Part shown: positions 1 through 64,000 of the stretch, piece after piece | Position numbering within the stretch: the first letter of the stretch is position 1 | Layout: each line of letters starts with the position of its first letter | From: Acidimicrobiales bacterium | GTDB lineage: Bacteria > Actinomycetota > Acidimicrobiia > Acidimicrobiales > SZUA-35 | Assembly: GCA_020629155.1 (NCBI GenBank) | Contig: JAHDDW010000008.1 | Span: forward strand, 1-64,000 | Direction of reading: 5' to 3' | DNA length: 64,000 nt | Made by a program: the position numbers and the translations under genes | The notes under the pieces: generated by a model | Databases searched by the model: none | Seen by the model: only the letters and a program-made list of their open reading frames with translations | Told to the model about the DNA's origin: nothing

Positions 1-66
1 ATGGACATACACAGGCAAAAAAAATAGTCACCCAACTAACAAATCACAACACTAGAAGTTGGGGAG

Positions 67-534
67 GTGCTTGCTAAGCAAGAGATTCGTGGTGAAATTT
101 TTATTGTTGGTGGCGCTGCGATGGCTATGGCTTATAACACAAGGCGATCTACGAGAGACATAGATGCAGTTTTTGAACCGAAGATGAAGGTGTATGAAGC
201 TGCTGAAGCTGTAGCAGAGCTAAACCCTAAAGTTGAAACGGGTTGGCTTAATGATGCAGTAAAAGGTTTGCTTCCTGGAGTTGATCCAGATGCTACGGTA
301 CTTTTTACTCATGAAGGGTTAACCGTACGAGTCGCATCGCCTGGCTATTTGTTTGCTATGAAAGTTGCGGCTGCAAGAGTTGAGCGAGACGCAGACGATA
401 TTGCTGAGCTCTACAAAATCTTAAAGTTCGAGTCTGTGAAGTCGGCTTTAGATTTTCTCGAAACGAATTATCCTAACGTTGTTTTGCTGCCTCGGGCACA
501 GTACCTATTAGAAGATGTTGCAGGGTTACGCTAA
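67..534 (+). CDS. Nucleotidyltransferase-like protein (DUF6036/AbiEii-like)
   Basis: A 155-residue protein with the minimal nucleotidyltransferase signature: a Gly-Gly pair at residues 15-16 followed by an Asp-x-Asp pair at 31 and 33 in the context TRDIDAVF. This layout is typical of DUF6036/AbiEii-like proteins, many of which are toxin or stress genes partnered with a small DNA-binding protein. It starts with GTG just after a GGGGAG ribosome site. The start lies only about 14 residues before the Gly-Gly pair, somewhat short for the family, and stop codons lie in frame upstream, so the N-terminus may be slightly truncated. No partner is visible because the window begins here. The family call is from motif reading; the substrate is unknown. 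Confidence 0.65.
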   Translation: MLAKQEIRGEIFIVGGAAMAMAYNTRRSTRDIDAVFEPKMKVYEAAEAVAELNPKVETGWLNDAVKGLLPGVDPDATVLFTHEGLTVRVASPGYLFAMKVAAARVERDADDIAELYKILKFESVKSALDFLETNYPNVVLLPRAQYLLEDVAGLR

Positions 535-556
535 GCGCTGCACAATCAGACAATAG

Positions 557-829
557 CTAACAAGGATAGTCCTTGCGCCATTGAAGCCAGGCGAGTAAGT
601 CTTGGCCGTTTATTTCGTCGGTGTTGTTTCCATAGGCTGTTTTAAGACGGAACGATAACCATTTTTGGTCAGGGAGTGGGAGAAAGGGTTTTTTCTTCCA
701 CCAGTTAGGGTGAGAGAAAGACCAAAGCGTGCGTAAAGCAGTTAGCCATAGATTTGGGTGCTTGAGAATAGAAACATACGTTGAGAGGGGGATCGCGTTG
801 TCTTTCATACTTCCTTGCGGTTTCATCAT
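557..829 (-). CDS. Small conserved hypothetical downstream of the ligase
   Basis: A 90-residue protein whose start overlaps the stop of the upstream ligase-family gene by 4 bases (ATGA), so the two are probably translated together. It is rich in Trp, Pro and Leu, with a central HPNWWKKKPFLPLP segment and a C-terminal YGNNTDEINGQDLLAWLQW segment. I recall similar short proteins of this general type in Actinobacteria, but I cannot name a function. There is no signal peptide, no clear membrane helix and no cysteine-based metal site; the only Cys is the last residue. Confidence 0.6.
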   Translation of the reverse strand: MMKPQGSMKDNAIPLSTYVSILKHPNLWLTALRTLWSFSHPNWWKKKPFLPLPDQKWLSFRLKTAYGNNTDEINGQDLLAWLQWRKDYPC

Positions 830-1506
830 AGTGGGCTGGGTAAGAGGTTAAGAAACGTCTCTATGATCGTATCTTTATCGGGTCGATGTGAAACATGTGT
901 TGGTAAACCAATCGGTAAATCTGCTGGAATAGCTGCATTGACATAGCCTGCGAATGCGTCATGGTTGTAGTGCGGAGCATATAAGCATTGAAATCGCGCT
1001 CCTGCACGGTTTCTTTTTTGAGAGAGACCGACGACCTTATGGTCTGCAACAGTCACTTCACCTCTGCCTAAACCAGCGAAACATAAGGTTCTGCCGTATT
1101 CGCCTGTTTGTTGCGGGCCTGTGTAGGCAACAATTTCGCTGGCATGTGATGGGAAGTGGCGTTGTAATGTCGCCTCCCAGACAATGCCCACCCAATCGAA
1201 GGCAGCCGTGACGTCTCGACGCCATAGCGGCGAACGTGTAGGAATCAAAATGTCTAGCCAAATATCAAGCTGTGGATTGATAGAGACGAGGCCGCCACCT
1301 GAACGCCTAGAACAAACTTCGATGCCTGCGTTTCGTGCCGCATCGCTTTGAACCAGGTCAGCCGATTGGGTGCTGCCTAGTACCAGTGCTGGTCGCTCTA
1401 GCTGATGCAGCCAAATTGTAGGCTCAAGCTCATCAGGAATTGGTCGGTCATGCAATTGTGCTGCCGACCCTGTACTGCGTTCTATTTTCCAATATCGGTT
1501 AGGCAT
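826..1506 (-). CDS. Lipoate/biotin-protein ligase family protein
   Basis: A 226-residue protein of the BPL/LplA catalytic fold. The N-terminal half holds the segment RPALVLGSTQSADLV and the family motif RRSGGGLV (near residue 67), which in lipoate ligases and octanoyltransferases shapes the lipoyl-AMP pocket. A second conserved piece, VADHKVVGLSQKR, supplies the expected catalytic or binding lysine. It lacks an obvious C-terminal accessory domain, so it may be a ligase, an octanoyl/lipoyl amidotransferase, or a degenerate relative; sequence reading cannot separate these. It is translationally coupled to the 90-residue gene downstream. The expected role is attachment or transfer of lipoyl groups to E2 or GcvH proteins. 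Confidence 0.75.
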   Translation of the reverse strand: MPNRYWKIERSTGSAAQLHDRPIPDELEPTIWLHQLERPALVLGSTQSADLVQSDAARNAGIEVCSRRSGGGLVSINPQLDIWLDILIPTRSPLWRRDVTAAFDWVGIVWEATLQRHFPSHASEIVAYTGPQQTGEYGRTLCFAGLGRGEVTVADHKVVGLSQKRNRAGARFQCLYAPHYNHDAFAGYVNAAIPADLPIGLPTHVSHRPDKDTIIETFLNLLPSPL

Positions 1507-1542
1507 TTATTTGATAAGTGTATCAGTTCTCCTTTGTCTAGC

Positions 1543-2423
1543 CTGCATGAGTTGAAGTTCCGGCGTTTTCTTGGTCGTTACGCTGCATTTGCTGTCCTGT
1601 TGACAGTAGAACGAATCACTATCGGCGGTAGAATTTCGAGATGAATGTATCTCACGCTACACCGGCTACAACCTGAGTTTATTTCAATGGCGCTTATGCT
1701 TCTAGCGGTAGCTTTCCCAGCGGGTCGGGTCATCGGTCGTGCCCATATAACAACTCTTTGGGTTTGGGCAGGAATGCATAAACTGCTTAGTGCAGGGTAT
1801 GCCGTAGGTGGAGCACAGTTTATTGCGGGAAGCTTAGGGTTGTCGATCTCCATGGCGCTATGGCTGTCTCCGCTCGCTGAGGTGTCGGTAGGTATTCTCG
1901 CTATCTTGTGGCGAAGCCGATATGCGGTTAGGACAAATCGTTACAAGAGCTAGAGCGTTCGCTCTTGCGGTTTGGCTTTTTGCTTGGTTGTATCCAGCAG
2001 GTTTCTATTTCGGGGTGTCAGATGCTTACTTGGCTCATAAATCTTTAGGCTACCAATATTGTTCGTTTTGTATCAAATCGCTTTACCAGAGAACCGCTAA
2101 AATCTGCGTGGAAACGCCCCGAGCGGAGCGGAAATACCTAGGGCATCTATACTAAATGGAGATGCCTTTATTCAAGCAATACCCAGCAAGCAGTTATTTG
2201 TGAATCCGCTTTAGTTTTCTCTGTAGATGATGTGAACTGTACTCGCCCTTTCGATTCAACATGGGATTCACTCAACGTCCCTTTCCCTCCCGAAACTCGG
2301 CTTTTTCGACAGTGGTTTGAGGCCTCATGTGTCGAAGGTGAGATTTTGTACATTTCTCCGATCAAGGTCAAAATAAGTAACTCTGAACCGCAAGAGTTCG
2401 CATGTCCAACAGTTGTGCGATAG
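1543..2423 (+). pseudogene. Broken multi-membrane protein gene carrying a repeat insertion
   Basis: Three pieces on the plus strand read like one disrupted gene. Piece one runs to about 1953 in one frame but is interrupted by a TGA at 1642-1644; it encodes hydrophobic segments such as ALMLLAVAFPAGRVIG and HITTLWVWAGMHKLLSAG. Piece two (about 1955-2047, another frame) encodes a further hydrophobic run, LAVWLFAWLYPAGFYFGVSDAYLAH. Piece three (about 2166-2423, a third frame) encodes a soluble-looking tail with FDSTWDSLNVPFPPETRLFRQWF and three cysteines. Between pieces two and three lies a copy of the dispersed repeat (2104-2166). CTTTA is found at 2043-2047 and again at 2166-2170, possibly a target duplication, but simple excision does not restore the reading frame. 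The family is not recognised with confidence. Confidence 0.45.
2104..2166 (+). repeat. Dispersed hairpin repeat, copy 1
   Basis: Begins with CTGCGTGGAAACGCCCCGAG, continues with CGGAGCGGAAATAC, and ends in a hairpin with arms GGCATCT and AGATGCC around an 11-base loop. It is one of seven related copies in the window (others at 3354, 14648, 14848, 27188, 41663 and 55152) and lies inside the broken membrane-protein gene. Confidence 0.75.
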
Positions 2424-2700
2424 GTCATCACAAGCGCAAAGTTTTTCCTTTCAGCGGATTTCCCTCCCACCTCGCCCCACAAAGGCATTGAACTTTAGAT
2501 AAATGGCTATTTGAGCTGTTCCTAATGGTGAATGTCTTTGTAGTGGTGTCCTAAATCGGGTCTGAAGGAAAAGGAAACTACATTTTTTGAGTTTCTTAAA
2601 ATTTGTAATGACATTTGTGTGTTTCCCCAGCTAGGAAAGTTGCTGGTCGAAAGGTGTCGTTCATGTGTTCGCTTTTAGTGATGGGGTAAACACAGAAAGT
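2424..2700. other. Non-coding stretch upstream of mraZ
   Basis: About 280 bases before the MraZ-type boxes without a convincing gene. Short open frames here have no recognisable protein features. A single TGGGG at 2682 is out of step by one base with the boxes further downstream. I see no tRNA, tandem repeat or hairpin of note. Confidence 0.5.
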
Positions 2701-2766
2701 TGTCAAATGAGGTTGCAAAGTGGGGCGAAGTGTCATAATGTGTCAGGCAGTGGGGATGATCCCCAC
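2701..2766 (+). promoter_or_regulatory. MraZ-type operator boxes before the dcw operon
   Basis: Four five-base boxes, each preceded by G, recur at exact 10-base spacing: TGGGG at 2721, TGTCA at 2731, TGTCA at 2741 and TGGGG at 2751. A further TGTCA sits in phase at 2701. MraZ is known to bind TGGGA-like direct repeats separated by five bases upstream of its own gene, so this is a likely autoregulatory site for the mraZ gene 150 bases downstream. The last box also forms a small palindrome, GTGGGG-ATGAT-CCCCAC (2750-2766). The operator call is an inference from spacing and position. Confidence 0.65.
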
Positions 2767-2823
2767 CGCAAGTATTTACTGAGCTTGTTTGTTTGGTTAC
2801 TTGGTTGCGCGCTGGCTTCTTAC

Positions 2824-2871
2824 GGAGTTTGTTTCAGGTCTTAACCGTCACCTGGACCTGAAACAAACTCC
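2824..2871. repeat. Perfect 17-base inverted repeat upstream of mraZ
   Basis: The arms GGAGTTTGTTTCAGGTC (2824-2840) and GACCTGAAACAAACTCC (2855-2871) are perfectly complementary around a 14-base loop. The structure ends 35 bases before the mraZ start and has no T-run, so it is not a standard terminator. In the transcript it would form a very stable leader hairpin; on DNA it could be a protein-binding dyad. Confidence 0.85.
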
Positions 2872-2906
2872 TGAGTGTCTAGGCGCAAAGTAAGGAAGGG
2901 TTCAAG

Positions 2907-3332
2907 ATGTTCGTCGGTCAGTACGAACATGCGTTAGATGGGAAAGGGCGGGTTGTGTTACCTGCTCCGTTTCGCGCATTTGTTGCTGACAGAGGATATG
3001 TCACCCAGCTAGACGGTTGCATCGGTTTATGGAGTGCTGAAGAATTTCGGAAAGTCGCTGAGAAGTGGAAAACCGAATCGGAAGCATCGCGTATTTCTAT
3101 GCGGGTGTTTAGAAAGTTGATGAATAGCGTTCGTGAAGTGAAGCTTGATTCTGCAGGTCGTGTGAATTTACCAAAAGACTTGCTGGACCAACTTAGCTTC
3201 GATTCGCAAGTGGTTGTTAGTGGTCTGTTTGACCGGGTTGAAATTTGGCCAGCTGAAACCTATGAGAAAGAACAAGAAACGCAGCAAGCAGATCAAGAAC
3301 TTGCTGAAGCAGTAGCAAGACTCGGTTTGTAA
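2907..3332 (+). CDS. mraZ: Transcriptional regulator MraZ
   Basis: A 141-residue protein matching the usual MraZ length, with the two tandem SpoVT/AbrB-like halves: GQYEHALDGKGRVVLPAPFR at residues 4-23 and EVKLDSAGRVNLPKDLL at about 78-94. The repeated D-x-x-GR-hydrophobic-LP core is the MraZ signature. MraZ is a DNA-binding regulator of its own division/cell-wall operon, acting on the repeated boxes found here at 2701-2755. The start at 2907 follows an AAGGAAG ribosome site. It is the first gene of the dcw run and is separated from rsmH by a structured leader RNA, so rsmH expression may be set independently. Confidence 0.95.
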   Translation: MFVGQYEHALDGKGRVVLPAPFRAFVADRGYVTQLDGCIGLWSAEEFRKVAEKWKTESEASRISMRVFRKLMNSVREVKLDSAGRVNLPKDLLDQLSFDSQVVVSGLFDRVEIWPAETYEKEQETQQADQELAEAVARLGL

Positions 3333-3353
3333 AGGAACGAAATGGATAGAGAT

Positions 3354-3417
3354 CTGCGTGGAAACGCCCCGAGTGGAGCGGAAATACGCAGGAAGCTAAA
3401 AGTAGTTAGAGCTTCTG
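3354..3417 (+). repeat. Dispersed hairpin repeat, copy 2
   Basis: Its first 20 bases, CTGCGTGGAAACGCCCCGAG, are identical to copy 1, followed by TGGAGCGGAAATAC. The 3' hairpin uses different arms (around GAAGCT and AGCTTC) yet keeps the pairing, which argues that structure rather than sequence is conserved in this part. It lies 22 bases after the mraZ stop and upstream of the rsmH leader RNA. Confidence 0.75.
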
Positions 3418-3445
3418 AAAGTAAGAAAGGAGAAGCAAGCAAAAG

Positions 3446-3465
3446 GCAAAGCGCTATCGCTTTGC
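3446..3465 (+). other. Stable hairpin preceding the rsmH leader RNA
   Basis: GCAAAGCG (3446-3453) pairs perfectly with CGCTTTGC (3458-3465) around a CTAT loop and is followed by a run of A. It lacks a T-run on this strand, so it is not a forward terminator. It may be the first stem of the leader RNA that follows. Confidence 0.7.
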
Positions 3466-3474
3466 AAAAAAGGT

Positions 3475-3570
3475 CGCTCATGGACTGCCTTCCGGGCTGA
3501 GGGAGGGGTAACTGCCCCACAACTCCACCCGCACTAACCTCCACCCAATCCGGAAGGTTGTCAATGAGCG
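3475..3570 (+). ncRNA. mraW-type leader RNA of rsmH
   Basis: The mraZ-rsmH gap holds a nested structure. An outer stem pairs CGCTCAT (3475-3481) with ATGAGCG (3564-3570). A second stem pairs CCTTCCGG (3488-3495) with CCGGAAGG (3550-3557), both perfectly. An internal hairpin GGGG-TAACTG-CCCC spans 3505-3518, and GGGAGG/CCTCC can pair around it. It ends 22 bases before the rsmH start. A conserved mraW RNA motif is known in Actinobacteria in exactly this place, the leader of mraW/rsmH, so this is very probably a member. I judged this by location and architecture, without a covariance-model search. No ligand or mechanism is implied. Confidence 0.75.
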
Positions 3571-3592
3571 AGCAGACAGGCTTGAAAAAACA

Positions 3593-4546
3593 ATGACTGC
3601 AACCGATCGTCAAAAACAAGCCAGCTTCTTCCATGAACCCGTTATGTGTTCTGAAATTATTGCATTGGCCAAGGAAATTCCAGCTGGCGTCTTTTTGGAC
3701 GCCACACTAGGTGGAGCCAACCACAGCGTGGCCCTGCTCAACTCACGGCCTGACATTACAGTGCTTGGAGTAGACCAAGACGCAGCTGCACTTGATGCAG
3801 CAAACATTGCTTTGGAAGAGTTCTCTGATCGGGTCTCTTTCCTGCATTGCCGCTTCGATAAAGTCGAACAAAATCTTCAAGCGCAAAATCAGGAAACTAC
3901 CAAATTGTCTGGGTTTCTTTTTGACTTAGGCGTAAGTTCGCCCCAGCTTGACTGGGCAGATCGTGGGTTTAGTTTCAGAAACGATGGCCCGCTTGATATG
4001 CGCATGGATACAAGTAATGAGTTGAGTGCTGCCTATGTTGTTAACAACTATGAAAAAGCCGATTTGCAGCGCGTTATCCATCGCTATTCTGATGAAAAAT
4101 TTGCTGGTCGGATCGCAGCTGCTATTTGCGAGTATCGTCCGATTGCTCGCACAGCAGAGTTGGCAGAAATTGTTGTAAATGCGATTCCTGCTGCGGCTCG
4201 TCGCAGTGGTGGTCATCCTGCGAAGAGAACATTCCAGGCTATCCGTATTGAAGTCAATCAAGAGTTAGAAGTTCTCAGGCCAGCATTGGAATGGGCGTTA
4301 GAAGCACTCGTTCCTGGTGGAAGAGGGTTTGTTTTGACCTATCACTCGGGCGAAGACAAAATTGTTAAGTCGCTCTTTCGAGACAACGTTACGTCGAGCG
4401 ATCCGCACGGTCTGCCAACAGTGGTCGATACCCCAAAGTTTAAAGTTGTTAGTCCCGCAGCTCGCAAAGCGAGTGATGAAGAAATTGCAAGAAATAGACG
4501 CTCTGCTAGTGCTCGTCTGCGAGTTATCGAACGGCTAGCCGCCTGA
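3593..4546 (+). CDS. rsmH: 16S rRNA m4C1402 methyltransferase RsmH
   Basis: A 317-residue protein, the usual length for RsmH (MraW). The SAM-binding region begins HEPVMCSEIIALAKEIPAG, followed by FLDATLGGANHS (about residues 35-46), which is the diagnostic GGAGHS-like motif. Other conserved blocks are LFDLGVSSPQLD, GFSFRNDGPLDMRMD and RTFQAIRIEVNQEL, plus a C-terminal LTYHSGEDKIVK. RsmH acts in the cytoplasm, adding the N4-methyl group of C1402 in the ribosomal P site. No Shine-Dalgarno sequence is evident at the ATG (3593), but the N-terminal motif starts 13 residues later, which fits. Expression is probably influenced by the leader RNA immediately upstream. Confidence 0.95.
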   Translation: MTATDRQKQASFFHEPVMCSEIIALAKEIPAGVFLDATLGGANHSVALLNSRPDITVLGVDQDAAALDAANIALEEFSDRVSFLHCRFDKVEQNLQAQNQETTKLSGFLFDLGVSSPQLDWADRGFSFRNDGPLDMRMDTSNELSAAYVVNNYEKADLQRVIHRYSDEKFAGRIAAAICEYRPIARTAELAEIVVNAIPAAARRSGGHPAKRTFQAIRIEVNQELEVLRPALEWALEALVPGGRGFVLTYHSGEDKIVKSLFRDNVTSSDPHGLPTVVDTPKFKVVSPAARKASDEEIARNRRSASARLRVIERLAA

Positions 4547-4557
4547 AAGGAAATACC

Positions 4558-4941
4558 ATGGTTGCAACAGCAACAAAACAAAGAGTAGAGCGGCGCGCTA
4601 AACCTGCACAAAAGGCCAAGCGGCCTGTTCTGCGATTTCTAGATCAGCAATCTATCAGAAGCCGCAAAAGAAAACGTAACGTGCTACTTGCAGGTTTCTT
4701 TGTGGTTATTCTTGCGTTATTTCTCGTTGCCTATGCTCAGGCGCAGCTCGTTTCGAGCCAGCAAGACCTTGACGTAATCCGCTCACGTACAGCAGAGTTA
4801 ACAGCTGAAAGTGAGCACCTGCGTGTACTCGTTAATGAAGCTTCGGCTCCTAATAGTATCGTCGCTAAAGCTGAAGAAATAGGCATGATACTAGGTGAAA
4901 GCCCTGTCTTTGTCGAGTCTGTAAGGGGTGCGACAGGCTGA
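4558..4941 (+). CDS. ftsL: FtsL-like septum protein
   Basis: A 127-residue bitopic protein: a basic cytoplasmic N-terminus, one membrane helix at about residues 42-62 (NVLLAGFFVVILALFLVAYA), then a short coiled-coil stretch (about 65-95) rich in Gln, Glu, Ser and Leu. Primary sequence is poorly conserved in the FtsL/DivIC family, so the call rests on size, topology and its place between rsmH and ftsI, the classical ftsL slot. FtsL joins FtsB and FtsQ in activating FtsW-FtsI at the septum. It begins 12 bases after rsmH behind a GAAAGGAAA ribosome site and overlaps the ftsI start by one base (TGATG). Confidence 0.75.
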   Translation: MVATATKQRVERRAKPAQKAKRPVLRFLDQQSIRSRKRKRNVLLAGFFVVILALFLVAYAQAQLVSSQQDLDVIRSRTAELTAESEHLRVLVNEASAPNSIVAKAEEIGMILGESPVFVESVRGATG

Positions 4942-6836
4942 TGGTGAAACGATCTAGCACCGTCAGATCTCGGGCGGCTCGTGAGAGAAGAAAAAGTAAA
5001 TTTAAAAAGATGAGCAAACCGCACAATCCGCGCAATCGTTTGATTGCGCTGCTTGTGGTTTTTGTTGTCGCCGCTGCAAGTTTTATTGCCACACTTTTTA
5101 ATTTGCAAGTGGTAAGTGCAAGTTCCTATGAGGCAGAAGGTGTGAATCAGCGATTTCGGAGTAAACAAATTGCAGCCTACCGTGGGTCTATCGTCGACCG
5201 TAACGGGTTCGTCTTTGCTGCGTCATTGCCAAGTCATCAAGTAGTTGCTGACCCCTCTATTGTTACTAAAAATAATCCTGCGCAAAGCGCCGCATTGCTT
5301 GCTCCTGTGCTTGGAATGGATCAAAAAGAAGTAGAAGAACTTCTGCTTGGAGATTCTCCAACTGATCGTTATTCACTTATAAAAAAAACACTCACTAAAA
5401 AAGAATCTGATCGTATTAAAGAACTACGAGCTTCTAAAAAATCTAGCAAATTGATGTCTGGCATCGTTTTGACACCAGATGAGGACAGGTCATATCCAGC
5501 TGGTGACTTAGCGAAGTCTATTGTCGGTCGAGTTGACCCTGACGAAATCGGTATCTTTGGCATTGAAGAACAGTTTGATGGCTTTATGGTTGGCCAGCCT
5601 GGGACCGAAATGTTTGAAGGCGGACGCTACGGCAGCATAAGCGTTGGTGATTGGAAAGTCGACCCAGCAAAAGCTGGTTTTAACGTCGAGCTTTCGTTAG
5701 ACCACCGCTTGCAGTATTTTGCTGAACAAACACTTATCGCCCATTGTGACAAGCAAAAAGCAGATGGCGCAACAGTGGTGGCAAGCGAGCCTGCAACAGG
5801 AGAAATTCTTGTGATGGCTTCTGTGCAGCGTAATGAAGACGGCGAATGTGTTGTCTCAGGTTATAACAAAGCGTTGGTTGACATATTTGAGCCAGGTTCT
5901 GTTATCAAACCAATAATTGCTGCTGGTGCAATGGACGAGTTTGGTTTACACGCACAATCGACTATAGAAGTGCCTTCTCGAATCGAAGTCGGCGGAAAAA
6001 ACTTTGTTGATACGCACCCTCCACACGAGTCAGCTCCGTTTCCAATAAGTCAAATTTTGACTGATTCGATGAATGTCGGCACGATTAAGCTTGCGCAAAA
6101 GCTAGGCAACGACAAGATGTATGAATACCTCACCTCCTTTGGTGTTAAAGCATCTTCTGGTTTAGCTGTCCGTGGTGAGTCAATCGGTCAACTTCGTGAA
6201 CCTGTCGACTGGTGGGGAAGTGATGCTGCCTCTATTTCAATCGGTCAAGGCATGACAACAAATGCGCTGCAAATCACAATGATTTACAACACATTTGCGA
6301 ATAAAGGCATCTTTCAGCCGCCAACGCTTGTCAATTCTTTATATCTCAGCGATAGTGAAGAACATCTGAAAGAAAGACCTGAACCGTCTGTTGTCGTTAC
6401 TTCAGATACCGCTGGGCAGGTAACGCAGTCTCTGATTTCTGTTGTCGAAAATGGGACAGGTAAGGCCGCTGCGATTCCTGGTTATGAAGTTGCTGGCAAG
6501 ACAGGAACTGCGTGGAAAGTGTTTGATGATGGGTCTGGCAAGCTGGGTTATGGTAGCGACTCGAATAGACGATATGTAACAACCTTTGCAGGGTATGCCC
6601 CAGCGAAGGACCCTGCATTTGCGATGACAGTTGTTGTTGATGAGCCCAAGGTAGATAAAGAAGGTGGAACAGCAGCTGCACCTATTTTCTCTGAGATAGG
6701 TGCCCATATGCTGCGGTTGTATGAAGTGCAGCCAACATCGATTGCTGCAAGTGATGGCAAATTGCAAGCAGCAGCTTCTGGCGAGCGAGATTCAACGATA
6801 GAACCTGTAGCGTTAGCAACAAAAGAAAGTAACTAA
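4941..6836 (+). CDS. ftsI: Septal transpeptidase FtsI (PBP2b/PBP3-type)
   Basis: A 631-residue class B penicillin-binding protein. A basic cytoplasmic tail is followed by a membrane helix at about residues 32-52, the dimerisation domain, and a transpeptidase domain with all three active-site motifs: SVIK (Ser320-Lys323), SMN (376-378) and KTG (520-522). It crosslinks septal peptidoglycan with FtsW. There is no PASTA repeat at the C-terminus, which ends in a low-complexity Ala/Ser/Glu tail. Translation is coupled to ftsL by a one-base overlap, and the stop directly abuts murE. The motifs are intact, so it should be an active beta-lactam target. Confidence 0.95.
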   Translation: MVKRSSTVRSRAARERRKSKFKKMSKPHNPRNRLIALLVVFVVAAASFIATLFNLQVVSASSYEAEGVNQRFRSKQIAAYRGSIVDRNGFVFAASLPSHQVVADPSIVTKNNPAQSAALLAPVLGMDQKEVEELLLGDSPTDRYSLIKKTLTKKESDRIKELRASKKSSKLMSGIVLTPDEDRSYPAGDLAKSIVGRVDPDEIGIFGIEEQFDGFMVGQPGTEMFEGGRYGSISVGDWKVDPAKAGFNVELSLDHRLQYFAEQTLIAHCDKQKADGATVVASEPATGEILVMASVQRNEDGECVVSGYNKALVDIFEPGSVIKPIIAAGAMDEFGLHAQSTIEVPSRIEVGGKNFVDTHPPHESAPFPISQILTDSMNVGTIKLAQKLGNDKMYEYLTSFGVKASSGLAVRGESIGQLREPVDWWGSDAASISIGQGMTTNALQITMIYNTFANKGIFQPPTLVNSLYLSDSEEHLKERPEPSVVVTSDTAGQVTQSLISVVENGTGKAAAIPGYEVAGKTGTAWKVFDDGSGKLGYGSDSNRRYVTTFAGYAPAKDPAFAMTVVVDEPKVDKEGGTAAAPIFSEIGAHMLRLYEVQPTSIAASDGKLQAAASGERDSTIEPVALATKESN

Positions 6837-8231
6837 ATGGTCCTTCTTCATCAGATTAGCAATCATGTCGATGTGTTAGAAACTGTAGGTGACACTAATG
6901 TCAGCGTAAGCGGAGTGCAGTTTGATTCTCGTCGTGTGGTTTCTGGTGATTTATTTTGTTGTGTTCCTGGTGAAAGCTTCGATGGTCATGACTATGCAGA
7001 GTCTGCTATTGCATCTGGCGCAGTTGGACTGATTACACAAAGACGACTTGACATAGCCGCGCCGCAACTAGTTGTTGCCGATGTGCGCGCTGTTCTTGGT
7101 GTAATTTCTGCATTTGTATATGGTTTCCCGTCTGCTGATTTGACTGTTGTCGGCGTAACTGGCACAAATGGGAAAAGTTCGATTGTGCAGCTACTTGCCG
7201 ACGTTTGGTCTGCCGCTGGCATAAAATCAGAAATTATTGGAACGGTTAAAGGCGCAAGAACAACGCCAGAAGCTCCCGATTTACAGCGCCAGTTTGCCGA
7301 AGCAAAACAACGAGGTGTTCAGGCTATAGCGTTAGAAGTATCATCGCATGCCCTTGAACTTGGCAGGGTTGCGGGCACAGCGTTTGATGTTGCGATTTTT
7401 ACAAACCTGACGCAAGATCATCTTGATTTTCACCCAACGATGGAAGCCTATTTCGATGCAAAAGCGAAACTATTTACGCCTGCCTATGCCGCATGTGGCG
7501 TAACGAATCGTGATGACGTCTACGGCAAAAAGCTTCTATCGAGCTTAGAAAAGATGGTGTCCTATGGCCTCGGCGACGCTAAAGAGCTGACGTTTGAGGG
7601 GGCGCAAAGCACCTTCGTTTGGAAAGGTCAACCAATAACGCTGCGGCTTGCAGGGCAATACAATGTCTATAATGCTTTAGCGGTCGCTTCAGCGTGTGAA
7701 ACATTAGGTATCGAGCCTAAAATCATCGCAGAAGGGCTTTCGCAATCAGCGCCAGTTCGCGGCAGGTTTGAAATCGTTAGCGATAACGACGCACCTTTCT
7801 GGGTAGCTGTTGACTATGCACACTCGCCAGATGCGCTGCGTGCGGTGTTGCAAGCAGCGAGAGACGTGACAGAAGGCAATATAATTGTTGTATTTGGTTG
7901 CGGCGGCGATCGCGATAAAGCCAAGCGGCCGTTGATGGGGCAAATGGCTGAAACGTTTGCTGATCTTGTGATTGTGACAACTGATAACCCACGTTCTGAA
8001 ACGGCTAAATCGATAGCTGCTGACATCTTAGGTGGCCTGGAAAATCCAGATGCTATCGTGCAAGAACCTGATCGTCGCAAAGCAATTGCCCACGCAGTCG
8101 AACAAGCAACAGATGGAGACATTGTTATTATTGCTGGTAAAGGCCATGAGAATGGTCAAATTGTGGGTGACAAGGTATACCCTTTTGATGATATTGAGGT
8201 AACCAGAGAGATCTTAGGGGTTGTGCGGTGA
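6837..8231 (+). CDS. murE: UDP-MurNAc-tripeptide synthetase MurE
   Basis: A 464-residue Mur ligase. It has the ATP-binding loop GVTGTNGKSSIVQ (about residue 102), the central-domain blocks EVSSHAL and FTNLTQDHLDFH, and a C-terminal domain with VDYAHSPDAL and TTDNPRSE. The DNPR motif is the one associated with meso-diaminopimelate as the added third residue, so the wall is probably meso-DAP type. It begins at the base after the ftsI stop and overlaps mraY by 4 bases. murF, which normally follows, is absent: mraY comes directly. The length is normal for MurE alone, so it is not a MurE-MurF fusion. Confidence 0.93.
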   Translation: MVLLHQISNHVDVLETVGDTNVSVSGVQFDSRRVVSGDLFCCVPGESFDGHDYAESAIASGAVGLITQRRLDIAAPQLVVADVRAVLGVISAFVYGFPSADLTVVGVTGTNGKSSIVQLLADVWSAAGIKSEIIGTVKGARTTPEAPDLQRQFAEAKQRGVQAIALEVSSHALELGRVAGTAFDVAIFTNLTQDHLDFHPTMEAYFDAKAKLFTPAYAACGVTNRDDVYGKKLLSSLEKMVSYGLGDAKELTFEGAQSTFVWKGQPITLRLAGQYNVYNALAVASACETLGIEPKIIAEGLSQSAPVRGRFEIVSDNDAPFWVAVDYAHSPDALRAVLQAARDVTEGNIIVVFGCGGDRDKAKRPLMGQMAETFADLVIVTTDNPRSETAKSIAADILGGLENPDAIVQEPDRRKAIAHAVEQATDGDIVIIAGKGHENGQIVGDKVYPFDDIEVTREILGVVR

Positions 8232-9301
8232 TTCGAATTTTGCTTGCTACATGTGTAGCGTTTCTAGCGGCAGCGTTTTTAACGAAACTGTTGATAGATA
8301 TTTTAAGCCGATCAAACATTGGTCAGCCTATTCGAGAAGATGGTCCGCAAGGTCATATGACTAAAGCTGGAACGCCGACAATGGGCGGTGTCGCTATTGT
8401 TCTTGGCGCATTAGTCGCTTATCTGGTAAGCGGTTTCGTTGTTTCTTTAACAACATCAGCAGAGGCAGTATTTACTCGTTCTGGCTTGCTTGTGTTAGGC
8501 GTTACTTGTTGCGCAGGGTTCGTTGGGTTCCTTGACGATTGGATCAAGGTTTCAAAGGAACGGAACCTGGGGTTAAACGCCAAGATGAAAACAGCAGGGA
8601 TGTTAACTGTTTCAATAGGTTTTGCGCTTCTGCTCAAATCTTTAACGTCGGTTTCTACGGAACTGTCTTTTGCAAGGCCTGGTTTGTGGGGCATTGATTT
8701 GGGCACAGCTGGCTGGACAATTTGGGCTGTCATCTTGATTTACGCCACCTCAAATGCGGTGAACCTCACTGATGGCCTTGACGGCCTGGCCGCTGGGTCA
8801 GGTATCTTATCGTTTGGTGCCTATGCCCTAATTGGATTTTGGATCTTTCGTCAAATGGATGATCTGCGCCCCGACATTAGGGCAATTTATGATGTTGCTC
8901 ACGCGCTTGACTTGGCTGTGGTTGCTTGTGCGATGTTGGCAGCGTGTGCTGGTTTTCTGTGGTTTAATGCCGCCCCAGCAGAAATTTTTATGGGCGACAC
9001 TGGTTCACTAGCAATCGGCACCTGTCTAGCGGCACTTGCACTTGCTACAAATACACACTTTCTTCTACCGATTATCGGCGCTGTGTATGTGCTTGAAACG
9101 CTTTCGGTTATGTTGCAGGTCTCTTTCTTCAAGATTACTCGCGGTAAACGGCTTTTCCGTATGGCGCCGCTGCATCATCACTTTGAGCTTGGCGGTTGGA
9201 AAGAAACGAAAGTTATTATTAGGTTCTGGCTTGTTGGTGGTGCGTTGACACTGCTAGCGCTTGGGCTTTTCTATGTTGACTATAGGTCGGTGATTACATG
9301 A
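8228..9301 (+). CDS. mraY: Phospho-MurNAc-pentapeptide transferase MraY
   Basis: A 357-residue polytopic membrane enzyme with about ten helices. It makes lipid I by transferring phospho-MurNAc-pentapeptide to undecaprenyl phosphate at the inner face of the membrane. Diagnostic blocks are present: GTPTMGG near the N-terminus, FLDDWIK with the Asp-Asp pair, NAVNLTDGLDGLA, EIFMGDTGSLA and the histidine cluster APLHHHFE. It starts with GTG inside the murE stop region (GTGA) and ends in an ATGA overlap with murD, so murE, mraY and murD are tightly coupled. Confidence 0.95.
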   Translation: MIRILLATCVAFLAAAFLTKLLIDILSRSNIGQPIREDGPQGHMTKAGTPTMGGVAIVLGALVAYLVSGFVVSLTTSAEAVFTRSGLLVLGVTCCAGFVGFLDDWIKVSKERNLGLNAKMKTAGMLTVSIGFALLLKSLTSVSTELSFARPGLWGIDLGTAGWTIWAVILIYATSNAVNLTDGLDGLAAGSGILSFGAYALIGFWIFRQMDDLRPDIRAIYDVAHALDLAVVACAMLAACAGFLWFNAAPAEIFMGDTGSLAIGTCLAALALATNTHFLLPIIGAVYVLETLSVMLQVSFFKITRGKRLFRMAPLHHHFELGGWKETKVIIRFWLVGGALTLLALGLFYVDYRSVIT

Positions 9302-10638
9302 CTGAGACCTCTATTGATCTTAAGGCACCGTTGATACTTGGCTTTGGTGTGACAAGCCAAGCTGTTGCAAAAGCTTTGCTTGACCGTGGATTTTCGCCGA
9401 CGATTGTCGAAGACTTCCCTAGCGAAGTAAAAACAGCTGCCGCAGCGAAACTTGGCGTCTCCTTAGTTGAGTCTCCAACCCAGGAAGAGCTAGCAAAATA
9501 TGTTGCTTCGGCTTCTTGTGTTTTGCCGAGTCCCGGTGTGCCCGACCATCACGCGATCTTTGCGTTGGCGGCTGAATATGCTAAACCGATTTTTAGTGAG
9601 TTTGATTTGGCGAGCCTGTGGGATAGCCGTCCGATTGTTATTGTCACGGGAACCAACGGCAAAACGTCGGTCACAACCTTGGTAGCTCAAGCATTGGTTG
9701 CTTCTGGAATACAAACCGATGCGGTCGGCAACGCCGACGTGCCGCTTGTCGAAGCAATTGAAAATGCAGACTACGATCTTTTTGTTGTTGAAGCCTCGTC
9801 TTTTCGTTTAGCACATAGTGCTAGCTACACCTCGAAAGTGGCTGCTTGGCTTAATTTTGCGCCAGATCATCTTGATGCGCACGCATCGCTAGAGGCTTAT
9901 CGCGAAGCAAAGGCATCTATTTTTGAACGTCTTAGTGAAGATGCGACTGTTATTGTAAATTTGGATGACCATATAACAGTTGATGCAGCTCCATCTGGTG
10001 TGTCAATGGTCTCATTTTCCTCTTTAGGGAAAGCTGCAACATGGACAATCCGAGACGGGTCGCTGCTCGGCCCTGATGGTCCGCTGCTTACCATCGCAGA
10101 GCTGCAACGTACACAACCACACGACCTTGCGAACGCAGTCGCTGTTGCAGCGATAGCTTCAGAAGCCGGTGCTACTAACGAAGCGATCAAAGAGGTGCTT
10201 GTTTCGTTTGTTGGGTTTGCTCATCGTGTTGAACTTGTTGGCTCTTGGGACAATATCGCGTGGTATAACGATTCAAAAGCATCGGTGCCTCAAGCTGCGC
10301 TTGCCGCTATCGGCGGATTCGACTCGATTGTGTTACTCGCTGGAGGCAAAAATAAAGGGTTAGATCTCTCAAGCCTGGCAACAGCTATTCCGCAGCTTCG
10401 AGCAGTTATAGCCATGGGTGACGCTGCTGATGAAGTGGCGGCTGTTTTCGAAGGCAAGGTTCCTTTACAGCGAGCAGATTCGATGGAAGAAGCAATCGAA
10501 AAAGCTTCGACAGTTGCTCAATCTGGTGATACGGTTTTGCTCTCCCCAGCGTGTACTTCTTTTGATTGGTATAGCGGTTATGGCGCACGTGGTGACCATT
10601 TCCGCAGCTTGGTACAAGAAATGATAGGTCAAGAGTAA
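9298..10638 (+). CDS. murD: UDP-MurNAc-L-Ala:D-Glu ligase MurD
   Basis: A 446-residue cytoplasmic Mur ligase adding D-glutamate to UDP-MurNAc-L-alanine. The N-terminal Rossmann-like domain begins LILGFGVTSQAVAKALLDRG. The ATP loop is VTGTNGKTSVTTL (about residue 118), followed by EASSFRLAHS and FAPDHLDAH in the central domain, and by YNDSKASVPQAALAAI and LLAGGKNKGLDL in the C-terminal domain, both MurD-specific. The ATG overlaps the mraY stop by 4 bases. It ends shortly before ftsW. Confidence 0.94.
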   Translation: MTETSIDLKAPLILGFGVTSQAVAKALLDRGFSPTIVEDFPSEVKTAAAAKLGVSLVESPTQEELAKYVASASCVLPSPGVPDHHAIFALAAEYAKPIFSEFDLASLWDSRPIVIVTGTNGKTSVTTLVAQALVASGIQTDAVGNADVPLVEAIENADYDLFVVEASSFRLAHSASYTSKVAAWLNFAPDHLDAHASLEAYREAKASIFERLSEDATVIVNLDDHITVDAAPSGVSMVSFSSLGKAATWTIRDGSLLGPDGPLLTIAELQRTQPHDLANAVAVAAIASEAGATNEAIKEVLVSFVGFAHRVELVGSWDNIAWYNDSKASVPQAALAAIGGFDSIVLLAGGKNKGLDLSSLATAIPQLRAVIAMGDAADEVAAVFEGKVPLQRADSMEEAIEKASTVAQSGDTVLLSPACTSFDWYSGYGARGDHFRSLVQEMIGQE

Positions 10639-10642
10639 ATAC

Positions 10643-12118
10643 ATGAGCACGACAACACGAAAAACCACAACAAGAAAGGCAACAACAAAAAGACGGCCTT
10701 CGTCTACAGGGTCGACAAAAAGTGGTGCTCGTAAAACAGCTAGAAAAACTAGTGCTGGGAGAACTGGTAGTAGGAAAAACACGAGCACGGCACGAACCAC
10801 TTCGACAAAGCGACGCACGTCAACAAGCTCTTCTCGAAAGACCACGTCACGAAAGACCTCTGCAAGAAAACCTGCTTCTCGCAGTTCTCGAAGCAGCTCT
10901 TCTCGTTCTATGCAGCGGTCACATTTTCAGCGTTCAAAAGACGACGCAGGTGCAAGATCTTCTCGTCGAGGTGGCTCAAGAAGAGGCGCTCGACCACGTC
11001 GCGCAAAGGCTTTAGCGGTCACCAAAATTGGTGAGCGCCATGCAGCCTATCTCACGATACTTGTTGTTGGTTTAACGCTTTTTGGTCTCGTGAATATTTT
11101 GTCTGCTACGTCTGTATCTGACGAATTTAACTTTGACGACCCGTTAACAAGTTTGAAAGAGCAAGCGGTCATGGCGGCAGCTGGTGCTGTCTTATTCGTG
11201 ATCGCTAGCCGTATTGACTACCGGATTATGCGTAAAGCGGCGTCACCACTTTTGATTACCGCTTTTGTAATGCTTGTCGCTGTTTTAATCCCAGGCGTTG
11301 GTGTTGCACGTAACGGTGCGTCTCGTTGGTTGTCTCTCGGTCCGATTCAAATCCAGCCTGCAGAAATAACTAAATTTGCGTTGATTCTTTTTGTTGCGCA
11401 TCTGCTTGCATTGCGTGAAAGGCGAATGGACAAGGCAGATTTGACGGTCAGACCCGTGATGATCTTGCTTGTCATCACCTCTATTTTGTTGGCGCTCCAG
11501 CCGAAATTGACGACAATTGCTATTCTCGGTTTCACTCTTTTTGTGATGCTCTATGTTGCAGGTAGCAAAATGCGACATCTTTTCCCTTGGATTATGGCAG
11601 GTTTCTCTGCCTTCGTAGTTGCTGTTATAGCCTCTTCATATGCGCGAGAGCGGGTAATGAGTTTTTTTGGTTCGGCTGATGCGGCTGGTTGGCAGCAAGA
11701 CCAAAGCGATCAAAGCCTCATCGGTATCGGTTCTGGAAAGATATTCGGCTCAGGTATTGGAGCAGGCAAAGCAAAACATACACCTGTCCCATTTATCGAA
11801 TCAGATTTTATCTTCACGAACCTGGCAGAAGAAACAGGCTTTATTGGTGCTGCGGCTATTATCTGTGCGTTCCTTTTGATTATCTGGTTTGGTTTACGAG
11901 CATCGCTTGGTGCTCCTGACCGATTTGGCATGTTGCTTGCTTTAGGTATCACATGTTGGATCGCAACGCAGGCGTTCCTTAACATCGCGGTGGTTCTTGC
12001 GATTATCCCAACAACTGGTGTGACGTTGCCGTTGATGTCTAAAGGCGGTTCGAGTCTGGTTATGACCTTAGCTGCCTTAGGCTTGTTAGTAAATATCGCA
12101 AGGCGAGCCAAAGGATAG
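10643..12118 (+). CDS. ftsW: FtsW glycosyltransferase with long basic N-terminal extension
   Basis: A SEDS-family protein of 491 residues, about 100 longer than typical. Residues from about 133 onward are a normal FtsW core with ten or so helices, including NGASRWLSLGPIQIQPAEITK, the extracellular loop FIESDFIFTNLAEETGF and the C-terminal GVTLPLMSKGGSSLV. It polymerises lipid II at the septum together with FtsI. Residues 1-122 are an unusual disordered tail made almost only of Ser, Thr, Arg, Lys, Ala and Gly, with just two acidic residues (Asp100 and Asp101), resembling histone H1 or SR-rich tails. The tail would face the cytoplasm. The start follows the murD stop by 4 bases; a later start is possible but no good ribosome site is seen nearer the first helix. 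Confidence 0.93.
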   Translation: MSTTTRKTTTRKATTKRRPSSTGSTKSGARKTARKTSAGRTGSRKNTSTARTTSTKRRTSTSSSRKTTSRKTSARKPASRSSRSSSSRSMQRSHFQRSKDDAGARSSRRGGSRRGARPRRAKALAVTKIGERHAAYLTILVVGLTLFGLVNILSATSVSDEFNFDDPLTSLKEQAVMAAAGAVLFVIASRIDYRIMRKAASPLLITAFVMLVAVLIPGVGVARNGASRWLSLGPIQIQPAEITKFALILFVAHLLALRERRMDKADLTVRPVMILLVITSILLALQPKLTTIAILGFTLFVMLYVAGSKMRHLFPWIMAGFSAFVVAVIASSYARERVMSFFGSADAAGWQQDQSDQSLIGIGSGKIFGSGIGAGKAKHTPVPFIESDFIFTNLAEETGFIGAAAIICAFLLIIWFGLRASLGAPDRFGMLLALGITCWIATQAFLNIAVVLAIIPTTGVTLPLMSKGGSSLVMTLAALGLLVNIARRAKG

Positions 12119-12121
12119 GCG

Positions 12122-13249
12122 ATGGGCAAAGTAAAAATAGTTATTACAGGCGGAGGCACCGCAGGACATACCAACCCGGGTATTGCTGTTGCGCAAGCGT
12201 TGGTCGAGAAAGGCTTAGATCCTTCCGAGATCCATTTTATTGGTGCTAAACGAGGCAATGAAGGCACCCTTGTTCCCGAAGCTGGTTTTACTATTTCGTT
12301 GTTGCCTGGCAGGGGAGTGAAGCGGCAGCTTTCACTGTCGAGCCTTAAAGCGATTGTGGCTCTGAAATTTGCTGCTTTCAAAGCGCTTTACTTGATGCTG
12401 CGGCTTCGCCCTAAAGCAGTTATGTGCTTGGGCGGTTACGCTGCATTTCCTGCATCGCTGGCTGCTGTGCTACTGCGTCGTCCGCTTATCGTGAGTGAGC
12501 AGAACGCTCGTAGCAGCGCAGTTAATCGACTGTTTGGCAAGTTTGCAAAAAAATGTGCGTTGCCATTTCCTGATACTGACTTGCCGAAAGGCTTGTTGAC
12601 AGGCAACCCTATTCGCAGTTCTATAACAGCAGCAAGTGACGAGCAGCGCCGTGCCGCTCGTCAAAAGCTTGGTGTAGCCGCTGGCGATAGTCGCACGATT
12701 GTGGCTGTCTGGTCAGGTTCGCTAGGCGCTATAAGTGTCAATAAAGCAGTGAAAGAACTTACCTCCTTGTGGGCCGACCGTAGTGATCTGTTTGTTTATC
12801 ATGTTGTCGGCAAACGTGATTGGGATTCTTTTAAACAAAGTGAATCTAGGCCTGCAGATGGGCTTTGGTATCAAACTGTGGCCTATGAATCTGACATGCC
12901 GACGTTGCTCGCCGGAGCTGATGTTGCGATTTGTCGAGCTGGAGCGTCGACAATCAGCGAACTTAGCGTTGCTGGTTTGCCGAGCGTGTTGATTCCGCTT
13001 CCTGGGGCTCCTCGCGATCATCAGCGAGCGAATGCGCAGGAGTTGAAAGATGTTGGCGGTGCTGTGCTGCTGAAAGATAGCGAACTAACAGGAGAGAAGT
13101 TGCAGCAAACGTTGGCCCCAATTCTAGAGTCTCAAGCAAAACGCGACGAAATGAGCCAGGCTGCAAAAAGTGTTGCAAGGCCAAATGCAGCTGCCGCAGT
13201 TGCAGATCTGTTGCTTGCGTTTGCCGATGATGCGAAAGGTACGAACTAG
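12122..13249 (+). CDS. murG: Lipid II synthase MurG
   Basis: A 375-residue GT28-type glycosyltransferase at the membrane inner face, transferring GlcNAc to lipid I. The N-terminal motif VITGGGTAGHTNPGIAVAQAL contains the glycine-rich lipid-binding loop. CLGGYAAFPASLAA and LIVSEQNARSSAVNRL follow in the acceptor domain. The UDP-GlcNAc site is represented by AICRAGASTISEL and IPLPGAPRDHQRANA near residue 300. It sits 3 bases after ftsW and 2 before murC, in the canonical order. No anomalies were seen. Confidence 0.95.
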   Translation: MGKVKIVITGGGTAGHTNPGIAVAQALVEKGLDPSEIHFIGAKRGNEGTLVPEAGFTISLLPGRGVKRQLSLSSLKAIVALKFAAFKALYLMLRLRPKAVMCLGGYAAFPASLAAVLLRRPLIVSEQNARSSAVNRLFGKFAKKCALPFPDTDLPKGLLTGNPIRSSITAASDEQRRAARQKLGVAAGDSRTIVAVWSGSLGAISVNKAVKELTSLWADRSDLFVYHVVGKRDWDSFKQSESRPADGLWYQTVAYESDMPTLLAGADVAICRAGASTISELSVAGLPSVLIPLPGAPRDHQRANAQELKDVGGAVLLKDSELTGEKLQQTLAPILESQAKRDEMSQAAKSVARPNAAAAVADLLLAFADDAKGTN

Positions 13250-13251
13250 TT

Positions 13252-14640
13252 ATGGAAAAAAAATCTACAACTATCGATTTGAGCAAGCCGAGGAAGGTCC
13301 ATATCGTTGGTGTCGGCGGCGCTGGTATGAGTGCTATTGCCGAAGTCTTGGCTGGTAAAGGCCATCAGGTTACTGGATCAGATTTGCATGATTCTCTGTT
13401 GTTGCCTGCGCTCGAAAGTCGTGGCGTAAAAACCTTTGTTGGCCATAATGCAGCTAATATCGGCGATGCCGAGCTGTTGACCTATTCAACAGCTATCCCA
13501 GCGACGAACCCCGAAATTGTTGAAGCGCAAAACCGTGGTATTCCAGTGCTTCGTCGTGCTGAAATGCTCAGCGCGTTAACAACTGCATGGAAAACGCTTG
13601 CAGTCGCAGGCACGCATGGCAAAACAACAACGTCGGCCATGTTGACAATTGCCATGCAAGGCGCTGGGTTAGATCCTAGCTATATCGTTGGCGGCATGGT
13701 CAAAGACGCTGGCCGAGGAGCTGCTGTCGGGTCAGGCGATCATCTTATTGTCGAAGCTGATGAGAGCGACGGCACCTTTATAGAGCTTGCTACCTACGGC
13801 GCTATTGTCACAAACGTTGAACCCGATCATCTTGAACATTATGGCGATTTCGCTACCCTTAAAAAGGCATTTGTCACCTTTGTTGATCAGTGCGACGGGC
13901 CGACCGTTGTTTGTCTTGATGACGAAGGCGCAGCAGAGCTTGCCACACATAGTACTGCGGCTGTTACCTACGGCACGTCTGATGCTGCCGATTGGCAGAT
14001 TACTGGAATAGAAAGCAGCGTTGACGGCTGTTCTTTTACTGTTTCTTCAGGAGAAGTGAGCGAGCGTATCACGTTGCCGCAGCCTGGTTTGCATAACGCT
14101 CGCAATGCAACAGCTGCATTTGTTTTGGCTGTGTTGCTAGGTGCGGATGCTACAAGGGTGGCTACAGCCCTCAGCGGTTTCGGCGGCGTAGGTCGTCGGT
14201 TCGAGCTACGTGGCGAGGCAAAAGGCGTGCGTCTTGTTGATGACTATGCACATCTTCCAACAGAAGTCGAAGCAGCATTGCAGGCTGGTCGAAGTACGAA
14301 ACCTGCACGTCTTGTCGCAGTGTTTCAACCGCATCGTTATAGCCGCACACAACAACTTTGGGATACGTTCGGTGATGCATTCACACAGGCAGATGTTCTG
14401 GTTGTGACGGGTATTTATTCTTCTGGTGAGAAGCCGCGAGAAGGCATTACAGGCAAGCTGATCGCAGATATCGTAACGAAAACACATCCAGATTTTCCTG
14501 TCACCTATATCGAAGATCTTACCGACGTGACAGCGCATCTTGTTTCAAGTCTGGAAGAAGGCGACCTATGCATGACACTAGGCGCTGGGGACCTTACCGA
14601 TATTTGTGATGACGTCATCGAAGGCTTGCAAAAGGCATAG
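13252..14640 (+). CDS. murC: UDP-MurNAc:L-alanine ligase MurC
   Basis: A 462-residue Mur ligase catalysing addition of L-alanine to UDP-MurNAc. The N-terminal motif HIVGVGGAGMSAIAEVLAGK binds the UDP substrate, the ATP loop is VAGTHGKTTTSAML (about residue 118), and EADESDGTFIELAT, NVEPDHLEHYG and DYAHLPTEVEAALQAGR are the family blocks. It starts 2 bases after murG. It is followed by a 239-base non-coding gap with two copies of the dispersed repeat, so it probably closes the tightly coupled part of the operon. Confidence 0.95.
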   Translation: MEKKSTTIDLSKPRKVHIVGVGGAGMSAIAEVLAGKGHQVTGSDLHDSLLLPALESRGVKTFVGHNAANIGDAELLTYSTAIPATNPEIVEAQNRGIPVLRRAEMLSALTTAWKTLAVAGTHGKTTTSAMLTIAMQGAGLDPSYIVGGMVKDAGRGAAVGSGDHLIVEADESDGTFIELATYGAIVTNVEPDHLEHYGDFATLKKAFVTFVDQCDGPTVVCLDDEGAAELATHSTAAVTYGTSDAADWQITGIESSVDGCSFTVSSGEVSERITLPQPGLHNARNATAAFVLAVLLGADATRVATALSGFGGVGRRFELRGEAKGVRLVDDYAHLPTEVEAALQAGRSTKPARLVAVFQPHRYSRTQQLWDTFGDAFTQADVLVVTGIYSSGEKPREGITGKLIADIVTKTHPDFPVTYIEDLTDVTAHLVSSLEEGDLCMTLGAGDLTDICDDVIEGLQKA

Positions 14641-14647
14641 GTTGTAA

Positions 14648-14712
14648 AGGGGATGTCTTTTTTATTGTACATCCCCTCAGTATTTCCGCTCTGCTTAGGG
14701 CGTTGCACGCAG
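14648..14712 (-). repeat. Dispersed hairpin repeat, copy 3 (reverse)
   Basis: Read on the reverse strand it has CTGCGTGC, AACGCCC, AGAGCGGAAATAC and then a hairpin with perfect arms AGGGGATGT and ACATCCCCT around a 12-base A/T-rich loop. It lies directly after murC, about 135 bases from copy 4 and in opposite orientation. It is not followed by a convincing T-run on either strand. Confidence 0.75.
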
Positions 14713-14847
14713 CTTTTAGCGGTTTGCTGTTCAAGTCATCTGGCAAAAAGCAATACATAGGCATAGTCTTAAGGGTCTCTAATGAAGCAAAGTAGTAAAA
14801 AAGCAAGAAAGAGCATGTCTATTTATCGTTTTTCGGTCAGATCGCAT

Positions 14848-14898
14848 GACCGAGTGGAGCGGAAATGCGGAGGGCATCTATGATTACTAGAGATGACC
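14848..14898 (+). repeat. Dispersed hairpin repeat, copy 4, overlapping the ftsQ start
   Basis: Contains GAGTGGAGCGGAAATGCGGA and then a hairpin with arms GGCATCT (14873-14879) and AGATGACC (14891-14898). The ftsQ ribosome site GGAGGG (14869-14874) runs into the left arm, and the ftsQ ATG (14880) is in the loop, so the repeat supplies the translation start region of ftsQ. A short hairpin, GGTCA-TGACC (14835-14851), abuts its 5' end. Confidence 0.7.
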
Positions 14899-15725
14899 TA
14901 AAAAGAAATCCACGTACGAGTAAGTCGAAATCGAAGGCTAAAGCTTCTAGAAAGAAAAGTGGGATTTCGATCAATCCTAAGATTCGAGAGCGTCGTCAAA
15001 AAGTTAGTAAAGCTGCTGCTAAGAAAGTGCAGCGTATCGTTATTGCATGTGCTGTTATCGCGACGGTGTTTATCGCTGCGATTGCTTTCTTAAAAAGCTC
15101 GTATCTGTCGATTGACTCGATTGCTGTTACTGGTAATACAGAAGCAGATGCTGCTGAAATTATTGCAGCGTCAGGCGTTGTTGAAGGTGAACAGCTTTAT
15201 TCGTTGGATGTTGCAACAGCTGCGCAAAAGGTTAGCGAAGTGCCGTGGGTTGAGACTGCTGAGATTAACCGCTCGTGGCGTGGCGATGTGACGATTGCTA
15301 TAACTGAACGTGTTGCCGTGGCTGCGTTGGGGGAGAAAGAAGAGTTCGTTCTGATTGATTCTTCAGGAAGGCAGCTAGACACGGTCGAGAAAGTTCCGAA
15401 GGGAGTGTATCTGCTAAATGGAGCAGAGTTGAGTCCCAAACTTGGATCTGATGCGCCGCCAGAAGCAGTCGAATTTCTTACGTTGCTGTCATTGCTGCCA
15501 GACTCTTTATCGTCTCAGCTAAAGAATTTTTCTTTCGATGACCAGACAATACAAGCCGATTTCGTTGCTGGCGGTTCTGTCGACTTTGGCACAGGTAAAG
15601 ATTTAGAACGCAAAGTTATTGCGCTGGAAACAATGTTAGCAAAAGTCGAAACAAAATGTTTAGAATCACTTGATGTGAGCGTTCCCAACGCTCCCGCAAT
15701 AACCCGCACCGAAGGCTGCGCGTAG
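14880..15725 (+). CDS. ftsQ: Division protein FtsQ
   Basis: A bitopic division protein of 281 residues from the ATG at 14880, chosen because GGAGGG lies 5 bases before it; an in-frame ATG at 14865 would add MRRAS but has no ribosome site. A strongly basic tail of about 50 residues precedes one membrane helix (IVIACAVIATVFIAAIAFL). The POTRA domain follows, SSYLSIDSIAVTGNTEADAAEI with the usual hydrophobic pattern, then the FtsQ domain with VPWVETAEINRSW. FtsQ scaffolds FtsL/FtsB at the septum. The gene begins inside a dispersed repeat copy, so its translation may depend on that hairpin. Confidence 0.88.
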   Translation: MITRDDLKRNPRTSKSKSKAKASRKKSGISINPKIRERRQKVSKAAAKKVQRIVIACAVIATVFIAAIAFLKSSYLSIDSIAVTGNTEADAAEIIAASGVVEGEQLYSLDVATAAQKVSEVPWVETAEINRSWRGDVTIAITERVAVAALGEKEEFVLIDSSGRQLDTVEKVPKGVYLLNGAELSPKLGSDAPPEAVEFLTLLSLLPDSLSSQLKNFSFDDQTIQADFVAGGSVDFGTGKDLERKVIALETMLAKVETKCLESLDVSVPNAPAITRTEGCA

Positions 15726-15739
15726 TACTCCTGTTGAGA

Positions 15740-15745
15740 TAAAAT
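15740..15745 (+). promoter_or_regulatory. -10 box of a probable leaderless transcript
   Basis: TAAAAT lies exactly six bases before the ATG of the 15752 gene, the same spacing as the TAnnnT boxes before divIVA, dnaE, abiEi and others. It suggests this gene has its own promoter inside the dcw cluster and an mRNA starting at or near the ATG. Confidence 0.45.
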
Positions 15746-15751
15746 GCGTTT

Positions 15752-16501
15752 ATGAAATCTTCGTTAGGTGTGAATGAGTTCTATGACTTCAATAAACACC
15801 CTTCAGGCTATGGTATTGAGATTTTAAATATTTCGATGTCGCTTCTGAGTACTAAGCAGACTCCTAAAAAGTGTGTTGAGCTAGATCGGAAACATGTTAA
15901 ACGGAAATTCAATGAAAAGAAAGTTGGAGGACTGGTTTTATACACCGATGGCCTGTATCTCAACAGCTCAGAAGAGTCAGCGAAGTTACACTATAGACAC
16001 CGACAATTGATTGAAGAACACAAGCAGGGGTTTATGAATCATTTGAAGAAGGACCCTACTCTTATTCCAAATGCTTACAGCTTTATCAGCTGGGACCAAC
16101 ATATTCTGAATTGCTCTAAGTTTTCCTCGTATCTAGCAAAAGTACGAGAGTTGTACAAGAAAGACCGTTGTTTTAAAAAACTTGTTGAACATGATATCAA
16201 GGCAGCTGGTCGTGAAGTTTCTCGTTATACCATTGAATTTATTCTGGAGGAGATACTTGCTGATTATGCAGCGACAAAGGGTCTTGTCGAATTACCAAAT
16301 GAATTTGTGCAAGGTAGACAAGAATGGGTATTAAATATTTATCCAGGGAAACCAATCCGTAGCCAAGTATATCTTTATCAGCTGGATCCTTTGAAACTGG
16401 GGCGTACCTCTAACGTCTATGGGAATTGTTGGTACGACTGGCAGCAGTGCGTGTTGTATGATTTTGAGCGGTTAGATATCGAGACTTTTGACTTCAGCTA
16501 A
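15752..16501 (+). CDS. Probable tRNA-dependent cyclodipeptide synthase (XYP-like)
   Basis: A 249-residue cytoplasmic protein with no membrane segment. Several features fit cyclodipeptide synthases (CDPS), which use two aminoacyl-tRNAs to make a diketopiperazine. It has the right length; an N-terminal strand EILNISMSL with a candidate nucleophile Ser28; a GGLVLYTDGLYLN strand like the family's second beta strand; a helix RYTIEFILEEILADY whose Glu167 matches the catalytic Glu; and VLNIYPGKPI with Tyr197-Pro198, the hallmark YP pair of the XYP subfamily. The residue equivalent to the usual catalytic Tyr appears to be Phe163, which is atypical. The gene splits ftsQ from ftsZ, has its own -10 box, and no tailoring enzyme is adjacent. 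The call is by motif recall only; a divergent unrelated protein remains possible. Confidence 0.5.
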   Translation: MKSSLGVNEFYDFNKHPSGYGIEILNISMSLLSTKQTPKKCVELDRKHVKRKFNEKKVGGLVLYTDGLYLNSSEESAKLHYRHRQLIEEHKQGFMNHLKKDPTLIPNAYSFISWDQHILNCSKFSSYLAKVRELYKKDRCFKKLVEHDIKAAGREVSRYTIEFILEEILADYAATKGLVELPNEFVQGRQEWVLNIYPGKPIRSQVYLYQLDPLKLGRTSNVYGNCWYDWQQCVLYDFERLDIETFDFS

Positions 16502-16659
16502 GCGCATGAACAGTCGCTAGTTGCAGCAACTTGGAAATGGCGATGCTAGTCTTTAGGGTAATGGTGTGCTATTTAGCAAAAACGCCACTAGTGTTCGACA
16601 CACAGCACGCTAGAGTGAATAAAAGTAATCCAAATTTTAATCTCAATATTGAGGCAACA

Positions 16660-17772
16660 ATGAGTTCTAACAATTATGTAGCAGTAGTCAAAGTGGTCGG
16701 TGTCGGCGGTGGTGGCTGTAACGCTGTCAACCGAATGATAGATGCAGGGCTGCGAGGCGTTGAATTTGTTGCTGTCAATACCGATGCGCAAGCGCTTTTG
16801 ATGAGCGATGCCGAAACGAAGATTCATATCGGCCGTGACCTTACTCGTGGCCTGGGTGCTGGAAGTGATCCTGCTGTCGGGCAAAAAGCAGCAGAAGAAC
16901 ATCGCGACGAAATCAGCGAAGCGCTTGAAGGCTCCGATATGGTTTTTATTACCGCTGGTGAAGGTGGAGGTACTGGTACTGGTGCAGCGCCTGTTATTGC
17001 CGAGGTGGCAAAAAGTCAAGGGGCGCTGACGATTGCGGTTATCACACGCCCGTTTGGTTTTGAAGGTCGCCGCCGAGCGGCGCAAGCTGATGCTGGTATC
17101 AATCGTCTACGTGAAAAAGTTGATACACAGATTGTTATTCCAAACGATCGTCTACTTTCTATCGTCGATGAAAAAACGTCAATGGTTGATGCGTTCCGCA
17201 TGGCTGATGAAATTCTCCTCCAAGGTGTTTCTGGTATCGCCGATTTGATCACGACACCTGGCCTTATTAATACTGACTTTGCCGATGTTCGAATGATCAT
17301 GCATGACGCTGGTAGCGCCCTTATGGGTATTGGTCGAGCATCTGGAGAAGGTCGAGCGCTTGCCGCTGCGCGTGCTGCTATTGATAGCCCGCTGCTTGAA
17401 GCTTCTATCGAAGGTGCACGAGGTATCTTGCTCACAATCGCAGGCACGAGTGAACTTGGCTTGTTCGAAGTCAACGAAGCAGCAGAAATCATTCACGATG
17501 TAGCGCACCCAGATGCCAACATCATCTTTGGTACTGTCGTTGACGAGAACTTGACTGAAGAGATTCAGGTTACTGTTATTGCCGCTGGGTTCGATCGTTC
17601 TGAACATGGTTTCGGTGACCCTAGTGAACCTGGATTTAGAACAAGAGACACTGCGTCTCGTAAACCTGCGCCACAACAAGCCCCGCCAACATCTACACGT
17701 AAAAAAGTAGATCTTTTCGGTGAAAAAGGTGATCTAGAAGATGACTTTGACGTGCCTTCATTCCTGCGTTAA
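16660..17772 (+). CDS. ftsZ: Cell division GTPase FtsZ
   Basis: The tubulin-like ring GTPase. The ATG at 16660 is chosen because GAGG lies just upstream and the protein then begins [19 protein letters not shown], as in other FtsZ, giving 370 residues; the longer upstream frame from 16531 has no family support. The GTP-binding loop [10 protein letters not shown] (about residues 105-114), [11 protein letters not shown] and the synergy-loop region [16 protein letters not shown] are intact. The C-terminal linker is short and ends with [20 protein letters not shown], where [10 protein letters not shown] is the conserved tail that binds partners such as SepF and FtsA. SepF is encoded nearby. Confidence 0.97.
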
Positions 17773-17788
17773 ACATCAGAGGATGTTT
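17773..17788 (+). other. Hairpin presenting the pgeF ribosome site
   Basis: AACATC and GATGTT pair around AGAG between the ftsZ stop and the pgeF GTG. The loop and first stem bases contain the AGAGGA ribosome site, so this small stem may tune pgeF translation. It is followed by only a short T stretch, so it is at most a weak terminator. Confidence 0.35.
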
Positions 17789-17790
17789 TT

Positions 17791-18456
17791 GTGATAGAAA
17801 GGTCGTTTCAAATCGCCGTCGGCACCGTCAATATCGCCACAACAGAGGTGCAAGATGGCGATTTCGCGATCGATGGTGACCCTCAGCGTTTAGCTGCTGA
17901 TCGTTTAGCTGTTGCGCCAACGCCATGGAGTTGGCTAGAACAGGTCCACGGCGGCAAGGTCTATGAGGTTCGCACTTCTGGCGAACACAGTGGTCGACAA
18001 GGAGATGGATATATAACACTTGCGGCTAATGCCACGTTGTCTGTCACGACGGCTGATTGTGCTCCTGTTGTGCTTATCGGAGGCAAAGGTATAGCAGTTC
18101 TACATGCTGGTTGGCGCAGTCTTCAAGCTGATATTATCAGCAAGGGGGCCACTATGTTGCTTTCAAAAGGTGTGAAGCCTGTTGCTAGTTATTTAGGCCC
18201 TTGTATTAGCGCAGCGAAGTATGAATTTGGCGAGCCAGAACTTAGCCTCCTTGCTCAACAATTTGGCGAGGGTGTTCGCTCGGAAACAGCTGATGGGAAA
18301 CCTGCACTTGCGATGGATAAAGCAGTCGCAGCAGCCTGCGAAAAAGCAGGGTGGCCTGCACCTGCCGCAACTGCATGCACCAGTGGCGAGCAATGGTTTA
18401 GTCATCGCGTTCGTCAAGACAAAGGTCGCATAGCCACTGTCGCCTGGATCAGCTAA
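17791..18456 (+). CDS. pgeF: Purine nucleoside phosphorylase/laccase-domain protein PgeF (YfiH)
   Basis: A 221-residue protein of the DUF152/YfiH family. The copper/zinc-type motif residues are in LEQVHGGKV (His near 55), VTTADCAPVVL (Cys near 88) and AVLHAGWRS (His near 105), the classic His-Cys-His set. Family members have been described as peptidoglycan-editing factors that remove misincorporated L-Ser and as purine nucleoside phosphorylases; the substrate here is not shown. The placement directly after ftsZ is common in Actinobacteria and Firmicutes. It starts with GTG and overlaps yggS by one base (TAATG). Confidence 0.9.
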   Translation: MIERSFQIAVGTVNIATTEVQDGDFAIDGDPQRLAADRLAVAPTPWSWLEQVHGGKVYEVRTSGEHSGRQGDGYITLAANATLSVTTADCAPVVLIGGKGIAVLHAGWRSLQADIISKGATMLLSKGVKPVASYLGPCISAAKYEFGEPELSLLAQQFGEGVRSETADGKPALAMDKAVAAACEKAGWPAPAATACTSGEQWFSHRVRQDKGRIATVAWIS

Positions 18457-19112
18457 TGGAGAGAGAAGTAATGCGGCAGCGGATAGTAGAAGTCCAGCAG
18501 CGAATTGAGGCTGCTAGTGCTGGGCGACAAGTTGAGCTTGTGGCCATCTCAAAACGTTTTCCTGCAGCGGCTATTGAAACGGCGCTTTCGTTTGGTCTTA
18601 CTGCATTCGGCGAGAACTATAGCCAGGAGTTGCTTGCTAAACAAGAAGAATTTGCGGATGAATCACCACACCGTTGGCATTTTACGGGTCGTATTCAACG
18701 CAACAAGATAAAAAAGCTCGTTGATCATGTGTCTGTCTGGCACACTGTCGATTCAATGAAGATTCTTGATGCGCTTGCTCGGCATGGAAGCGACGCGCAA
18801 CTCTATCTACAAGTGAATACAACTGGTGAAGCGCAAAAAGCTGGTTGCTTGCCGAGTGAGCTTCCGCAATTAGTGGAATATGGGCGATCGTTAGGGTTAC
18901 ATATTGTGGGTTTAATGACAATGGGGCCTAGCGATGGATCTGATCCGACGCAAGCGTTTGAGTCACTTCAACAAGTAGCTGAAAAAGTTGCGCTCTCACA
19001 ACTTTCTATGGGGATGAGCGGTGATTATGAGAAAGCTCTTGCCTGCGGAAGTACATGTGTGAGAATTGGTTCAGCTATTTTTGGTTCACGTCCTTTGACT
19101 CACCCACAATAA
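18456..19112 (+). CDS. yggS: Pyridoxal-phosphate homeostasis protein YggS
   Basis: A 218-residue PLP-binding protein of the YggS/PROSC family, a single alanine-racemase-like barrel without the second domain. The PLP lysine is in VELVAISKRFP. FGENYSQELLAKQEEF, HFTGRIQRNKIKKLV, HTVDSM and a C-terminal LSMGMSGDYEKAL...CVRIGSAIFG follow as usual. These proteins buffer PLP levels rather than catalyse a reaction. The first ATG overlaps the pgeF stop; a second ATG at 18471 has the better ribosome site (GGAGAG, spacing 7) and may be the real start. It lies between ftsZ and sepF, as is common. Confidence 0.94.
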   Translation: MEREVMRQRIVEVQQRIEAASAGRQVELVAISKRFPAAAIETALSFGLTAFGENYSQELLAKQEEFADESPHRWHFTGRIQRNKIKKLVDHVSVWHTVDSMKILDALARHGSDAQLYLQVNTTGEAQKAGCLPSELPQLVEYGRSLGLHIVGLMTMGPSDGSDPTQAFESLQQVAEKVALSQLSMGMSGDYEKALACGSTCVRIGSAIFGSRPLTHPQ

Positions 19113-19179
19113 AAACATTTCCTGATAGCGGTATCCTTTATCTGCAGTCGTATTAGACTAAGAAGTCGAGGAGCATGAC

Positions 19180-19695
19180 ATGTCTGCGATTAAATCACTA
19201 ATGGCTTTTGTAGGGTTGTGGCCCGAAGAAGAGCAGAAAGAAAAATTCTCTTATCTTCTTGATGAGCTTGATACAGATAATAATGCATCTGAATCTGATG
19301 ACGTAAAAGAGGTTGATAGTTCTGACTCTCAACCTCTGGCAAAAGAAAAGCAAGTTTCAGCGACCGTGGCCCGAGAGAAAAAGTCAATTAAACAGCCTGT
19401 GATTGAGAAGAAAAAGTCTGGTACGGCTTCTGCTAGCTCTGTGCAGACACTGACCCCTAAATCTTTTGGCGATGCGAAAGAACTCGCAGACGAATTTAGC
19501 GGTGGTTTCCCCGTCATCATGAGTTTACAAGGTCTTGATAAACCGCTAGCTCGGCGGCTGATAGATTTTGCTAGTGGTATCTGTTATGCCCTTGATGGAA
19601 GCATGGAAAAGATCGCTCCGCAGGTTTTTCTTTTGACTCCAGCAACTATTGTGCTTACCGATAAAGAGCGCAACGATATTTTTACCCGTTCATAA
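19180..19695 (+). CDS. sepF: Z-ring anchoring protein SepF
   Basis: A 171-residue protein. The N-terminus (MSAIKSLMAFVGLWPEEE) is an amphipathic membrane-targeting helix, followed by an acidic and Lys-rich linker and the SepF domain from about residue 86: LTPKSFGDAKELADEFSGGFPVIMSLQGLDKPLARRLIDFASGICYALDGSMEKI and VFLLTP. SepF polymerises, binds the FtsZ tail and tethers the ring to the membrane, replacing FtsA in Actinobacteria. The start has a GAGGAG ribosome site. The usual YggT-type gene does not follow; instead a rhomboid-like gene faces it from the other strand. Confidence 0.95.
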   Translation: MSAIKSLMAFVGLWPEEEQKEKFSYLLDELDTDNNASESDDVKEVDSSDSQPLAKEKQVSATVAREKKSIKQPVIEKKKSGTASASSVQTLTPKSFGDAKELADEFSGGFPVIMSLQGLDKPLARRLIDFASGICYALDGSMEKIAPQVFLLTPATIVLTDKERNDIFTRS

Positions 19696-19733
19696 GTAAA
19701 ACAGGGTGAGTGACTTCAAGAGCTTCGAAGTTC

Positions 19734-20600
19734 TCAGCTTCCCTTTTTCTTTGAAAGTGCTTTCAGTCGGCGTTGTTCGGATCTTGAGAGGTTTTCAAAA
19801 CCGTCGGTGCTGACTTTATCTAGTAGTGCGTTAAGTTCTAACTCATCTTCAACAGAAGAAACAGAATAAAGATGCCGATTTTGTTTTCGTGTTTTCTTTT
19901 TAGACTTTCGTGAGCCGATATCTTTCAGAGGTAGTGCTGGGACCCAGCGTAGTTGCGGAGCTGCATGATCAAATGATCGCGTAAGAACTATGGCAGTTGC
20001 TACCATTATCAACGTTAAAATAATTTTGTCGTATCGTCTCTCGCCATAGAAAGAAAGAATGCGTATTGTGATGAAAGCGACGGCAAGAATCCAGCCAGGG
20101 ATGCCATAGAAGAAAGGTGCGTCTGGTTTGTTTGAAACAAAAGCAATAAATATGCCGATTTCTAGAAAAGAGATACCACCTAGAAAGGCAAATTCCATTA
20201 CGTCAAGAGAACCTAAGGCTGTAGTAAGAACGGCTGGAATGATCGTTAGAAGGCTAAGAAAAACTAGGTAGTTTCGTTTGCCAAATTCTTGTTCTAATCG
20301 TGAGCCAAGAATATAAAAAATGACAATAGCAACTGGCGTCCAAATTGCTTGCTGTCGGAATAAAGTGTTTGCCATCGGCCAAGAAACGATTTGCCATACC
20401 TGTCCGCTAATAACCGAGTCAGGCAACAGATATAGTTTCTCGAACCATGTTTTGGGAATCGGTTCTATAGCCCACCACAGAGTGCCAAAAATCGCTGCAA
20501 TTGTTGCGGCGACGGTTGTCGTAACGTCGAGGTTTCCTATACGGAACCATGGATCAGAACCTCGACCAAAGGGACTTGTGAATGCATATCTGTCAGGCAT
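19734..20600 (-). CDS. Rhomboid-like membrane protein lacking catalytic residues
   Basis: A 288-residue membrane protein with about six helices, resembling rhomboid proteins: QVWQIVSWPMA, then a long helix ending YILGSRLEQEFGKRNYLVF. The C-terminus (about 245-288) is a soluble acidic-basic tail, ELNALLDKVSTDGFENLSRSEQRRLKALSKKKG, like the DUF6576 tail appended to many bacterial rhomboids. The expected catalytic GxSG is GISF here and no membrane His follows, so it is probably a pseudoprotease that binds rather than cleaves membrane proteins. It has its own TAGATT box six bases before the ATG (leaderless). Its convergent placement next to sepF may be chance. Confidence 0.7.
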   Translation of the reverse strand: MPDRYAFTSPFGRGSDPWFRIGNLDVTTTVAATIAAIFGTLWWAIEPIPKTWFEKLYLLPDSVISGQVWQIVSWPMANTLFRQQAIWTPVAIVIFYILGSRLEQEFGKRNYLVFLSLLTIIPAVLTTALGSLDVMEFAFLGGISFLEIGIFIAFVSNKPDAPFFYGIPGWILAVAFITIRILSFYGERRYDKIILTLIMVATAIVLTRSFDHAAPQLRWVPALPLKDIGSRKSKKKTRKQNRHLYSVSSVEDELELNALLDKVSTDGFENLSRSEQRRLKALSKKKGS

Positions 20601-20606
20601 GGTTAT

Positions 20607-20612
20607 AATCTA
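20607..20612 (-). promoter_or_regulatory. -10 box of the rhomboid-like gene
   Basis: TAGATT on the reverse strand, six bases (ATAACC) before the ATG at 20600, suggests a leaderless transcript. Confidence 0.45.
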
Positions 20613-20813
20613 GCGTTTTAAATCGCGAACGAGGTTTGTATTAAAGTGGAGAACGAGGTTCGCATCGAGGATTATTTTGCTCGAACAGAAAATACTAGCT
20701 GTCCAAAAAGTGCATGCGGTTGCCCATGATAAGATTAGGTCTTTTGACTTAGAACGAATTAGTCAATGTTGTATCAAATGGTTGGTTTCAGTAGTGCTTG
20801 ATGATAAATGTTG

Positions 20814-20819
20814 TACCAT
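20814..20819 (+). promoter_or_regulatory. -10 box of divIVA, fixing its start
   Basis: TACCAT is followed by six bases (GTTGCC) and then the ATG at 20826. With no ribosome site present, this spacing supports a leaderless mRNA and favours 20826 over the in-frame ATG at 20808, which overlaps the promoter. Confidence 0.45.
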
Positions 20820-20825
20820 GTTGCC

Positions 20826-22001
20826 ATGGCACTCACAAACGACACTATAAAATTTTTACGACACAGTATCCATATGAACTTCAGTGAGGAGTCCAAAGGG
20901 TACAGTAGAGAGCAAGTTCAGAAAGTTCTCGCCAAATTGCCGCCTCTGGCAAACGAGGTTGAACGACTTCAAAACGAGATAGCAAACTTGAAAGCGAAAG
21001 CAGACGCTGCTGAGTCTCGACTGGTTGAAGCTCAAGCTCCTTCAGAAGTTGCTGTCTCAGTTCCAGAAATGCCTGCGATGGCTAGCAGCGAATTTGATGA
21101 AACGTTGCGTAAAACATTGGTTACAGCACAAGCTAACGCGCAGTCAACTGTACGGGCGGCACAAGAAGAGGCTGAACGTCTCAGAACAGAAGCTGAATTT
21201 CAGTCGAATGCTATTTTGGCTGATGCTCGTGACCAAGCTAGCGAAATTGAGCGTGAAGCTGAGTCAAGTCATGAAGAGATGAAAGCTGAGACAGAGGCAG
21301 AACGAGCTCGTCTGCTTAAAGAGGCTTCTGACGATGTGAAGAAACGTCTTTCTTCAATTGAAGAAGAACTTGTCGAAGCGCATGACAGTGAACGTAGTAA
21401 GTTGCTAGAACAGATTAGCGAACTGCAAGAAACTCACAAATTGCTACAAGGCGATGTATCTCGCTTTGAAGAGCATCTCACAGCTCGTCGAGAGGAAGTG
21501 CGTGTAGCGCTTGCCGATATAACAGCGGTTCTTGATGATCCTGAGAAACTCCGTGTTGAAGAACCAATAGAACCAGCAGAAGTTCCTGTTATCGATACTG
21601 ATGAGTTCGAGCCAATTTCTGTCGAAGTTGATTCAGTGAGTGATCTAGAAACAGAAGCGCTAGTAGCTGAAGAAGCAGTTGCGAGCAACAAAGAAGAATC
21701 TCTTGATATGGAAGAGTTTGAGTCTTTGACTATCGTTGATGAAGAAGAATCAGATGTTCAAGAAGTTTTTCTAGATGATGTTGATGATGATGCAACTAGC
21801 ATTGTCGAAGCAGTAGAAGTCGAAGATGAAAACGGCAAAGATATTCCACCTCCTCCACCTCCAGCAGGTGATGCATATACAGAAGAACTTCGCCGCGCGG
21901 TTGACGAAGACTCAGATGATGAAGATATTAAATCGTTCTTTAGCGAAGATAGCGAAGGCGATGAAGGAAAGCGCGGAGGAATCTTCGGACGTCGCAAGTA
22001 G
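20826..22001 (+). CDS. divIVA: DivIVA/Wag31-type polar growth and division protein
   Basis: About 391 residues from the ATG at 20826. A short N-terminal domain (ALTNDTIKFLRHSIHMNFSEESKGYSREQVQKVLAKL) resembles the lipid-binding head of DivIVA, followed by a long coiled coil (about residues 45-235) very rich in Glu, Ala, Arg and Gln. The C-terminal third is strongly acidic, with a DDVDDDA stretch, then a PPPPPPAGDAYTEELRRA patch and a basic end, GKRGGIFGRRK. DivIVA proteins form polar or septal scaffolds recruiting wall synthesis in Actinobacteria. The position a few genes after ftsZ-sepF is canonical. A strong terminator follows, so this ends the region's transcription. Confidence 0.8.
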   Translation: MALTNDTIKFLRHSIHMNFSEESKGYSREQVQKVLAKLPPLANEVERLQNEIANLKAKADAAESRLVEAQAPSEVAVSVPEMPAMASSEFDETLRKTLVTAQANAQSTVRAAQEEAERLRTEAEFQSNAILADARDQASEIEREAESSHEEMKAETEAERARLLKEASDDVKKRLSSIEEELVEAHDSERSKLLEQISELQETHKLLQGDVSRFEEHLTARREEVRVALADITAVLDDPEKLRVEEPIEPAEVPVIDTDEFEPISVEVDSVSDLETEALVAEEAVASNKEESLDMEEFESLTIVDEEESDVQEVFLDDVDDDATSIVEAVEVEDENGKDIPPPPPPAGDAYTEELRRAVDEDSDDEDIKSFFSEDSEGDEGKRGGIFGRRK

Positions 22002-22023
22002 AAAAAATATAGTAAGCAACAAA

Positions 22024-22060
22024 GAAGAAGACCCGACATTGTCGGGTCTTCTTCTGTTTA
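22024..22060 (+). terminator. Rho-independent terminator after divIVA
   Basis: GAAGAAGACCCGA (22024-22036) pairs perfectly with TCGGGTCTTCTTC (22042-22054) around CATTG, followed by TGTTTATAT. It is the strongest terminator-like hairpin in the first third of the window. Confidence 0.85.
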
Positions 22061-22131
22061 TATAGAAAACCTGGTAGTTCGTGGCTTTCAAGCCTTGGGC
22101 GTAGTCAATGTTCTGGCCAATACACAACAAG

Positions 22132-22157
22132 CAACATTCGTATGTAAGCGAATGTTG
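22132..22157 (+). other. Hairpin in the leader of the DksA-like gene
   Basis: CAACATTCG and CGAATGTTG pair perfectly around an 8-base loop, about 100 bases before the next gene. There is no T-run, so it is a leader stem or protein site rather than a terminator. Confidence 0.55.
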
Positions 22158-22253
22158 CGGTTTCGGGGAATTTGTAGCATAGTAGGTTGTTACTTGTCTC
22201 AATAATTCTTATAATTCGGCACCGACATACCTGTGAATGGCAAGGACGGCACA

Positions 22254-22688
22254 ATGGCTACACAAAAATCATCTAAGAAAAAAACAGAAAAAGGTAAGGC
22301 TTCAAAATTGCCTGACTACCTTACTGACAAAAAATGGCTTACAAAGCAGCGCGAAACATTGATCGAGGAAAGGGCGTCATATACTTCGAATGCTGAACGT
22401 CTTGCCGCTGAAGCTGCTGCCTTGATGGCAGATCGCGAACCAGGTGATGTGCAATTTGATGAAGAGTCAGGCGAAGGCGATACTTTAGCTGTTGAACGTG
22501 ACCGAGATCTAGCTCTTTCTGCTGCAGCGATGAAGTCAGTTGGTGAAATCGATGAAGCCTTGCAGCGTCTCGATGAAGGCACCTACGGGATCTGTGTAGC
22601 TAGTGGCGACCCGATTCCTAAAGATCGCCTCGAAGCTATCCCAGAAGCATCTGTTCGTGTTGAACACAAAACATCTATGTTCTACTAA
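22254..22688 (+). CDS. DksA/TraR-like protein with degenerate zinc finger
   Basis: A 144-residue protein from the ATG at 22254 (AAGGA upstream; an in-frame GTG at 22233 is less likely). A Lys-rich head and a long helical segment precede the family C-terminal pattern IDEALQRLDEGTYGICVASGDPIPKDRLEAIPEA. In DksA/TraR proteins this region carries four zinc-binding cysteines; only the first is present here, the others being Ser, Val or His. It may fold without zinc. Relatives modulate RNA polymerase through its secondary channel. Its stop overlaps the lspA start (TAATG), so it is coupled to lspA and rluD, an arrangement that recurs in Actinobacteria. Confidence 0.8.
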   Translation: MATQKSSKKKTEKGKASKLPDYLTDKKWLTKQRETLIEERASYTSNAERLAAEAAALMADREPGDVQFDEESGEGDTLAVERDRDLALSAAAMKSVGEIDEALQRLDEGTYGICVASGDPIPKDRLEAIPEASVRVEHKTSMFY

Positions 22689-23215
22689 TGGACAGTTTAA
22701 AAGGTCTTAAAAGAGCGCTGCCTGTTGCCTTGGCAGTGATTGTGGTAGATCAACTTACAAAATGGTGGGCGGTTTCAAATTTGGAAGAAGGCAGTTGTTC
22801 TGCGTCTGAAGATGCATGCTTAGATCTTGTTCTTGGTTTCTCGTTTCATCTGCATTTTAATACAGGTGCTGCCTTCAGTACTGGCACTGGGCTTGGCCCC
22901 TTTATAGGTGCGCTGGCTCTTGTCGTCGCACTATTTCTTCTCGGGTCTGCCTATTTTAAAGAAGATGTAACAACGCCGATACTCTATGGTTTTTTAGCGG
23001 GCGGTGTTTTAGGAAACTTTCTCGATCGTCTATTCAGAGCTAAAGAAGGCTTATTATCTGGCGGTGTTGTTGATTTCATTGATCCAGGGTGGTTCCCAAT
23101 CTTTAACATCGCCGATAGCGTGATCGTTTGCGGCGTTGCTTTAATTATTTTCTTGTCTTTCCGCGAAAGTAAAAAAGAAGATGATGATTTCGATGAAGAT
23201 CTTGTGCATGTATGA
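22688..23215 (+). CDS. lspA: Signal peptidase II (prolipoprotein)
   Basis: A 175-residue four-helix aspartyl protease of the inner membrane that removes signal peptides from lipidated prolipoproteins. The conserved blocks are VVDQLTKWWA near the N-terminus, HFNTGAAFS, GNFLDRLFRA (first catalytic Asp) and VVDFIDPGWFPIFNIADSVIVCG (second catalytic Asp). The C-terminal tail is acidic. It overlaps the DksA-like gene by one base and rluD by 4 bases. Confidence 0.95.
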   Translation: MDSLKGLKRALPVALAVIVVDQLTKWWAVSNLEEGSCSASEDACLDLVLGFSFHLHFNTGAAFSTGTGLGPFIGALALVVALFLLGSAYFKEDVTTPILYGFLAGGVLGNFLDRLFRAKEGLLSGGVVDFIDPGWFPIFNIADSVIVCGVALIIFLSFRESKKEDDDFDEDLVHV

Positions 23216-24126
23216 ACGAACCCGAGAAATACACCGATGAAATTCCTGTTGCTTTAGACACACAACGTGTAGACCGAGTTGTTTCGTTGATCACAAATGT
23301 AAGCCGCAATGCAGCGATTGAACTGCTTGTTGCAGGCAATGTCTTAGTGGACGGTTCGAGCGTCTCAAAAGCCTCGTTTAAAGTGCGAACTGGCCAGAAA
23401 ATAGAAATTACGGTGCCATATGTTGACACCGAGCTTAAAGCAGATAGTTCAGTTGTTGTCCCAGTTATTTACGAAGATAGCCATGTGTTGGTTGTCGATA
23501 AACCAGCACAGCTTGTTGTTCATCCAGGTTCAGGTGTTAAAGAGGGGACGATGGTTCAAGGGCTCCTAGCGCAACACCCCGAAATTATCACTGTGGGTGC
23601 TTCTAGTCGTCCAGGCATCGTACATCGACTCGATCGTGGTACCTCTGGTTTGCTTGCGGTCGCTAAAACACAAGAAAGCTACGACTCTTTAACGCAGCAA
23701 CTATCTGAGCGAAGCGTTGGACGTTTCTATGATGCTGTCGTCGATGGTGTTGTGTCAACAGATGCTGGGACGATAGACGCTCCGCTAGGTCGAAGTTTGC
23801 GTGATAGGACGAAGCAAGCTGTTGTCAGCGCTGGGAAAACAGCAAGAACCCATTACGAGTATGTTGGGACTGTCGGAGAAACAATGTCTCGTTTGAAATG
23901 TCGCTTAGAGACAGGCAGAACGCACCAGATTCGAGTTCATCTTGCTTCGATTGGTCACCCTGTTGTTGGCGATCTTAAATACGGTGGGTCTAAACAAAAA
24001 AAACTCGAAAGGTTTTTCTTACACGCAGCGTTTCTTTCTTTTGTGCATCCTCATTCTGGAAAAGAGATTGAATTTTCTTCACCGTTGCCAATTGATTTGC
24101 AGAATTTTTTAGACGCTCACCACTAG
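23212..24126 (+). CDS. rluD: 23S rRNA pseudouridine synthase, RluD family
   Basis: A 304-residue protein. The N-terminal S4 RNA-binding domain (about 15-70) holds RVDRVVSLITNVSRNAAIELLVAGNVLVDG, and the catalytic domain carries the motif GIVHRLDRGTSGLLAVAK with the nucleophilic Asp, then RTHQIRVHLASIGHPVVGD. RluD-type enzymes modify helix 69 of 23S rRNA, but RluA/RluC relatives share these motifs, so the exact target is inferred. The ATGA overlap with lspA is a common operon pairing. The 3' end overlaps the convergent Rrf2 gene by 4 bases. Confidence 0.88.
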   Translation: MNEPEKYTDEIPVALDTQRVDRVVSLITNVSRNAAIELLVAGNVLVDGSSVSKASFKVRTGQKIEITVPYVDTELKADSSVVVPVIYEDSHVLVVDKPAQLVVHPGSGVKEGTMVQGLLAQHPEIITVGASSRPGIVHRLDRGTSGLLAVAKTQESYDSLTQQLSERSVGRFYDAVVDGVVSTDAGTIDAPLGRSLRDRTKQAVVSAGKTARTHYEYVGTVGETMSRLKCRLETGRTHQIRVHLASIGHPVVGDLKYGGSKQKKLERFFLHAAFLSFVHPHSGKEIEFSSPLPIDLQNFLDAHH

Positions 24127-24575
24127 TCACGCAAATTTTCAGGCCAGGGAGTTTCACCTGTTGAAATGCTTGCAATGTCAGCAAGTGTCCATGCGGCTAA
24201 TTGCGTTTGAATTTCGGTGCCTATTTTTTTCCAGATGGCAAGTAAGACACAATATCCTTGATGGTCACATGCCCCGTCAGTATGAGGGTCAGAGAAATCG
24301 CCCAACACTATTGGGCCTTCGACAGCGCTGATAATCGTGGCAAGAGAAACTTCTTCTGGTGGCTTAGCCAAGATGTAGCCTCCGTTGGCGCCTCGTTTCG
24401 ATTTGACGATGCCAGCACCTTTAAGCGCAAGCATTATTTGTTCAAGGTACGGTTGCGGAAGGTCAGTTTTTTGAGAAATGTCGCGCACTGTTATTGGTGC
24501 ATCTGCGGCATGCAGCGCTAGACATAAGAGGGCTTGCGTAGCGTAATCGCCACGGGTTGAGACTTTCACCTTCAC
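24123..24575 (-). CDS. Rrf2-family transcriptional regulator
   Basis: A 150-residue regulator with an N-terminal winged helix: STRGDYATQALLCLALH, ITVRDISQKTDLPQPYLEQIMLALKGAGIVKSKRGANGGYILAK. The sensory loop has Cys103 and Cys109 (ACDHQGYC). IscR/RsrR-type members use three Cys or a Cys/His mix for an iron-sulfur cluster; only two cysteines are present, so a cluster would need another ligand such as His98 or His105. It is divergent from the phosphodiesterase at 24618 and convergent with rluD. Target genes are unknown; iron-sulfur or redox control is the family theme. Confidence 0.88.
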   Translation of the reverse strand: MKVKVSTRGDYATQALLCLALHAADAPITVRDISQKTDLPQPYLEQIMLALKGAGIVKSKRGANGGYILAKPPEEVSLATIISAVEGPIVLGDFSDPHTDGACDHQGYCVLLAIWKKIGTEIQTQLAAWTLADIASISTGETPWPENLRD

Positions 24576-24605
24576 TAGGATAGGCGAACATTGGACGTTT
24601 GGCGT

Positions 24606-24611
24606 TAGCCT
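24606..24611 (+). promoter_or_regulatory. -10 box of the phosphodiesterase gene
   Basis: TAGCCT lies six bases (ACCTCT) before the ATG at 24618; leaderless transcription is likely. Confidence 0.45.
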
Positions 24612-24617
24612 ACCTCT

Positions 24618-25709
24618 ATGGATCCAATAATTCCAGCGTATAGACAGCAGTGTGTCACCAATTTACTTCCGGCGTTATTGCGTCCTGGTGCAGCGTCTGG
24701 GTTGCCTGCGTCGCATAGCCGCAGCGGGCAGCGTGTTTTGCTTATTCTCGATGGTTTAGGGTGGGAGCAGCTTCAAGCAAGAGCTGCATATGGGCCAACG
24801 TTAGCGGCGATGGCTGGAGGTCCGATTACAACAGTTGCGCCTTCGACGACAGCAGCTGCTCTGACATCGATCACAACCGCATCAGCTCCAAGCGAACACG
24901 GCATTGTTGGCTATAAATTTCTCTACGACGATGTTGTTCTAAATGCATTGAGTTGGCGTGATAACGAGCGTAAAGATCTGCGAAAGATTTCTCCTCCCTC
25001 TATCGTCCAGCCCTATGAGGCATTTATGGGGCGGCGTTTGCCGTATGTGAGTAAGGCAGAGTTTGCTTCTACAGGTTTTACTGATGTTCATCTGCGTGGC
25101 GGCAGGCTTGCTGGCTATCGCCGTATGTCGACGATGGTTGCGCAAATTAAGACGTTGCTCGAAGCCGAGGAAGAATACATTTACTGTTATTATGATGGGA
25201 TTGACAAAGTCGGTCATGAGTATGGTTTCGGTTCTTTTTACGATTTCGAACTGGCTTTTGTTGACCGTCTTGTGCAAGATATCTTGGCTGTAATGCCTGC
25301 AGGTTCTTCATTGATGGTTTCTGCTGATCATGGAATGGTTGATTGTGGCGATGCGATACAGACAATTGCCCCCGAGGTGCTTGCATCAGTTGACTTCATG
25401 TCTGGAGAAGCAAGGTTTCGTTGGTTGCATGCAAAGGCTGGGAAGGAGGAGACTTTGCTGTATTGCGCTCAAGAGACTTATGGCAATGAAGCGTGGGTAG
25501 TTTCGATAGAACAAGTTATTGACGAACAATGGCTTGGACCTATGATGTCTGACGAAGTGCGTTCTCGTTGCGGCGATGTTGCCTTAGTCCCGTTTGTGCC
25601 CACAGCGTATGAAGACCCGACAGATAGCGGCCATTTCCCCTTGCGCGGTCGTCATGGATCGTTAACCTCGGCCGAGATGTATGTTCCTTGTCTTGCCGTA
25701 ACGGTTTAG
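24618..25709 (+). CDS. Type I phosphodiesterase/nucleotide pyrophosphatase family protein
   Basis: A 363-residue protein of the alkaline phosphatase superfamily. The metal and nucleophile motifs are visible: VLLILDGLGWEQL (first Asp), the catalytic-Thr region TVAPSTTAAALTSITTASAPSEHGIVGY, YYDGIDKVGHEYGFGS (Asp/His) and MVSADHGMVDCGD (Asp-His pair), with a late GHFPLRGRHGSLTSAEMYVP supplying the last His. No signal peptide is seen, so it is probably cytoplasmic. It likely hydrolyses a phosphodiester or phosphomonoester; the substrate is not evident. Proteins of this type are common single genes in Actinobacteria. Confidence 0.85.
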   Translation: MDPIIPAYRQQCVTNLLPALLRPGAASGLPASHSRSGQRVLLILDGLGWEQLQARAAYGPTLAAMAGGPITTVAPSTTAAALTSITTASAPSEHGIVGYKFLYDDVVLNALSWRDNERKDLRKISPPSIVQPYEAFMGRRLPYVSKAEFASTGFTDVHLRGGRLAGYRRMSTMVAQIKTLLEAEEEYIYCYYDGIDKVGHEYGFGSFYDFELAFVDRLVQDILAVMPAGSSLMVSADHGMVDCGDAIQTIAPEVLASVDFMSGEARFRWLHAKAGKEETLLYCAQETYGNEAWVVSIEQVIDEQWLGPMMSDEVRSRCGDVALVPFVPTAYEDPTDSGHFPLRGRHGSLTSAEMYVPCLAVTV

Positions 25710-25821
25710 CGCAGAGGGTGCATTGGAAAGTTCGTTGAGAAGATTCGTATGATCTGCTAGGTAATCACCAAAAAGTTTGTTGCGGCGTGGTGATTGACGT
25801 TTTGTCGGGTAAAACTTAATT

Positions 25822-26346
25822 ATGACTAACGTTACCGATTCTAAAGAAGAGCAAAATCCGTCTGAGGAGAAGCCAGAAACTCCAGAGGTGTTAAAAGCCG
25901 ATACTGTACAATCTGAAAAAGAAGAAGCGGAAAAAACTGATACGGCTACTGTTTCAGAGCCTGCGAAGGTTATGCGTATAGGTACTATGATCAAACAGTT
26001 GCTTGAAGAGGTTAAAGCGACTGAGATGGACGAGCCTGGTCGTGACAGATTAAAAGAAATTTATGAAACGTCGGTCGAAGAGTTAAGCGCTTCGTTGTCT
26101 GATGATCTTCGTGAAGAGTTGCAGCGTCTTGCTCTGCCGTTCGATGGCGAAGAAGTACCTTCAGGTCCAGAGCTTCGTGTTGCGCAAGCGCAGCTTGTTG
26201 GGTGGCTAGAGGGTCTCTTCCATGGTATTCAAGCAACATTATTTGCCCAGCAAGCGGCAGCTCGCCAGCAGCTTGAACAAATTCAAGCACAAGGCTTGCC
26301 TTCAGGAGATCGCCCTGACGATAGCGGTGGCGGTGTGTATTTGTAG
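25822..26346 (+). CDS. bpa: Bacterial proteasome activator Bpa (PafE)
   Basis: A 174-residue protein. Residues 1-50 are disordered and acidic/Lys-rich. From about 53 the conserved helical domain begins (RIGTMIKQLLEEVKATEMDEPGRDRLKEIYETSVEEL) and continues through PSGPELRVAQAQLVGWLEGLFHGIQATLFAQQAAARQQLEQ. The protein ends GGGVYL, a variant of the GQYL tail that docks into the alpha-ring of the 20S proteasome. Bpa forms an ATP-independent ring that opens the proteasome for unfolded proteins. Its presence implies that this organism encodes a 20S proteasome elsewhere, which supports an actinobacterial source. Confidence 0.9.
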   Translation: MTNVTDSKEEQNPSEEKPETPEVLKADTVQSEKEEAEKTDTATVSEPAKVMRIGTMIKQLLEEVKATEMDEPGRDRLKEIYETSVEELSASLSDDLREELQRLALPFDGEEVPSGPELRVAQAQLVGWLEGLFHGIQATLFAQQAAARQQLEQIQAQGLPSGDRPDDSGGGVYL

Positions 26347-26469
26347 GGTATGTCGCCTTTCAGTGCTCTCTCTCCACAAAAATTTCTTCTTACACTTGCG
26401 TTCTTCGCCAATGCATAGCACACTAGTAGTGGCGCAGGGGTAGTTGGATCTCGAAGAGGAAACCCGTTA

Positions 26470-27096
26470 ATGAATGTAAACGTTCTTATAAAAGATTGTG
26501 CTGTCCTTACTGATATTGAACTTGAGTCTATGGACAACATGGCAAGTGATCAACTTGGTGTGGGGTTGCTCAGCAAAGAGCGAGATAAGTGGACACTTGC
26601 AAGTCAGGCCTATGTCGACGAGAAGCTCGCTGGTTTCATGTTCTTTTCTCTTGAGCGGATTAGCGGAACACCTGCGATAGTTCTTGGCGTAGTTAGTGTC
26701 CAAGGTGATAAGCAAGTATTTGATGAACTGGTAAAAGCACAGCTTTATAAAACCCTTATGGCATTTCCAGACGAAGACGTGCTTGTGACGCTTCGTACAA
26801 ATTCACCTGGTCCGCTGCAAATTTTGGACGGTTACGATAATTTGCGTCCTAGTGGTGAAAAGCCAAACGGTGAACAGCGAGCACTTGGCCGTCGAATAGC
26901 AAAACGGTTTGCGGCTCAAGGCTATAACGATCAGACAATGATTGCAAAAATGTCTGATGAAGTGCCGTTAGCCGAATGTCTCCAGCTAGATGCCTGCCCT
27001 AAAGGTCTTGCTTTTGAAGAGCAAAAAGATGGCTACACCATAGCTTGGGGCTGGATTATGTCAGAAGTGTTAGAAACGTTCCGCACCGTTGAGTAA
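26470..27096 (+). CDS. Conserved hypothetical, possibly GNAT-like
   Basis: A 208-residue soluble protein with AGAGGA before the ATG. The alternation of strands and helices (KLAGFMFFSLERISGTPAIVLGVVSVQ, then DELVKAQLYKTLMAFPDEDVLVTLRTNSPGPLQILDGYDNLRPS) is reminiscent of an acetyltransferase-like fold: a strand pair, a helix, then an 'NP-x-G' like region. I see no clear acetyl-CoA loop. The C-terminal half carries a GRRIAKRFAAQGYN stretch and three cysteines near 184-193. It lies between bpa and dnaE. Function unknown; the GNAT idea is weak. Confidence 0.6.
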   Translation: MNVNVLIKDCAVLTDIELESMDNMASDQLGVGLLSKERDKWTLASQAYVDEKLAGFMFFSLERISGTPAIVLGVVSVQGDKQVFDELVKAQLYKTLMAFPDEDVLVTLRTNSPGPLQILDGYDNLRPSGEKPNGEQRALGRRIAKRFAAQGYNDQTMIAKMSDEVPLAECLQLDACPKGLAFEEQKDGYTIAWGWIMSEVLETFRTVE

Positions 27097-27187
27097 GAGA
27101 TTTTTTGTCTTAGGCTCTGCTTCTTTCCCTCTGACCCATTTGCAGCCATGTCGTTTATTGAACCGTTGGTCAGATGGTCGTTTAACT

Positions 27188-27280
27188 CTGCGTGTAAATG
27201 CCTCAAGGGGAGTGGAAATACAGCGGCCATCTACAATTTTTAGAGATGCCCTGAGGGGATGTATAATGCAAGACATCCCT
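27188..27280 (+). repeat. Dispersed hairpin repeat, copy 5 (double hairpin)
   Basis: CTGCGTGTAAATGCC, AAGGGGAGTGGAAATAC, then two hairpins in tandem: one around GGCCATCT and AGATGCC, a second with AGGGGATGT (27254-27262) and ACATCCCT (27273-27280). The two 3' hairpin types seen separately in other copies occur together here. It ends 15 bases before dnaE. Confidence 0.7.
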
Positions 27281-27283
27281 GGT

Positions 27284-27289
27284 TAGACT
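27284..27289 (+). promoter_or_regulatory. -10 box of dnaE
   Basis: TAGACT is followed by six bases (TTATTC) and the GTG start of dnaE at 27296, with no ribosome site; a leaderless mRNA starting just after repeat copy 5 is likely. Confidence 0.5.
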
Positions 27290-27295
27290 TTATTC

Positions 27296-30200
27296 GTGTC
27301 GTCTAAATCATTTACTCACCTGCATGTTCATACCGAGTTTTCGATGCTTGACGGGGCTTCACGCCTTGATGAACTTGTCGTTAAAGCAGCTGAAGATGGT
27401 CAGCCAGCGCTTGGTATTACTGACCATGGAAACATGTATGGCGTGCTTGATTTTTATCGAGCGTGTAAGAAACACGATATTAAACCGATCATTGGCTGCG
27501 AGCTTTATCAGGCGGATGAATCTCGTCATGAACGGCCTAGTCGCCGTGGTAAAAAGGTCGATGATTCTGGCGGCAGCACCGACGGTGGCAAGAAGCTTTA
27601 CTATCACTTAATCGCGATGGCTGAAAATAATGTTGGGTATCAAAACTTGATTCAGCTTTCATCTCGTGCCTATATGGAGGGTTATTATTATAAGCCTCGT
27701 GTTGATTGGGAACTTCTCGACGAGCACAGTGAAGGTATCATCGCAACGAGTGGTTGTTTGGGCGGTCATGTCTTGCAGTCACTTATGGCTGGCAAAGATG
27801 AGGAAGCGTTGCAGAAGGCAGGCCGTCTGCAAGATATTTTTGGGCGAGATAACTTTTTTATAGAGCTGCAAGATCATGGCATCCCTGAGCAAGGGCAAAC
27901 AAATCCGAGGCTTATTGAAATAGCACGCAAAATTAACGCACCGTTGCTTGCCACGAATGATTCGCACTATACCCACATGGCCGATCATGAAGCGCATGAC
28001 GCGTTGTTGTGTGTGCAAACAGGTTCGTTGATGAGCGACCCTGATCGCTTTAAATTTCATGGTGACCAGCATTATTTAAAAACAGCTGCGGAGATGCGTC
28101 AAGACTGGTCGCATCTTCCCGAGGCGTGTGACAATTCGCTTTGGATAGCTGAGCGCTGCAACGTCGAGATTGAATTTGGTAGCCCGTTGCTGCCTGATTT
28201 TCCAATTCCTGATGGGTTCGAGGGTGCTGATGATTATCTTTATCACATCACGATGGAAGGTGCTCGTAAACGTTGGGGCGACAACATAGATGAAGAAACT
28301 AAAGAACGTCTTGTCTATGAGCTTGATGTTATTAAAAACATGGGGTTCAGCTCCTACTTTTTGATCACCTGGGATCTCATTATTTTTGCCCGTGAAGCAA
28401 ATATTCGTGTCGGCCCTGGTCGTGGTTCTGCGGCAGGTTGTGCCGTGGCGTACTGTCTTTGGATTACCGACTTAGATCCGATTGAATATGATCTGCTTTT
28501 TGAGCGTTTTTTGAATCCTTCTCGTATTTCGATGCCCGATATCGATATGGACTTTGACACCCGCTATCGAGACGAAATGATTCGCTACGCAGCTAAGCGT
28601 TATGGTCGTGATCATGTCGCCCAGATTGTTACCTTCTCACAGATTAAAGCGCGAGCTGCCGTGCGTGACGCAGCCCGAGTGTTGGGCTACCCCTATGCTG
28701 TTGGCGATAAAGTAGCTAAAGCGATGCCACCTGTGATCATGGGCCGTGACACACCGTTAAAATATTGCTTTGAAGAAAGCGAAAAATATGCTGACGGTTA
28801 CAAAGCTGCTGGTGAACTTCGCACCATGGTTGATAATGAGCCCGAGGTGGCCCGTGTTGTTGAGGTAGCCCGTGGGTTAGAAGGCTTGCGTCGTCAAGAT
28901 GGCATTCACGCAGCGGCGGTTGTGATTACGAAAGAGCCTTTAACGCAATATTTGCCGATTCAGCGCAAACCTGAAGCGGGCAAAGATATTGAACTTGCGC
29001 CTGTTGTGACGCAATATGAAATGTATGGCGTTGAAGACCTTGGCCTACTAAAAATGGACTTTTTGGGTCTGCGTAACCTCGATGTTATCACCGATAGTTT
29101 GGCGCTTATCAAAGAAGTCAAAGGGGTCGATGTCGATATAGACTATGTCAAGCTAGACGATGAAACAACGTATGAGCTGTTGCGCCGTGGTCAAACTATC
29201 GGTGTGTTCCAGCTTGAGTCAACGCCGATGCGTGCATTGATTCGTTCTATGGCGCCAACGGTGTTTGAAGACGTTGCAGCGCTAGTGGCGCTGTATCGCC
29301 CTGGTCCGATGGCTGCGAACATGCATAATGATTATGCTGACCGCAAAAATGGGCGCCAAGAAGTTACGCAGGTGCATCCTGATGCTGAGGAAATCCTTGG
29401 TGATACCTATGGCTTGATGATTTATCAAGAGCAGATGATGCGTGCGAGTCAAAAATTTGCTGGCTATACGTTGGCCGATGCGGATAACTTGCGTAAAGCA
29501 GCGGGTAAGAAAAAACGCGAGCTTATGGCGAAAGAGCGTAAGAAATTCGTCGAAGGCTGCGACCGTTTAGGCTACGGCGCAAAATTTGGCGAAGAGCTTT
29601 TCACAACTATCGAGGGTTTCGCCGACTATGCTTTTAATAAAAGCCACTCCTATGGGTATGGCTATGTCAGCTATCAGACCGCCTACCTGAAAGCTAATTT
29701 CCCTGTTGAGTATCTTGCGAGTCTGTTAACGAGCGTCAAAAATAATCTTGATAAAGCAGGTATTTATCTCAATGAGTGTCGTCAAATGGGCTTTCGGGTT
29801 CTTGTGCCTGATATCAATGTTTCAAAGGTCGATTTTTCTTCGATCCCTGATGAAGACAACGAGTTAGGCCTCAACGCTATCAGTTTTGGTATGTCAGCAG
29901 TACGTAACACAGGTGAAGCTATCGTCGAAAAAATTATTGAAGAGCGTGAAGCGAACGGTCCGTTTGAAAACTTTATAGATTTCTGCGAGCGTGTTGACTA
30001 CAGCGTCTTAAATAAGCGAGCGTTGGAATCGTTGATCAAAGCTGGCGCTTTCGACTCGGTAGGCCATTCTCGCAAGGGTTTGTTGCTTGTCTATCAAGAC
30101 ATCGTTGATAAAACAGTTTCTTCACGCAAAGAGCATGACATGGGTGTCATGACGTTATTTGGTGGGGGAGGAGATGCAGCTCCATCTTTCGATGACCGTG

Positions 30201-30844
30201 CTGCTATTGGTGATGAGGAATTTGACAAGACGCAGAAGTTAGCGTTTGAGAAAGAAATGTTAGGTCTCTATATTTCTGATCATCCTCTGCGTGGGCTTGA
30301 AGGATTGTTAGAACGAAAAACTTCTCATGCGATTGCTGACCTGGCTGATGCCGAAGAAGGTAAACCGGTGACGCTTGGTGGTGTTATCACGAACGCCCAG
30401 AAAAAGTGGACGCGTAAAGGCGATCTTATGGGCATTCTCGTGTTGGAAGATCTATCTGACGGCATTGAAACCATGGTATTTCCTCGAACGTTCGCCGATT
30501 ACGGCCATCTTGTCGAAGACGATAAGGTTGTTTTGATCCGTGGACGCCTTGACAAAAGAGATGACCAACCGAAACTGATGGCCCAAGGTATCGAAGTGCT
30601 TGAAACGACGCTTTCAGGTTCTGCCGCTCCAGTAAATATAGAAATTCACCCTCGTCAACTTTCCGATTCGACGCTTGAGGCTTTAATGGAAATTCTGAAG
30701 CGACATAAGGGCGATTCATTGGTGTTGCTGCATCTGCCAGATGATCAGATCGTGAATTTGGGTGATGGCTACGGAGTGTCGACTGACAATGGGTTAATAC
30801 CTGATGTACGTGTTCTTCTTGGAGAACAGGCCATATTGTTATAG
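27296..30844 (+). CDS. dnaE: DNA polymerase III alpha subunit DnaE
   Basis: An 1182-residue replicative polymerase. The N-terminal PHP domain begins FTHLHVHTEFSMLDGASRL with GITDHGNMYG next. The Pol III palm includes GPGRGSAAGC and the catalytic aspartates in MPDIDMDFDTRYRD (near residue 420). Then come a thumb/fingers region with HAAAVVI, YQEQMMRASQKFAGYTLADADNLRKAAGKKK, the HhH repeats and the C-terminal OB domain with VTLGGVITNAQKKWTRKGDLMGILVLED. The length is normal and no intein is present. The PHP metal-binding residues look conserved, so proofreading activity is possible. Start GTG is supported by the -10 spacing rather than a ribosome site. Confidence 0.97.
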   Translation: MSSKSFTHLHVHTEFSMLDGASRLDELVVKAAEDGQPALGITDHGNMYGVLDFYRACKKHDIKPIIGCELYQADESRHERPSRRGKKVDDSGGSTDGGKKLYYHLIAMAENNVGYQNLIQLSSRAYMEGYYYKPRVDWELLDEHSEGIIATSGCLGGHVLQSLMAGKDEEALQKAGRLQDIFGRDNFFIELQDHGIPEQGQTNPRLIEIARKINAPLLATNDSHYTHMADHEAHDALLCVQTGSLMSDPDRFKFHGDQHYLKTAAEMRQDWSHLPEACDNSLWIAERCNVEIEFGSPLLPDFPIPDGFEGADDYLYHITMEGARKRWGDNIDEETKERLVYELDVIKNMGFSSYFLITWDLIIFAREANIRVGPGRGSAAGCAVAYCLWITDLDPIEYDLLFERFLNPSRISMPDIDMDFDTRYRDEMIRYAAKRYGRDHVAQIVTFSQIKARAAVRDAARVLGYPYAVGDKVAKAMPPVIMGRDTPLKYCFEESEKYADGYKAAGELRTMVDNEPEVARVVEVARGLEGLRRQDGIHAAAVVITKEPLTQYLPIQRKPEAGKDIELAPVVTQYEMYGVEDLGLLKMDFLGLRNLDVITDSLALIKEVKGVDVDIDYVKLDDETTYELLRRGQTIGVFQLESTPMRALIRSMAPTVFEDVAALVALYRPGPMAANMHNDYADRKNGRQEVTQVHPDAEEILGDTYGLMIYQEQMMRASQKFAGYTLADADNLRKAAGKKKRELMAKERKKFVEGCDRLGYGAKFGEELFTTIEGFADYAFNKSHSYGYGYVSYQTAYLKANFPVEYLASLLTSVKNNLDKAGIYLNECRQMGFRVLVPDINVSKVDFSSIPDEDNELGLNAISFGMSAVRNTGEAIVEKIIEEREANGPFENFIDFCERVDYSVLNKRALESLIKAGAFDSVGHSRKGLLLVYQDIVDKTVSSRKEHDMGVMTLFGGGGDAAPSFDDRAAIGDEEFDKTQKLAFEKEMLGLYISDHPLRGLEGLLERKTSHAIADLADAEEGKPVTLGGVITNAQKKWTRKGDLMGILVLEDLSDGIETMVFPRTFADYGHLVEDDKVVLIRGRLDKRDDQPKLMAQGIEVLETTLSGSAAPVNIEIHPRQLSDSTLEALMEILKRHKGDSLVLLHLPDDQIVNLGDGYGVSTDNGLIPDVRVLLGEQAILL

Positions 30845-30893
30845 AAGTTGCAAGTGCTTAGCTTGGATAACGAAAGTGTAGGACATCAGTTAT

Positions 30894-32195
30894 ATGGTTG
30901 AGATTCAGAACATACCTTTCTGGGAAAAAGATGCCCTCCAAGGCAAAGAACTAGGCCCTGTTGCTCATTTTGGTGCAATGGTATTTGTCATCATAGGGTT
31001 TCTATTTATATCTGGTGCTGCTTCTTCAAGTCCGATGGGGCCCCTGTTTCCTGGCGTAACTTCGTATGCCCTGCTAGCAGGCGCAGTCGGGGTCATTGCC
31101 TTAACCCCAGGCCCTGTACTTAAAAAATTGCCGATCTCTTTAGCTGTTTTTATGTTGCTCTCCTGGATGGGTTTGTCTATTTTTTGGACTGATAGTTTGT
31201 CGGGTACGCTATTTTTCTTCAAACGAGATATGCCGATGTATATCGGATTTATTTTAATTGCAGGTGTGCTTCCAAAAGACTCATTAATCAAAGGTCTGCT
31301 CATAGCAATAAGAATTATAATTATTGGCACGTTTTTTGCTGTTCTTCTTTTCCCTGAGACAAGATTGCATATAGATGCTGAAGCATTCGAAGGGGGAACA
31401 TACCCTGGATGGCACGGATTTTTTTCTCACAAAAATAGTATGGCGCCTATCCTTGTGTTTAGTTTCATCACGGTCCTTGCTCTTGAGAAACATCGGGTTT
31501 GGAAAAACTTCAGTCTACTCTCGATAGCGATTTTGTTGGTCATGTCCACTTCGGGCACTGGACTTGCTGGGGTGCTTCTTGCGGGAGCTCTTTTTTTCTG
31601 GCTCCGCATGTTTAGCGGTCTAGATGATCGCAGTGGATCGCTTTTCTTCATCACCTCGATCGGTCTAGGTGCGATAACTATTTTAGGTGCAATTGCGTCC
31701 CTAGCCCAGTTGACTGCGGCCTATGGTAAAGACCTTACTTTTACGGGGCGAACAGATATTTGGTCAGTGGCAATCAAATTTAGTGCAGAAAAACCTATTA
31801 ACGGGTGGGGCGTTGGCGGGCTTTTATGGAGAGAAAGTGCTACTCCAAGGACTGTCGCAACAAGTGAATTTCACCGCCTTGTAGGCTTTGTTATGCCTCA
31901 TCCGCATAGCGGTGTTTTAGAGGTTCTGCTTCAAATCGGATTTGTAGGGCTTGGACTATATTGCATAGTATTTTTGGGTGCGTGGTATAAGAGCTGGCGT
32001 CTCGTCAAAGTAGGAGAACAGCTCGGAATTTGGAGTATAACTATACTTGCAGTTCAACTATTCATGAGTTTGTCAGAAAGTGTATTTTTGGGTAAATGGT
32101 TAGTGATAACAATTATTATGAAAAGTATTTTGATGCGTCAAGAAGTATATTCTAAACAGAGTGCAAACCATAATTTTATTGAGATTCCTCGATAG
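30894..32195 (+). CDS. O-antigen ligase/Wzy-like polysaccharide polymerase
   Basis: A 433-residue membrane protein with about eleven helices and a large outer loop late in the sequence. The region FTGRTDIWSVAIKFSAEKPINGWGVGGLLW followed by GFVMPHPHSGVLEVLLQIGFVGLGLY matches the Wzy_C/O-antigen ligase domain, where the loop Arg and His residues are conserved. It probably polymerises or ligates lipid-linked polysaccharide repeat units outside the membrane. It starts the exopolysaccharide gene group (flippase, GT2, chain-length proteins, priming transferase). The gene is 49 bases after dnaE and no terminator is seen between them. Confidence 0.8.
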   Translation: MVEIQNIPFWEKDALQGKELGPVAHFGAMVFVIIGFLFISGAASSSPMGPLFPGVTSYALLAGAVGVIALTPGPVLKKLPISLAVFMLLSWMGLSIFWTDSLSGTLFFFKRDMPMYIGFILIAGVLPKDSLIKGLLIAIRIIIIGTFFAVLLFPETRLHIDAEAFEGGTYPGWHGFFSHKNSMAPILVFSFITVLALEKHRVWKNFSLLSIAILLVMSTSGTGLAGVLLAGALFFWLRMFSGLDDRSGSLFFITSIGLGAITILGAIASLAQLTAAYGKDLTFTGRTDIWSVAIKFSAEKPINGWGVGGLLWRESATPRTVATSEFHRLVGFVMPHPHSGVLEVLLQIGFVGLGLYCIVFLGAWYKSWRLVKVGEQLGIWSITILAVQLFMSLSESVFLGKWLVITIIMKSILMRQEVYSKQSANHNFIEIPR

Positions 32196-32206
32196 GCTTT
32201 GTTGTC

Positions 32207-33511
32207 TTGAGCGCACTTCTGAGAAAAACATTCTACCGTTTTAAGAGTTTCGCTGCTGACTCTCTTTGGCAGCTCGTGTACGATGGCGTAACTCTGATAA
32301 CTGTTGTCGTTTCTTTTGGTATTTTGCAGTATAAGTTGGGAGAATCTGGTGATGGGGTTACACGCTACAAATCTTATGGGCTTGTTTATTCTATACTAGG
32401 GCCTGTCGGGGGACTGGTCTATGCAGGTATCGGACTTGCGTTATTTCAGAGGCTGCATCAATGGAAAGACGATGTTACAGCTGCGTCACGTCGATTTTTC
32501 TCGCTTTACGCAGTATTTGCTATCGGAGGTTCCGTTCTTGCTGTTTATGCCGCTCGTGTTATAACCAAAGGTGCGATTTCTTTACCGGTTATTATTGCTT
32601 TTGTAGCTTCTGAACTGGTTGGTAGAGCTTGTGTCAAACTTATCGCAAGAATAGTCCAAGTCGAACGAGGCTACTCTGCTGCCATAAAGGTTCGTTTAGG
32701 TCTCGAAATCATCAAACTAGCAGTTTTCACGGTTTTGGCATTGGCAGATACGTTTACGTTGCCGCTTCTGTCTTTATGCCTTGTCGTTTCATATGGCGCG
32801 TATGCTTTTTTCTGTGCGATGAAGTTTTTGGTCTTGTCAGGTATTTCATTCAGACTTGAAAAGCCTCGGACGAGGACATTAAAAGAGTCAGCCTACTTTT
32901 CGTTGCCGATGGTAACAAACATGGTGCAGGCAGAAACTGATAAATCCGTCCTCGGTTATTATAGTGCCGTCGATGACCCTGAACCAGGATTATATATTGC
33001 AGCATATCGTTTAGTGACTTTGGGTTTGACTCCAGTCAGAGCCCTTGACGCTGCTGCGTTCCCAAGATTTCTTAGACAAGGGTCAGGGCAAAATTTTTAT
33101 CTCAAACGATCGCTTGCTTTTGCTGCGTTGCTTGCTTCTGTCGGACTTAGCATTGCGATAGCTGTCTATTTCATGCGGCCTGTTTTTTCTTTTCTGTTTG
33201 ATGAGCAATATCAAGGTGCGTTAGATATGGCTCCGTGGGTTCTTCCGATGATCCCATTGATCTCGTTGAGCGGTACGCCTATGAATGGGTTGTTAGGTTT
33301 AGATAAGGCATTCCAACGTAGTGTTGTGTATGCCTCAGGAGCAGCTGTCAGTCTTGTCCTCTACTTTTTGATAATCCCTGAACATGGATGGCGGGGTGCT
33401 GCTGTGGCAAGTATTCTCAGCGAAATGTATCTTGTTGTTGCCAGCTGGAGCGCTATGTTTTATTACCAAAGAAAACAAAACGAGTTAGAGCTCGAAGGTG
33501 ATCCTGCCTAG
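32207..33511 (+). CDS. Wzx-like polysaccharide flippase
   Basis: A 434-residue membrane protein with 12 or so helices of the MATE-like polysaccharide transporter group. Recognisable pieces are YFSLPMVTNMVQAETDKSVLGYYSA (helix 7 region, as in Wzx, where the charged DK pair often follows) and MPLISLSGTPMNGLLGLDKAFQRSVVY. It starts with TTG, 11 bases after the polymerase. It should flip lipid-linked oligosaccharide units to the outer face for the upstream Wzy-like enzyme. The C-terminus is acidic and cytoplasmic. Confidence 0.75.
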   Translation: MSALLRKTFYRFKSFAADSLWQLVYDGVTLITVVVSFGILQYKLGESGDGVTRYKSYGLVYSILGPVGGLVYAGIGLALFQRLHQWKDDVTAASRRFFSLYAVFAIGGSVLAVYAARVITKGAISLPVIIAFVASELVGRACVKLIARIVQVERGYSAAIKVRLGLEIIKLAVFTVLALADTFTLPLLSLCLVVSYGAYAFFCAMKFLVLSGISFRLEKPRTRTLKESAYFSLPMVTNMVQAETDKSVLGYYSAVDDPEPGLYIAAYRLVTLGLTPVRALDAAAFPRFLRQGSGQNFYLKRSLAFAALLASVGLSIAIAVYFMRPVFSFLFDEQYQGALDMAPWVLPMIPLISLSGTPMNGLLGLDKAFQRSVVYASGAAVSLVLYFLIIPEHGWRGAAVASILSEMYLVVASWSAMFYYQRKQNELELEGDPA

Positions 33512-33532
33512 ATATTTCTGTATTTTGTTTGA

Positions 33533-34408
33533 ATGGCTGTTAGACAGGATACGTTTATTCGGGTGACTAACGTATCAGTGATTATGCCTGTGGGCAGTAT
33601 TGATGATTATTTGCCTCTTCAACTTGAAGCGCTGGCAGGCCAATCTTATCCTGAACCTTGGGAACTTGTTCTTTCTATAAATACAAAAGAGCTAGAAGCG
33701 CAAACACAAGCGGCCGAACTCGCTGAGGCTTATTGCATCCAAACGGTTACTATCGTTGATTCTTCTGATTTGCGGAGTGCGTCACATGCGCGAAACATGG
33801 GTGCTCAAAAAGCGTCAGGCGAAATTCTGTTGTTTCTTGATGGCGATGACATCGCCGACAAAGACTGGATGGCCGCTATTGTGAAAGCCGTAGCGCCCAG
33901 CAGGGCTGTCGGTGGGCATTTGGGTGAAGATCTTCTCGCCGTAAGCGGCCAAGAGGACTGGAGGCCGCCAGCTACTCCTGGTGCGTTACCTACATTTCTT
34001 GGGTCGCCGTATGTAGTTAGCGCGAATATGGGGCTGTACAAAAAAGACTTTCTTGCTACTGGTGGCTTCAAAGAAGACTTGTTGCGTTGTGAAGATATTG
34101 CGTTCTCGTGGGACCTGCTTCGTAATGGCTGTGAACTCACCTACTGTGAAGAGGCTGTGATACATTATCGTCATCGTAAAGGAATGAAATCGATGATGAA
34201 GCAACACTATCTCTATGGGCAAGGATTTAGCCAGCTGCTCTCGCGATACGGCCTTCCAGGCGATAGCGGGGGGCAGCAAGGTCTGAAAATGCTTAAACCT
34301 AATGGACAAAAAACTGATCGAATCTCTGTAGCGTATTTCGCCCGTCGAGGGTCTATCGCAGTTGGTCGCGTTGTCGGCTTACTTAAAGAGAAGCGAGCGA
34401 AGAACTAG
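33533..34408 (+). CDS. Family 2 glycosyltransferase
   Basis: A 291-residue GT-A fold enzyme. It begins with NVSVIMPVGSIDDYLPLQLEALAGQSYP and has RSASHARNMGAQKASGEILLFLDGDDIADKDWM, with the DGDD metal/nucleotide motif near residue 104, then FKEDLLRCEDIAFSWDLLRNGCEL containing the ED base motif. There is no membrane helix. It adds a sugar to a lipid-linked polysaccharide intermediate; donor and linkage are unknown. It is the only glycosyltransferase of the locus apart from the priming enzyme, so other transferases must act from elsewhere or the repeat unit is very simple. A TATTTT box lies six bases before the ATG. Confidence 0.88.
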   Translation: MAVRQDTFIRVTNVSVIMPVGSIDDYLPLQLEALAGQSYPEPWELVLSINTKELEAQTQAAELAEAYCIQTVTIVDSSDLRSASHARNMGAQKASGEILLFLDGDDIADKDWMAAIVKAVAPSRAVGGHLGEDLLAVSGQEDWRPPATPGALPTFLGSPYVVSANMGLYKKDFLATGGFKEDLLRCEDIAFSWDLLRNGCELTYCEEAVIHYRHRKGMKSMMKQHYLYGQGFSQLLSRYGLPGDSGGQQGLKMLKPNGQKTDRISVAYFARRGSIAVGRVVGLLKEKRAKN

Positions 34409-34420
34409 ATAGGAACTACG

Positions 34421-36001
34421 ATGGAACTTTCTTTTATAATTTCGGCGTTAAAACGTTATAGCCTTATCATTTTAGTCTGTGCTGGCTTAGGTGTTGGTTT
34501 AGCTGTTTTTTATGCACAGGCGACTAATGAGTTGCTGTACAGCTCATCGGCAGGTTTCGAGGTAGAGCAGCCAACTGGCGTAGGAACTAATCCATTTGCT
34601 GATAAAGATCGCTATGTCGCTGGGCAAGTGGCGATTATGAATAGTAGCACAATTAGGAAGACAGCGTTAGAAGCAATTAATAGTTCAATCGAAGACGGTG
34701 GTGAAATAACCTTAGTCGAGCTCGGCGAAAGCATTACCATTACGCAGCGTCCTGAAACTAGCATCGTGATCATTGAGTCACAACATCAGAATCGAGAACT
34801 TGCTATCCTTATTGCGCAAAAATATGCGGAGGCCTACGAAGATAGTTTATCTGTTGTAGACAAAAATATTCAAAGCAGGATTGCGGCCGAAGATGTAAGA
34901 CTTGCCGCACTGGAAGAAGAGCTAGCAGAGGTAAACGCAAGGATTGCTAGGAGCATTCGAGCTGACGACTCATCGCTAGAAGTTGCAAACCCTGCAGAGG
35001 CCTCAAATCGTGATGATCTGCAGAGTCAAATTGCTGCGGTTCGCAATGCACAAGAAGAGCTGCGGACCCGGTCGATACGAGAGATCCAAACGGTGCTTTT
35101 CGAGACTCCGACAGATGCAGTAGCCAAAACAACAAAGTCACCTGCAACATTGTTTGTCGCGGGTCTTTTCGGAGGCGCGATTATTGGGTTAATAATTGCG
35201 TTAGGTTTAGCGCGTTTCTCTAGCAAAGTACTCGACGAAGTTTCAGTTGGTGAACTTTTGGGTACCCCACTTGTGTTAGAGTTGCGTCACTATCGTTCGC
35301 TTTCGCACGAACCGGCAGCGGCATTCAAGGCGTTGCCTATCTCAGCTGTACCTACTATCGATCAACTTTGTGTACGCGCTGAGGCAAAAGCACAAACAAG
35401 TCAACTGGTTGTTGCTGTCGTTGGTACACAACGAGGATCAGGTGGAACCACGCTAGCAATGGCTATGGCGCAAAGATTCGCTGCCAATGGTTCATCAGTT
35501 ATTCTAGTCGACGGCGATGTTCGTGACCCTTATATTTCTTCTGCTTTTGGAGCAACAGCAGGTGGTATCCCAGCAGTAATCGCTAACGATGGTGCTTTAG
35601 CCGATCGTGACGGTCGATCGTTCCTCACTCGTACAAGCAATCCACGAGTTGCTGTTCTTGGTCTAGGAGGCTCAAAGGCTGCTTCTGCTTTCCGTCGTGA
35701 CACGGTAGCAAAGGTTATCGAAGCTGCTCGTCGTAAAGGGCAAGTTATTATCATCGACGGTGGGCCAGCACTTGAGAGTGCTGCAACTATTCAGGTGCTG
35801 CGTCTTGCTGACGCTGCGGTGCTTGCTACTCCAACAAGTCGACAAAAAACGGGAGACCTCGCAGACATCGGCCGTCAGCTAGCTCCGATGCGTGACAAAC
35901 TAATTCCAGTTTCAACACTTCCTTCTAAGGCAACTAAAACAGATTTAGGCGAGGGCACTCTTTACCAGGCAGAAGCTGAAGAAGAACTTGTTTACGACTA
36001 G
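34421..36001 (+). CDS. Wzz/BY-kinase-like protein with broken Walker A
   Basis: A 526-residue protein. A Wzz-type membrane domain (helices at about 12-30 and 242-262 flanking an extracellular coiled coil) leads into a cytoplasmic P-loop domain. The nucleotide loop reads GTQRGSGGTT (335-344), where Gly342 takes the place of the essential lysine of GxGK[ST]. The Walker A'-like strand VILVDGDVRDP and VIIIDGGPAL are kept. The C-terminus has two tyrosines (LYQAEAEEELVYD), as in BY-kinase tails. It probably regulates polysaccharide chain length but may not bind ATP normally by itself. A partner gene with an intact loop faces it 11 bases away. Confidence 0.8.
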   Translation: MELSFIISALKRYSLIILVCAGLGVGLAVFYAQATNELLYSSSAGFEVEQPTGVGTNPFADKDRYVAGQVAIMNSSTIRKTALEAINSSIEDGGEITLVELGESITITQRPETSIVIIESQHQNRELAILIAQKYAEAYEDSLSVVDKNIQSRIAAEDVRLAALEEELAEVNARIARSIRADDSSLEVANPAEASNRDDLQSQIAAVRNAQEELRTRSIREIQTVLFETPTDAVAKTTKSPATLFVAGLFGGAIIGLIIALGLARFSSKVLDEVSVGELLGTPLVLELRHYRSLSHEPAAAFKALPISAVPTIDQLCVRAEAKAQTSQLVVAVVGTQRGSGGTTLAMAMAQRFAANGSSVILVDGDVRDPYISSAFGATAGGIPAVIANDGALADRDGRSFLTRTSNPRVAVLGLGGSKAASAFRRDTVAKVIEAARRKGQVIIIDGGPALESAATIQVLRLADAAVLATPTSRQKTGDLADIGRQLAPMRDKLIPVSTLPSKATKTDLGEGTLYQAEAEEELVYD

Positions 36002-36012
36002 AAAGTGAACGA

Positions 36013-37602
36013 TTATACGTTCTCTGCCAGGTCAATTATGGGTTTCGGCTGAGGTAAAGTAGTCAGATTCACAGCGTCTTTGCTAGTGTTTGCGCTACTA
36101 GAGCTAGACGGTTGCTTATGCGCATTCGTCAACGAAGTCTCTTTAGTGCCTACTAAACAGATCCCCACTATGGTTGCACCTACGCTTGTGAGCGCAACAA
36201 CAGCTGCCTCTACATCTGCTTTCGAAGTCTTGCCTGCAAAAACGGTTAGAAGTGTTGCATCTGCTTTACTCGCAAGTGTGAGAGCTTCACTAGTAAGGTG
36301 CGGTGAATCTAGAACAGAAAGATCAGATTGGACTGAAAGATTCTTGAGCAGGTTAGAAAATGAAACCGACGCCAAAACGTCGTTTGTGTCTCTTTGTATT
36401 TTTCCTGCTGGCAAAATGATTAAGTCGCTGTTCAGAGCTTCTAAGCGGACAGCAATTTTTTTTAGGCCTACTTCGCTGTCCCTGGAAAGAAACTCTGTTA
36501 AACCAGGAGATTGGTGAGAACCGATAGTGGCGTGTACCTGCGGGTTACGAATATTTGTATCTAATAAGACGACACGTTTATCTAAATAGCTCATTGAAAG
36601 TGCAAGATTTAAAGCTGTGCTGGTTTTCCCCTCGCCAGGATTAGGGCTTGTAATAACAAGCGAGTTAACGTTTTGGCTTTGCTGAATGTGGGAGATAGTT
36701 GATCTGAGTTTAAAGTAATGTTCTGCCATCTGCGAGTCCCTATGGCTTACTGTGCAAAGGGGAATGTCTTTTTTCTGTATTCCAGAGTGAGGCGGAGGAA
36801 TAGCCGCGATAACAGGCACAATAAAATCTTCTAGATCTGAGGGTCTTCTAATTGTAGTGTCAAAATAATCTGCAACCAGGGTTGACGCTACTGCGACTAT
36901 TGCGCCAAAAACTATGCCGATAAGCAACATAGTCGTAAATCCTATGGTGGATGATTGAGTGGGTGGAGTTGCCATCTGGATAACTTGGGCAGGGCCATTT
37001 TTCCCTAAACTTTTTGCTAGTTTCAGCTGAGAAATAGTAGTGCGTAGATCGACAATCGACTGCTCAAGCCCAAGATCAGCGTCTGTGTTCTGTGATTGAT
37101 CGGTTGTGAAAGCCAGCTCATTTTCTAGATCTTGTATTGCTGCGTCAAATTCTTTTAGTTGCTGTTGATTTTTTGTTTCGACATAACTTTGGGCCCATAG
37201 ATTGGCATCTGCAGCTGCTTTCTCAGGGGATGTGGCTGTTGCCTGGAAGAGAAGAACGTCTGACTCTTCATTTGTTTGATCTTTTAAAATTTCGATACGA
37301 ATATTCTGGTTTTCTGGCCCTAGATTATTTCTGACGGCATCACCTGTTGCATAGATTATTTCATTAGCGAGCGTTCGCTCAGCTATGCCAGGATTGGTTG
37401 ATGAGCGAAATAAGGTGGTTTGTGCTGTCTGGTCTTCTCGCGCAATGCGTGCCGTAGCAACGTATTCTTTGGTATTAAGCAACGAGACGATGCTAAAGAA
37501 GAGAGCAAAAAAAAGTACGCACCCTAAAAATAAGGGCATTCTTTGCTTTATAACAGAAATATAGTCAGATAGTTCTTTGGGCGCTAGTACTGTGCTTTCC
37601 AT
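36013..37602 (-). CDS. Wzz/BY-kinase-like protein with intact Walker A
   Basis: A 529-residue paralogue of the facing gene. Membrane helices at about 24-42 and 222-243 flank a coiled-coil outer domain, followed by a cytoplasmic kinase-like domain with VITSPNPGEGKTSTALNLALSM (normal Walker A, near residue 320) and VVLLDTNIRNPQVHATIG (Walker A'). Here the lysine is present, but the tail (PKPIIDLAENV) has no tyrosine cluster. Family members control capsule or exopolysaccharide export and length through ATP-dependent tyrosine phosphorylation. It has its own start region with a perfect 28-base palindrome immediately upstream. Confidence 0.82.
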   Translation of the reverse strand: MESTVLAPKELSDYISVIKQRMPLFLGCVLFFALFFSIVSLLNTKEYVATARIAREDQTAQTTLFRSSTNPGIAERTLANEIIYATGDAVRNNLGPENQNIRIEILKDQTNEESDVLLFQATATSPEKAAADANLWAQSYVETKNQQQLKEFDAAIQDLENELAFTTDQSQNTDADLGLEQSIVDLRTTISQLKLAKSLGKNGPAQVIQMATPPTQSSTIGFTTMLLIGIVFGAIVAVASTLVADYFDTTIRRPSDLEDFIVPVIAAIPPPHSGIQKKDIPLCTVSHRDSQMAEHYFKLRSTISHIQQSQNVNSLVITSPNPGEGKTSTALNLALSMSYLDKRVVLLDTNIRNPQVHATIGSHQSPGLTEFLSRDSEVGLKKIAVRLEALNSDLIILPAGKIQRDTNDVLASVSFSNLLKNLSVQSDLSVLDSPHLTSEALTLASKADATLLTVFAGKTSKADVEAAVVALTSVGATIVGICLVGTKETSLTNAHKQPSSSSSANTSKDAVNLTTLPQPKPIIDLAENV

Positions 37603-37603
37603 A

Positions 37604-37631
37604 CTTTCAAGATGCTATAGCATCTTGAAAG
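37604..37631. promoter_or_regulatory. Perfect 28-base palindrome before the Wzz/BY-kinase gene
   Basis: CTTTCAAGATGCTA followed at once by TAGCATCTTGAAAG, without spacer, ending one base from the ATG at 37602. This is either a regulator-binding dyad or a leader hairpin covering the start; no ribosome site is visible outside it. Confidence 0.7.
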
Positions 37632-37689
37632 CGCTGTCTGGAAAGGAAAGAAATTAGAGCTTTGCGCTAGATGGTTTTCCCAAGGTGTT

Positions 37690-37922
37690 TGTGTCTCGAC
37701 ATCCTCAACTGGTCTCGTCATCCCCAACTGGTCTCGTCATCCCCAACTGGTCTCGTCAGCCCCAACTGGTCTCGTCATCCCCAACTTGATTGGGGATCCC
37801 TCCTTGGCTAGATTCCCAGTCGTAGCTGGGAATGACGTGACTAACTGGGAAAGACGTGGACGCAGCTGGGAGTGACGTGGCTGTGGCTGGGAATGACATG
37901 GTTGTGGCTGGAATAAACCATC
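37690..37922. repeat. Composite intergenic tandem repeat, left copy
   Basis: Four 19-base units of the form CCCAACTGGTCTCGTCATC span 37704-37779. They are followed by the hairpin CCCCAA-CTTGA-TTGGGG, the hairpin TTCCCAG-CTGGGAA, and then imperfect units built on CTGGGAATGACGTGG to about 37920. A related composite lies in opposite orientation at 41410-41600. There is no credible gene here; the open frame crossing it is a by-product of the repeats. Confidence 0.9.
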
Positions 37923-37926
37923 TAGT

Positions 37927-39516
37927 CTAATTGGTGGACATACTGCTAGCTGCAATATCTTGTTGTTCTTGCTCATCAAAAATTTGGGACGAAACTGTTA
38001 GATCGATTGTTTCTGTGACATCAAGTGGTTCGACATCATCGGCGATTGCATCAACAGGTGCCATTTTTTTCTTAAATATCTTACGAAGTGGCATAAGCAC
38101 GGCAGTGACAATAACTTGCTCGATGGTTGCCAAGATTATACGCAAGTCAAGCATGATGTTCCAGTTCTCGACATAATGTAAGTCGAGTCGTCGGTAGGCG
38201 TTGAAAGCTGCGTTTGATCGCGCTTCAACCTGCCATAGGCCTGTTATGCCAGGGCGAACGTCGCTTCTTTTTTGTAGCTCGTCATCAAAATCTTTCACTT
38301 CTTCTGGCAGCGCTGGTCGTGGACCAACAAGGCTCATATCGCCTTTAAGAACGTTGAAAAGTTGAGGTAGCTCATCTATAGAAGTTTCTCGTATGAATTT
38401 GCCGATACTTGTTATTCTTGGATCGTTCGAAACTTTAAAGAGCGGCCCAGATCGTTCGTTTTGTTCAGCCATCTGCTTTTTGAGCTCTTCAGCGTTTGTC
38501 ACCATCGAACGAAACTTATACATAGCAAACGTTCCGTTATGGCCAGTGCGCTGTGAAGTATAGGTGACTGGGCCTCTGTCTTGTAGCCAAATAGCTAGCG
38601 CTGTTCCAACCAAAATAGGTGATGCCAAAATAATTGCTATAGAAGACCCCACGATATCGATTATTCGCTTTGCGCCATATTGCCAGGTCGGAGGAGCGTT
38701 ATGGCCAACGACTATAAATGGTTCATGAGCTATAGATTTAACGTCAAACCGTCCTGCTCCCATGCGGCTTACTCCAGTTGTTAAGTGAAGATCAAAGCCT
38801 GATCGGAAAATTTCTTTTGCAATACTTCTAAATCGTTGGCCTCTGAAACCAGTTGTGGTGATAATTGCGCTATCAATATTTTGCTTACGCATAATTTCGA
38901 CAAGGCGCCCAGTTGGTCCGATCCATAAGTTTGCTAGGTCATTTTTCTCGGCAATAGCTAAGTTGCCGACAACACCAGCAAGAATAAAGTTAGCTTCAGG
39001 GTGATCTAAGATAAGTTGTGTGAGCTCTTTAGCCTCGACACCTGTCCCGACAACAACTACTTTCTCTCGGTTGGCGTTGCGTGCATTCGACAAAAGGTTT
39101 CGCACTAAACCTCTTGTTAAAGTGCGGAGGATGAAAACGGTGATAGTGCCAAGGATGATCTCCCACGCTGCAACATACCAGTCGGTGAATGCAGCAAAGA
39201 CAGCAGCTGCGCCAGCTCCTCCGAGAACTGAAGTAAACACTCGTGAAATCTCTTCCGTTCGAGCAAGATTTCTACCCTTAATGTAAAGGCTGCGTCGTTG
39301 CATTATAAAAAGTGTTACACAAGCTGCGACAGCAGAAATAGTAATGCCTTCTTTGGAGGCACGTAAAGATTCGTCGACTGTAATTGTGCTCAGCTCAATG
39401 ATGGAAAACCATCCAAGGAAAAGAACAACTATGTCTGAGAAAAACTGCAGAACATGCGGCTGCAGCCTTTTTCTCTTAGATGAAGCCATACGTGCCGTAC
39501 TCCTAAACCTTCCCAC
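37927..39516 (-). CDS. Polyprenyl glycosyl-phosphotransferase (exopolysaccharide priming)
   Basis: A 529-residue membrane enzyme of the WbaP/CpsE type. Four or five N-terminal helices are followed by a Rossmann-like CoA-binding-like domain (about 145-260) and a final helix at about 277-300. The catalytic cytosolic domain comes next: RTGHNGTFAMYKFRSMVTNAEEL, the DPRITSIGKFIRETSIDELPQLFNVLKGDMSLVGPRPALPEEV core and RPGITGLWQVEARSN. It transfers a sugar-1-phosphate to undecaprenyl phosphate, starting the repeat unit for the locus. The C-terminal 50 residues are an acidic extension beyond the usual end. Confidence 0.9.
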   Translation of the reverse strand: MGRFRSTARMASSKRKRLQPHVLQFFSDIVVLFLGWFSIIELSTITVDESLRASKEGITISAVAACVTLFIMQRRSLYIKGRNLARTEEISRVFTSVLGGAGAAAVFAAFTDWYVAAWEIILGTITVFILRTLTRGLVRNLLSNARNANREKVVVVGTGVEAKELTQLILDHPEANFILAGVVGNLAIAEKNDLANLWIGPTGRLVEIMRKQNIDSAIITTTGFRGQRFRSIAKEIFRSGFDLHLTTGVSRMGAGRFDVKSIAHEPFIVVGHNAPPTWQYGAKRIIDIVGSSIAIILASPILVGTALAIWLQDRGPVTYTSQRTGHNGTFAMYKFRSMVTNAEELKKQMAEQNERSGPLFKVSNDPRITSIGKFIRETSIDELPQLFNVLKGDMSLVGPRPALPEEVKDFDDELQKRSDVRPGITGLWQVEARSNAAFNAYRRLDLHYVENWNIMLDLRIILATIEQVIVTAVLMPLRKIFKKKMAPVDAIADDVEPLDVTETIDLTVSSQIFDEQEQQDIAASSMSTN

Positions 39517-39604
39517 CGACTACCAAGGTATCACTATAGAGGCAAAGAGGTGTGAGCTTGCTAGGAGTTTGGGGGTATCTGCTTAGCGAATAAGCTATTG
39601 CAGC

Positions 39605-40297
39605 CTACGCAGGTTTTTGTGCTGTAAGAAGTTGTGCCGCACCGAAGGTTAGCTGCTGCCTCGCAGCGTCAGCGAAACCAATTTTTGTGAGCAGCGCTAA
39701 CATTTCTTCTGGTTCTGGAAGATAGGAGAACGATTTAGGAAGGTATGCATATGCTTTGCGATCTGAAAGCAAACCGCCAACTTTCGGGACGATCGTATTG
39801 AAATAGAGCGAATGGGCTGACCTGACATACTTGTTGTCAGGTCGAGAAACATCGAGAAGTGCTATTCGGCTGCCAGGCTTGCAGACACGGAAAAGTTCGG
39901 CAAAAAAAGGTTCTAGCGAGACAAGATTGCGTAAAGCAAAACCACAGACAGCCCCATCTACAGAACTATTGCCGATAGGCAGCGCCAGAAGGTCGCCTTG
40001 TACATAGGTATCGTCTGATTGTGCAGCGCTTAGCATCCCGAAGGAAAGGTCGATTCCTACAGGGGTGTGCCCCCCTTTGGCTAGGGCAACAACGAAATCG
40101 CCTGTGCCACATGCCAAGTCGAGCACCGTTGCGCCAGGTTTGAGCTGGAGCGAGGTGATTGTTTTTTTGCGCCACCTTGTATCGAGCCTAAAGGTCATGA
40201 TGCGATTTACCAGATCATATCGTGGCGCTATAGCATCAAACATGTTTTGAACATCTTTGCGTTTTTTCTCGCCGTGCGGCAAGTTAACTGGATCCAT
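39605..40297 (-). CDS. menG: Demethylmenaquinone methyltransferase MenG/UbiE
   Basis: A 230-residue SAM-dependent methyltransferase. The start KRKDVQNMFDAIAPRYDLVNRIMTFRLDTRWRKKTI is the UbiE/MenG hallmark; the SAM site is VLDLACGTGDFVVALA, and then come FALRNLVSLEPFFAELFRVCKPGSRIALLDVSRP and LYFNTIVPKVGGLLSDRKAYAYLPKSF. It performs the last methylation in menaquinone synthesis, the expected quinone in Actinobacteria. It lies 4 bases after rlmN on the same strand, so the two are probably co-transcribed. Confidence 0.93.
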   Translation of the reverse strand: MDPVNLPHGEKKRKDVQNMFDAIAPRYDLVNRIMTFRLDTRWRKKTITSLQLKPGATVLDLACGTGDFVVALAKGGHTPVGIDLSFGMLSAAQSDDTYVQGDLLALPIGNSSVDGAVCGFALRNLVSLEPFFAELFRVCKPGSRIALLDVSRPDNKYVRSAHSLYFNTIVPKVGGLLSDRKAYAYLPKSFSYLPEPEEMLALLTKIGFADAARQQLTFGAAQLLTAQKPA

Positions 40298-40301
40298 AGC
40301 C

Positions 40302-41354
40302 TTAGGCCTCTTTCTTCGTCAGCTTAACGGCTGTGGCTTTGTGCGATGCTTGTAACTGTCCGCAGGCAGCATCTATATCAGTGCCTCGGTTTCGTCGGAC
40401 TGTGACTTCAACGCCACTATCTTGCAGCTGCTGGGTGAAGGCTTTGATAGTTTCTTTTGACGAGCCGACCGTTGGCCAACCAGGTGTTGGGTTAAGCGGA
40501 ATAAGATTTACGTGCGCTCTAGCTTTTTTAGCTACAGAGATGAGTTGCTGTGCGTCTTGAGGCGAGTCGTTTGTGTCTTTAATCATCGCCCATTCAAACG
40601 ATACTCTGCGACCAGTTTGATTTCTGTAGTCTTGGCAGGCAACGACGAGTTCTTCAATAGGGTGGCGCTTATTGATAGGTACAAGTTTTGTTCTCAAGTC
40701 GTTGTTTGCCGCGTGTAACGAAACAGCAAGCCCAACTTGCAGGCGGCGCTTCGTAAACATGACAATCTGAGGGATGAGGCCGATAGTTGAGACGGTGACA
40801 TGGCGTGCCCCAATCTTGAAGTCTTGACAGATTCGGTCAACGGCTGGCATAACGTTTTTGTAATTCGCAAACGGCTCGCCCATACCCATAAAGACCACAT
40901 TAGAAAGCCGCTTAGGGTTCGGTAATGTTGCCGATGCTTGCCGTGCGGCTACGATTTGTTCGAGGATCTCGCCGACCGATAAGTTACGCTCATAGCCAGC
41001 TTGTCCTGTTGCACAGAACCCGCAGCCCATAGCGCAGCCTGCTTGGCTTGAAACACAGACGGTAGAGCGGTCTTTATAGTGCATCAAAACAGTTTCAATA
41101 GTTTTGCCGTCGCTTAGTTCCCATAACCACTTAACGGTTTGTCCGTTGTTGCTTGTTTGTTCTGCAACTTGACGTAATGCTTTAGGGAACCGTTCGGTAA
41201 GTTCTTGACGGAGCCCTTTCGGGAGGTTTGAAATTTCGTCGAAATAGTGGTTATTGTCATAAAGGCCCTGCCATAATTGTGTCAGGCGAAACGATGGTAA
41301 CCCTTGGACAACCTCTGAATAGTCTTGTTTTGTTAGATCCCACGGCGAAGTCAC
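40302..41354 (-). CDS. rlmN: 23S rRNA/tRNA adenine-C2 methyltransferase RlmN
   Basis: A 350-residue radical-SAM enzyme. The 4Fe-4S motif is in CVSSQAGCAMGCGFCATGQAGYERNL (CxxxCxxC). FMGMGEPFANYKNVM, HVTVSTIGLIPQI, GLAVSLHAANNDLRTKLVPINKRHP and a C-terminal VRRNRGTDIDAACGQL, carrying the methyl-carrying Cys, complete the family pattern. It methylates A2503 of 23S rRNA and A37 of some tRNAs. The N-terminal RNA-binding segment is normal. It is divergent from nth across a repeat-filled spacer. Confidence 0.95.
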   Translation of the reverse strand: MTSPWDLTKQDYSEVVQGLPSFRLTQLWQGLYDNNHYFDEISNLPKGLRQELTERFPKALRQVAEQTSNNGQTVKWLWELSDGKTIETVLMHYKDRSTVCVSSQAGCAMGCGFCATGQAGYERNLSVGEILEQIVAARQASATLPNPKRLSNVVFMGMGEPFANYKNVMPAVDRICQDFKIGARHVTVSTIGLIPQIVMFTKRRLQVGLAVSLHAANNDLRTKLVPINKRHPIEELVVACQDYRNQTGRRVSFEWAMIKDTNDSPQDAQQLISVAKKARAHVNLIPLNPTPGWPTVGSSKETIKAFTQQLQDSGVEVTVRRNRGTDIDAACGQLQASHKATAVKLTKKEA

Positions 41355-41409
41355 CCACTCTATAGTAGTGGTCTGTCTGCTAAAGGCGGTGCCCTAGATG
41401 GTTGATTTC

Positions 41410-41605
41410 AAGCCTATCCAGGTCGTCATTCTCAGCCAAACGTGTCATCGCCAGCTGTGTCCACGCCATTTCGAGCTGCGTCCACGTCATTCCCCAGCCA
41501 CGCCACGTCATTCCCAGCCACGACTGGGAATCTGACCAAGGAGATCCCCAATCAAGTTGGGGATGACGGGGTCGAGTGGGGATGACGGGGTCGAGTGGAG
41601 AGCGT
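41410..41605. repeat. Composite intergenic tandem repeat, right copy (inverted relative to the left)
   Basis: Contains GTCATTC-type units with CAGCCACG, the hairpin CCCAGCCACGACTGGG, ATCCCCAATCAAGTTGGGGA (a hairpin), and two units of GATGACGGGGTCGAGTGG. Its order is the reverse complement of the composite at 37690-37922. The divergent rlmN-nth promoter region (41355-41702) holds no gene. Confidence 0.88.
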
Positions 41606-41662
41606 ACATCGCCTCAGCAGTATTGATTTTGCTGAACTGCTGAGATTAAAGAACGGTAGAAC

Positions 41663-41700
41663 CTGCGTGGCAACGCGCCAAGCGTAGCGGGTAGGCTGCA
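41663..41700 (+). repeat. Dispersed hairpin repeat, copy 6 (5' part only)
   Basis: CTGCGTGGCAACGCGCC, AAGCGTAGCGGG: a diverged 5' block, truncated before the hairpin and ending two bases before the nth ATG. Confidence 0.55.
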
Positions 41701-41702
41701 CT

Positions 41703-42347
41703 ATGGCTAAACCAAGAAGTGCTCGTGGAAGAGCACAACGTACATTTGAACATTTAGAAGAGCTGTACCCAGAGGCACAATGTGAGCTCGACCATAGAAA
41801 TCCATTCCAGCTTTTGATCGCGACGATCCTTTCAGCACAGTCAACCGATGTGGGGGTCAATAAAGTAACGCCAGCATTGTTTGAGAAATATCCTGATGCC
41901 GAAGCGTTGGCAGTTGCTAACCCTGGTCAAGTGGAAAAGCTGATTGGCACACTTGGACTTTTCAGAAACAAAACAAAAAGTATCATCAAATGTGCGAACC
42001 AACTCGTTGCAACATTCGGGGGAGAGGTGCCAACCTCAAGAAAAGATCTTGTTTCACTCGCAGGCGTTGGACGTAAAACGGCCAATGTTGTTCGAAGCGT
42101 TGCCTTCGACTTGCCTGGGTTGCCTGTCGATACTCATGTTCTGCGTTTGAGTCGTCTTCTGGAACTAACAGAAGAAACAGATGCAGTTAAAGTTGAGCAC
42201 GAGCTTAACCCGATGGTGAAAGCGACAGAGCGCGGCAGGTTCAGTTTGCGTCTGATTCTTCATGGTCGCCGAGTGTGTATTGCGCGACGGCCTAAATGTG
42301 AGGAATGTGTTTTGGCCTATTTCTGCCCTTCTTCAAATCTTATTTAA
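41703..42347 (+). CDS. nth: Endonuclease III
   Basis: A 214-residue base-excision-repair glycosylase/lyase. The helix-hairpin-helix with catalytic Lys125 is in SLAGVGRKTANVV, the catalytic Asp143 in PVDTHVLRLSRLL, and the 4Fe-4S cluster ligands are Cys192, Cys199, Cys202 and Cys208 (C-x6-C-x2-C-x5-C). It removes oxidised pyrimidines and nicks the abasic site. There is no ribosome site in the usual place; a dispersed repeat ends just before the ATG. It is followed by a candidate small RNA with a strong terminator. Confidence 0.96.
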   Translation: MAKPRSARGRAQRTFEHLEELYPEAQCELDHRNPFQLLIATILSAQSTDVGVNKVTPALFEKYPDAEALAVANPGQVEKLIGTLGLFRNKTKSIIKCANQLVATFGGEVPTSRKDLVSLAGVGRKTANVVRSVAFDLPGLPVDTHVLRLSRLLELTEETDAVKVEHELNPMVKATERGRFSLRLILHGRRVCIARRPKCEECVLAYFCPSSNLI

Positions 42348-42400
42348 GAAATATTAGCTACTATCACACACAAGTAATTTGACTTGAATTATGTTCTTAT

Positions 42401-42496
42401 TTACCAGGTTCCCGCCACCTGGTAGCCGCGAAATTGAGGATCCGCCGCCTCATTTCGCACCATCAGCGCCTCCTTGGAGGCGCTGATGCCGTTTTT
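42401..42496 (+). ncRNA. Candidate small RNA with C-rich loops (6C-like)
   Basis: Three hairpins in a row. First, ACCAGG-(TTCCCGCCA)-CCTGGT (42403-42423). Second, GCGAAA-TGAGG pairing with CCTCA-TTTCGC around ATCCGCCG (42428-42458, one bulged T). Third, CATCAGCGCCTCC-TT-GGAGGCGCTGATG followed by CCGTTTTT (42461-42496), a textbook terminator. TATGTT at 42390-42395 is a plausible -10 box placing the RNA start near 42401. The architecture, two C-rich loops then a terminator, recalls the actinobacterial 6C RNA, although six uninterrupted C are not present. C-rich loops can pair with G-rich ribosome sites. It could instead simply be the nth terminator region. Confidence 0.5.
42461..42496 (+). terminator. 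Strong rho-independent terminator after nth/small RNA
   Basis: A perfect 13-base stem with a two-base loop, then GTTTTT. It ends either the nth mRNA or the candidate small RNA. Confidence 0.9.
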
Positions 42497-42671
42497 GGCC
42501 TGTTGTAGGCACAGTACTTATTTCGGACAGTTGAGATTTAAGTTGAATGAAACCAGTGATTGATTTTTTATAACTCAAATAGAATCGTTACTTAATGGGT
42601 AAATAAATAACGAGTGTTTTTGCCTAATGGGTTAAATAACCCCTGGTATATTTGCCTAGTTCGGTGTTGAT
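42497..42671. other. Non-coding stretch before the transporter remnant
   Basis: AT-rich sequence with TAATGGG-TAAAT repeats of low complexity (TTAATGGGTAAATAA at about 42593, then ATGGGTTAAATAA). No gene is seen; it is probably decayed upstream sequence of the MMPL gene. Confidence 0.4.
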
Positions 42672-43175
42672 TTGTTTGGCATTGTTGCAGTTGTGAAAAG
42701 GGTGTTCCAATGGGGCTGGGGTAAAGAAATAATCGGGTTAGAGGCGACTGTGCCAATCGTGTCGTTTATCCCAATGTTTATGTTTGCTATTCTTTTCGGG
42801 TTGTCGATGGACTATGAAGTGTTCTTGCTTTCGCGAGTCCGTGAAGAATATTTGATAACAAAAGACAATGATGCTTCGGTGATTCATGGAATCGCAAGCA
42901 CCGCTAGAGTTATAACATCGGCTGCATTGATAATGATCTCTGTTTTCCTTGGGTTTGTCTTGGGCGACGACCCGACAATTAAGATGATGGGTCTAGGGCT
43001 TGCCACAGCGATTTTTGTTGATGCAACGATTGTGCGTATTGTGCTCGTCCCTGCAACAATGAAACTTATGGGCGATGCAAACTGGTGGATTCCAAACTGG
43101 TTAGACCGTTTGCTTCCAACGATCGATATCGAAGGAGAAACAGGCCTTCCAGAACCAGAAATGGAAACTGCGTAG
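42672..43175 (+). pseudogene. C-terminal remnant of an MMPL/RND transporter
   Basis: About 167 residues corresponding only to the end of an MMPL-family transporter: VFQWGWGKEIIGLEATVPIVSFIPMFMFAILFGLSMDYEVFLLSRVREEY with the diagnostic GLSMDYEVFL, then SAALIMISVFLGFVLGDD and ATAIFVDATIVRIVLVPATMKLMGDANWWIPNWLDRLLP. Full proteins are about 700 or more residues with twelve helices; only three or so helices remain. Upstream sequence is non-coding, so the gene has lost its first three quarters and is presumably non-functional, perhaps through the same events that brought in the ATPase gene downstream. Confidence 0.8.
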
Positions 43176-43335
43176 CCCTCTGAAATGTACTAGCTTGACT
43201 TTGTTCTTTGCCTCAAGCGAAGATTTCTTGATTTGGCGCTAGGGAGGAGATATTTTTTAGCTTGTGTCAAAACGTGTGTGTTGATTTAGTGCAAGCTGGT
43301 TGTGTCTTGATTTTCCTTGTGTTAAGTAAAAAAAT

Positions 43336-43368
43336 GTCCTAAACTTAATTTTAACTAGTGTTTAGGAC
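43336..43368. promoter_or_regulatory. Inverted repeat operator before the ATPase gene
   Basis: GTCCTAAAC (43336-43344) and GTTTAGGAC (43360-43368), perfect 9-base arms with a 15-base spacer, end 5 bases before the TTG start. The likely role is a regulator dyad or leader hairpin. The abiE operator at 62255 has the same 15-base spacer but unrelated arms. Confidence 0.6.
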
Positions 43369-43373
43369 GGATT

Positions 43374-44786
43374 TTGTTTGTTGGTAGAATAGCAGAATTA
43401 GCTAAAATAGAAAAAATGTTGCAAGTCGATGCTCCGAGTATTGCTGTGCTCTATGGTCGGCGCCGTATTGGTAAGACTGAACTTATCCGACAAGCGACGA
43501 AACAGAAGCCGACACTCTTTTTTGAAGGTATAGAGAACTCCTCAAAGTCTGAGCAAATTGATGCATTCCTTTTCCAAATAGAGCCGCACCTAGTTGAGCA
43601 GCCAAAGAATAAGCCTGTGAAATGGAGAGAAGCTTTTCAACTTCTAACACCTTTCCTTAAAGAAAAACCACATGTGGTCGTGTTGGACGAGCTGCAATGG
43701 TTGGCAAACTATCGCAGTGATCTCATTGTTGACCTGAAACTTATTTGGGATCAACAGTGGAGTCGAATCCCTGGAGTGAAACTGATTCTTTGTGGATCGA
43801 TCGCCTCATTCATGAAGGATAAAGTAGTAAAGTCGACCGCTCTTTATGGCCGTGCTGAAACGATTATTCATCTTCAGGCACTGAATCTTTTTGAAACTAA
43901 AAAACTCTTAGAGTGTAATGAGTCAGAAGCGCTCCTTGCACAAATGCATGTTGGCGGTATTCCGCAATATTTAAATTTGCTTAAACAGTTTCCTTCAGTC
44001 TCTATGGGAATCGCTGAACTGGCCTTTACGAAAGAAGGTTATTTAGCTACTGAATATGACCGAATATTTGTTAGCCATTTCGGCAAAAATCGGGATTATG
44101 AGAAGATAATCAGATATCTATCTGCGCACCCATATGGCAGTGTGCGAAAAGATATTGTTTCTGGCGCTAAAACTTCATCTGGTGGAAGACTAAGTGAGAA
44201 CCTAGCAAATCTTGAGGCTGCTGGTTTTATTTCTTCATTTACTCCAGTTGATAAAAAGCATACAAGTACAACTATTCGCTATGAAATAACTGATCAATTT
44301 CTGAGGCTCTATTTGAACTTCATAGAGCCAAATATGAAGGTGTTGGATACGACGAACGCTACATTTTTTGCATCAATCTCGACATCGCCAGCATATAGAT
44401 CGTGGCTTGGACGATCATTCGAATATGTTTGTCGGCAGCACTCATCACAGATAAGTAAAGCGCTTGGTTTCTCAGCTGTGCGCTATATTGCTGGACCATT
44501 TTTTAGAAGAAATACTGAAGAGATGAAAGGTGTGCAGCTTGACCTTCTCTATGATCGGGCTGACAACGTGCTAACTATTTGTGAGATGAAATATCACAAC
44601 GTCAAAATTGGTCAGAGCGTTCTTAGTGAACTGGCGGAAAAGGAAAGTGTGTTGCAAGAGTTATTTCCGCAAAAAACGATTCAATCTGTTGTGGTAGCAG
44701 CCAACGGGGTGACACAAAATCTGGCTGATGTGTTAGGGAAAACAAGAATAGTCGAAGCTCCTGCCTTGTTTGTTTCAGATGTTTAA
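43374..44786 (+). CDS. Archaeal-type P-loop ATPase with DUF234-like C-terminus
   Basis: A 470-residue protein. It begins FVGRIAELAKIEKMLQ, then Walker A in VLYGRRRIGKTELIRQA (about 27-43), Walker B in HVVVLDELQWLA and a sensor-like LILCGSIASFMKD. The middle is a winged-helix region (SSGGRLSENLANLEAAGFISSFTPV). The C-terminal third resembles the DUF234 nuclease-like domain, with FEYVCRQHSSQI, LDLLYDRADNVLTICEMKY (D-x-E-x-K-like nuclease core). These mobile ATPases are scattered across archaea and bacteria and are usually accessory. It is AT-richer than its neighbours and starts with TTG, both in line with transfer. The physiological role is unknown. Confidence 0.8.
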   Translation: MFVGRIAELAKIEKMLQVDAPSIAVLYGRRRIGKTELIRQATKQKPTLFFEGIENSSKSEQIDAFLFQIEPHLVEQPKNKPVKWREAFQLLTPFLKEKPHVVVLDELQWLANYRSDLIVDLKLIWDQQWSRIPGVKLILCGSIASFMKDKVVKSTALYGRAETIIHLQALNLFETKKLLECNESEALLAQMHVGGIPQYLNLLKQFPSVSMGIAELAFTKEGYLATEYDRIFVSHFGKNRDYEKIIRYLSAHPYGSVRKDIVSGAKTSSGGRLSENLANLEAAGFISSFTPVDKKHTSTTIRYEITDQFLRLYLNFIEPNMKVLDTTNATFFASISTSPAYRSWLGRSFEYVCRQHSSQISKALGFSAVRYIAGPFFRRNTEEMKGVQLDLLYDRADNVLTICEMKYHNVKIGQSVLSELAEKESVLQELFPQKTIQSVVVAANGVTQNLADVLGKTRIVEAPALFVSDV

Positions 44787-44925
44787 GGAGACGGACAAAA
44801 ATGCATCGGTTGAGGCAAACAAAAGTAAGAATCTTCTTTTCGGCGTGATGGAAGGCGAGTTTATTATTCCATGCTCGTTCGATAAGCCGCTTAGCGAATT
44901 TGAAGCTGAATTCTACGAAGAATAG
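44779..44925 (+). CDS. Small antitoxin-like protein or remnant (48 residues)
   Basis: A 48-residue frame overlapping the ATPase stop by 8 bases. Its C-terminal half, NLLFGVMEGEFIIPCSFDKPLSEFEAEFYEE, resembles the end of VapB/Phd-like antitoxins, where a G-x-x-x-G-x-F-x-x-P-x-x-F-D-x-P-L pattern wraps the toxin. The DNA-binding N-terminal half is missing and no toxin gene follows, so it is likely a remnant or a stand-alone antitoxin tail. The next gene (parE) ends 11 bases away on the other strand. Confidence 0.4.
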   Translation: MFKETDKNASVEANKSKNLLFGVMEGEFIIPCSFDKPLSEFEAEFYEE

Positions 44926-44936
44926 AGAAACTTTAG

Positions 44937-46979
44937 TTAAATATCGAGGTCGTCGAGGTCTATGAGGGTTGAGTTGGAGATGATGTAGTCTCGTCTGTCG
45001 GCGACGTCGGTGCCCATAAGTGTTTCAAACAACGTTGCGGCTTGTATTGCTGCTTCGCCGTCGGCCATTGTCATGCGTTTTAGTACACGAGTTTGTGGGT
45101 TCAACGTAGTTTCGGCTAGCTCTTCGACGTTCATCTCACCTAAACCTTTGAAGCGTTTCCATTTGTCCGAATCGATCTTGTGTTTTTTCTCTAGTTCGTC
45201 GCGTTCGATCTCGTCGAATGCATAGATCATCTCGCCACGTTTTTTTGTTGCAAAAAGCGGTGGTTGAGCCGCATAAACCATGCCGTTGGCAAGTAATGGG
45301 CGCAAGTGGTGATAGATCAGCGTGAGCAGCAAACAGCGAATGTGGCTTCCGTCAACATCAGCGTCGCACAAAATAATTATTCGACCATAGCGTGAAGCTG
45401 AAACGTCGAAATCTTTCCCAGATCCGGCACCGATAGAGGTGATTAAGGCCTGTGCCTCGCTGTTATCAATCACTTGTTTCAGCGAAGCCTTACCGGCGTT
45501 AACGACTTTGCCTCGAAGGGGGAGCACTGCCATGTTCTCAGAGTTTCGCCCTTGCTTGGCTGGACCAGCTGCCGAAGCGCCCTCTACAATAAGCAGTTCA
45601 CTATCGAGGCCGTGTAATCGACAATCAGCCAACTTGTCTGGCATGCTCATCGAGCTAAGGTTGGCGGCTTTACGACGGGCATCTAACTGCTGTTTAGAAG
45701 TGACTCGTGCGATCACCGCTTGCGCCAGCTTGTCACGCAGCAAGTTGATTTGCTGCTTTTTGCCGCCGCCTCCAAGCCAGTTACTTACACCAGATTTGAC
45801 GGCTTCATAGGTTATTTTTTGTATCGCAGGCGTGCCAAGCTCTTGTTTTGTTTGCCCTTTAAATTGCGGTTCTGGAAACGTCACCTTTATCGCTGCGACA
45901 AGCCCTTCGCTAATATCGCTGGGCGTGGCGCGATCTTTGCCTTGTTTTGCCAGTTTGCGTAGTTTTTTTGTTTCGCTCAGAAAGCCTTCGTTTAAAACGC
46001 GTGACAGTGCACGGTCGAATCCAGCGACGTGGGTGCCGCCTTCTTTGGTTGGAATGGTGTTCACAAACGAGACGACTTGCGTGTCGTAGCCTTTCACCCA
46101 ACGCAGCGCCACATCAACCGTGCAGCTGCGTTTCACCATCGTCATTTTGTTATCGACGGGAACTTTCTCTTCAAATGAACCCGCATCGTCATGGATCGTA
46201 ATGATGTCAGTTACAGGGTCGCCAACAGAAAGAAAGTCGACATAGTCAGCTAATCCGCCAGCAGCGACGAACTCCTCGGCTTTTTTGCCAGCGGTTCTTT
46301 TGTCATGCAGTTTAATATGTAGACCTGGCACCAAAAAGCAGACTCGGGTGACATGGTCGCGAACGGTTTGATAATCAATTGTTGCCTCTGGATCAAAAAT
46401 GTCTAAATCAGGCCAGAAACGAACCTTTGTGCCGCTTTGTTTCGCAGCAATCTTTTTGACGGTTGCAAGTTTTGAACTTGGTTTAAACTTGCCTGATTTC
46501 AGGTAGTTGCCAGCGATGCGGTCAAGAAAAACAAGTCGTGATATTTTGCCGTCTCGGCTCACGTCAGCAACAAGTTTCGACGCTAACGCATTTACAACAG
46601 AAGCACCAACGCCATGCAGCCCACCAGAAGAGCTATAGGCTCCAGAACCAAATTTGCCACCTGCGTGCAGCTCAGTGAAAACAACTTCTAATGCGCTACG
46701 CCCGTCAGGTTTTTTGTCAACAGGAATGCCTCGGCCGTCGTCTGTCACTTCGACCGAACCATCTTTATGTAGCGTCACATCGATATGTGACGCAAAACCT
46801 GCTGCGGCTTCATCAACTGAGTTGTCGATCAGCTCCCAGATAAGATGATGTAGCCCTTCCGAGCCTGTGCCGCCGATGTACATGCCGGGGCGTTTACGCA
46901 CCGCATCGAGGCCTTCAATAATTTGAATCTGTTCGGCACCATAGTCCGTTTTTTTTGTTTTTGATTTGCCAGCCATCAT
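44937..46979 (-). CDS. parE: Type II topoisomerase subunit B (ParE/GyrB)
   Basis: About 680 residues. The GHKL ATPase begins IIEGLDAVRKRPGMYIGGTGSEGLHHLIWELIDNSVDEAAAGFA, with TDDGRGIPV and GGLHGVGASVVNALAS. The TOPRIM domain has ELLIVEGASAAGPAKQGR, where the usual GDS is GAS, and CDADVDGSHI; MPDKLADC precedes. Start codons GTG 46985, ATG 46979 and ATG 46976 are all possible; the AGGTGG ribosome site favours one of the two ATGs. It overlaps parC and follows it, so the order parC-parE is one operon. It is called ParE rather than GyrB because its partner lacks a clear GyrA box; this is uncertain. Confidence 0.85.
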   Translation of the reverse strand: MMAGKSKTKKTDYGAEQIQIIEGLDAVRKRPGMYIGGTGSEGLHHLIWELIDNSVDEAAAGFASHIDVTLHKDGSVEVTDDGRGIPVDKKPDGRSALEVVFTELHAGGKFGSGAYSSSGGLHGVGASVVNALASKLVADVSRDGKISRLVFLDRIAGNYLKSGKFKPSSKLATVKKIAAKQSGTKVRFWPDLDIFDPEATIDYQTVRDHVTRVCFLVPGLHIKLHDKRTAGKKAEEFVAAGGLADYVDFLSVGDPVTDIITIHDDAGSFEEKVPVDNKMTMVKRSCTVDVALRWVKGYDTQVVSFVNTIPTKEGGTHVAGFDRALSRVLNEGFLSETKKLRKLAKQGKDRATPSDISEGLVAAIKVTFPEPQFKGQTKQELGTPAIQKITYEAVKSGVSNWLGGGGKKQQINLLRDKLAQAVIARVTSKQQLDARRKAANLSSMSMPDKLADCRLHGLDSELLIVEGASAAGPAKQGRNSENMAVLPLRGKVVNAGKASLKQVIDNSEAQALITSIGAGSGKDFDVSASRYGRIIILCDADVDGSHIRCLLLTLIYHHLRPLLANGMVYAAQPPLFATKKRGEMIYAFDEIERDELEKKHKIDSDKWKRFKGLGEMNVEELAETTLNPQTRVLKRMTMADGEAAIQAATLFETLMGTDVADRRDYIISNSTLIDLDDLDI

Positions 46980-49411
46980 TACCACCTAATCGATCCGAGC
47001 GCCAAAATGCGGTGCTCTGTGGCTTTACTCGGCCCGTCACGTTTGGTGCCGCGCAGCTTCAACGGTTCGGGTTTGTTCGCAGGTCTCGACGGTGCGTCGC
47101 TTTGCCCGACAATACAAATTGCTCGATCTGGTGTTCCTATCCATGCCATGTCGATACGGCTTTCGTCTTTAAATTTGGTTATCCTCACACCGCCTGTGCC
47201 GCGGCCTTTCACCGGGATTTCTTCAGGCGAGGTAGCTTTCGCAGTGCCCATGTCAGTCACGGTGACAATCAGGTGCGACGGGTCAGCCAATGCAGCAGTC
47301 AAAATTCTGTCGTTTCCTTTCAACGCGAAGAATGCAACGCCTTTTGCGCTCGCGCCTTGCACACTGATTGCATCCCACGGAGTGCGCAGTGCTTGGCCTT
47401 GTGCCGTCACCGCAACAACATGTTCTTGCTGGTCATTTGTTTCGATCGCAGCAACAAGCCGTTCGTCGTCGGCTAACTTCATTGCTGAACGACCCGCAGT
47501 CAGTGAACTAAGCGTTTCACGGGTAACCTGTTTTGCTTTACCTGCTGAAGACACAAAAACAAGCGTGCCGCCAGCAGGTGAACAGATTGTCACGATCGTT
47601 TCACCCTTATCAAGGGCGAAGGTGTCGCTGCTTGTTTTGCCTCGGCTGCGTCCGCCAACGTCTGCAATGTCGTGTGCAAGTGTCGAAAAAACACGTCCTT
47701 TAGAACTGATAGCGAGTATCTTTTGCGCGAGTGACGTAACAAGCGTTTGGCGTATCACATCATGGCGTGAAAGGGTGTAGCTGCGAGATTGGCCTTGCTG
47801 TTCACGGCCAATAAGCCCTGAGGCGGTCAGCGAAACAACGCAAGGGTCATCAGAAAGTTCAGCCAGCTGTATTTCTTCAAGCTGCTCAACTGTTTCGATA
47901 TCGGCAGCTGAAATAATTTTACTACGACGAGGCTTGCCATATTTGTCGACGATTTCTTTCAGTTCTTTCAACACGAGTGTACGCTGCCTAGCTTCTGACC
48001 CGAGAAGTTTCTCTAACGCTTCGATCGTTTTAACGAGCTCTTGTTTTTCGGCAGTAAGCTCATCATAAGCAAGCGCTGTTAATCGGCGGAGTTTCAACTC
48101 TAAAACATATTCAGCCTGGATTTTAGAGAGCCCTAACTCGTTCATCAAACGCTCGGAAGCTTCTGCCGAATTTTTTGACGAACGGATAATAGCAACAACG
48201 GTGTCAATATTGTCAATAGCTATCAGAAGACCTTCGATAATATGCAGCCGTTCTTGCGCTTTGTGAAGCCGATACTGGCTGCGGCGAACTATAACGTCAA
48301 GGCGATGGTTGCAGTAATGCAAACACAGATCATAGAGACCAACAACGGTTGGCACGCCGTTAACAAGCACCACATTGTTAAAACCGAATGATTCTTCTAG
48401 CGGCGTAAGTTTGTAGAGCTTCTCTAAAATAAGTTTCGGATTAACAGCGGTTTTGCATTCGATGAGTAGTTTCAACCCCGATTTGCGATCCGACAGATTT
48501 TTGACATCGCTGATGCCGTTAATCTTACCGTTTTCGCGAAGCTGTTTTATTTTGGCGACAACGCGTTCAACGCCAACAAGATAGGGGAGTTCAGTTATCT
48601 CAATGCCCTTGCGAGCTTTGGTAACTTTCACAATGTCGGCTTTTGCGCGGACTTTAATAGAGCCCTTGCCTGTTTCATAGATCTCTTTTGCGTTGTCGAT
48701 CACTACCTTGCCGCCAGAAGGGAAATCTGGCCCAGGTAACACAGCTAAAAGCTCTTCGGTCGTCGGTTTCGGGCGACGTTTATTCATCACAAGCTTTATT
48801 GCTTTATACACCTCAGGCAAGTTATGTGGCGCCATATTTGTTGCCATGCCGACCGCGATGCCAGAGGTGCCGTTGACTAGCAAGTTAGGTAACAGCGCAG
48901 GCAGGTAGCCTGGTTCTTGTGTTTCGCCGTCATAAGTTGCGCGCCAGTCGACTGTTTCTTCGTCTATTTCGCCGAGCAGGTCAAGCGCAGCTGGCGTGAG
49001 GCGACACTCGGTATAACGGTACGCAGCAGGTGGGTCGTCAAGGCTGCCAAAGTTTCCTTGCGGGTCAATCACCGTTACTTGTTTTGCAAAATCTTGGCCA
49101 AGACGAACGAGCGTGTCGTAGATAGCGCCGTCACCATGGGGGTGATACTTCGCCATGACATCGCCAACAACGTGCGCACATTTTCGATGCGGTTTCTCAG
49201 GCATTAGACGCATCTGACGCATCGAATAAAGAATGCGGCGTTGCACAGGCTTAAGCCCGTCACGGACATCAGGAATCGCCCGAGAAGTAATAACTGATAA
49301 AGAATAGGCAAGAAAGGATTCGCCAAGTTCATCTTGAACAGGAGTGTCGATCACCTCTCTAGCAAAAGGAAGTAGCTCTCCTTGGGTTGCCATCTTTGGT
49401 AGTCCTTTCAT
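46979..49411 (-). CDS. parC: Type II topoisomerase subunit A (ParC/GyrA)
   Basis: An 810-residue subunit. The winged-helix and tower region is normal: LAYSLSVITSRAIPDVRDGLKPVQRRILYSM, then KYHPHGDGAIYDTLVRLGQDF and the active-site tyrosine in AYRYTECRLTPAA. The coiled coil and C-terminal beta-pinwheel follow. A QRRGGKG GyrA box is not seen; the nearest glycine-arginine segment is VGGRSRGKTSSD, suggesting weak DNA wrapping and hence a topoisomerase IV-like decatenase. A second ATG at 49393 (MATQGELL) may be the true start. Confidence 0.85.
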   Translation of the reverse strand: MKGLPKMATQGELLPFAREVIDTPVQDELGESFLAYSLSVITSRAIPDVRDGLKPVQRRILYSMRQMRLMPEKPHRKCAHVVGDVMAKYHPHGDGAIYDTLVRLGQDFAKQVTVIDPQGNFGSLDDPPAAYRYTECRLTPAALDLLGEIDEETVDWRATYDGETQEPGYLPALLPNLLVNGTSGIAVGMATNMAPHNLPEVYKAIKLVMNKRRPKPTTEELLAVLPGPDFPSGGKVVIDNAKEIYETGKGSIKVRAKADIVKVTKARKGIEITELPYLVGVERVVAKIKQLRENGKINGISDVKNLSDRKSGLKLLIECKTAVNPKLILEKLYKLTPLEESFGFNNVVLVNGVPTVVGLYDLCLHYCNHRLDVIVRRSQYRLHKAQERLHIIEGLLIAIDNIDTVVAIIRSSKNSAEASERLMNELGLSKIQAEYVLELKLRRLTALAYDELTAEKQELVKTIEALEKLLGSEARQRTLVLKELKEIVDKYGKPRRSKIISAADIETVEQLEEIQLAELSDDPCVVSLTASGLIGREQQGQSRSYTLSRHDVIRQTLVTSLAQKILAISSKGRVFSTLAHDIADVGGRSRGKTSSDTFALDKGETIVTICSPAGGTLVFVSSAGKAKQVTRETLSSLTAGRSAMKLADDERLVAAIETNDQQEHVVAVTAQGQALRTPWDAISVQGASAKGVAFFALKGNDRILTAALADPSHLIVTVTDMGTAKATSPEEIPVKGRGTGGVRITKFKDESRIDMAWIGTPDRAICIVGQSDAPSRPANKPEPLKLRGTKRDGPSKATEHRILALGSIRW

Positions 49412-49467
49412 CGGCAGACGCAGTCGTGTCGCTGTATTCTATCGAATAGATCACACGTTCGGATGGC

Positions 49468-49520
49468 TAAAAATGCAGCTACCGAACCATTCTGGACCCT
49501 CGCAAGAATGATTCGGTAGC
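49468..49520 (-). terminator. Terminator between the small DNA-binding-like gene and parC
   Basis: Arms GCTACCGAA..CATTCT (49478-49493) and AGAATG..TTCGGTAGC (49505-49520) have a single mismatch and an 11-base loop. On the reverse strand the stem is followed by TGCATTTTTAG, giving a good rho-independent terminator for the 49564-49800 gene. Confidence 0.8.
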
Positions 49521-49563
49521 AGCGCGCTTTGTAGTGGCCTAGGCCACGAGTGAGTGTTTTGCT

Positions 49564-49800
49564 TTACCTGCGTCGACGTCGACGCTGTGCATCTATTTTA
49601 CGAGCAGATTTAACAACAGTGTTTAATCTGGCTCCTAGCTCTTCGTGGCTAAGAGAATCGTCAAAGCTTAGCTCGGGAGCTAATGCTTCTAAAATAGCGC
49701 TGACGCTGACTCCTTGCTCGGCTGCGAAACCGTGCCAGTTGTCGTGAGCGTCGTCACTAACGTATGCGTGTAAAGCTTTTCGACCATTGTCTACAGACAT
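49564..49800 (-). CDS. Small ribbon-helix-helix-like DNA-binding protein
   Basis: A 78-residue protein with an AGGTGA ribosome site. KALHAYVSDDAHDNWHGFAAEQGVSVSAILEALAPEL has the strand-helix-helix pattern of ribbon-helix-helix-like proteins; the second half ends in the all-basic QRRRRRR tail, useful for nucleic-acid binding. Similar short proteins are common in Actinobacteria as stand-alone genes. No partner toxin is adjacent. It is followed by its own terminator. Confidence 0.65.
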   Translation of the reverse strand: MSVDNGRKALHAYVSDDAHDNWHGFAAEQGVSVSAILEALAPELSFDDSLSHEELGARLNTVVKSARKIDAQRRRRRR

Positions 49801-49939
49801 GATAGGGTCACCTTTTTCTTTTTTGTTTGGCGGATGCTGAGTGGAGTAATTACCTCAGCGACAGTGACAGTAGCAAGCCTTGAAGAAGAACTCAAGTATA
49901 AACGAGATGAATCTTCGATACTGACGGTGCAGCGTGATT

Positions 49940-49983
49940 CTCTATGTTGAAGCGAGGGTCCGTTTTGCTGCTTCAACAGAGAG
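49940..49983. repeat. Inverted repeat downstream of the glutaredoxin gene
   Basis: CTCTATGTTGAAGC and GCTTCAACAGAGAG, 14-base arms with one mismatch and a 16-base loop, begin 4 bases after the glutaredoxin stop on the reverse strand. T-rich sequence follows only on the plus-strand side (TTTTT), so it may end plus-strand or antisense transcription, or simply protect the mRNA end. Confidence 0.7.
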
Positions 49984-49986
49984 TTT

Positions 49987-50253
49987 TTAAGGCAACAAAT
50001 GCGGAGCTTTCTCTTTCAAAATTTCTTGAATTTCTTTTATCGAAGGATTAACTCGGGCAGTGTCACCTATGCGCACTGTTGGTACAACTTCGTTGCCATC
50101 AGCAACTGAACGCACATATGCTGCTGCTTCGGGATTTTCCCATATGTTATGTTTCGTTGTCGGTATTTTGCTTTTCTTAATAGCCTTTTCTAGCGAAGCG
50201 CAAAAAGGGCAGCCTGGTCTCCAAAAAACTTCGATTGCATCTAGCGTTGTCAT
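49987..50253 (-). CDS. Mycoredoxin-like glutaredoxin
   Basis: An 88-residue thioredoxin-fold protein from the ATG at 50253, which has AGGAG six bases upstream; the longer frame to 50310 is unnecessary. The redox motif is CPFC in EVFWRPGCPFCASLEKAI, and the cis-Pro loop is GNEVVPTVRIGDT. In Actinobacteria such proteins (Mrx1) reduce mixed disulfides with mycothiol. The substrate here is inferred from the group, not shown. Confidence 0.85.
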   Translation of the reverse strand: MTTLDAIEVFWRPGCPFCASLEKAIKKSKIPTTKHNIWENPEAAAYVRSVADGNEVVPTVRIGDTARVNPSIKEIQEILKEKAPHLLP

Positions 50254-50337
50254 AGGTTCTCCTAAAGAGTTGTTCTGAGAAGTAACAGCGTACCGCCTCA
50301 AAAAATTCATTAGCTAGTATGTTCGCCTAAGTCGAAG

Positions 50338-51450
50338 CTATACCTCAGGAAGCTCAGCAACAATATCTGGTAGAACTTCAGCCGTATTGTCGTCATGATT
50401 GTCTTGTCCGACAACGCTATGGCGCTCTACGTATGCAGCAGCAAATGATTGAATAGTCGCTGTTAGTGGAATAGCAAGCACAGCGCCTGTAGCGCCGAGG
50501 AGCGAGCCGCCAGCAAGCACAGCGCCAAAGGCTATAGCAGGGTGCATGTCAAGCGTCTGGGCGGTAATACGAGGCTGTAAAATATAGTTCTCGACTTGTT
50601 GGTAGATGAGGACAGCGCCGATAATCCAAATAGCGTCAACAGGGTCGTTACCTAGAGCAACAAGCAACGGGAAAACACCAGCGATATAGGTGCCGATAAT
50701 CGGGACGAACTGCGATATTAGACCAACCCATAGAGCTAACGCTAATGACGAAGGCACACCGAGTGCAGCGAAAACAATCCAGTGGAACGCTGATGATGCA
50801 ATAGCAAGAATGAAACGTGAAGAAATATAGGCGCCTGTCTTGTTTATTGCTAACTCCCAAACTCTCAACAGCTCTGACTGTTTTGCAGGTGGAAGCAGTG
50901 AGCAAATAAACTGCCGCAATTTCGGTCCGTCAGCCGAGAAATAGAAAGCAAAAAGCGAGACTGTCAGCACTTGAAATAAGATGCCAACAGCAAGCGTGCT
51001 TATAGACAAAATGTTATCTGCAAGTGTCGTTACATACTGGTTAACGTTGCCTTCTTGAAACGCGTCTCGTATTCGTTGGCTATCAATTTCTAAATCGAAA
51101 TTGTTGTTTAACCACACGTTGGCATCTTCTATATAATTTGGTAAATCTTTGCTAAGCTGTGTTAACTGTGTAGAAATTAGCGAGCCCATTGCTGCTAGAA
51201 AAGCAAGAATAAATGCTAAGACGCCAGCCATAGTTATGCCCGTCGCGGCACCTCTTTTGAGTCCTCGTTTCATTAGCTTAGCGACTGCTGGCTCCATAGC
51301 GAATGACAGAAATAACGCAAGCAGAAGTTGAATCAGTATGCTGCGAACTTGTCCAGCTGTTCGGTAGACAGTCCAAAGAAGTGCACCAGATCCCCAAAAG
51401 AATATGATTGATTTCTTGACCCAACTAGGTATTGTCGTTTTTTCAGTCAT
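50338..51450 (-). CDS. AI-2E family (PerM-type) membrane transporter
   Basis: A 370-residue membrane protein with seven or eight helices: an initial pair near 13-60, a third near 68-92, an extracellular or re-entrant segment of amphipathic helices, and a final cluster (LAVGILFQVLTVSLFAFYF; AVLIYQQVENYILQPRITAQTLDMHPAIAFGAVLAGGSLLGATGAVLAIPLTA). The EN-x-x-L-x-P motif and G-x-x-G-x-x-L-A-x-P end are the family signature. Members move varied solutes, sometimes Na+/H+; the autoinducer label is only a family name. The transported substrate is unknown. Confidence 0.88.
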   Translation of the reverse strand: MTEKTTIPSWVKKSIIFFWGSGALLWTVYRTAGQVRSILIQLLLALFLSFAMEPAVAKLMKRGLKRGAATGITMAGVLAFILAFLAAMGSLISTQLTQLSKDLPNYIEDANVWLNNNFDLEIDSQRIRDAFQEGNVNQYVTTLADNILSISTLAVGILFQVLTVSLFAFYFSADGPKLRQFICSLLPPAKQSELLRVWELAINKTGAYISSRFILAIASSAFHWIVFAALGVPSSLALALWVGLISQFVPIIGTYIAGVFPLLVALGNDPVDAIWIIGAVLIYQQVENYILQPRITAQTLDMHPAIAFGAVLAGGSLLGATGAVLAIPLTATIQSFAAAYVERHSVVGQDNHDDNTAEVLPDIVAELPEV

Positions 51451-51579
51451 AGATTCTAACCAGTGTATGCAACGTCGGCGTTGGGTATGGCAAAGTAATA
51501 CTATCTTTATGAAGCGGCTGTAGCTGGTGTTGGTTCTGCGTTTCGATTGTGTTTAGCTCTTTTTACAGTAGTTTGAGAA

Positions 51580-52338
51580 CTAATTTAGGACAACAAAAAC
51601 TAAAAGTATGGCTGCCAACAAACCAACAAAAAGCCATTCGATCCTGTTTCGTGTCGTCTGCTCTGACAGCAAAAAAGCTTCTGTCGCTAGTGTTTTGTCT
51701 TGAATAATAAGAAGTTGTTTTTCTATAGAACGTAATCGCTGTTGTTTTTTAGCAGCGATTTTTTTTGCAAGTACGAGTTCTTTATTGAGCGAACTGTGAA
51801 CATCTTGGAGTTTCTGAAAATCGTTTTGGCTCGCAAGAAGTTGTTTTTCTAAAGCATCAACGTCGATATCAACAAGTTCGATTGTTGATTCTTTACGCAA
51901 AATGCGTCCCCGGATCTTGCGGATCTTGATGCTAGATTCTGGGCTGATAGGAGATAAGATGCGTTCCATTCCTAACACGGCTCTATCTATCAGATCAGGA
52001 TCATCGGGCACAGCAAAGTGCGCCCACTTGTTGCGAATATCTATCAGATTACTGATAATTGGTCGTAGGTCTTGTTTAAAATGATCAGCGAATACTGGCC
52101 CCCAAAATCGACGCAGAACAAGAAGTTGAAAGAGCGGGTCAAGAGACCCATGCTCATTAGGTCGACCGAGTTTGTTGGCTGCGGTTTCTGTCCAAGAATC
52201 TTCGTTGAGATACGCTTGCATCCTTGTAGTTATAAATTTGTTAAGACCAGCGGCAAGTGTTTCAAAAGCAGCTGCAAGCTCAACATGGTGGCTTATCGCT
52301 TGATTTGTCTGATTGTTATGCTCTGCGGCCATCTGCAT
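51580..52338 (-). CDS. Membrane-anchored HEPN protein (Swt1-like HEPN, coiled coil, TM)
   Basis: About 250 residues; the second ATG (52332) has the better spacing from GAGGAG. The N-terminal 110 residues are helical with an R-x4-H motif, RNKWAH (Arg102-His107), preceded by LFQLLVLRRFWGPVFADHF and ISNLIDIRN, as in Swt1-like HEPN domains. HEPN domains are often RNases of toxin or anti-phage systems. A long Gln/Lys/Glu coiled coil follows (about 160-225), and a single C-terminal membrane helix (WLFVGLLAAILLVFVVLN) anchors it with the domain in the cytoplasm. No antitoxin gene is adjacent. The RNase activity is an inference. Confidence 0.6.
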   Translation of the reverse strand: MQMAAEHNNQTNQAISHHVELAAAFETLAAGLNKFITTRMQAYLNEDSWTETAANKLGRPNEHGSLDPLFQLLVLRRFWGPVFADHFKQDLRPIISNLIDIRNKWAHFAVPDDPDLIDRAVLGMERILSPISPESSIKIRKIRGRILRKESTIELVDIDVDALEKQLLASQNDFQKLQDVHSSLNKELVLAKKIAAKKQQRLRSIEKQLLIIQDKTLATEAFLLSEQTTRNRIEWLFVGLLAAILLVFVVLN

Positions 52339-52545
52339 TCTCCTCTGTAGTTCTCTTCGGTAGAAAGAAAGAAAAAATCAGTAGTTCAGAGGATGTCTTT
52401 GCTCATCTGTTTTACTCAGTTTAGGCCCTTCTTTACAGAGCGCTATTAGATGGAACGTAGCGTTCGCGTATTTAGAAGAAGTGCTGTTAAAAGCAATTAA
52501 CGGGCAAACCCTCAATGTCAGTGTCAAAACATCCGACATAGAGAT

Positions 52546-54147
52546 GTGAATGAAAACGCTAGCAAGTCTTTCCTATTTAGCTTTTTTGGTGGCTTGCTTA
52601 TAGGCTCCATAGCTGCAATATTTTTGAAAATGTTTTTTTCACTCTCAACAACTGCTTTCATGTATTTAATGATTTCGGTGGGGTTTACCTTAGTAGGTTC
52701 ACTGGCAGGGCTGCTGATTTGGATAAATTCTACAAAAGACGATCATCAATCAATTGAGAAAGCCCAGCATGATGCCACTCATGATTCTTTAACTGGTCTT
52801 TTGAATCGAGCTGGGCTACTAGACGAACTTGAATTTTCAATACAGGAAGCTAGAGAAAACGAAATGGCGCTAGGCGTTTTGTTTCTAGACCTGAATAGGT
52901 TCAAAGTTATAAATGACTCTATGGGCCATGATGCAGGTGATGAACTGTTATGCATTGTTGCTGAACGACTTAAAAAAGCTGTGCGGAGCACAGATGTTGT
53001 GGCAAGATTCGGTGGCGACGAATTTATTGTTGTCAGCCGAGGCCTTCTATCAAAGAAATCTGTTGTATCAGTTGCAACACAGATTTTGAAAAGTTTCGCC
53101 GAGCCTGTGTCTCTTGCAGGTGGGAAGCAAATAGTTTCGACAAGTATCGGCGTTGCTATAACCGACCATCATGACACAAGAGATGCACAAGAACTTTTGC
53201 GTGATGCAGACTCAGCTATGTTTGAAGCGAAAAGAAATAAGACGGGTCACGCTGTCTTTGATGATTCGCAAAGGCAAAAGAACATCAAGCGACTTGAAAT
53301 AGAACAAGATTTAACAGCGGCGTTCGAAAAAGACGAATTTGTTGTTTTCTATCAACCGATTATTGATGTTATGACGCGAGATATTTACGCATTTGAAGCG
53401 CTTGTTCGCTGGAATCATCCAACGCAAGGCTTGCTTATGCCAGGCGAATTTCTAGGTGTAGCCGAAGAAGTTGGCATGATGGGCAAGATCGGTGACTTAG
53501 TTCTACGTGAAGCTTGTGCTCAAGCATCGATTTGGAATCATCTTTCAGCTTCAGCGAGAAACGTCAAAATGAGTATTAACGTTGCAGAGCAACAGTTAAC
53601 AAACCCTGACTTTTTGGAAGATATTGTTTCTGTGTTGAGTTGGTCAGGTTTACATGCTGACCAACTTATTTTGGAGATCACCGAAGATGTTATGGTTGAA
53701 CATCTTGACGGGTTAGATGCGTTGCGCCGCATAAAATCTCTGGGAGTGTCACTTGCTATCGACGATTTTGGCACAGGGCAGTCGTCTCTTAGCTATATTA
53801 AAGAATTTGATATGGTGTCGACGTTAAAAATCGACCAAACCTTTGTGCGAGATATGAACTCTGAAGGCGCTGATAGGGCCATTATCGAGGCAACTATTGC
53901 TATGGCCAGAGCGCTTGATATGTCTATAGTAGCCGAAGGTGTCGAGCATAAAGAACAGCTAGAAGCATTGCGGCAGCTTGGGGTGCATAAGATGCAGGGC
54001 TATTTTTTCAACAGGCCCGTTGCGGCTGAAGTCGTTGACCCGCAACGATGGTTTGGGCGAAATCAAGAAGAACCACAAGAGCGAAGCATTGGCTTTAAAC
54101 CCGTTGAGGTAAGCCATGGCTATGCGCAGCGCGGCGACGCGTCGTAA
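52546..54147 (+). CDS. Bifunctional GGDEF-EAL cyclic-di-GMP enzyme
   Basis: A 533-residue protein starting with GTG. Two membrane helices (about 9-32 and 38-60) flank a very short outer loop, then the GGDEF domain (motif GGDEF at 156-160, with an inhibitory-site RxxD, Arg147-Asp150, five residues before it) and the EAL domain (EAL at 284-286, with NVAEQQL, ITEDVM, DDFGTGQSSL and AEGVE). Both catalytic motifs look intact, so it may make and break c-di-GMP under some signal. There is no sensor domain besides the membrane part. It may connect with the polysaccharide locus, but that is speculation. Confidence 0.92.
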   Translation: MNENASKSFLFSFFGGLLIGSIAAIFLKMFFSLSTTAFMYLMISVGFTLVGSLAGLLIWINSTKDDHQSIEKAQHDATHDSLTGLLNRAGLLDELEFSIQEARENEMALGVLFLDLNRFKVINDSMGHDAGDELLCIVAERLKKAVRSTDVVARFGGDEFIVVSRGLLSKKSVVSVATQILKSFAEPVSLAGGKQIVSTSIGVAITDHHDTRDAQELLRDADSAMFEAKRNKTGHAVFDDSQRQKNIKRLEIEQDLTAAFEKDEFVVFYQPIIDVMTRDIYAFEALVRWNHPTQGLLMPGEFLGVAEEVGMMGKIGDLVLREACAQASIWNHLSASARNVKMSINVAEQQLTNPDFLEDIVSVLSWSGLHADQLILEITEDVMVEHLDGLDALRRIKSLGVSLAIDDFGTGQSSLSYIKEFDMVSTLKIDQTFVRDMNSEGADRAIIEATIAMARALDMSIVAEGVEHKEQLEALRQLGVHKMQGYFFNRPVAAEVVDPQRWFGRNQEEPQERSIGFKPVEVSHGYAQRGDAS

Positions 54148-54194
54148 AGGGTCCTAGATTTTAAGCACAATTCGATACGGTAGCCTATAGATCT

Positions 54195-55136
54195 GTGGCG
54201 AAAGTTAGATCGTTTCTAGAGGGTCGTTTTTGGGTGGTGCTGTTCTTAGCAATGGCCGTTGCGTTGCTGTTTCCACAGTTAGGCAAAAATTATTTGCATC
54301 TATTGCAGTACATAATGATGACGGTCTTATTCTTCGTGCTTCTGAAGGTCGATATCATCAGTATTTTGCGTAGCATCCAAAATTGGTGGCTGACGCTTTA
54401 TGTAGCAGCGATGAATCTGTTACTTGTGCCGCTTGGGTTTTATTTCGTTCTCGAATCTTTTAGCGCCGAATATGCATTGGCTATAGCGCTTATCGTCGCT
54501 GCGCCTGCTGGCATGGCATCAGCTACGTTGTCTGATTTGTTGCATGGAAATACTGCAATGGCTGCGGGTTTGACGATTGTAACTTCGTTAGCAACCCCAT
54601 TTACGCTTCCGCTTGTTGTCAGCATCGCTGCGCAAGAATCTGTTGAAGTTGGCATTGTCGAGATGATTGCATCGCTAGCTGTGACAGTTTTTGTGCCCAT
54701 GGCTCTTGCCCAAGGTGTGAAGCGTTGGTTCGTGTCAGCAGCTACACGGTTGGAACGCAACGTTTCTTCTATCAACGTGCTTTTGCTATTTGCTCTTGTC
54801 TATATTGCAGTGGCGGCACAGCAAAAACAGATCTTAGACGGTCTCAATCGTTTCATATGGCAGCTCGCAGTCATGTTTATTGTCTATCTAGCGTTGCATG
54901 TCATAGGGTTTATCCTTATTCCTAACGCAAAGTTTGCTGACAAACTCAGTTCTGCTATCACTTTGGCATACACCAACATAGGCATTTCTATTATCGTTGC
55001 TTCTGAGTTTTTCTCTGCTGAGGTGCTTGTCCTTGTTGTGCTCTCAGAGATTCCTTGGGTCATGTGCCTCGGTCCATTCAAGGCAGCGATTAACTGGCAT
55101 GCTTCTCGAAATGCTGTTGCGGCGACACACCACTAA
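54195..55136 (+). CDS. BASS-family transporter (bile acid:Na+ symporter-like)
   Basis: A 313-residue membrane protein with nine to ten helices. NLLLVPLGFYFVLESFSAEYALAIALIVAAPAGMASATLSDLLHGNTAMAAGLTIVTSLATPFTLPL matches the BASS/arsenite permease core, where a first crossover region (ALIVAAPAGMAS) and a second (TLAYTNIGISI) line the substrate site. The substrate could be an organic anion, a keto acid or a metalloid; neighbours give no clue. The start is GTG. Confidence 0.82.
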   Translation: MAKVRSFLEGRFWVVLFLAMAVALLFPQLGKNYLHLLQYIMMTVLFFVLLKVDIISILRSIQNWWLTLYVAAMNLLLVPLGFYFVLESFSAEYALAIALIVAAPAGMASATLSDLLHGNTAMAAGLTIVTSLATPFTLPLVVSIAAQESVEVGIVEMIASLAVTVFVPMALAQGVKRWFVSAATRLERNVSSINVLLLFALVYIAVAAQQKQILDGLNRFIWQLAVMFIVYLALHVIGFILIPNAKFADKLSSAITLAYTNIGISIIVASEFFSAEVLVLVVLSEIPWVMCLGPFKAAINWHASRNAVAATHH

Positions 55137-55151
55137 CACGCGTACATACTT

Positions 55152-55240
55152 CTGCGAGTTGCTCAAAGCGACGTTGAGATGGTGGATCGAACGGAGCGGA
55201 ATTGCTGAAGGGATGTACAATGAAAAATATCCTCTTCAGA
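55152..55240 (+). repeat. Dispersed hairpin repeat, copy 7
   Basis: CTGCGAG, then CGAACGGAGCGGAATTGC, then a long hairpin with CTGAAGGGAT (55205-55214) pairing with ATCC-T-CTTCAG (55229-55239). It ends 43 bases before purK. Confidence 0.65.
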
Positions 55241-55282
55241 GGCGTAGCGCAATATCGGTTCTAAGGTAGCGAAAGCAAGTAC

Positions 55283-56434
55283 ATGAAGGTTTCTCAAACA
55301 AAGACACGACTCGGTATCGTTGGCGGTGGTCAACTTGGCCGCATGCTTACCTCGGCTGCGCTAGAGCTTGGCCTCACAATCACCGTTGTCGATCCAGGCG
55401 AGAATCCGCCAGCGAAACAGGTCGGGGCTACCCATATTCGCGGATCATTTGACGATCATGAAGCTATAACGCAGCTAGCAGAAGCCAGCGATGTTATTAC
55501 GTGGGAGATTGAACACATTTCAGTCGAAGCATTGGCTGAGGTTACAATAAATAAGAAAGTTGTTGTTGAGCCTTCGTTAGACACCCTGGCGATGATCAAA
55601 GATAAATATTTACAAAAAAAGGCGATGGCAGATGCTGGTATTGCGGTGTCAGATTTTGTGTCGCTTGCTAGCGAAACCGATGCGGAAACCTTTTTTGGCA
55701 AACACAGTGAAACAGGTATTATTCTAAAAGCTCGCACAGGTGCCTATGACGGGCGTGGTAACTATGTTGTTCGTTCTCACGGTGACATAGCAGCAGGTTT
55801 CCAAGCGTTAGCAACAAGCGAGCTGTATGCGGAAAAGTTAGAAAATCTAGAACGTGAAGTGTCGGTTATCATCGCGAAAGGTGATGACGAAATAAAGCTG
55901 TATGACCCTGTTGACTCAGTAAACGAAAACAATATTTGCAACCTTGTCATAGCGCCGAGTCAAGCGCCACAAGCTGCCCAACAAAAATGTGTTGCTATGG
56001 CACAACAGGTTGCTCAAGCATTGCAGGGCAGGGGAGTGTTTGCTATCGAAATGTTAGTGACCGCTAGTGGTGAAGTGCTGCTGAATGAAATAGCGCCCAG
56101 AGTACACAACACAGGCCATCACAGTATTGAGGGGTGTCGCACAAGCCAGTTCGAGCAGCATGTGCGCTGCGTTATGGGGCTGCCGCTTGGCGAAACTGAT
56201 TTATTGGCCGACTATGTGGTGATGAATAACATTTTAGGATCATTCGATGGTGAAGTTACATTTGATGGTTTCGGCGAGGCATTGGCGATAGGCGCGATGA
56301 TGCATGCGTATGGAAAAACGCCGAATAAGGTGGCTCGCAAAATGGGTCACTTTACGATGCTAAGCCGTGAAGGTGAATCATTAGAAGAGGTGCTGCAACG
56401 AGCAGCACATGCCAGAAAGGTCATAGCACTATGA
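55283..56434 (+). CDS. purK: N5-carboxyaminoimidazole ribonucleotide synthase PurK
   Basis: A 383-residue ATP-grasp enzyme of purine synthesis, converting AIR, ATP and bicarbonate to N5-CAIR. It starts RLGIVGGGQLGRMLTSAALELG, and the ATP-grasp core includes VEPSLDTLAMIKDKYLQKKAM, KARTGAYDGRGNYVV (glycine-rich loop) and EIAPRVHNTGHHSIEGCRTSQFEQHVRCV, the PurK signature. The ATGA overlap with purE indicates a bicistronic unit. It follows a dispersed repeat copy. Confidence 0.94.
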   Translation: MKVSQTKTRLGIVGGGQLGRMLTSAALELGLTITVVDPGENPPAKQVGATHIRGSFDDHEAITQLAEASDVITWEIEHISVEALAEVTINKKVVVEPSLDTLAMIKDKYLQKKAMADAGIAVSDFVSLASETDAETFFGKHSETGIILKARTGAYDGRGNYVVRSHGDIAAGFQALATSELYAEKLENLEREVSVIIAKGDDEIKLYDPVDSVNENNICNLVIAPSQAPQAAQQKCVAMAQQVAQALQGRGVFAIEMLVTASGEVLLNEIAPRVHNTGHHSIEGCRTSQFEQHVRCVMGLPLGETDLLADYVVMNNILGSFDGEVTFDGFGEALAIGAMMHAYGKTPNKVARKMGHFTMLSREGESLEEVLQRAAHARKVIAL

Positions 56435-56982
56435 ACTTTGAAGTAACACAGTCACAAAACAGTGACAAGACGCCGCTTGTGTCAATAGCGATGGGATCGG
56501 TGAGCGACGGCGACATCGCCGAGAAAGCCATGGCGGTGCTTGAACAGTTCGGCGTCTATTACGAAGTGGGCGTTAAATCAGCACACCGTACTCCGCAGCA
56601 CATGTTGGATTATGCTAAAGGTGTGGCAGATCGTGGTATCAAAGTTGTGATTGCTATGGCTGGCGGGTCAGCACATTTGCCTGGCATGGTGGCTTCTGAC
56701 ACGTCGGTGCCTGTGCTGGCTGTTCCTATAAAACGGTTCGAGCGCGGCCACGGTGACGAGGCGTTGAAGTCGTCAATTGCTATGCCGCCTGGTATTCCTT
56801 TGGCAACGTTCGGCAATAATGCTGCTGATCGTGCAGCGCTATTTGCGGTGAGGATCTTGTCACTTAGCGATACTGTTCTACAGAAACGCTATGTTGCAAG
56901 TCAAGAAGCGTTAACAACAAAAGTTGCTGCGCAAGACACCGAAATAGCCAAAAACGGTTGGCAATCTGTCAGCGGCAGCTAA
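56431..56982 (+). CDS. purE: N5-CAIR mutase PurE
   Basis: A 183-residue class I PurE that converts N5-CAIR to CAIR. The active-site loops are visible as AMGSVSDGDIAEKAMAVLEQFGVYYEVGVKSAHRTPQHMLDYA (S-x-S-D and AHRTP motifs) and VVIAMAGGSAHLPGMVAS. The N-terminal 15 residues and the C-terminal tail exceed the core. Its stop region overlaps the convergent fic gene by 4 bases. Confidence 0.94.
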   Translation: MNFEVTQSQNSDKTPLVSIAMGSVSDGDIAEKAMAVLEQFGVYYEVGVKSAHRTPQHMLDYAKGVADRGIKVVIAMAGGSAHLPGMVASDTSVPVLAVPIKRFERGHGDEALKSSIAMPPGIPLATFGNNAADRAALFAVRILSLSDTVLQKRYVASQEALTTKVAAQDTEIAKNGWQSVSGS

Positions 56983-58184
56983 TACGAACTTTCACTAAGC
57001 GGTTGGCGACTGTTGCGCTGTGCCTGTTCAAAAAATTCTACGAGATCTTTAGCTAGCCACACGTGTGCTCTCGACTCAGCCGAATGCGCTCGTCTTAAAA
57101 CGCCTTCTGCTTCTAGTGTCTTAAGCGCTTTTAGCGCAGTTGGTTGGGTAACATTGGCATAGCCCTGTGCGATAGCTACTGTTATTACTGGGTGCTCTAA
57201 TAGATGTTGTACTATTTTTGCGGCGGCACCTCGATGCGAAGCGGCTAGCTGCGTCCAATGCTTCTGTGCCTTAGTAAGTAGCGTTGCCAGCTCAATTGAG
57301 GCTTGCGAAGCTTTTTGTACTGCTTCTGCAAAAATTGTGATCCACTTGTTTATATCGCCGTCCTTGTAGGCTGTTAAACCAGTGAAATAGTCTTGTTTCA
57401 TTGCTAGTAAGGCATGTGCGGTGGGGATAGCAGTCGTCGGGATATACCGCCTGAGGATGGGGTGGATAAATGCACGGCCAAGGCGTCCATTGCCGTCCAC
57501 AAATGGGTGGATTATTTCAAACTGCGCGTGTGCTATAGCTGCTTGGACTATCGGATTAAGATCGAAACGGTCGCTGAAACCTATAAGATCGTCCATCAGC
57601 GCATCGATTTGTTTATGATCTGGCCCTTCGAAAAATGCTTCAGCTCTTGTTCGCCCAATCCAAACAGGGCAGTTTCGCCATTTGCCGATATGTTCCGGCA
57701 ACATAGCAGAGCCTGTCATAAGTGCCGTATGGAGGCTTTTAAACCATGTTTTCGTGACTCTTTCACTGCCTACTATAGCGCTTGAAACAATTTCGATATT
57801 ATGCGTCACAAGCTCGATATCGGTAAGTTCTGGGTTTGTCTTGTCGGTAGAGAATGGCTCTTCAATATGTAGAAAGAGTTGTTCGGCATCTATTTCGATA
57901 TCTTCTATCTGTGAAGAAGAAACTGCTTCAAATCGTATGAGGTTTCCAAGCAGCGCTGGGGTGATGTTTAGCTGATTTTGAGTCACCTGTGTTGCAAGTT
58001 GTTTCAACGTAAGTGTTGCACTGCGGACTGCTGCATTGGTTTTTTCGGTTAACGTTGGTGTTTGTTTCGCTATACACGCTGGAATGGTTTGTTTGAAAGA
58101 GATCGTTTCTGGCTCCCACTCGTCCATCCTAGCTTTAGGGTTTGGAGCTTCAATTGTTTCATATGTTGCAGCGGGCCAAGCCAT
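56979..58184 (-). CDS. Fic family protein
   Basis: A 401-residue protein with an N-terminal Fic_N-like domain, the Fic core and a C-terminal winged helix (about 325-385, HPVITVAIAQGYANVTQPTALKALKTLEAEGVLRRAHS). The catalytic motif HPFVDGNGRLGR (226-237) is complete, so AMP transfer or related nucleotide transfer to target proteins is plausible. The inhibitory-helix-like segment SSSQIED (89-95) keeps Ser-x-x-x-Glu, as in class II Fic enzymes, though the usual Gly after Glu is Asp. The winged helix suggests DNA binding or self-regulation. It is convergent with purE. Confidence 0.92.
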   Translation of the reverse strand: MAWPAATYETIEAPNPKARMDEWEPETISFKQTIPACIAKQTPTLTEKTNAAVRSATLTLKQLATQVTQNQLNITPALLGNLIRFEAVSSSQIEDIEIDAEQLFLHIEEPFSTDKTNPELTDIELVTHNIEIVSSAIVGSERVTKTWFKSLHTALMTGSAMLPEHIGKWRNCPVWIGRTRAEAFFEGPDHKQIDALMDDLIGFSDRFDLNPIVQAAIAHAQFEIIHPFVDGNGRLGRAFIHPILRRYIPTTAIPTAHALLAMKQDYFTGLTAYKDGDINKWITIFAEAVQKASQASIELATLLTKAQKHWTQLAASHRGAAAKIVQHLLEHPVITVAIAQGYANVTQPTALKALKTLEAEGVLRRAHSAESRAHVWLAKDLVEFFEQAQRNSRQPLSESSY

Positions 58185-58212
58185 ATGGTCACTCTACTAT
58201 AAACTTTAGGGT

Positions 58213-58983
58213 CTAAAACGTATAGTTAAGCAATCTGCTATTCATCGCAGACGGTGTTTTGATAAATGTGCCCATGACTCGATTGACTTCTTCGATTTTG
58301 CTCGGATTGTGGCGATAATCGTGCTCACAATCTAGTTCATATATCTGTTTGGGCTCAGGACTTTGTTTTATCGTTGCAACGACATGGTCTAGCTCCATAA
58401 ATTCATCTTGTCTGCTAACAAAAAGCAGCTTGGGTTGTGTAACTTTTTTCAGCGCTTCAGCTGGTTTGTGTCGTTGCCCGTCAACAAAATAGTTAAGCGG
58501 CAGTTTGAATGCTATTCGTTGGGGATAATTGGGGTGAGTCGATGGGGCGTCTCTATAGTCAAGCTCGAAGCCTTGTCCGATAGTCGATTGTTTCGGTGGA
58601 CTCGGGTCGCCATATAAAGCAAGGATCGCAACAACTGCACTAACTGCGCTGTTTTTTTCTGCGACGAGCATTGCGGTGGCCCCTCCTCTGCTGTGACCAA
58701 CAAGCATGGTCGGCTTCTGGCCGAGATGATCAATAAGTTCTTCTGTCGCCTGAACAAAGTTTGTGGTGGTATAAATAGCCATATCTCCATCGCTGCCCCA
58801 GATGCCAGGTGGGTCAAAGGAAAGAGCAAGAAACCCTTGAGAAGCTAAATAATCAACATGACTACGCATATGGGCATAGTCCTTTGAATCAAGCCGACCT
58901 GGAATCACAATCGCTACTTTGTCTGCATCATGATTTCCTTGGCCGTAGGTCGCGAGCGAGAAACTTGTGGTATGGATTTTCAT
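58213..58983 (-). CDS. Alpha/beta hydrolase
   Basis: A 256-residue protein. The nucleophile elbow GHSRGG is in MLVGHSRGGATAMLVAE (about residues 95-111), the oxyanion region is near VIPGRLDSKDYAHMRSHVDYLASQG, the acid is probably the Asp in LLFVSRQDEFMELD, and the His is in LDCEHDYRHNPS. It has no signal peptide. Family members hydrolyse esters or peptides; substrate unknown. It follows fic on the same strand after a 28-base gap, but functional linkage is not evident. Confidence 0.85.
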   Translation of the reverse strand: MKIHTTSFSLATYGQGNHDADKVAIVIPGRLDSKDYAHMRSHVDYLASQGFLALSFDPPGIWGSDGDMAIYTTTNFVQATEELIDHLGQKPTMLVGHSRGGATAMLVAEKNSAVSAVVAILALYGDPSPPKQSTIGQGFELDYRDAPSTHPNYPQRIAFKLPLNYFVDGQRHKPAEALKKVTQPKLLFVSRQDEFMELDHVVATIKQSPEPKQIYELDCEHDYRHNPSKIEEVNRVMGTFIKTPSAMNSRLLNYTF

Positions 58984-59003
58984 AGCAACACGCAGTCTTA
59001 ACT

Positions 59004-59846
59004 CTACAAGGCGGTGACAGATGTATCTGAGTTTAACCCATGAGGATCAGTCAGCATTCCGAGCGTACTTCTTGGACTGGATCCCATTCCAACTCCTAAG
59101 TTAAATTCTGCATCTACTGACCTACTGGTGTCACCTGGTCCTGATTGCTCAGTAGTTAACTTTTCGAGAAGATCTGCAGCTTCTCCGTCTAATTGATCTA
59201 GCTCGGTAACAAGTTGATCATAGATGTTATCCAAAGTATTGTTAATATTATAGATAGACTGAGCAGCAGCCTTAGTCAGAGCAGCAGGCGATGGGCTATC
59301 CAGTTCTAAGTCTTGGACCCCTAAGACATAGTAATCAGATATTGCTAAGTCGACTTCATGTTTTAGTGTAAATCTTCCTATAGAAGTCTGTATCCCAGCG
59401 TTCAAATTTTGCGCATTTAATCGTTCTTTGACACGATATCTTAAGTCGATAACTACTTCATTCATTAAGGATGCGTGTTCTACGGCAGAATTGTAATAAT
59501 CTTGAACTTGCTCTTGGATTATCGCCAAATCTTGAGGATCTCCTGTTTCAGCTCTGTGAGAGAAGCCTGGGAGAAACACATCAAGCGTGTCAGCTCCTGG
59601 TATCTCGTTGTTATTTAAACGCCAGTTTCTCCAATTTTTTGAATCAACGGAATCTGAAAAAAGTGACGCAGAAGTTTCAGCTCCTTCAGCGCGAGGTTCG
59701 ATCTTCATCTCGGCCAAACGGCTTTTTAAGATTTCTCTCGCAGAAAGTTGCGGGTCTGAACCATTTATTTCGCCAAGTATCCATCGACAAAATTGTGCTG
59801 TCTCAACTGCATCGGAATTTGCACCTGTCATTCTGCCATCTCTCAA
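59004..59846 (-). CDS. Hypothetical protein, unknown function
   Basis: About 275 residues from the ATG at 59831 (GAGAG upstream), or 280 from the TTG at 59846. Three helical stretches (about 105-150 and 175-225) and acidic, Ser/Gly-rich ends give no recognisable domain; a segment LDVFLPGFSHRAETGDPQDLAIIQEQVQDYYNSAV might be a helical dimerisation region. The final 45 residues (DTSRSVDAEFNLGVGMGSSPRSTLGMLTDPHGLNSD) look disordered. No membrane helix, signal peptide or metal motif is seen. It is on the same strand as the alpha/beta hydrolase. Confidence 0.5.
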   Translation of the reverse strand: MRDGRMTGANSDAVETAQFCRWILGEINGSDPQLSAREILKSRLAEMKIEPRAEGAETSASLFSDSVDSKNWRNWRLNNNEIPGADTLDVFLPGFSHRAETGDPQDLAIIQEQVQDYYNSAVEHASLMNEVVIDLRYRVKERLNAQNLNAGIQTSIGRFTLKHEVDLAISDYYVLGVQDLELDSPSPAALTKAAAQSIYNINNTLDNIYDQLVTELDQLDGEAADLLEKLTTEQSGPGDTSRSVDAEFNLGVGMGSSPRSTLGMLTDPHGLNSDTSVTAL

Positions 59847-59891
59847 TAGTTCTAGTAACTAGGGTAACACTTTATTGATGACGATCCTGCG

Positions 59892-60809
59892 TTACAATCC
59901 TTCGGTTAGGCCGTCGTGGCGGAGGCTGAGGCGTGGGCCGTAGCGTGGGGCTGGGCCTGCTGATTTGGCGAGGCGTATTACCCGCCAGCGATGGCCCCGA
60001 TAGGGCTCTAGCAGCTTCAGCATTGAAGTGTCGTCGCCTCTCGGTTCGCCTGCAAGGTGCCAGTGGACAATGTTAGGTATATGAAAATCACCGACAGGTA
60101 CGGCGTCGCTATGGCCATAGACAACAGCGGTTGTCATGCCAACGGTCCACGGGCCGATGCCAGGCAGCGACAAAAGCCGCCGCTCAAAAGTTTCTCTGCC
60201 TTGAGCAAACGATGATCTGATTCTGCCAAACTCTTTCGCAACGCGCAGCAGCGTTTCGCTACGTTTGCGTTCTATCCCAAGTGTGTGAAAATCGGCGTAA
60301 CCCATTTCGCTTACTCGCTCAGGCGAAGGCAAGATATAACTGCGCCTCGGCCCAGGTGCAAGCACGCCGAATTGTTTCGCCAGCATCCGTAGTGAATTGC
60401 CCGCTTTGGTTGTTTGCACTTTCTGGCCGAAGATAGCGCCAACAAGACCATCCCACGGCCTGTCGGTTCGAGCTAGTTTAAACGGTTTACGCAGCCAGCG
60501 GTCACGCAACTGTGGCGGCGGCACAAAATCTTTAACCGTCACATCGCTAGCGCCTAACAAATGAGGCACCTGATTAAGCATCCAAACACTGCCAGCACCC
60601 CATGCGTTAGCTAGCAAACGGTCTCCGTCTTGCAAAACAAGCTCCAGGCTGCCAGGGCCGTCAGGTGTGCGTGTGACCCACCAGTGAGACGACGGCCCAA
60701 TCAGCACTGGCTGTTTCGCCCCAGCAATCGTTGCTCGATACTCAAAGGTAGAGTCAACATCGAAAAAAGCCGACTCATCAGGCGTTGATCTTCCTGAAGA
60801 AGCAGTCAT
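59892..60809 (-). CDS. DNA-3-methyladenine glycosylase II-like (AlkA/HhH-GPD)
   Basis: A 305-residue protein. The N-terminal half is an AlkA-like beta domain. From about 120 the helix-hairpin-helix glycosylase domain has LVGAIFGQKVQTTKAG, RLLSLPGIGPWTVGMTTAVVYGH (the HhH) and VPVGDFHIPN, with the catalytic Asp in the D-x-x-x-P context. It excises alkylated bases and lacks an iron-sulfur motif. Its start overlaps the AbiEii stop by 4 bases, putting it in one operon with the toxin-antitoxin pair, an unusual partnership. Confidence 0.82.
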   Translation of the reverse strand: MTASSGRSTPDESAFFDVDSTFEYRATIAGAKQPVLIGPSSHWWVTRTPDGPGSLELVLQDGDRLLANAWGAGSVWMLNQVPHLLGASDVTVKDFVPPPQLRDRWLRKPFKLARTDRPWDGLVGAIFGQKVQTTKAGNSLRMLAKQFGVLAPGPRRSYILPSPERVSEMGYADFHTLGIERKRSETLLRVAKEFGRIRSSFAQGRETFERRLLSLPGIGPWTVGMTTAVVYGHSDAVPVGDFHIPNIVHWHLAGEPRGDDTSMLKLLEPYRGHRWRVIRLAKSAGPAPRYGPRLSLRHDGLTEGL

Positions 60810-61666
60810 GCGTTGTCGATATCTGCAACCAGTTGGTTAACCCGTCGTTGTGCAGAGTTATAGCTGAGTTCATTTTCTGCAGAAACTTGGATCGTGTTCC
60901 AAAGCTCAGCCCATTCAGGAGAGTCTAAAATTTTAGGAGGCCAAGAGTGAGTTTTTCGTTCCTTGAAAGTTGTTATGCACGCCTGTTTCGTTTTAGCTAA
61001 ACCATCAGTCCTAAGTAGAGGCTCTAATAAGCAGATATCGAACAGGTCGTGAACACGTTGGTTGCTTCCTTCGTCAAAGACTTTTGTGCTAGCATGTAAT
61101 TTCTGGGCTACCTGGTAGTGAGCGTTTAATAGTGGGATTAGAGGCCTAGGGCCTAACAAAACAGGGTCTACGTCTATAGTGCTTATAACTAGATCCGTCT
61201 CTTTAACCAAATCATGTTGCGACCTGCCGATTTCAAAATCAAGAGTCGAGAAATTTTTTCCTTTGTAAAGAAGTTTGATTTTACATCGTTGAGGAAGAGG
61301 GTCAGTTCCAGCACGAACAATCTCTTCACGCTTGACAATGAAACCTTCGAAGTTAGCCCATCCAGATAGTAGACGTTCTTCTATAAGAACAAAGGCCTGA
61401 TCCAAACTGATGTTGGTGAGAGTGTCAAGATCTCTCGTTGATCTAACACCTGCTCCGAATCTAATAAGTAAACTGGCACCGCCTTTAAAGACAAGGCGGG
61501 GTTCTCCAGCCTTAGTCCTTAGCCCATCAAGAATGGAGGCAAGAACAGAGATGCTAACAAGCCGGATAGCTTCTTTCTGAGTGATAGAAATCGATTCTTT
61601 TTCTTGCTGTCTAGTCCATTGTTGGATCAATCTGGTTAAATGGTTTAGATCGCCTGGTCGTTTCAT
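60806..61666 (-). CDS. AbiEii-like nucleotidyltransferase toxin
   Basis: A 286-residue type IV toxin-antitoxin nucleotidyltransferase. The motif LVFKGGASLLIRFGAGVRSTRDLDTLT has Lys61-Gly-Gly and the Asp79-x-Asp81 pair, plus a conserved K-x-x-AQKLHA-like region (ALLNAHYQVAQKLHASTKVF). AbiEii toxins block growth by nucleotide transfer to RNA. The gene overlaps its partner AbiEi upstream by 4 bases (ATGA) and the AlkA-like gene downstream by 4. Its antitoxin is intact and autoregulated through an operator. Confidence 0.85.
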   Translation of the reverse strand: MKRPGDLNHLTRLIQQWTRQQEKESISITQKEAIRLVSISVLASILDGLRTKAGEPRLVFKGGASLLIRFGAGVRSTRDLDTLTNISLDQAFVLIEERLLSGWANFEGFIVKREEIVRAGTDPLPQRCKIKLLYKGKNFSTLDFEIGRSQHDLVKETDLVISTIDVDPVLLGPRPLIPLLNAHYQVAQKLHASTKVFDEGSNQRVHDLFDICLLEPLLRTDGLAKTKQACITTFKERKTHSWPPKILDSPEWAELWNTIQVSAENELSYNSAQRRVNQLVADIDNA

Positions 61667-62235
61667 CCTACGTCTTTCGAAGAATTTTCTCTGTTGTCAA
61701 GTTGAACTCGTAGATGCGCCGATTGTCTTTTGGTTAGTAAACCCTTGTATAGCGCAGTATCAATAGACTGCTCGGCTAAGTCGCCTCGCATCCCCTTGTC
61801 TATGGATCGTCTAATTGCTAGGTCTGAAACCATAACCGCGATATTTGAAATAGTTGTACGGTTCTTTGGGGCTATGTCTATTTTTGTTATTTCATATTTA
61901 TCGAGGCCCTTTTTTAGCGGTCTATATTTTTTGGGAACTGCTAAACAAATTCGTCGAGGATTTATATCGCAGAGATCTAATAGCTCTAGGGCAGATTCAT
62001 CAGCGATAGTGCCTCCGCCTTTAATTGAAAGGGTAGCTTCCATAAAATCAACAAGTTCTGAAAGTGGGAATCCAGGGATCATATAGACACCATGAATTCG
62101 TCGTTCAAGTGTCCCTCGTGCTGCTAGCTGTCTTACATTTGCCGGGTTTACTCCAGCTTCTTTGATTTGTTCAATAGAAAAAAGGCCGTGCTGGTCGGCT
62201 GCTATTTCTAAAGACTTACTAAATACCTTGTTCAT
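61663..62235 (-). CDS. AbiEi-like antitoxin with winged helix
   Basis: A 190-residue antitoxin of the AbiE system. The N-terminal winged helix reads SLEIAADQHGLFSIEQIKEAGVNPANVRQLAARGTLERRIHGVYMIPGFP (about 8-57), with the AbiEi-type middle LSIKGGGTIADESALELLDLCDINPRRICLAVPKKYR after it. AbiEi represses its own operon by binding an inverted repeat and blocks the toxin by an unknown route. A perfect inverted repeat lies just upstream. A TATCAT box lies six bases before the ATG, so the mRNA is probably leaderless. Confidence 0.85.
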   Translation of the reverse strand: MNKVFSKSLEIAADQHGLFSIEQIKEAGVNPANVRQLAARGTLERRIHGVYMIPGFPLSELVDFMEATLSIKGGGTIADESALELLDLCDINPRRICLAVPKKYRPLKKGLDKYEITKIDIAPKNRTTISNIAVMVSDLAIRRSIDKGMRGDLAEQSIDTALYKGLLTKRQSAHLRVQLDNRENSSKDVG

Positions 62236-62241
62236 GTTTAT

Positions 62242-62293
62242 ATGATATTAAATTAATACCAAAAATGCAAATTTATGTTTTATTTTTGGTATT
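62242..62293 (-). promoter_or_regulatory. abiE promoter and operator
   Basis: TATCAT (62242-62247) is a -10 box six bases before abiEi. Upstream of it AATACCAAAAAT (62255-62266) and ATTTTTGGTATT (62282-62293) form perfect 12-base arms with a 15-base spacer, covering the place expected for the -35 region. This fits an autoregulatory AbiEi site. Confidence 0.75.
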
Positions 62294-62310
62294 TATCGTA
62301 TCTATATAGT

Positions 62311-64000
62311 TTATATGTCCCACATGTTGAGTAGAGCTTTTTGTGCCTCATGATCAGTGAATTGGTCGCGTAAATCTATAGGTGTTTTCGTTACATCTGG
62401 CGTTGTTTTATCAATCACCTTGAAATGCTTTTTCACTGGAGACAAAAAACGTGATAGCTCGGAATATTCATATGGATTATGGACGCCAGCAGGTTGCACA
62501 ACATAGCTTACCGTGAGTTGCTTGCGTGCTCGTGACAGGCCAACGTGTAACAACTGGCGTTCCTGATCAAGCTGGTGGGCTGAGATCGACAAACGGTGAG
62601 GAATATTGCGATCACAACAGTGAATACTATGAACATAGTCCCACTGCTGGCCTTTTGCTGAATGTAATGTCGATAGTGTCAGTCGTTGGCTAGCATTTCG
62701 GTCGCAGTTGCCGAAACGCATTGGGGCATCCAACGTGAACCTTGCAATAAAATCGTCTTGCGGCAACGCTGCGCCATCTGCGATGATACGACGCAAGTCT
62801 GCGAGGCGAAGTTGCGCATCATTCGCGTAACGGGTAGGAAAAACGAGTGCGCAGAACTGAAGAGCATGATCGAGCACGTCGGCAAAGAGCCTACTTTTCT
62901 CACACGCTAGCAAACTTTTTTGCAATGCATTCACCATCGCATCTGATGATCCGATGCTAGGAAGGTTCAGAAAACTTTTTGTTGGCTGCGCAAGTTTTTT
63001 GCCTAATCGAAGCCGCTTACAGGTTTCCTCAACTTGCTCGTCATCATCTAAAACAATAGACAGAGCTCGCCGCCACGCAAGCTGGTCGAATTGGTTAGCC
63101 ACAATCCGTAACAAGGCAAGAAAGTCTTTGAAATGAGAAAGCTCCAAATACCGGATGCCTCCATGCTTAATGAACGCCACATTCTGGCGAATAAGTTCGG
63201 TCTCCAAACCATCGATAAGATGCCCCGAACGGTATAAAACCGCTTGCTTGTCTAGGCTGACGCCGTTATTCGCAAGCTGTATAATCGATTTAAGGACAAG
63301 TTTGCTTTGCTGCTGCTCGTCTTGGCAGATAACAAGTTTCGGGCGATCTCGAACAGAAAAAATAGTTTGGTTAACAACAATATCAGGGTCCAAAACAGCC
63401 TCAGCAACTGCCTCTATAGCGGGAGTGCTGCGATGATTTGTTTCAAACACAATGCGCCGCGTCGAAGGCTTGGCTGCAAAATTCTTGATTGGGTTAGAAC
63501 CATAGTTGCCTTTAAACTGATAAATGTTTTGCGTTACATCGCCAGCAGCGGTCAGACTCGTTGCAGGACCGCACATCTTGTGCACTAACATATTTTCAAG
63601 TGGCGTACAGTTCTGGTATTCGTCAAGAAGAATATGATCGAAAAGATACGGCAACGCTTGACCAACAGGGTTGTCAAAAAGCGCAAGCCAGAGAATGAGT
63701 AAATCTTCATTATCGACGATACCCATTTCACGCTTCGTCATAGCGTATGAACTAAAAATCGTAGCCGCTTGTTTATGGCTGACCGTTTCATCAGGAAAGG
63801 TTTCAGCGACAACATCAGCAAGCGGCTTTTGACTGTATAAACAGAAAGAGTAGAGCTCATACAGCAGATCTTTAGGAATCTTACAACCTGATGGTCTGGC
63901 TTGGCTAAGCAGTTCTTTCGCCTCTGGAACGTCAATAATCGTAAAGGAATCAAGGCCGATAGCTGAGCCATAGAGCCGCAACAGTTTGGCAGCTACGAAA
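62311..64000 (-). CDS. UvrD/Rep-family DNA helicase, 5' end beyond the window
   Basis: The C-terminal part (about 560 residues) of an SF1 helicase. Motif II is in FDHILLDEYQNCTPLE (DEYQ), motif III in SLTAAGDVTQNIYQFKG, motif IV/R in RIVFETNHRSTPAIEAVAE, and motif V/VI in LSTLHSAKGQQWDYVH and LHVGLSRARKQLTVSYV. The reading frame stays open to position 64000 (coding KLLRLYGSAIGLD and upstream), so the Walker A and the true start lie outside. It is in the UvrD/PcrA group, a repair or accessory helicase; DEYQ instead of DEFQ/DEAQ is a mild variant. Confidence 0.9.
   Translation of the reverse strand, partial: FVAAKLLRLYGSAIGLDSFTIIDVPEAKELLSQARPSGCKIPKDLLYELYSFCLYSQKPLADVVAETFPDETVSHKQAATIFSSYAMTKREMGIVDNEDLLILWLALFDNPVGQALPYLFDHILLDEYQNCTPLENMLVHKMCGPATSLTAAGDVTQNIYQFKGNYGSNPIKNFAAKPSTRRIVFETNHRSTPAIEAVAEAVLDPDIVVNQTIFSVRDRPKLVICQDEQQQSKLVLKSIIQLANNGVSLDKQAVLYRSGHLIDGLETELIRQNVAFIKHGGIRYLELSHFKDFLALLRIVANQFDQLAWRRALSIVLDDDEQVEETCKRLRLGKKLAQPTKSFLNLPSIGSSDAMVNALQKSLLACEKSRLFADVLDHALQFCALVFPTRYANDAQLRLADLRRIIADGAALPQDDFIARFTLDAPMRFGNCDRNASQRLTLSTLHSAKGQQWDYVHSIHCCDRNIPHRLSISAHQLDQERQLLHVGLSRARKQLTVSYVVQPAGVHNPYEYSELSRFLSPVKKHFKVIDKTTPDVTKTPIDLRDQFTDHEAQKALLNMWDI

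Follow-up and report, generated by a model that had tools for sequence, protein, structure and literature searches.

A New Family of Probable MITE-Like Mobile DNA with a Fold-Conserved Core in an Acidimicrobiales Genome

A 64,000-nucleotide stretch of DNA from an Acidimicrobiales bacterium (the window) carries a short, hairpin-bearing repeat beside genes assigned as mraZ, rsmH, murC, ftsQ, dnaE, nth, and purK (ftsQ and mraZ by matches below NCBI's cut-off), which raises the question of whether the repeat is a regulatory RNA or a piece of mobile DNA. The sequence-only reading had proposed both, a leader or other regulatory RNA and a small non-autonomous mobile element. The second proposal is backed by inverted ends, TWWA target duplications, and a high copy number, and we conclude that the repeat is MITE-like mobile DNA of the non-autonomous kind, forming a new family whose core is unusual in being conserved in its fold.

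Copies and layout of the repeat

All seven copies that the sequence-only reading had counted in the window were found where it had placed them (Table 1). Two checks that it proposed, a covariance model and a search for further copies, were carried out together. The model, trained on 30 copies that included copies 1 and 3 of the window, recovered all seven window copies and 137 copies in the 3.17-Mb genome, 125 of them at E<0.01, a family much larger than the window. The core pattern had 149 matches in the genome with up to 3 mismatches and 37 with none, compared with 40 and 0 for the reversed pattern, and the end pattern GGSYATSTCTATTTATT had 67 matches with up to 2 mismatches, compared with 2 for its reversed control. 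Because both patterns far exceed their reversed controls, the repeat is not a product of chance. The sequence-only reading knew no family of this name. Rfam gave no gathering-level match in the window and none at E<=1 in ten loci that carry copies, and on these results a known RNA family was rejected.

Table 1. Copies of the repeat in the window, with parts and E values from the genome-trained model
Feature	Position	Strand	E value	Parts and remarks
Copy 1, left target duplication	2044..2047	.		TTTA, read from sequence
Copy 1, full element (119 bp)	2048..2166	+	2e-18	5' arm from 2048, core 2104-2131, terminal hairpin 2141-2166
Copy 1, right target duplication	2167..2170	.		TTTA, read from sequence
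Copy 2	3354..3417	+	4.6e-7	Core 3354-3381, hairpin 3389-3417
Copy 3, full element	14649..14768	-	1.7e-15	Hairpin from 14649, core 14686-14712, 5' end 14752-14768
Copy 4	14811..14898	+	0.0017	88-bp deletion derivative, both ends kept
Copy 5	27144..27279	+	3.1e-8	5' end 27144-27160, core 27188-27215, hairpins 27225-27250 and 27254-27279; upstream of dnaE
Copy 6	41662..41690	+	0.0013	Core only
Copy 7	55186..55239	+	0.33 (weak)	Degenerate core end, hairpin 55205-55239; upstream of purK

The unit of ~65 bases that was originally described is a real repeat, but it is only the 3' half of an element of ~120 bp, in which a 5' arm is followed by the conserved core and a terminal hairpin; copies 1, 3, and 5 exceed the shorter length and have inverted ends as well as the 5' arm. 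The 5' arm has the consensus GG-C/G-Y-AT-C/G-TCTATTTATT... and the core CTxCGTG..ACGyNCYRAGCGN'AGCGG, where x pairs with y and N with N'. Depending on N', the core G-N'-AG reads GGAG, GCAG, GAAG, or GTAG, and there is no constant tag. The arms of the terminal hairpin also match the 5' end, and the ends of the element are inverted repeats. A 5' end was recognized in 60 of the 137 copies, compared with 17 of 820 control windows, leaving 77 copies without a recognizable one; thus terminal inverted repeats, by which MITEs are recognized, are present, but in under half of the copies. Other MITE features were also found: the element is short (~120 bp), has no transposase gene, occurs in many copies (125 at E<0.01), and is flanked by a target-site duplication (4-bp TWWA).

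Among the variants, palindromic L194 consists of two 5' arms. A hairpin was said to follow the 5' block, but copy 6 has no clear hairpin after its core (z -0.57; nth starts at 41703). The claim that copy 5 joins two hairpin types agrees with the two hairpins that it carries. Copy 2 has a hairpin stem of unrelated sequence (GAAGCT/AGCTTC), and no 5' arm was seen in it.

Target duplications and insertion sites

The 4-bp target duplication has the form TWWA. The two flanks of the element agree at no fewer than 3 of the 4 positions in 21 of 44 copies, compared with 11.3 when permuted (reached in 0 of 2000 permutations), and exact flanking 4-mers were found in 8 of 44, compared with 2.6 (the highest of 1000 permutations equalled 8). 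Among the duplication lengths, 4 bp fitted best (z 4.2, 0 of 500 permutations, 31 copies). Copy 3, on its own strand, is flanked by TTAA and TTTA. A few copies lacking the 5' end have direct repeats of 17-23 bp at their flanks instead, which are not explained by cut-and-paste into TWWA.

Most copies (117 of 137) are intergenic. Another copy, comprising core and hairpin without the 5' arm, adds ~66 bp in frame to a membrane protein, and the 17 homologues compared lack this insert. Further open reading frames run through other copies. The kinase copy at C3:93688 is not counted among the empty-site cases. At C1:171488 the element is inserted in a TTAA common to two convergent stop codons, both of which are retained, and a like insertion at convergent stops, less clean, lies in a TTAA at C1:129640.

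Contact with stop codons is not restricted to these two sites. In 13 of 118 copies the hairpin boundary coincides with a facing stop codon, and in 46 of 118 such a codon lies within -25 to +60 bases of it, as would be expected if the hairpin terminated or protected mRNA and were kept at stops for that reason. The hairpin-bearing stretch also exceeds its shuffled versions in stability (mean z of -2.17, against about 0 for controls), and a few hairpins, such as that at C3:121604, are followed by a short T run. However, by eye there is no T run after most hairpins, and convergent gaps (18 of 117) are not commoner among the insertion sites than divergent ones (20 of 117). Furthermore, TAA is contained in the TWWA target, and this would account for the stop-codon contacts. 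A role at transcript ends is thus very improbable as an explanation for the family.

The position of several window copies close before start codons, together with stems that covary, suggested a family of cis-regulatory leader RNAs, in which every copy would fold within the 5' leader of the gene that follows it and control that gene. Copy 4 overlaps two possible ATG starts of ftsQ (14865 and 14880). However, 57 of the 117 intergenic copies are on the same strand as the next gene and 60 are opposed, a neutral orientation that argues against leader RNA as a general role, as do the 13 copies whose hairpin boundary coincides with a facing stop codon. The target duplications and inverted ends also count against it. 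The copy upstream of dnaE and copy 2, in the 260-bp mraZ-rsmH gap, are without counterpart in the same-genus genome G001, from which that gap is missing, although G001 is distant enough (MurG 57% identical) to put exact empty sites beyond demonstration. We therefore reject leader RNA as the general role and regard such a family as highly improbable. Single copies may act as leaders, with regulatory use at single genes; the clearest candidate is copy 4, with its possible ribosome-binding site and ftsQ start codons.

Mobilizing enzyme and distribution among relatives

We consider it likely that this MITE-like family of ~120-bp elements, with more than 120 copies, inverted ends, and TWWA duplications, was spread by a transposase acting in trans that the element never encoded. 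No transposase sharing the element ends was found among three Pfam families searched, two of them DDE. PF01797 and PF13586 had no matches in the genome; PF01609 had one, on C55, in a gene that presumably encodes an IS1182-like transposase and has other ends. Thirteen stretches around end-pattern matches lacking a known copy, which are part of the unexplained matches, held no transposase in the nine open reading frames scanned. MITE families without a known autonomous partner exist.

An IS200-like tyrosine transposase (RAYT) that moves a single-stranded hairpin, as for elements of the REP/REPIN type, was also considered. The repeat is short, hairpin-bearing, intergenic, and present in more than 100 copies, and among the relatives examined, Y1_Tnp genes are present in 7 of the 8 that carry the core (doubtful G012 included), compared with 3 of the 11 that do not. 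Yet Y1_Tnp had no match in this genome, the richest in copies among those examined, and no core was seen at 20 of 21 Y1_Tnp loci from relatives (about 1.5 kb searched on each side). Inverted ends and 4-bp duplications are present here, and to our knowledge Y1 transposition is not expected to give either. Since the genome has no Y1_Tnp match and the core was not seen beside Y1_Tnp genes at those 20 loci, this very unlikely reading was rejected.

The covariance model found no copies in 38 other genomes of the family, including two others of the genus. Other Acidimicrobiales families also have the core, by itself and without the mobile arms, and in one case it forms the in-frame tail of a probable NuoF. 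Because of this recurrence, the core is probably older than the 120-bp element. When the core model was run on 397 genomes of the order, 211 passed E 0.01, nearly all of them at about 20 bits apart from those accepted, and core-bearing relatives were accepted at 27 bits or more, a limit chosen after the list was seen; the matches in G012 (33 bits) and G253 (27 bits) were doubtful on reading. Against genome contigs, a stricter pattern had no matches and a looser one matched 12 stretches, five from Acidimicrobiales and seven from Gammaproteobacteria. The latter seven are one coding motif, which we take to be MutL, and were rejected as chance. Plasmids and phages gave no match to the repeat, and viral contigs gave none for two patterns.

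Conserved folds and likeness to known systems

The hairpin had been described as covarying and mostly preserved, and covariation was found in the core stem, in a second pair, and in the terminal hairpin. There were 26 cells with changes on both sides, compared with 7.7 in shuffles, in a set including other families of the order, and 23, compared with 7.5, with the first model. The conserved structure with covariation by which an RNA family is recognized is thus present, though some measures stay within shuffles: pairs with a double change were not above them (131 of 500 for the set including other families, 195 of 500 for the first model), nor was the number of pair types (89 of 500 for the former set). 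Apart from the two covarying pairs, the hairpin has six pairs, in which 106 single changes that break pairing stand against 29 compensated double changes, so that individual copies are only weakly constrained. A P1 pairing of the conserved CCGCT with AGCGG, preserved in the first model, was dropped, since no P1 pair changed on both sides and it was not seen in copies from other families. A TANAAT promoter in the loop of the hairpin was dropped too, because no -35 partner was visible by eye and orientation showed no bias.

Hairpin stems of unrelated sequence that stay paired, and the duplicated hairpins and partial tandem copies found among the copies, could result from template switching or gene conversion in quasi-palindromes, which would keep the pairing without selection or function. 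However, covariation extends to the short x:y and N:N' pairs of the core in the set including other families, and a four-pair stem with a loop of few bases leaves little room for switching. The 5' end, distant from the hairpin, co-varies with it: at position 7 the 5' end and the hairpin arm carry the same base in 41 of the 47 copies in which each has C or G, compared with 29.2 when permuted (maximum 39 in 2000; 58 copies parsed). This explanation is therefore unlikely.

If the family was spread as a MITE, a transposase of the DDE type would bind the ends and move the element by cut-and-paste to TWWA sites, and the insertions that survive would be those between genes or exactly at TAA stops, where the duplication restores the stop. 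The folds of core and hairpin would be kept because source copies need them to move, bound as a folded single strand or a cruciform. Covariation would then mark source subfamilies, while single copies decay.

A bolder possibility, which we hold to be doubtful, is that core and hairpin (~65 bp) are themselves a mobile unit recognized by its fold rather than its sequence and moving without inverted ends. The stem would be rewritten (GGGCATCT, GAAGCT, AAAGATGTAAAGA, GAGTGAGCT, and others) while the pairing stays, and the unit would enter proteins in frame and pass through Acidimicrobiales families. The 120-bp element would have arisen once such a unit acquired a 5' arm together with an end that a transposase can read.

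Because one genome offers over 100 natural variants of the same fold, it can be tested directly whether a mobilizing enzyme recognizes fold or sequence. The family is also a warning that covarying dispersed repeats beside genes need not be regulatory RNAs.

The MITE-like family resembles the bacterial MITEs treated by Delihas (PMC2229807), such as Correia/NEMIS, RUP, and ERIC/RU-1, which are about 100-200 bp, with inverted ends, no transposase gene, and duplications of mostly A+T-rich targets, most such families having a TA dinucleotide at their termini. It differs from them in its 4-bp TWWA duplication, asymmetric layout, covarying core, and single terminal hairpin. Rickettsia palindromic elements, given as ~150 bp and often intragenic (PMC10969869), are likewise palindromic and inserted in frame into protein genes. 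This is a likeness and not membership, because most copies here (the 117 of 137 already mentioned) are intergenic, and the clearest in-frame insert is only the ~66-bp core and hairpin. The CIR elements of Caulobacter/Brucella share two hairpin-forming parts with a linker and intergenic copies, but they carry GANTC and, in the review's table (PMC2229807), lack terminal inverted repeats, in contrast to the inverted ends and TWWA duplications found here. REPs tagged with GTAG or CGTC (PMC3733652) are also short, palindromic, and high in copy number, with stems that vary by subset, whereas the present repeat is longer, with inverted ends, no constant GTAG/CGTC core tag, and no RAYT found. The word Actinobacteria is absent from the main texts of the prokaryotic MITE review (PMC2229807) and the tagged REP survey (PMC3733652), which suggests, as far as these two texts go, that such repeats are little described in that phylum. 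What sets this family apart is the combination of a clear 4-bp TWWA duplication, a compensated internal structure, and a core that occurs elsewhere in the order without mobile ends.

Structure and abundance of the element

All seven repeats noted in a sequence-only reading are present in the window. With the copies read in register, the 65-base unit described there corresponds to the 3' half of an element of ~120 bp. The element starts with GG(C/G)YAT(C/G)TCTATTTATT, after which a T-rich 5' arm extends to the core (CTGCGTG..AACGCCCCGAGCGGAGCGGAAATAC); its 3' end is a terminal hairpin, for example GGGCATCT-(ATAATAAATAG)-AGATGCCC. The hairpin's 3' arm likewise matches the 5' end, which gives the element inverted ends. 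With <=2 mismatches allowed, the end pattern occurred 67 times, a count that includes both ends of some copies, versus 2 for a reversed control. A 5' end (up to 4 mismatches) was found in 60 of 137 copies versus 17 of 820 control windows; the other 77 copies had no recognisable 5' end.

The genome-wide search that the same reading proposed revealed many further copies. Copy 1 had 41 BLAST matches at E<=10 in its own genome (59 contigs, 3,165,525 bases, 97.4% complete). A covariance model built from an alignment of 30 copies gave 137 matches at E<=1, 125 of them at E<0.01, a count that is possibly low, with 150 of 752 first-look candidates scored. Each of the seven copies in the window was recovered by the model, the seventh at E 0.33 only. 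When 111 candidates per genome were scored in 39 genomes of the family, matches were found in this genome alone (109 at E<=0.01), and none in the other 38, which include two of the same genus. A BLAST search with the 121-nt consensus, covering 99 genomes (this one and relatives), hit this genome, G064 twice and G030 once; on reading, the G064 matches were cores and the G030 match lay within coding sequence.

Locations of element variants, insertion sites and neighbouring features (C, contigs of the same genome)
Location	Feature	Observation
window 2048-2166	copy 1	TTTA on either side; 5' end too degenerate for inclusion in the 44-copy flank count
window 530-559, 40005-40034	inverted 30-base pair	93% complementary, 39 kb apart; perhaps another dispersed repeat
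window 3476-3569	between copy 2 and rsmH	G+C-rich, self-complementary stretch
window 14640-14865	between murC and ftsQ	no 298-aa ORF, unlike G001; two opposed element copies instead
window 14865-14898	3' part of copy 4	contains the two possible ATG starts of ftsQ and a GGAGG
window 37674-37925, 41394-41587	second repeat family	palindromes CGTCATTCCCAG..CTGGGAATGACG and CGTCATCCCCAACT; 19-bp tandem units; inverted arms 3.5 kb apart framing genes 37927-41354
C1:171488	insertion at TTAA	target supplied the stops of two convergent genes; duplication preserved both
C28:119665, C33:8514	copies L174, L179	both have an additional segment of ~30 bases separating core from hairpin; possibly a longer subfamily
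C5:350875-351147	array L066	four cores in tandem, 69-bp spacing, hairpin on the last
C37:110835-110954	palindromic variant L194	two 5' arms around a CTGCGT-TAGC-ACGCAG hairpin; flanks TTTAAA and TTAAAG
C58:53926	in-frame copy	~66 bp of core and hairpin, without 5' arm, in membrane protein P0001 (1041 aa)
C5:351698	copy with long flanking direct repeat	23 bp
C5:277198	copy with long flanking direct repeat	17 bp
C48:16822	copy with long flanking direct repeat	17 bp, one mismatch
C1:1629	core match left unfolded	appears to belong to a gene
C3:42244	core match left unfolded	
L087:6363-7913 (MAG-144)	516-aa ORF	three in-frame cores form its C-terminal tail

Pairing within the core and hairpin

The core, written CTxCGT..ACGyN-CYRAGCG-N'-AGCGG, could be parsed in 56 of the 137 copies. 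The x:y pair was G-C in 40, C-G in 7, G-T in 6 and mismatched in 3, and N:N' was C-G in 34, G-C in 16, T-A in 2, G-T in 1 and mismatched in 3. When 32 of these cores (distinct, at most 6 per type) were aligned with 8 from relatives, 94.9% of cells were paired. Cells changed on both sides numbered 26, versus 7.7 in shuffles (0/500) and 0 to 3 in slid controls, counts that kinship of related sequences can inflate and for which the genome's own cores had been found by a model already holding the pairs. Neither the number of pairs with a double change (131/500) nor that of further pair types (89/500) was above shuffles. With N and N' unconstrained, a pattern search gave 37 exact matches, by hand count 33 Watson-Crick, 1 G-T and 3 mismatches.

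The terminal hairpin was parsed in 129 copies, with the arms required to resemble the consensus. Its two covarying positions combined C/C with G/G in 44 copies, G/G with C/C in 27 and A/G with C/T in 9. The other six pairs hold 106 single changes that abolish pairing and 42 that yield G-T; double changes keep pairing in 29 cases and lose it in 12. Therefore, covariation is seen between subfamilies, and individual copies decay. The 5' end was parsed in 58 copies, 47 of which have C or G both at its position 7 and at the matching position of the hairpin arm; the two positions agreed in 41 of these (29.2 when permuted). Thus the 5' end and both hairpin arms, three strands in all, change together.

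Folding of the 60 bases 3' of core matches, which is independent of hairpin sequence, gave a mean z of -2.17, with 35 of 64 below -2, versus mean z of 0.03 and 0.0 in control windows, with 4 below -2 in each. Those 64 came from 66 core matches with up to 1 mismatch, two of which were left unfolded. The folded hairpins included unrelated stem sequences (GAAGCT, AAAGATGTAAAGA and GAGTGAGCT) and single stem variants (GGGCAGCT and GGGCGTCT). Hairpin loops of most folded copies contain TANAAT or a near variant (TATAAT, TACAAT, TAAAAT), which resembles a -10 box; inspection by eye revealed no -35 box at the right distance from TANAAT.

Insertion sites and the proposed mode of movement

Where both ends matched well (31 copies), flank agreement was best at 4 bp with no boundary shift (z 4.2, 0/500 permutations); z was 3.5 and 3.6 in the overlapping 3- and 5-bp frames. 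Under looser limits, 21 of 44 copies had flanks agreeing at >=3 of 4 positions, versus 11.3 (0/2000 permutations), and 8 had identical flanking 4-mers, versus 2.6 expected, the highest of 1000 permutations also being 8. The flank consensus is T-(T/A)-(A/T)-A (TWWA). In 13 of 118 copies the hairpin boundary coincides exactly with a facing stop codon, as does the 5' boundary in 4 of 75.

Intergenic DNA holds 117 of the 137 copies; the remaining 20 overlap an ORF call, some of these calls, made by a simple greedy caller, being doubtful. The proposal that the repeat serves as leader RNA was not borne out as a general role, because orientation is neutral: 57 intergenic copies share the strand of the gene that follows, and 60 are on the opposite strand. 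Convergent gaps hold 18 of the 117 and divergent gaps 20, and no bias toward leaders or transcript ends was found among them.

The ends, duplications, copy number, structure and orientation neutrality of the element are established, and the best-supported explanation is non-autonomous DNA transposition, with an enzyme that acts on these ends. The enzyme would be of the DDE type and act in trans, the core and hairpin folds would matter for movement, and the survivors of transposition would be those in TWWA sites between genes. The enzyme was not found in the 59 contigs with PF01797, PF13586 or PF01609. The first two had no match; the sole PF01609 match, a gene that we take to be IS1182-like, was rejected because its ends differ from those of the element.

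The same-genus genome G001 retains the gene order over much of the window, with a MurG 57% identical to that encoded here. The two genomes are too distant for an exact empty site to be defined. The gap upstream of dnaE is 199 bp here versus about 60-70 bp in G001, and mraZ and rsmH, 260 bp apart here, adjoin in G001. The ORF between murC and ftsQ in G001 is, judging by sequence, presumably murB. Copy 4 may have supplied the translation start of ftsQ. The stretch between copy 2 and rsmH is reminiscent of the actinobacterial mraW leader motif; Rfam matched it at E 0.21 only, far under the gathering score of that motif.

Cores without arms and comparison with known repeats

At the in-frame copy, P0001 has 32 residues between two anchors, versus 10-15 in 13 of 17 aligned homologues, which were picked from the top of the match list, with gaps (P0002-P0012, P0014, P0015, P0022, P0034, P0042 and P0046). 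The remaining homologues have 4 residues in one and 1 in three, and these four also lack much of the segment after the insert. The long direct repeats that flank a few copies scored 23, 17 and 14; in 822 permuted pairs, 20 was reached once and scores were otherwise <=12. These 17-23-bp repeats are unaccounted for by TWWA transposition.

A core-only model, with rough E-values and a background of about 20 bits, was used to scan 397 genomes of the order. Besides this genome, it reached >=27 bits in families f27 (G064, G305, G353, G322 and G113), f52 (G130) and f26 (G367), and doubtfully in G012 and G253. Core-bearing records with names are those of Acidimicrobiales MAG-144 and MAG-179, probably the same as G064 and G305, and of a Microthrixaceae MAG. 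In most of these relatives' records the cores form short arrays of two to four, without arms. The tail in MAG-144 reads LRGPNAPSEAEETG, with the last unit LRGPNAPSEAEEVAS, and its ORF overlaps the start of the next (822 aa); from sequence and order we take the two to be NuoF, probably, and NuoG. The MAG-144 tail (LRGPNAPSEAE) and the in-frame copy in P0001 (LRANAPSAAE) use the same reading frame.

Among the papers listed in searches of open-licence literature, including that on Acidimicrobi/Ilumatobacter repeats, no description of the element's family was found. Delihas 2007 (PMC2229807) and a 2024 review (PMC10969869) describe bacterial MITEs, most of which have TA termini, as well as in-frame RPEs. 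Acidimicrobium ferrooxidans appears in a table of repetitive extragenic palindromes (PMC12306157). A piece similar to the second repeat family of the window lies upstream of an element copy in another stretch of DNA (L081). This second family looks like the CGTC-tagged REPs; tagged REPs are described in PMC3733652.
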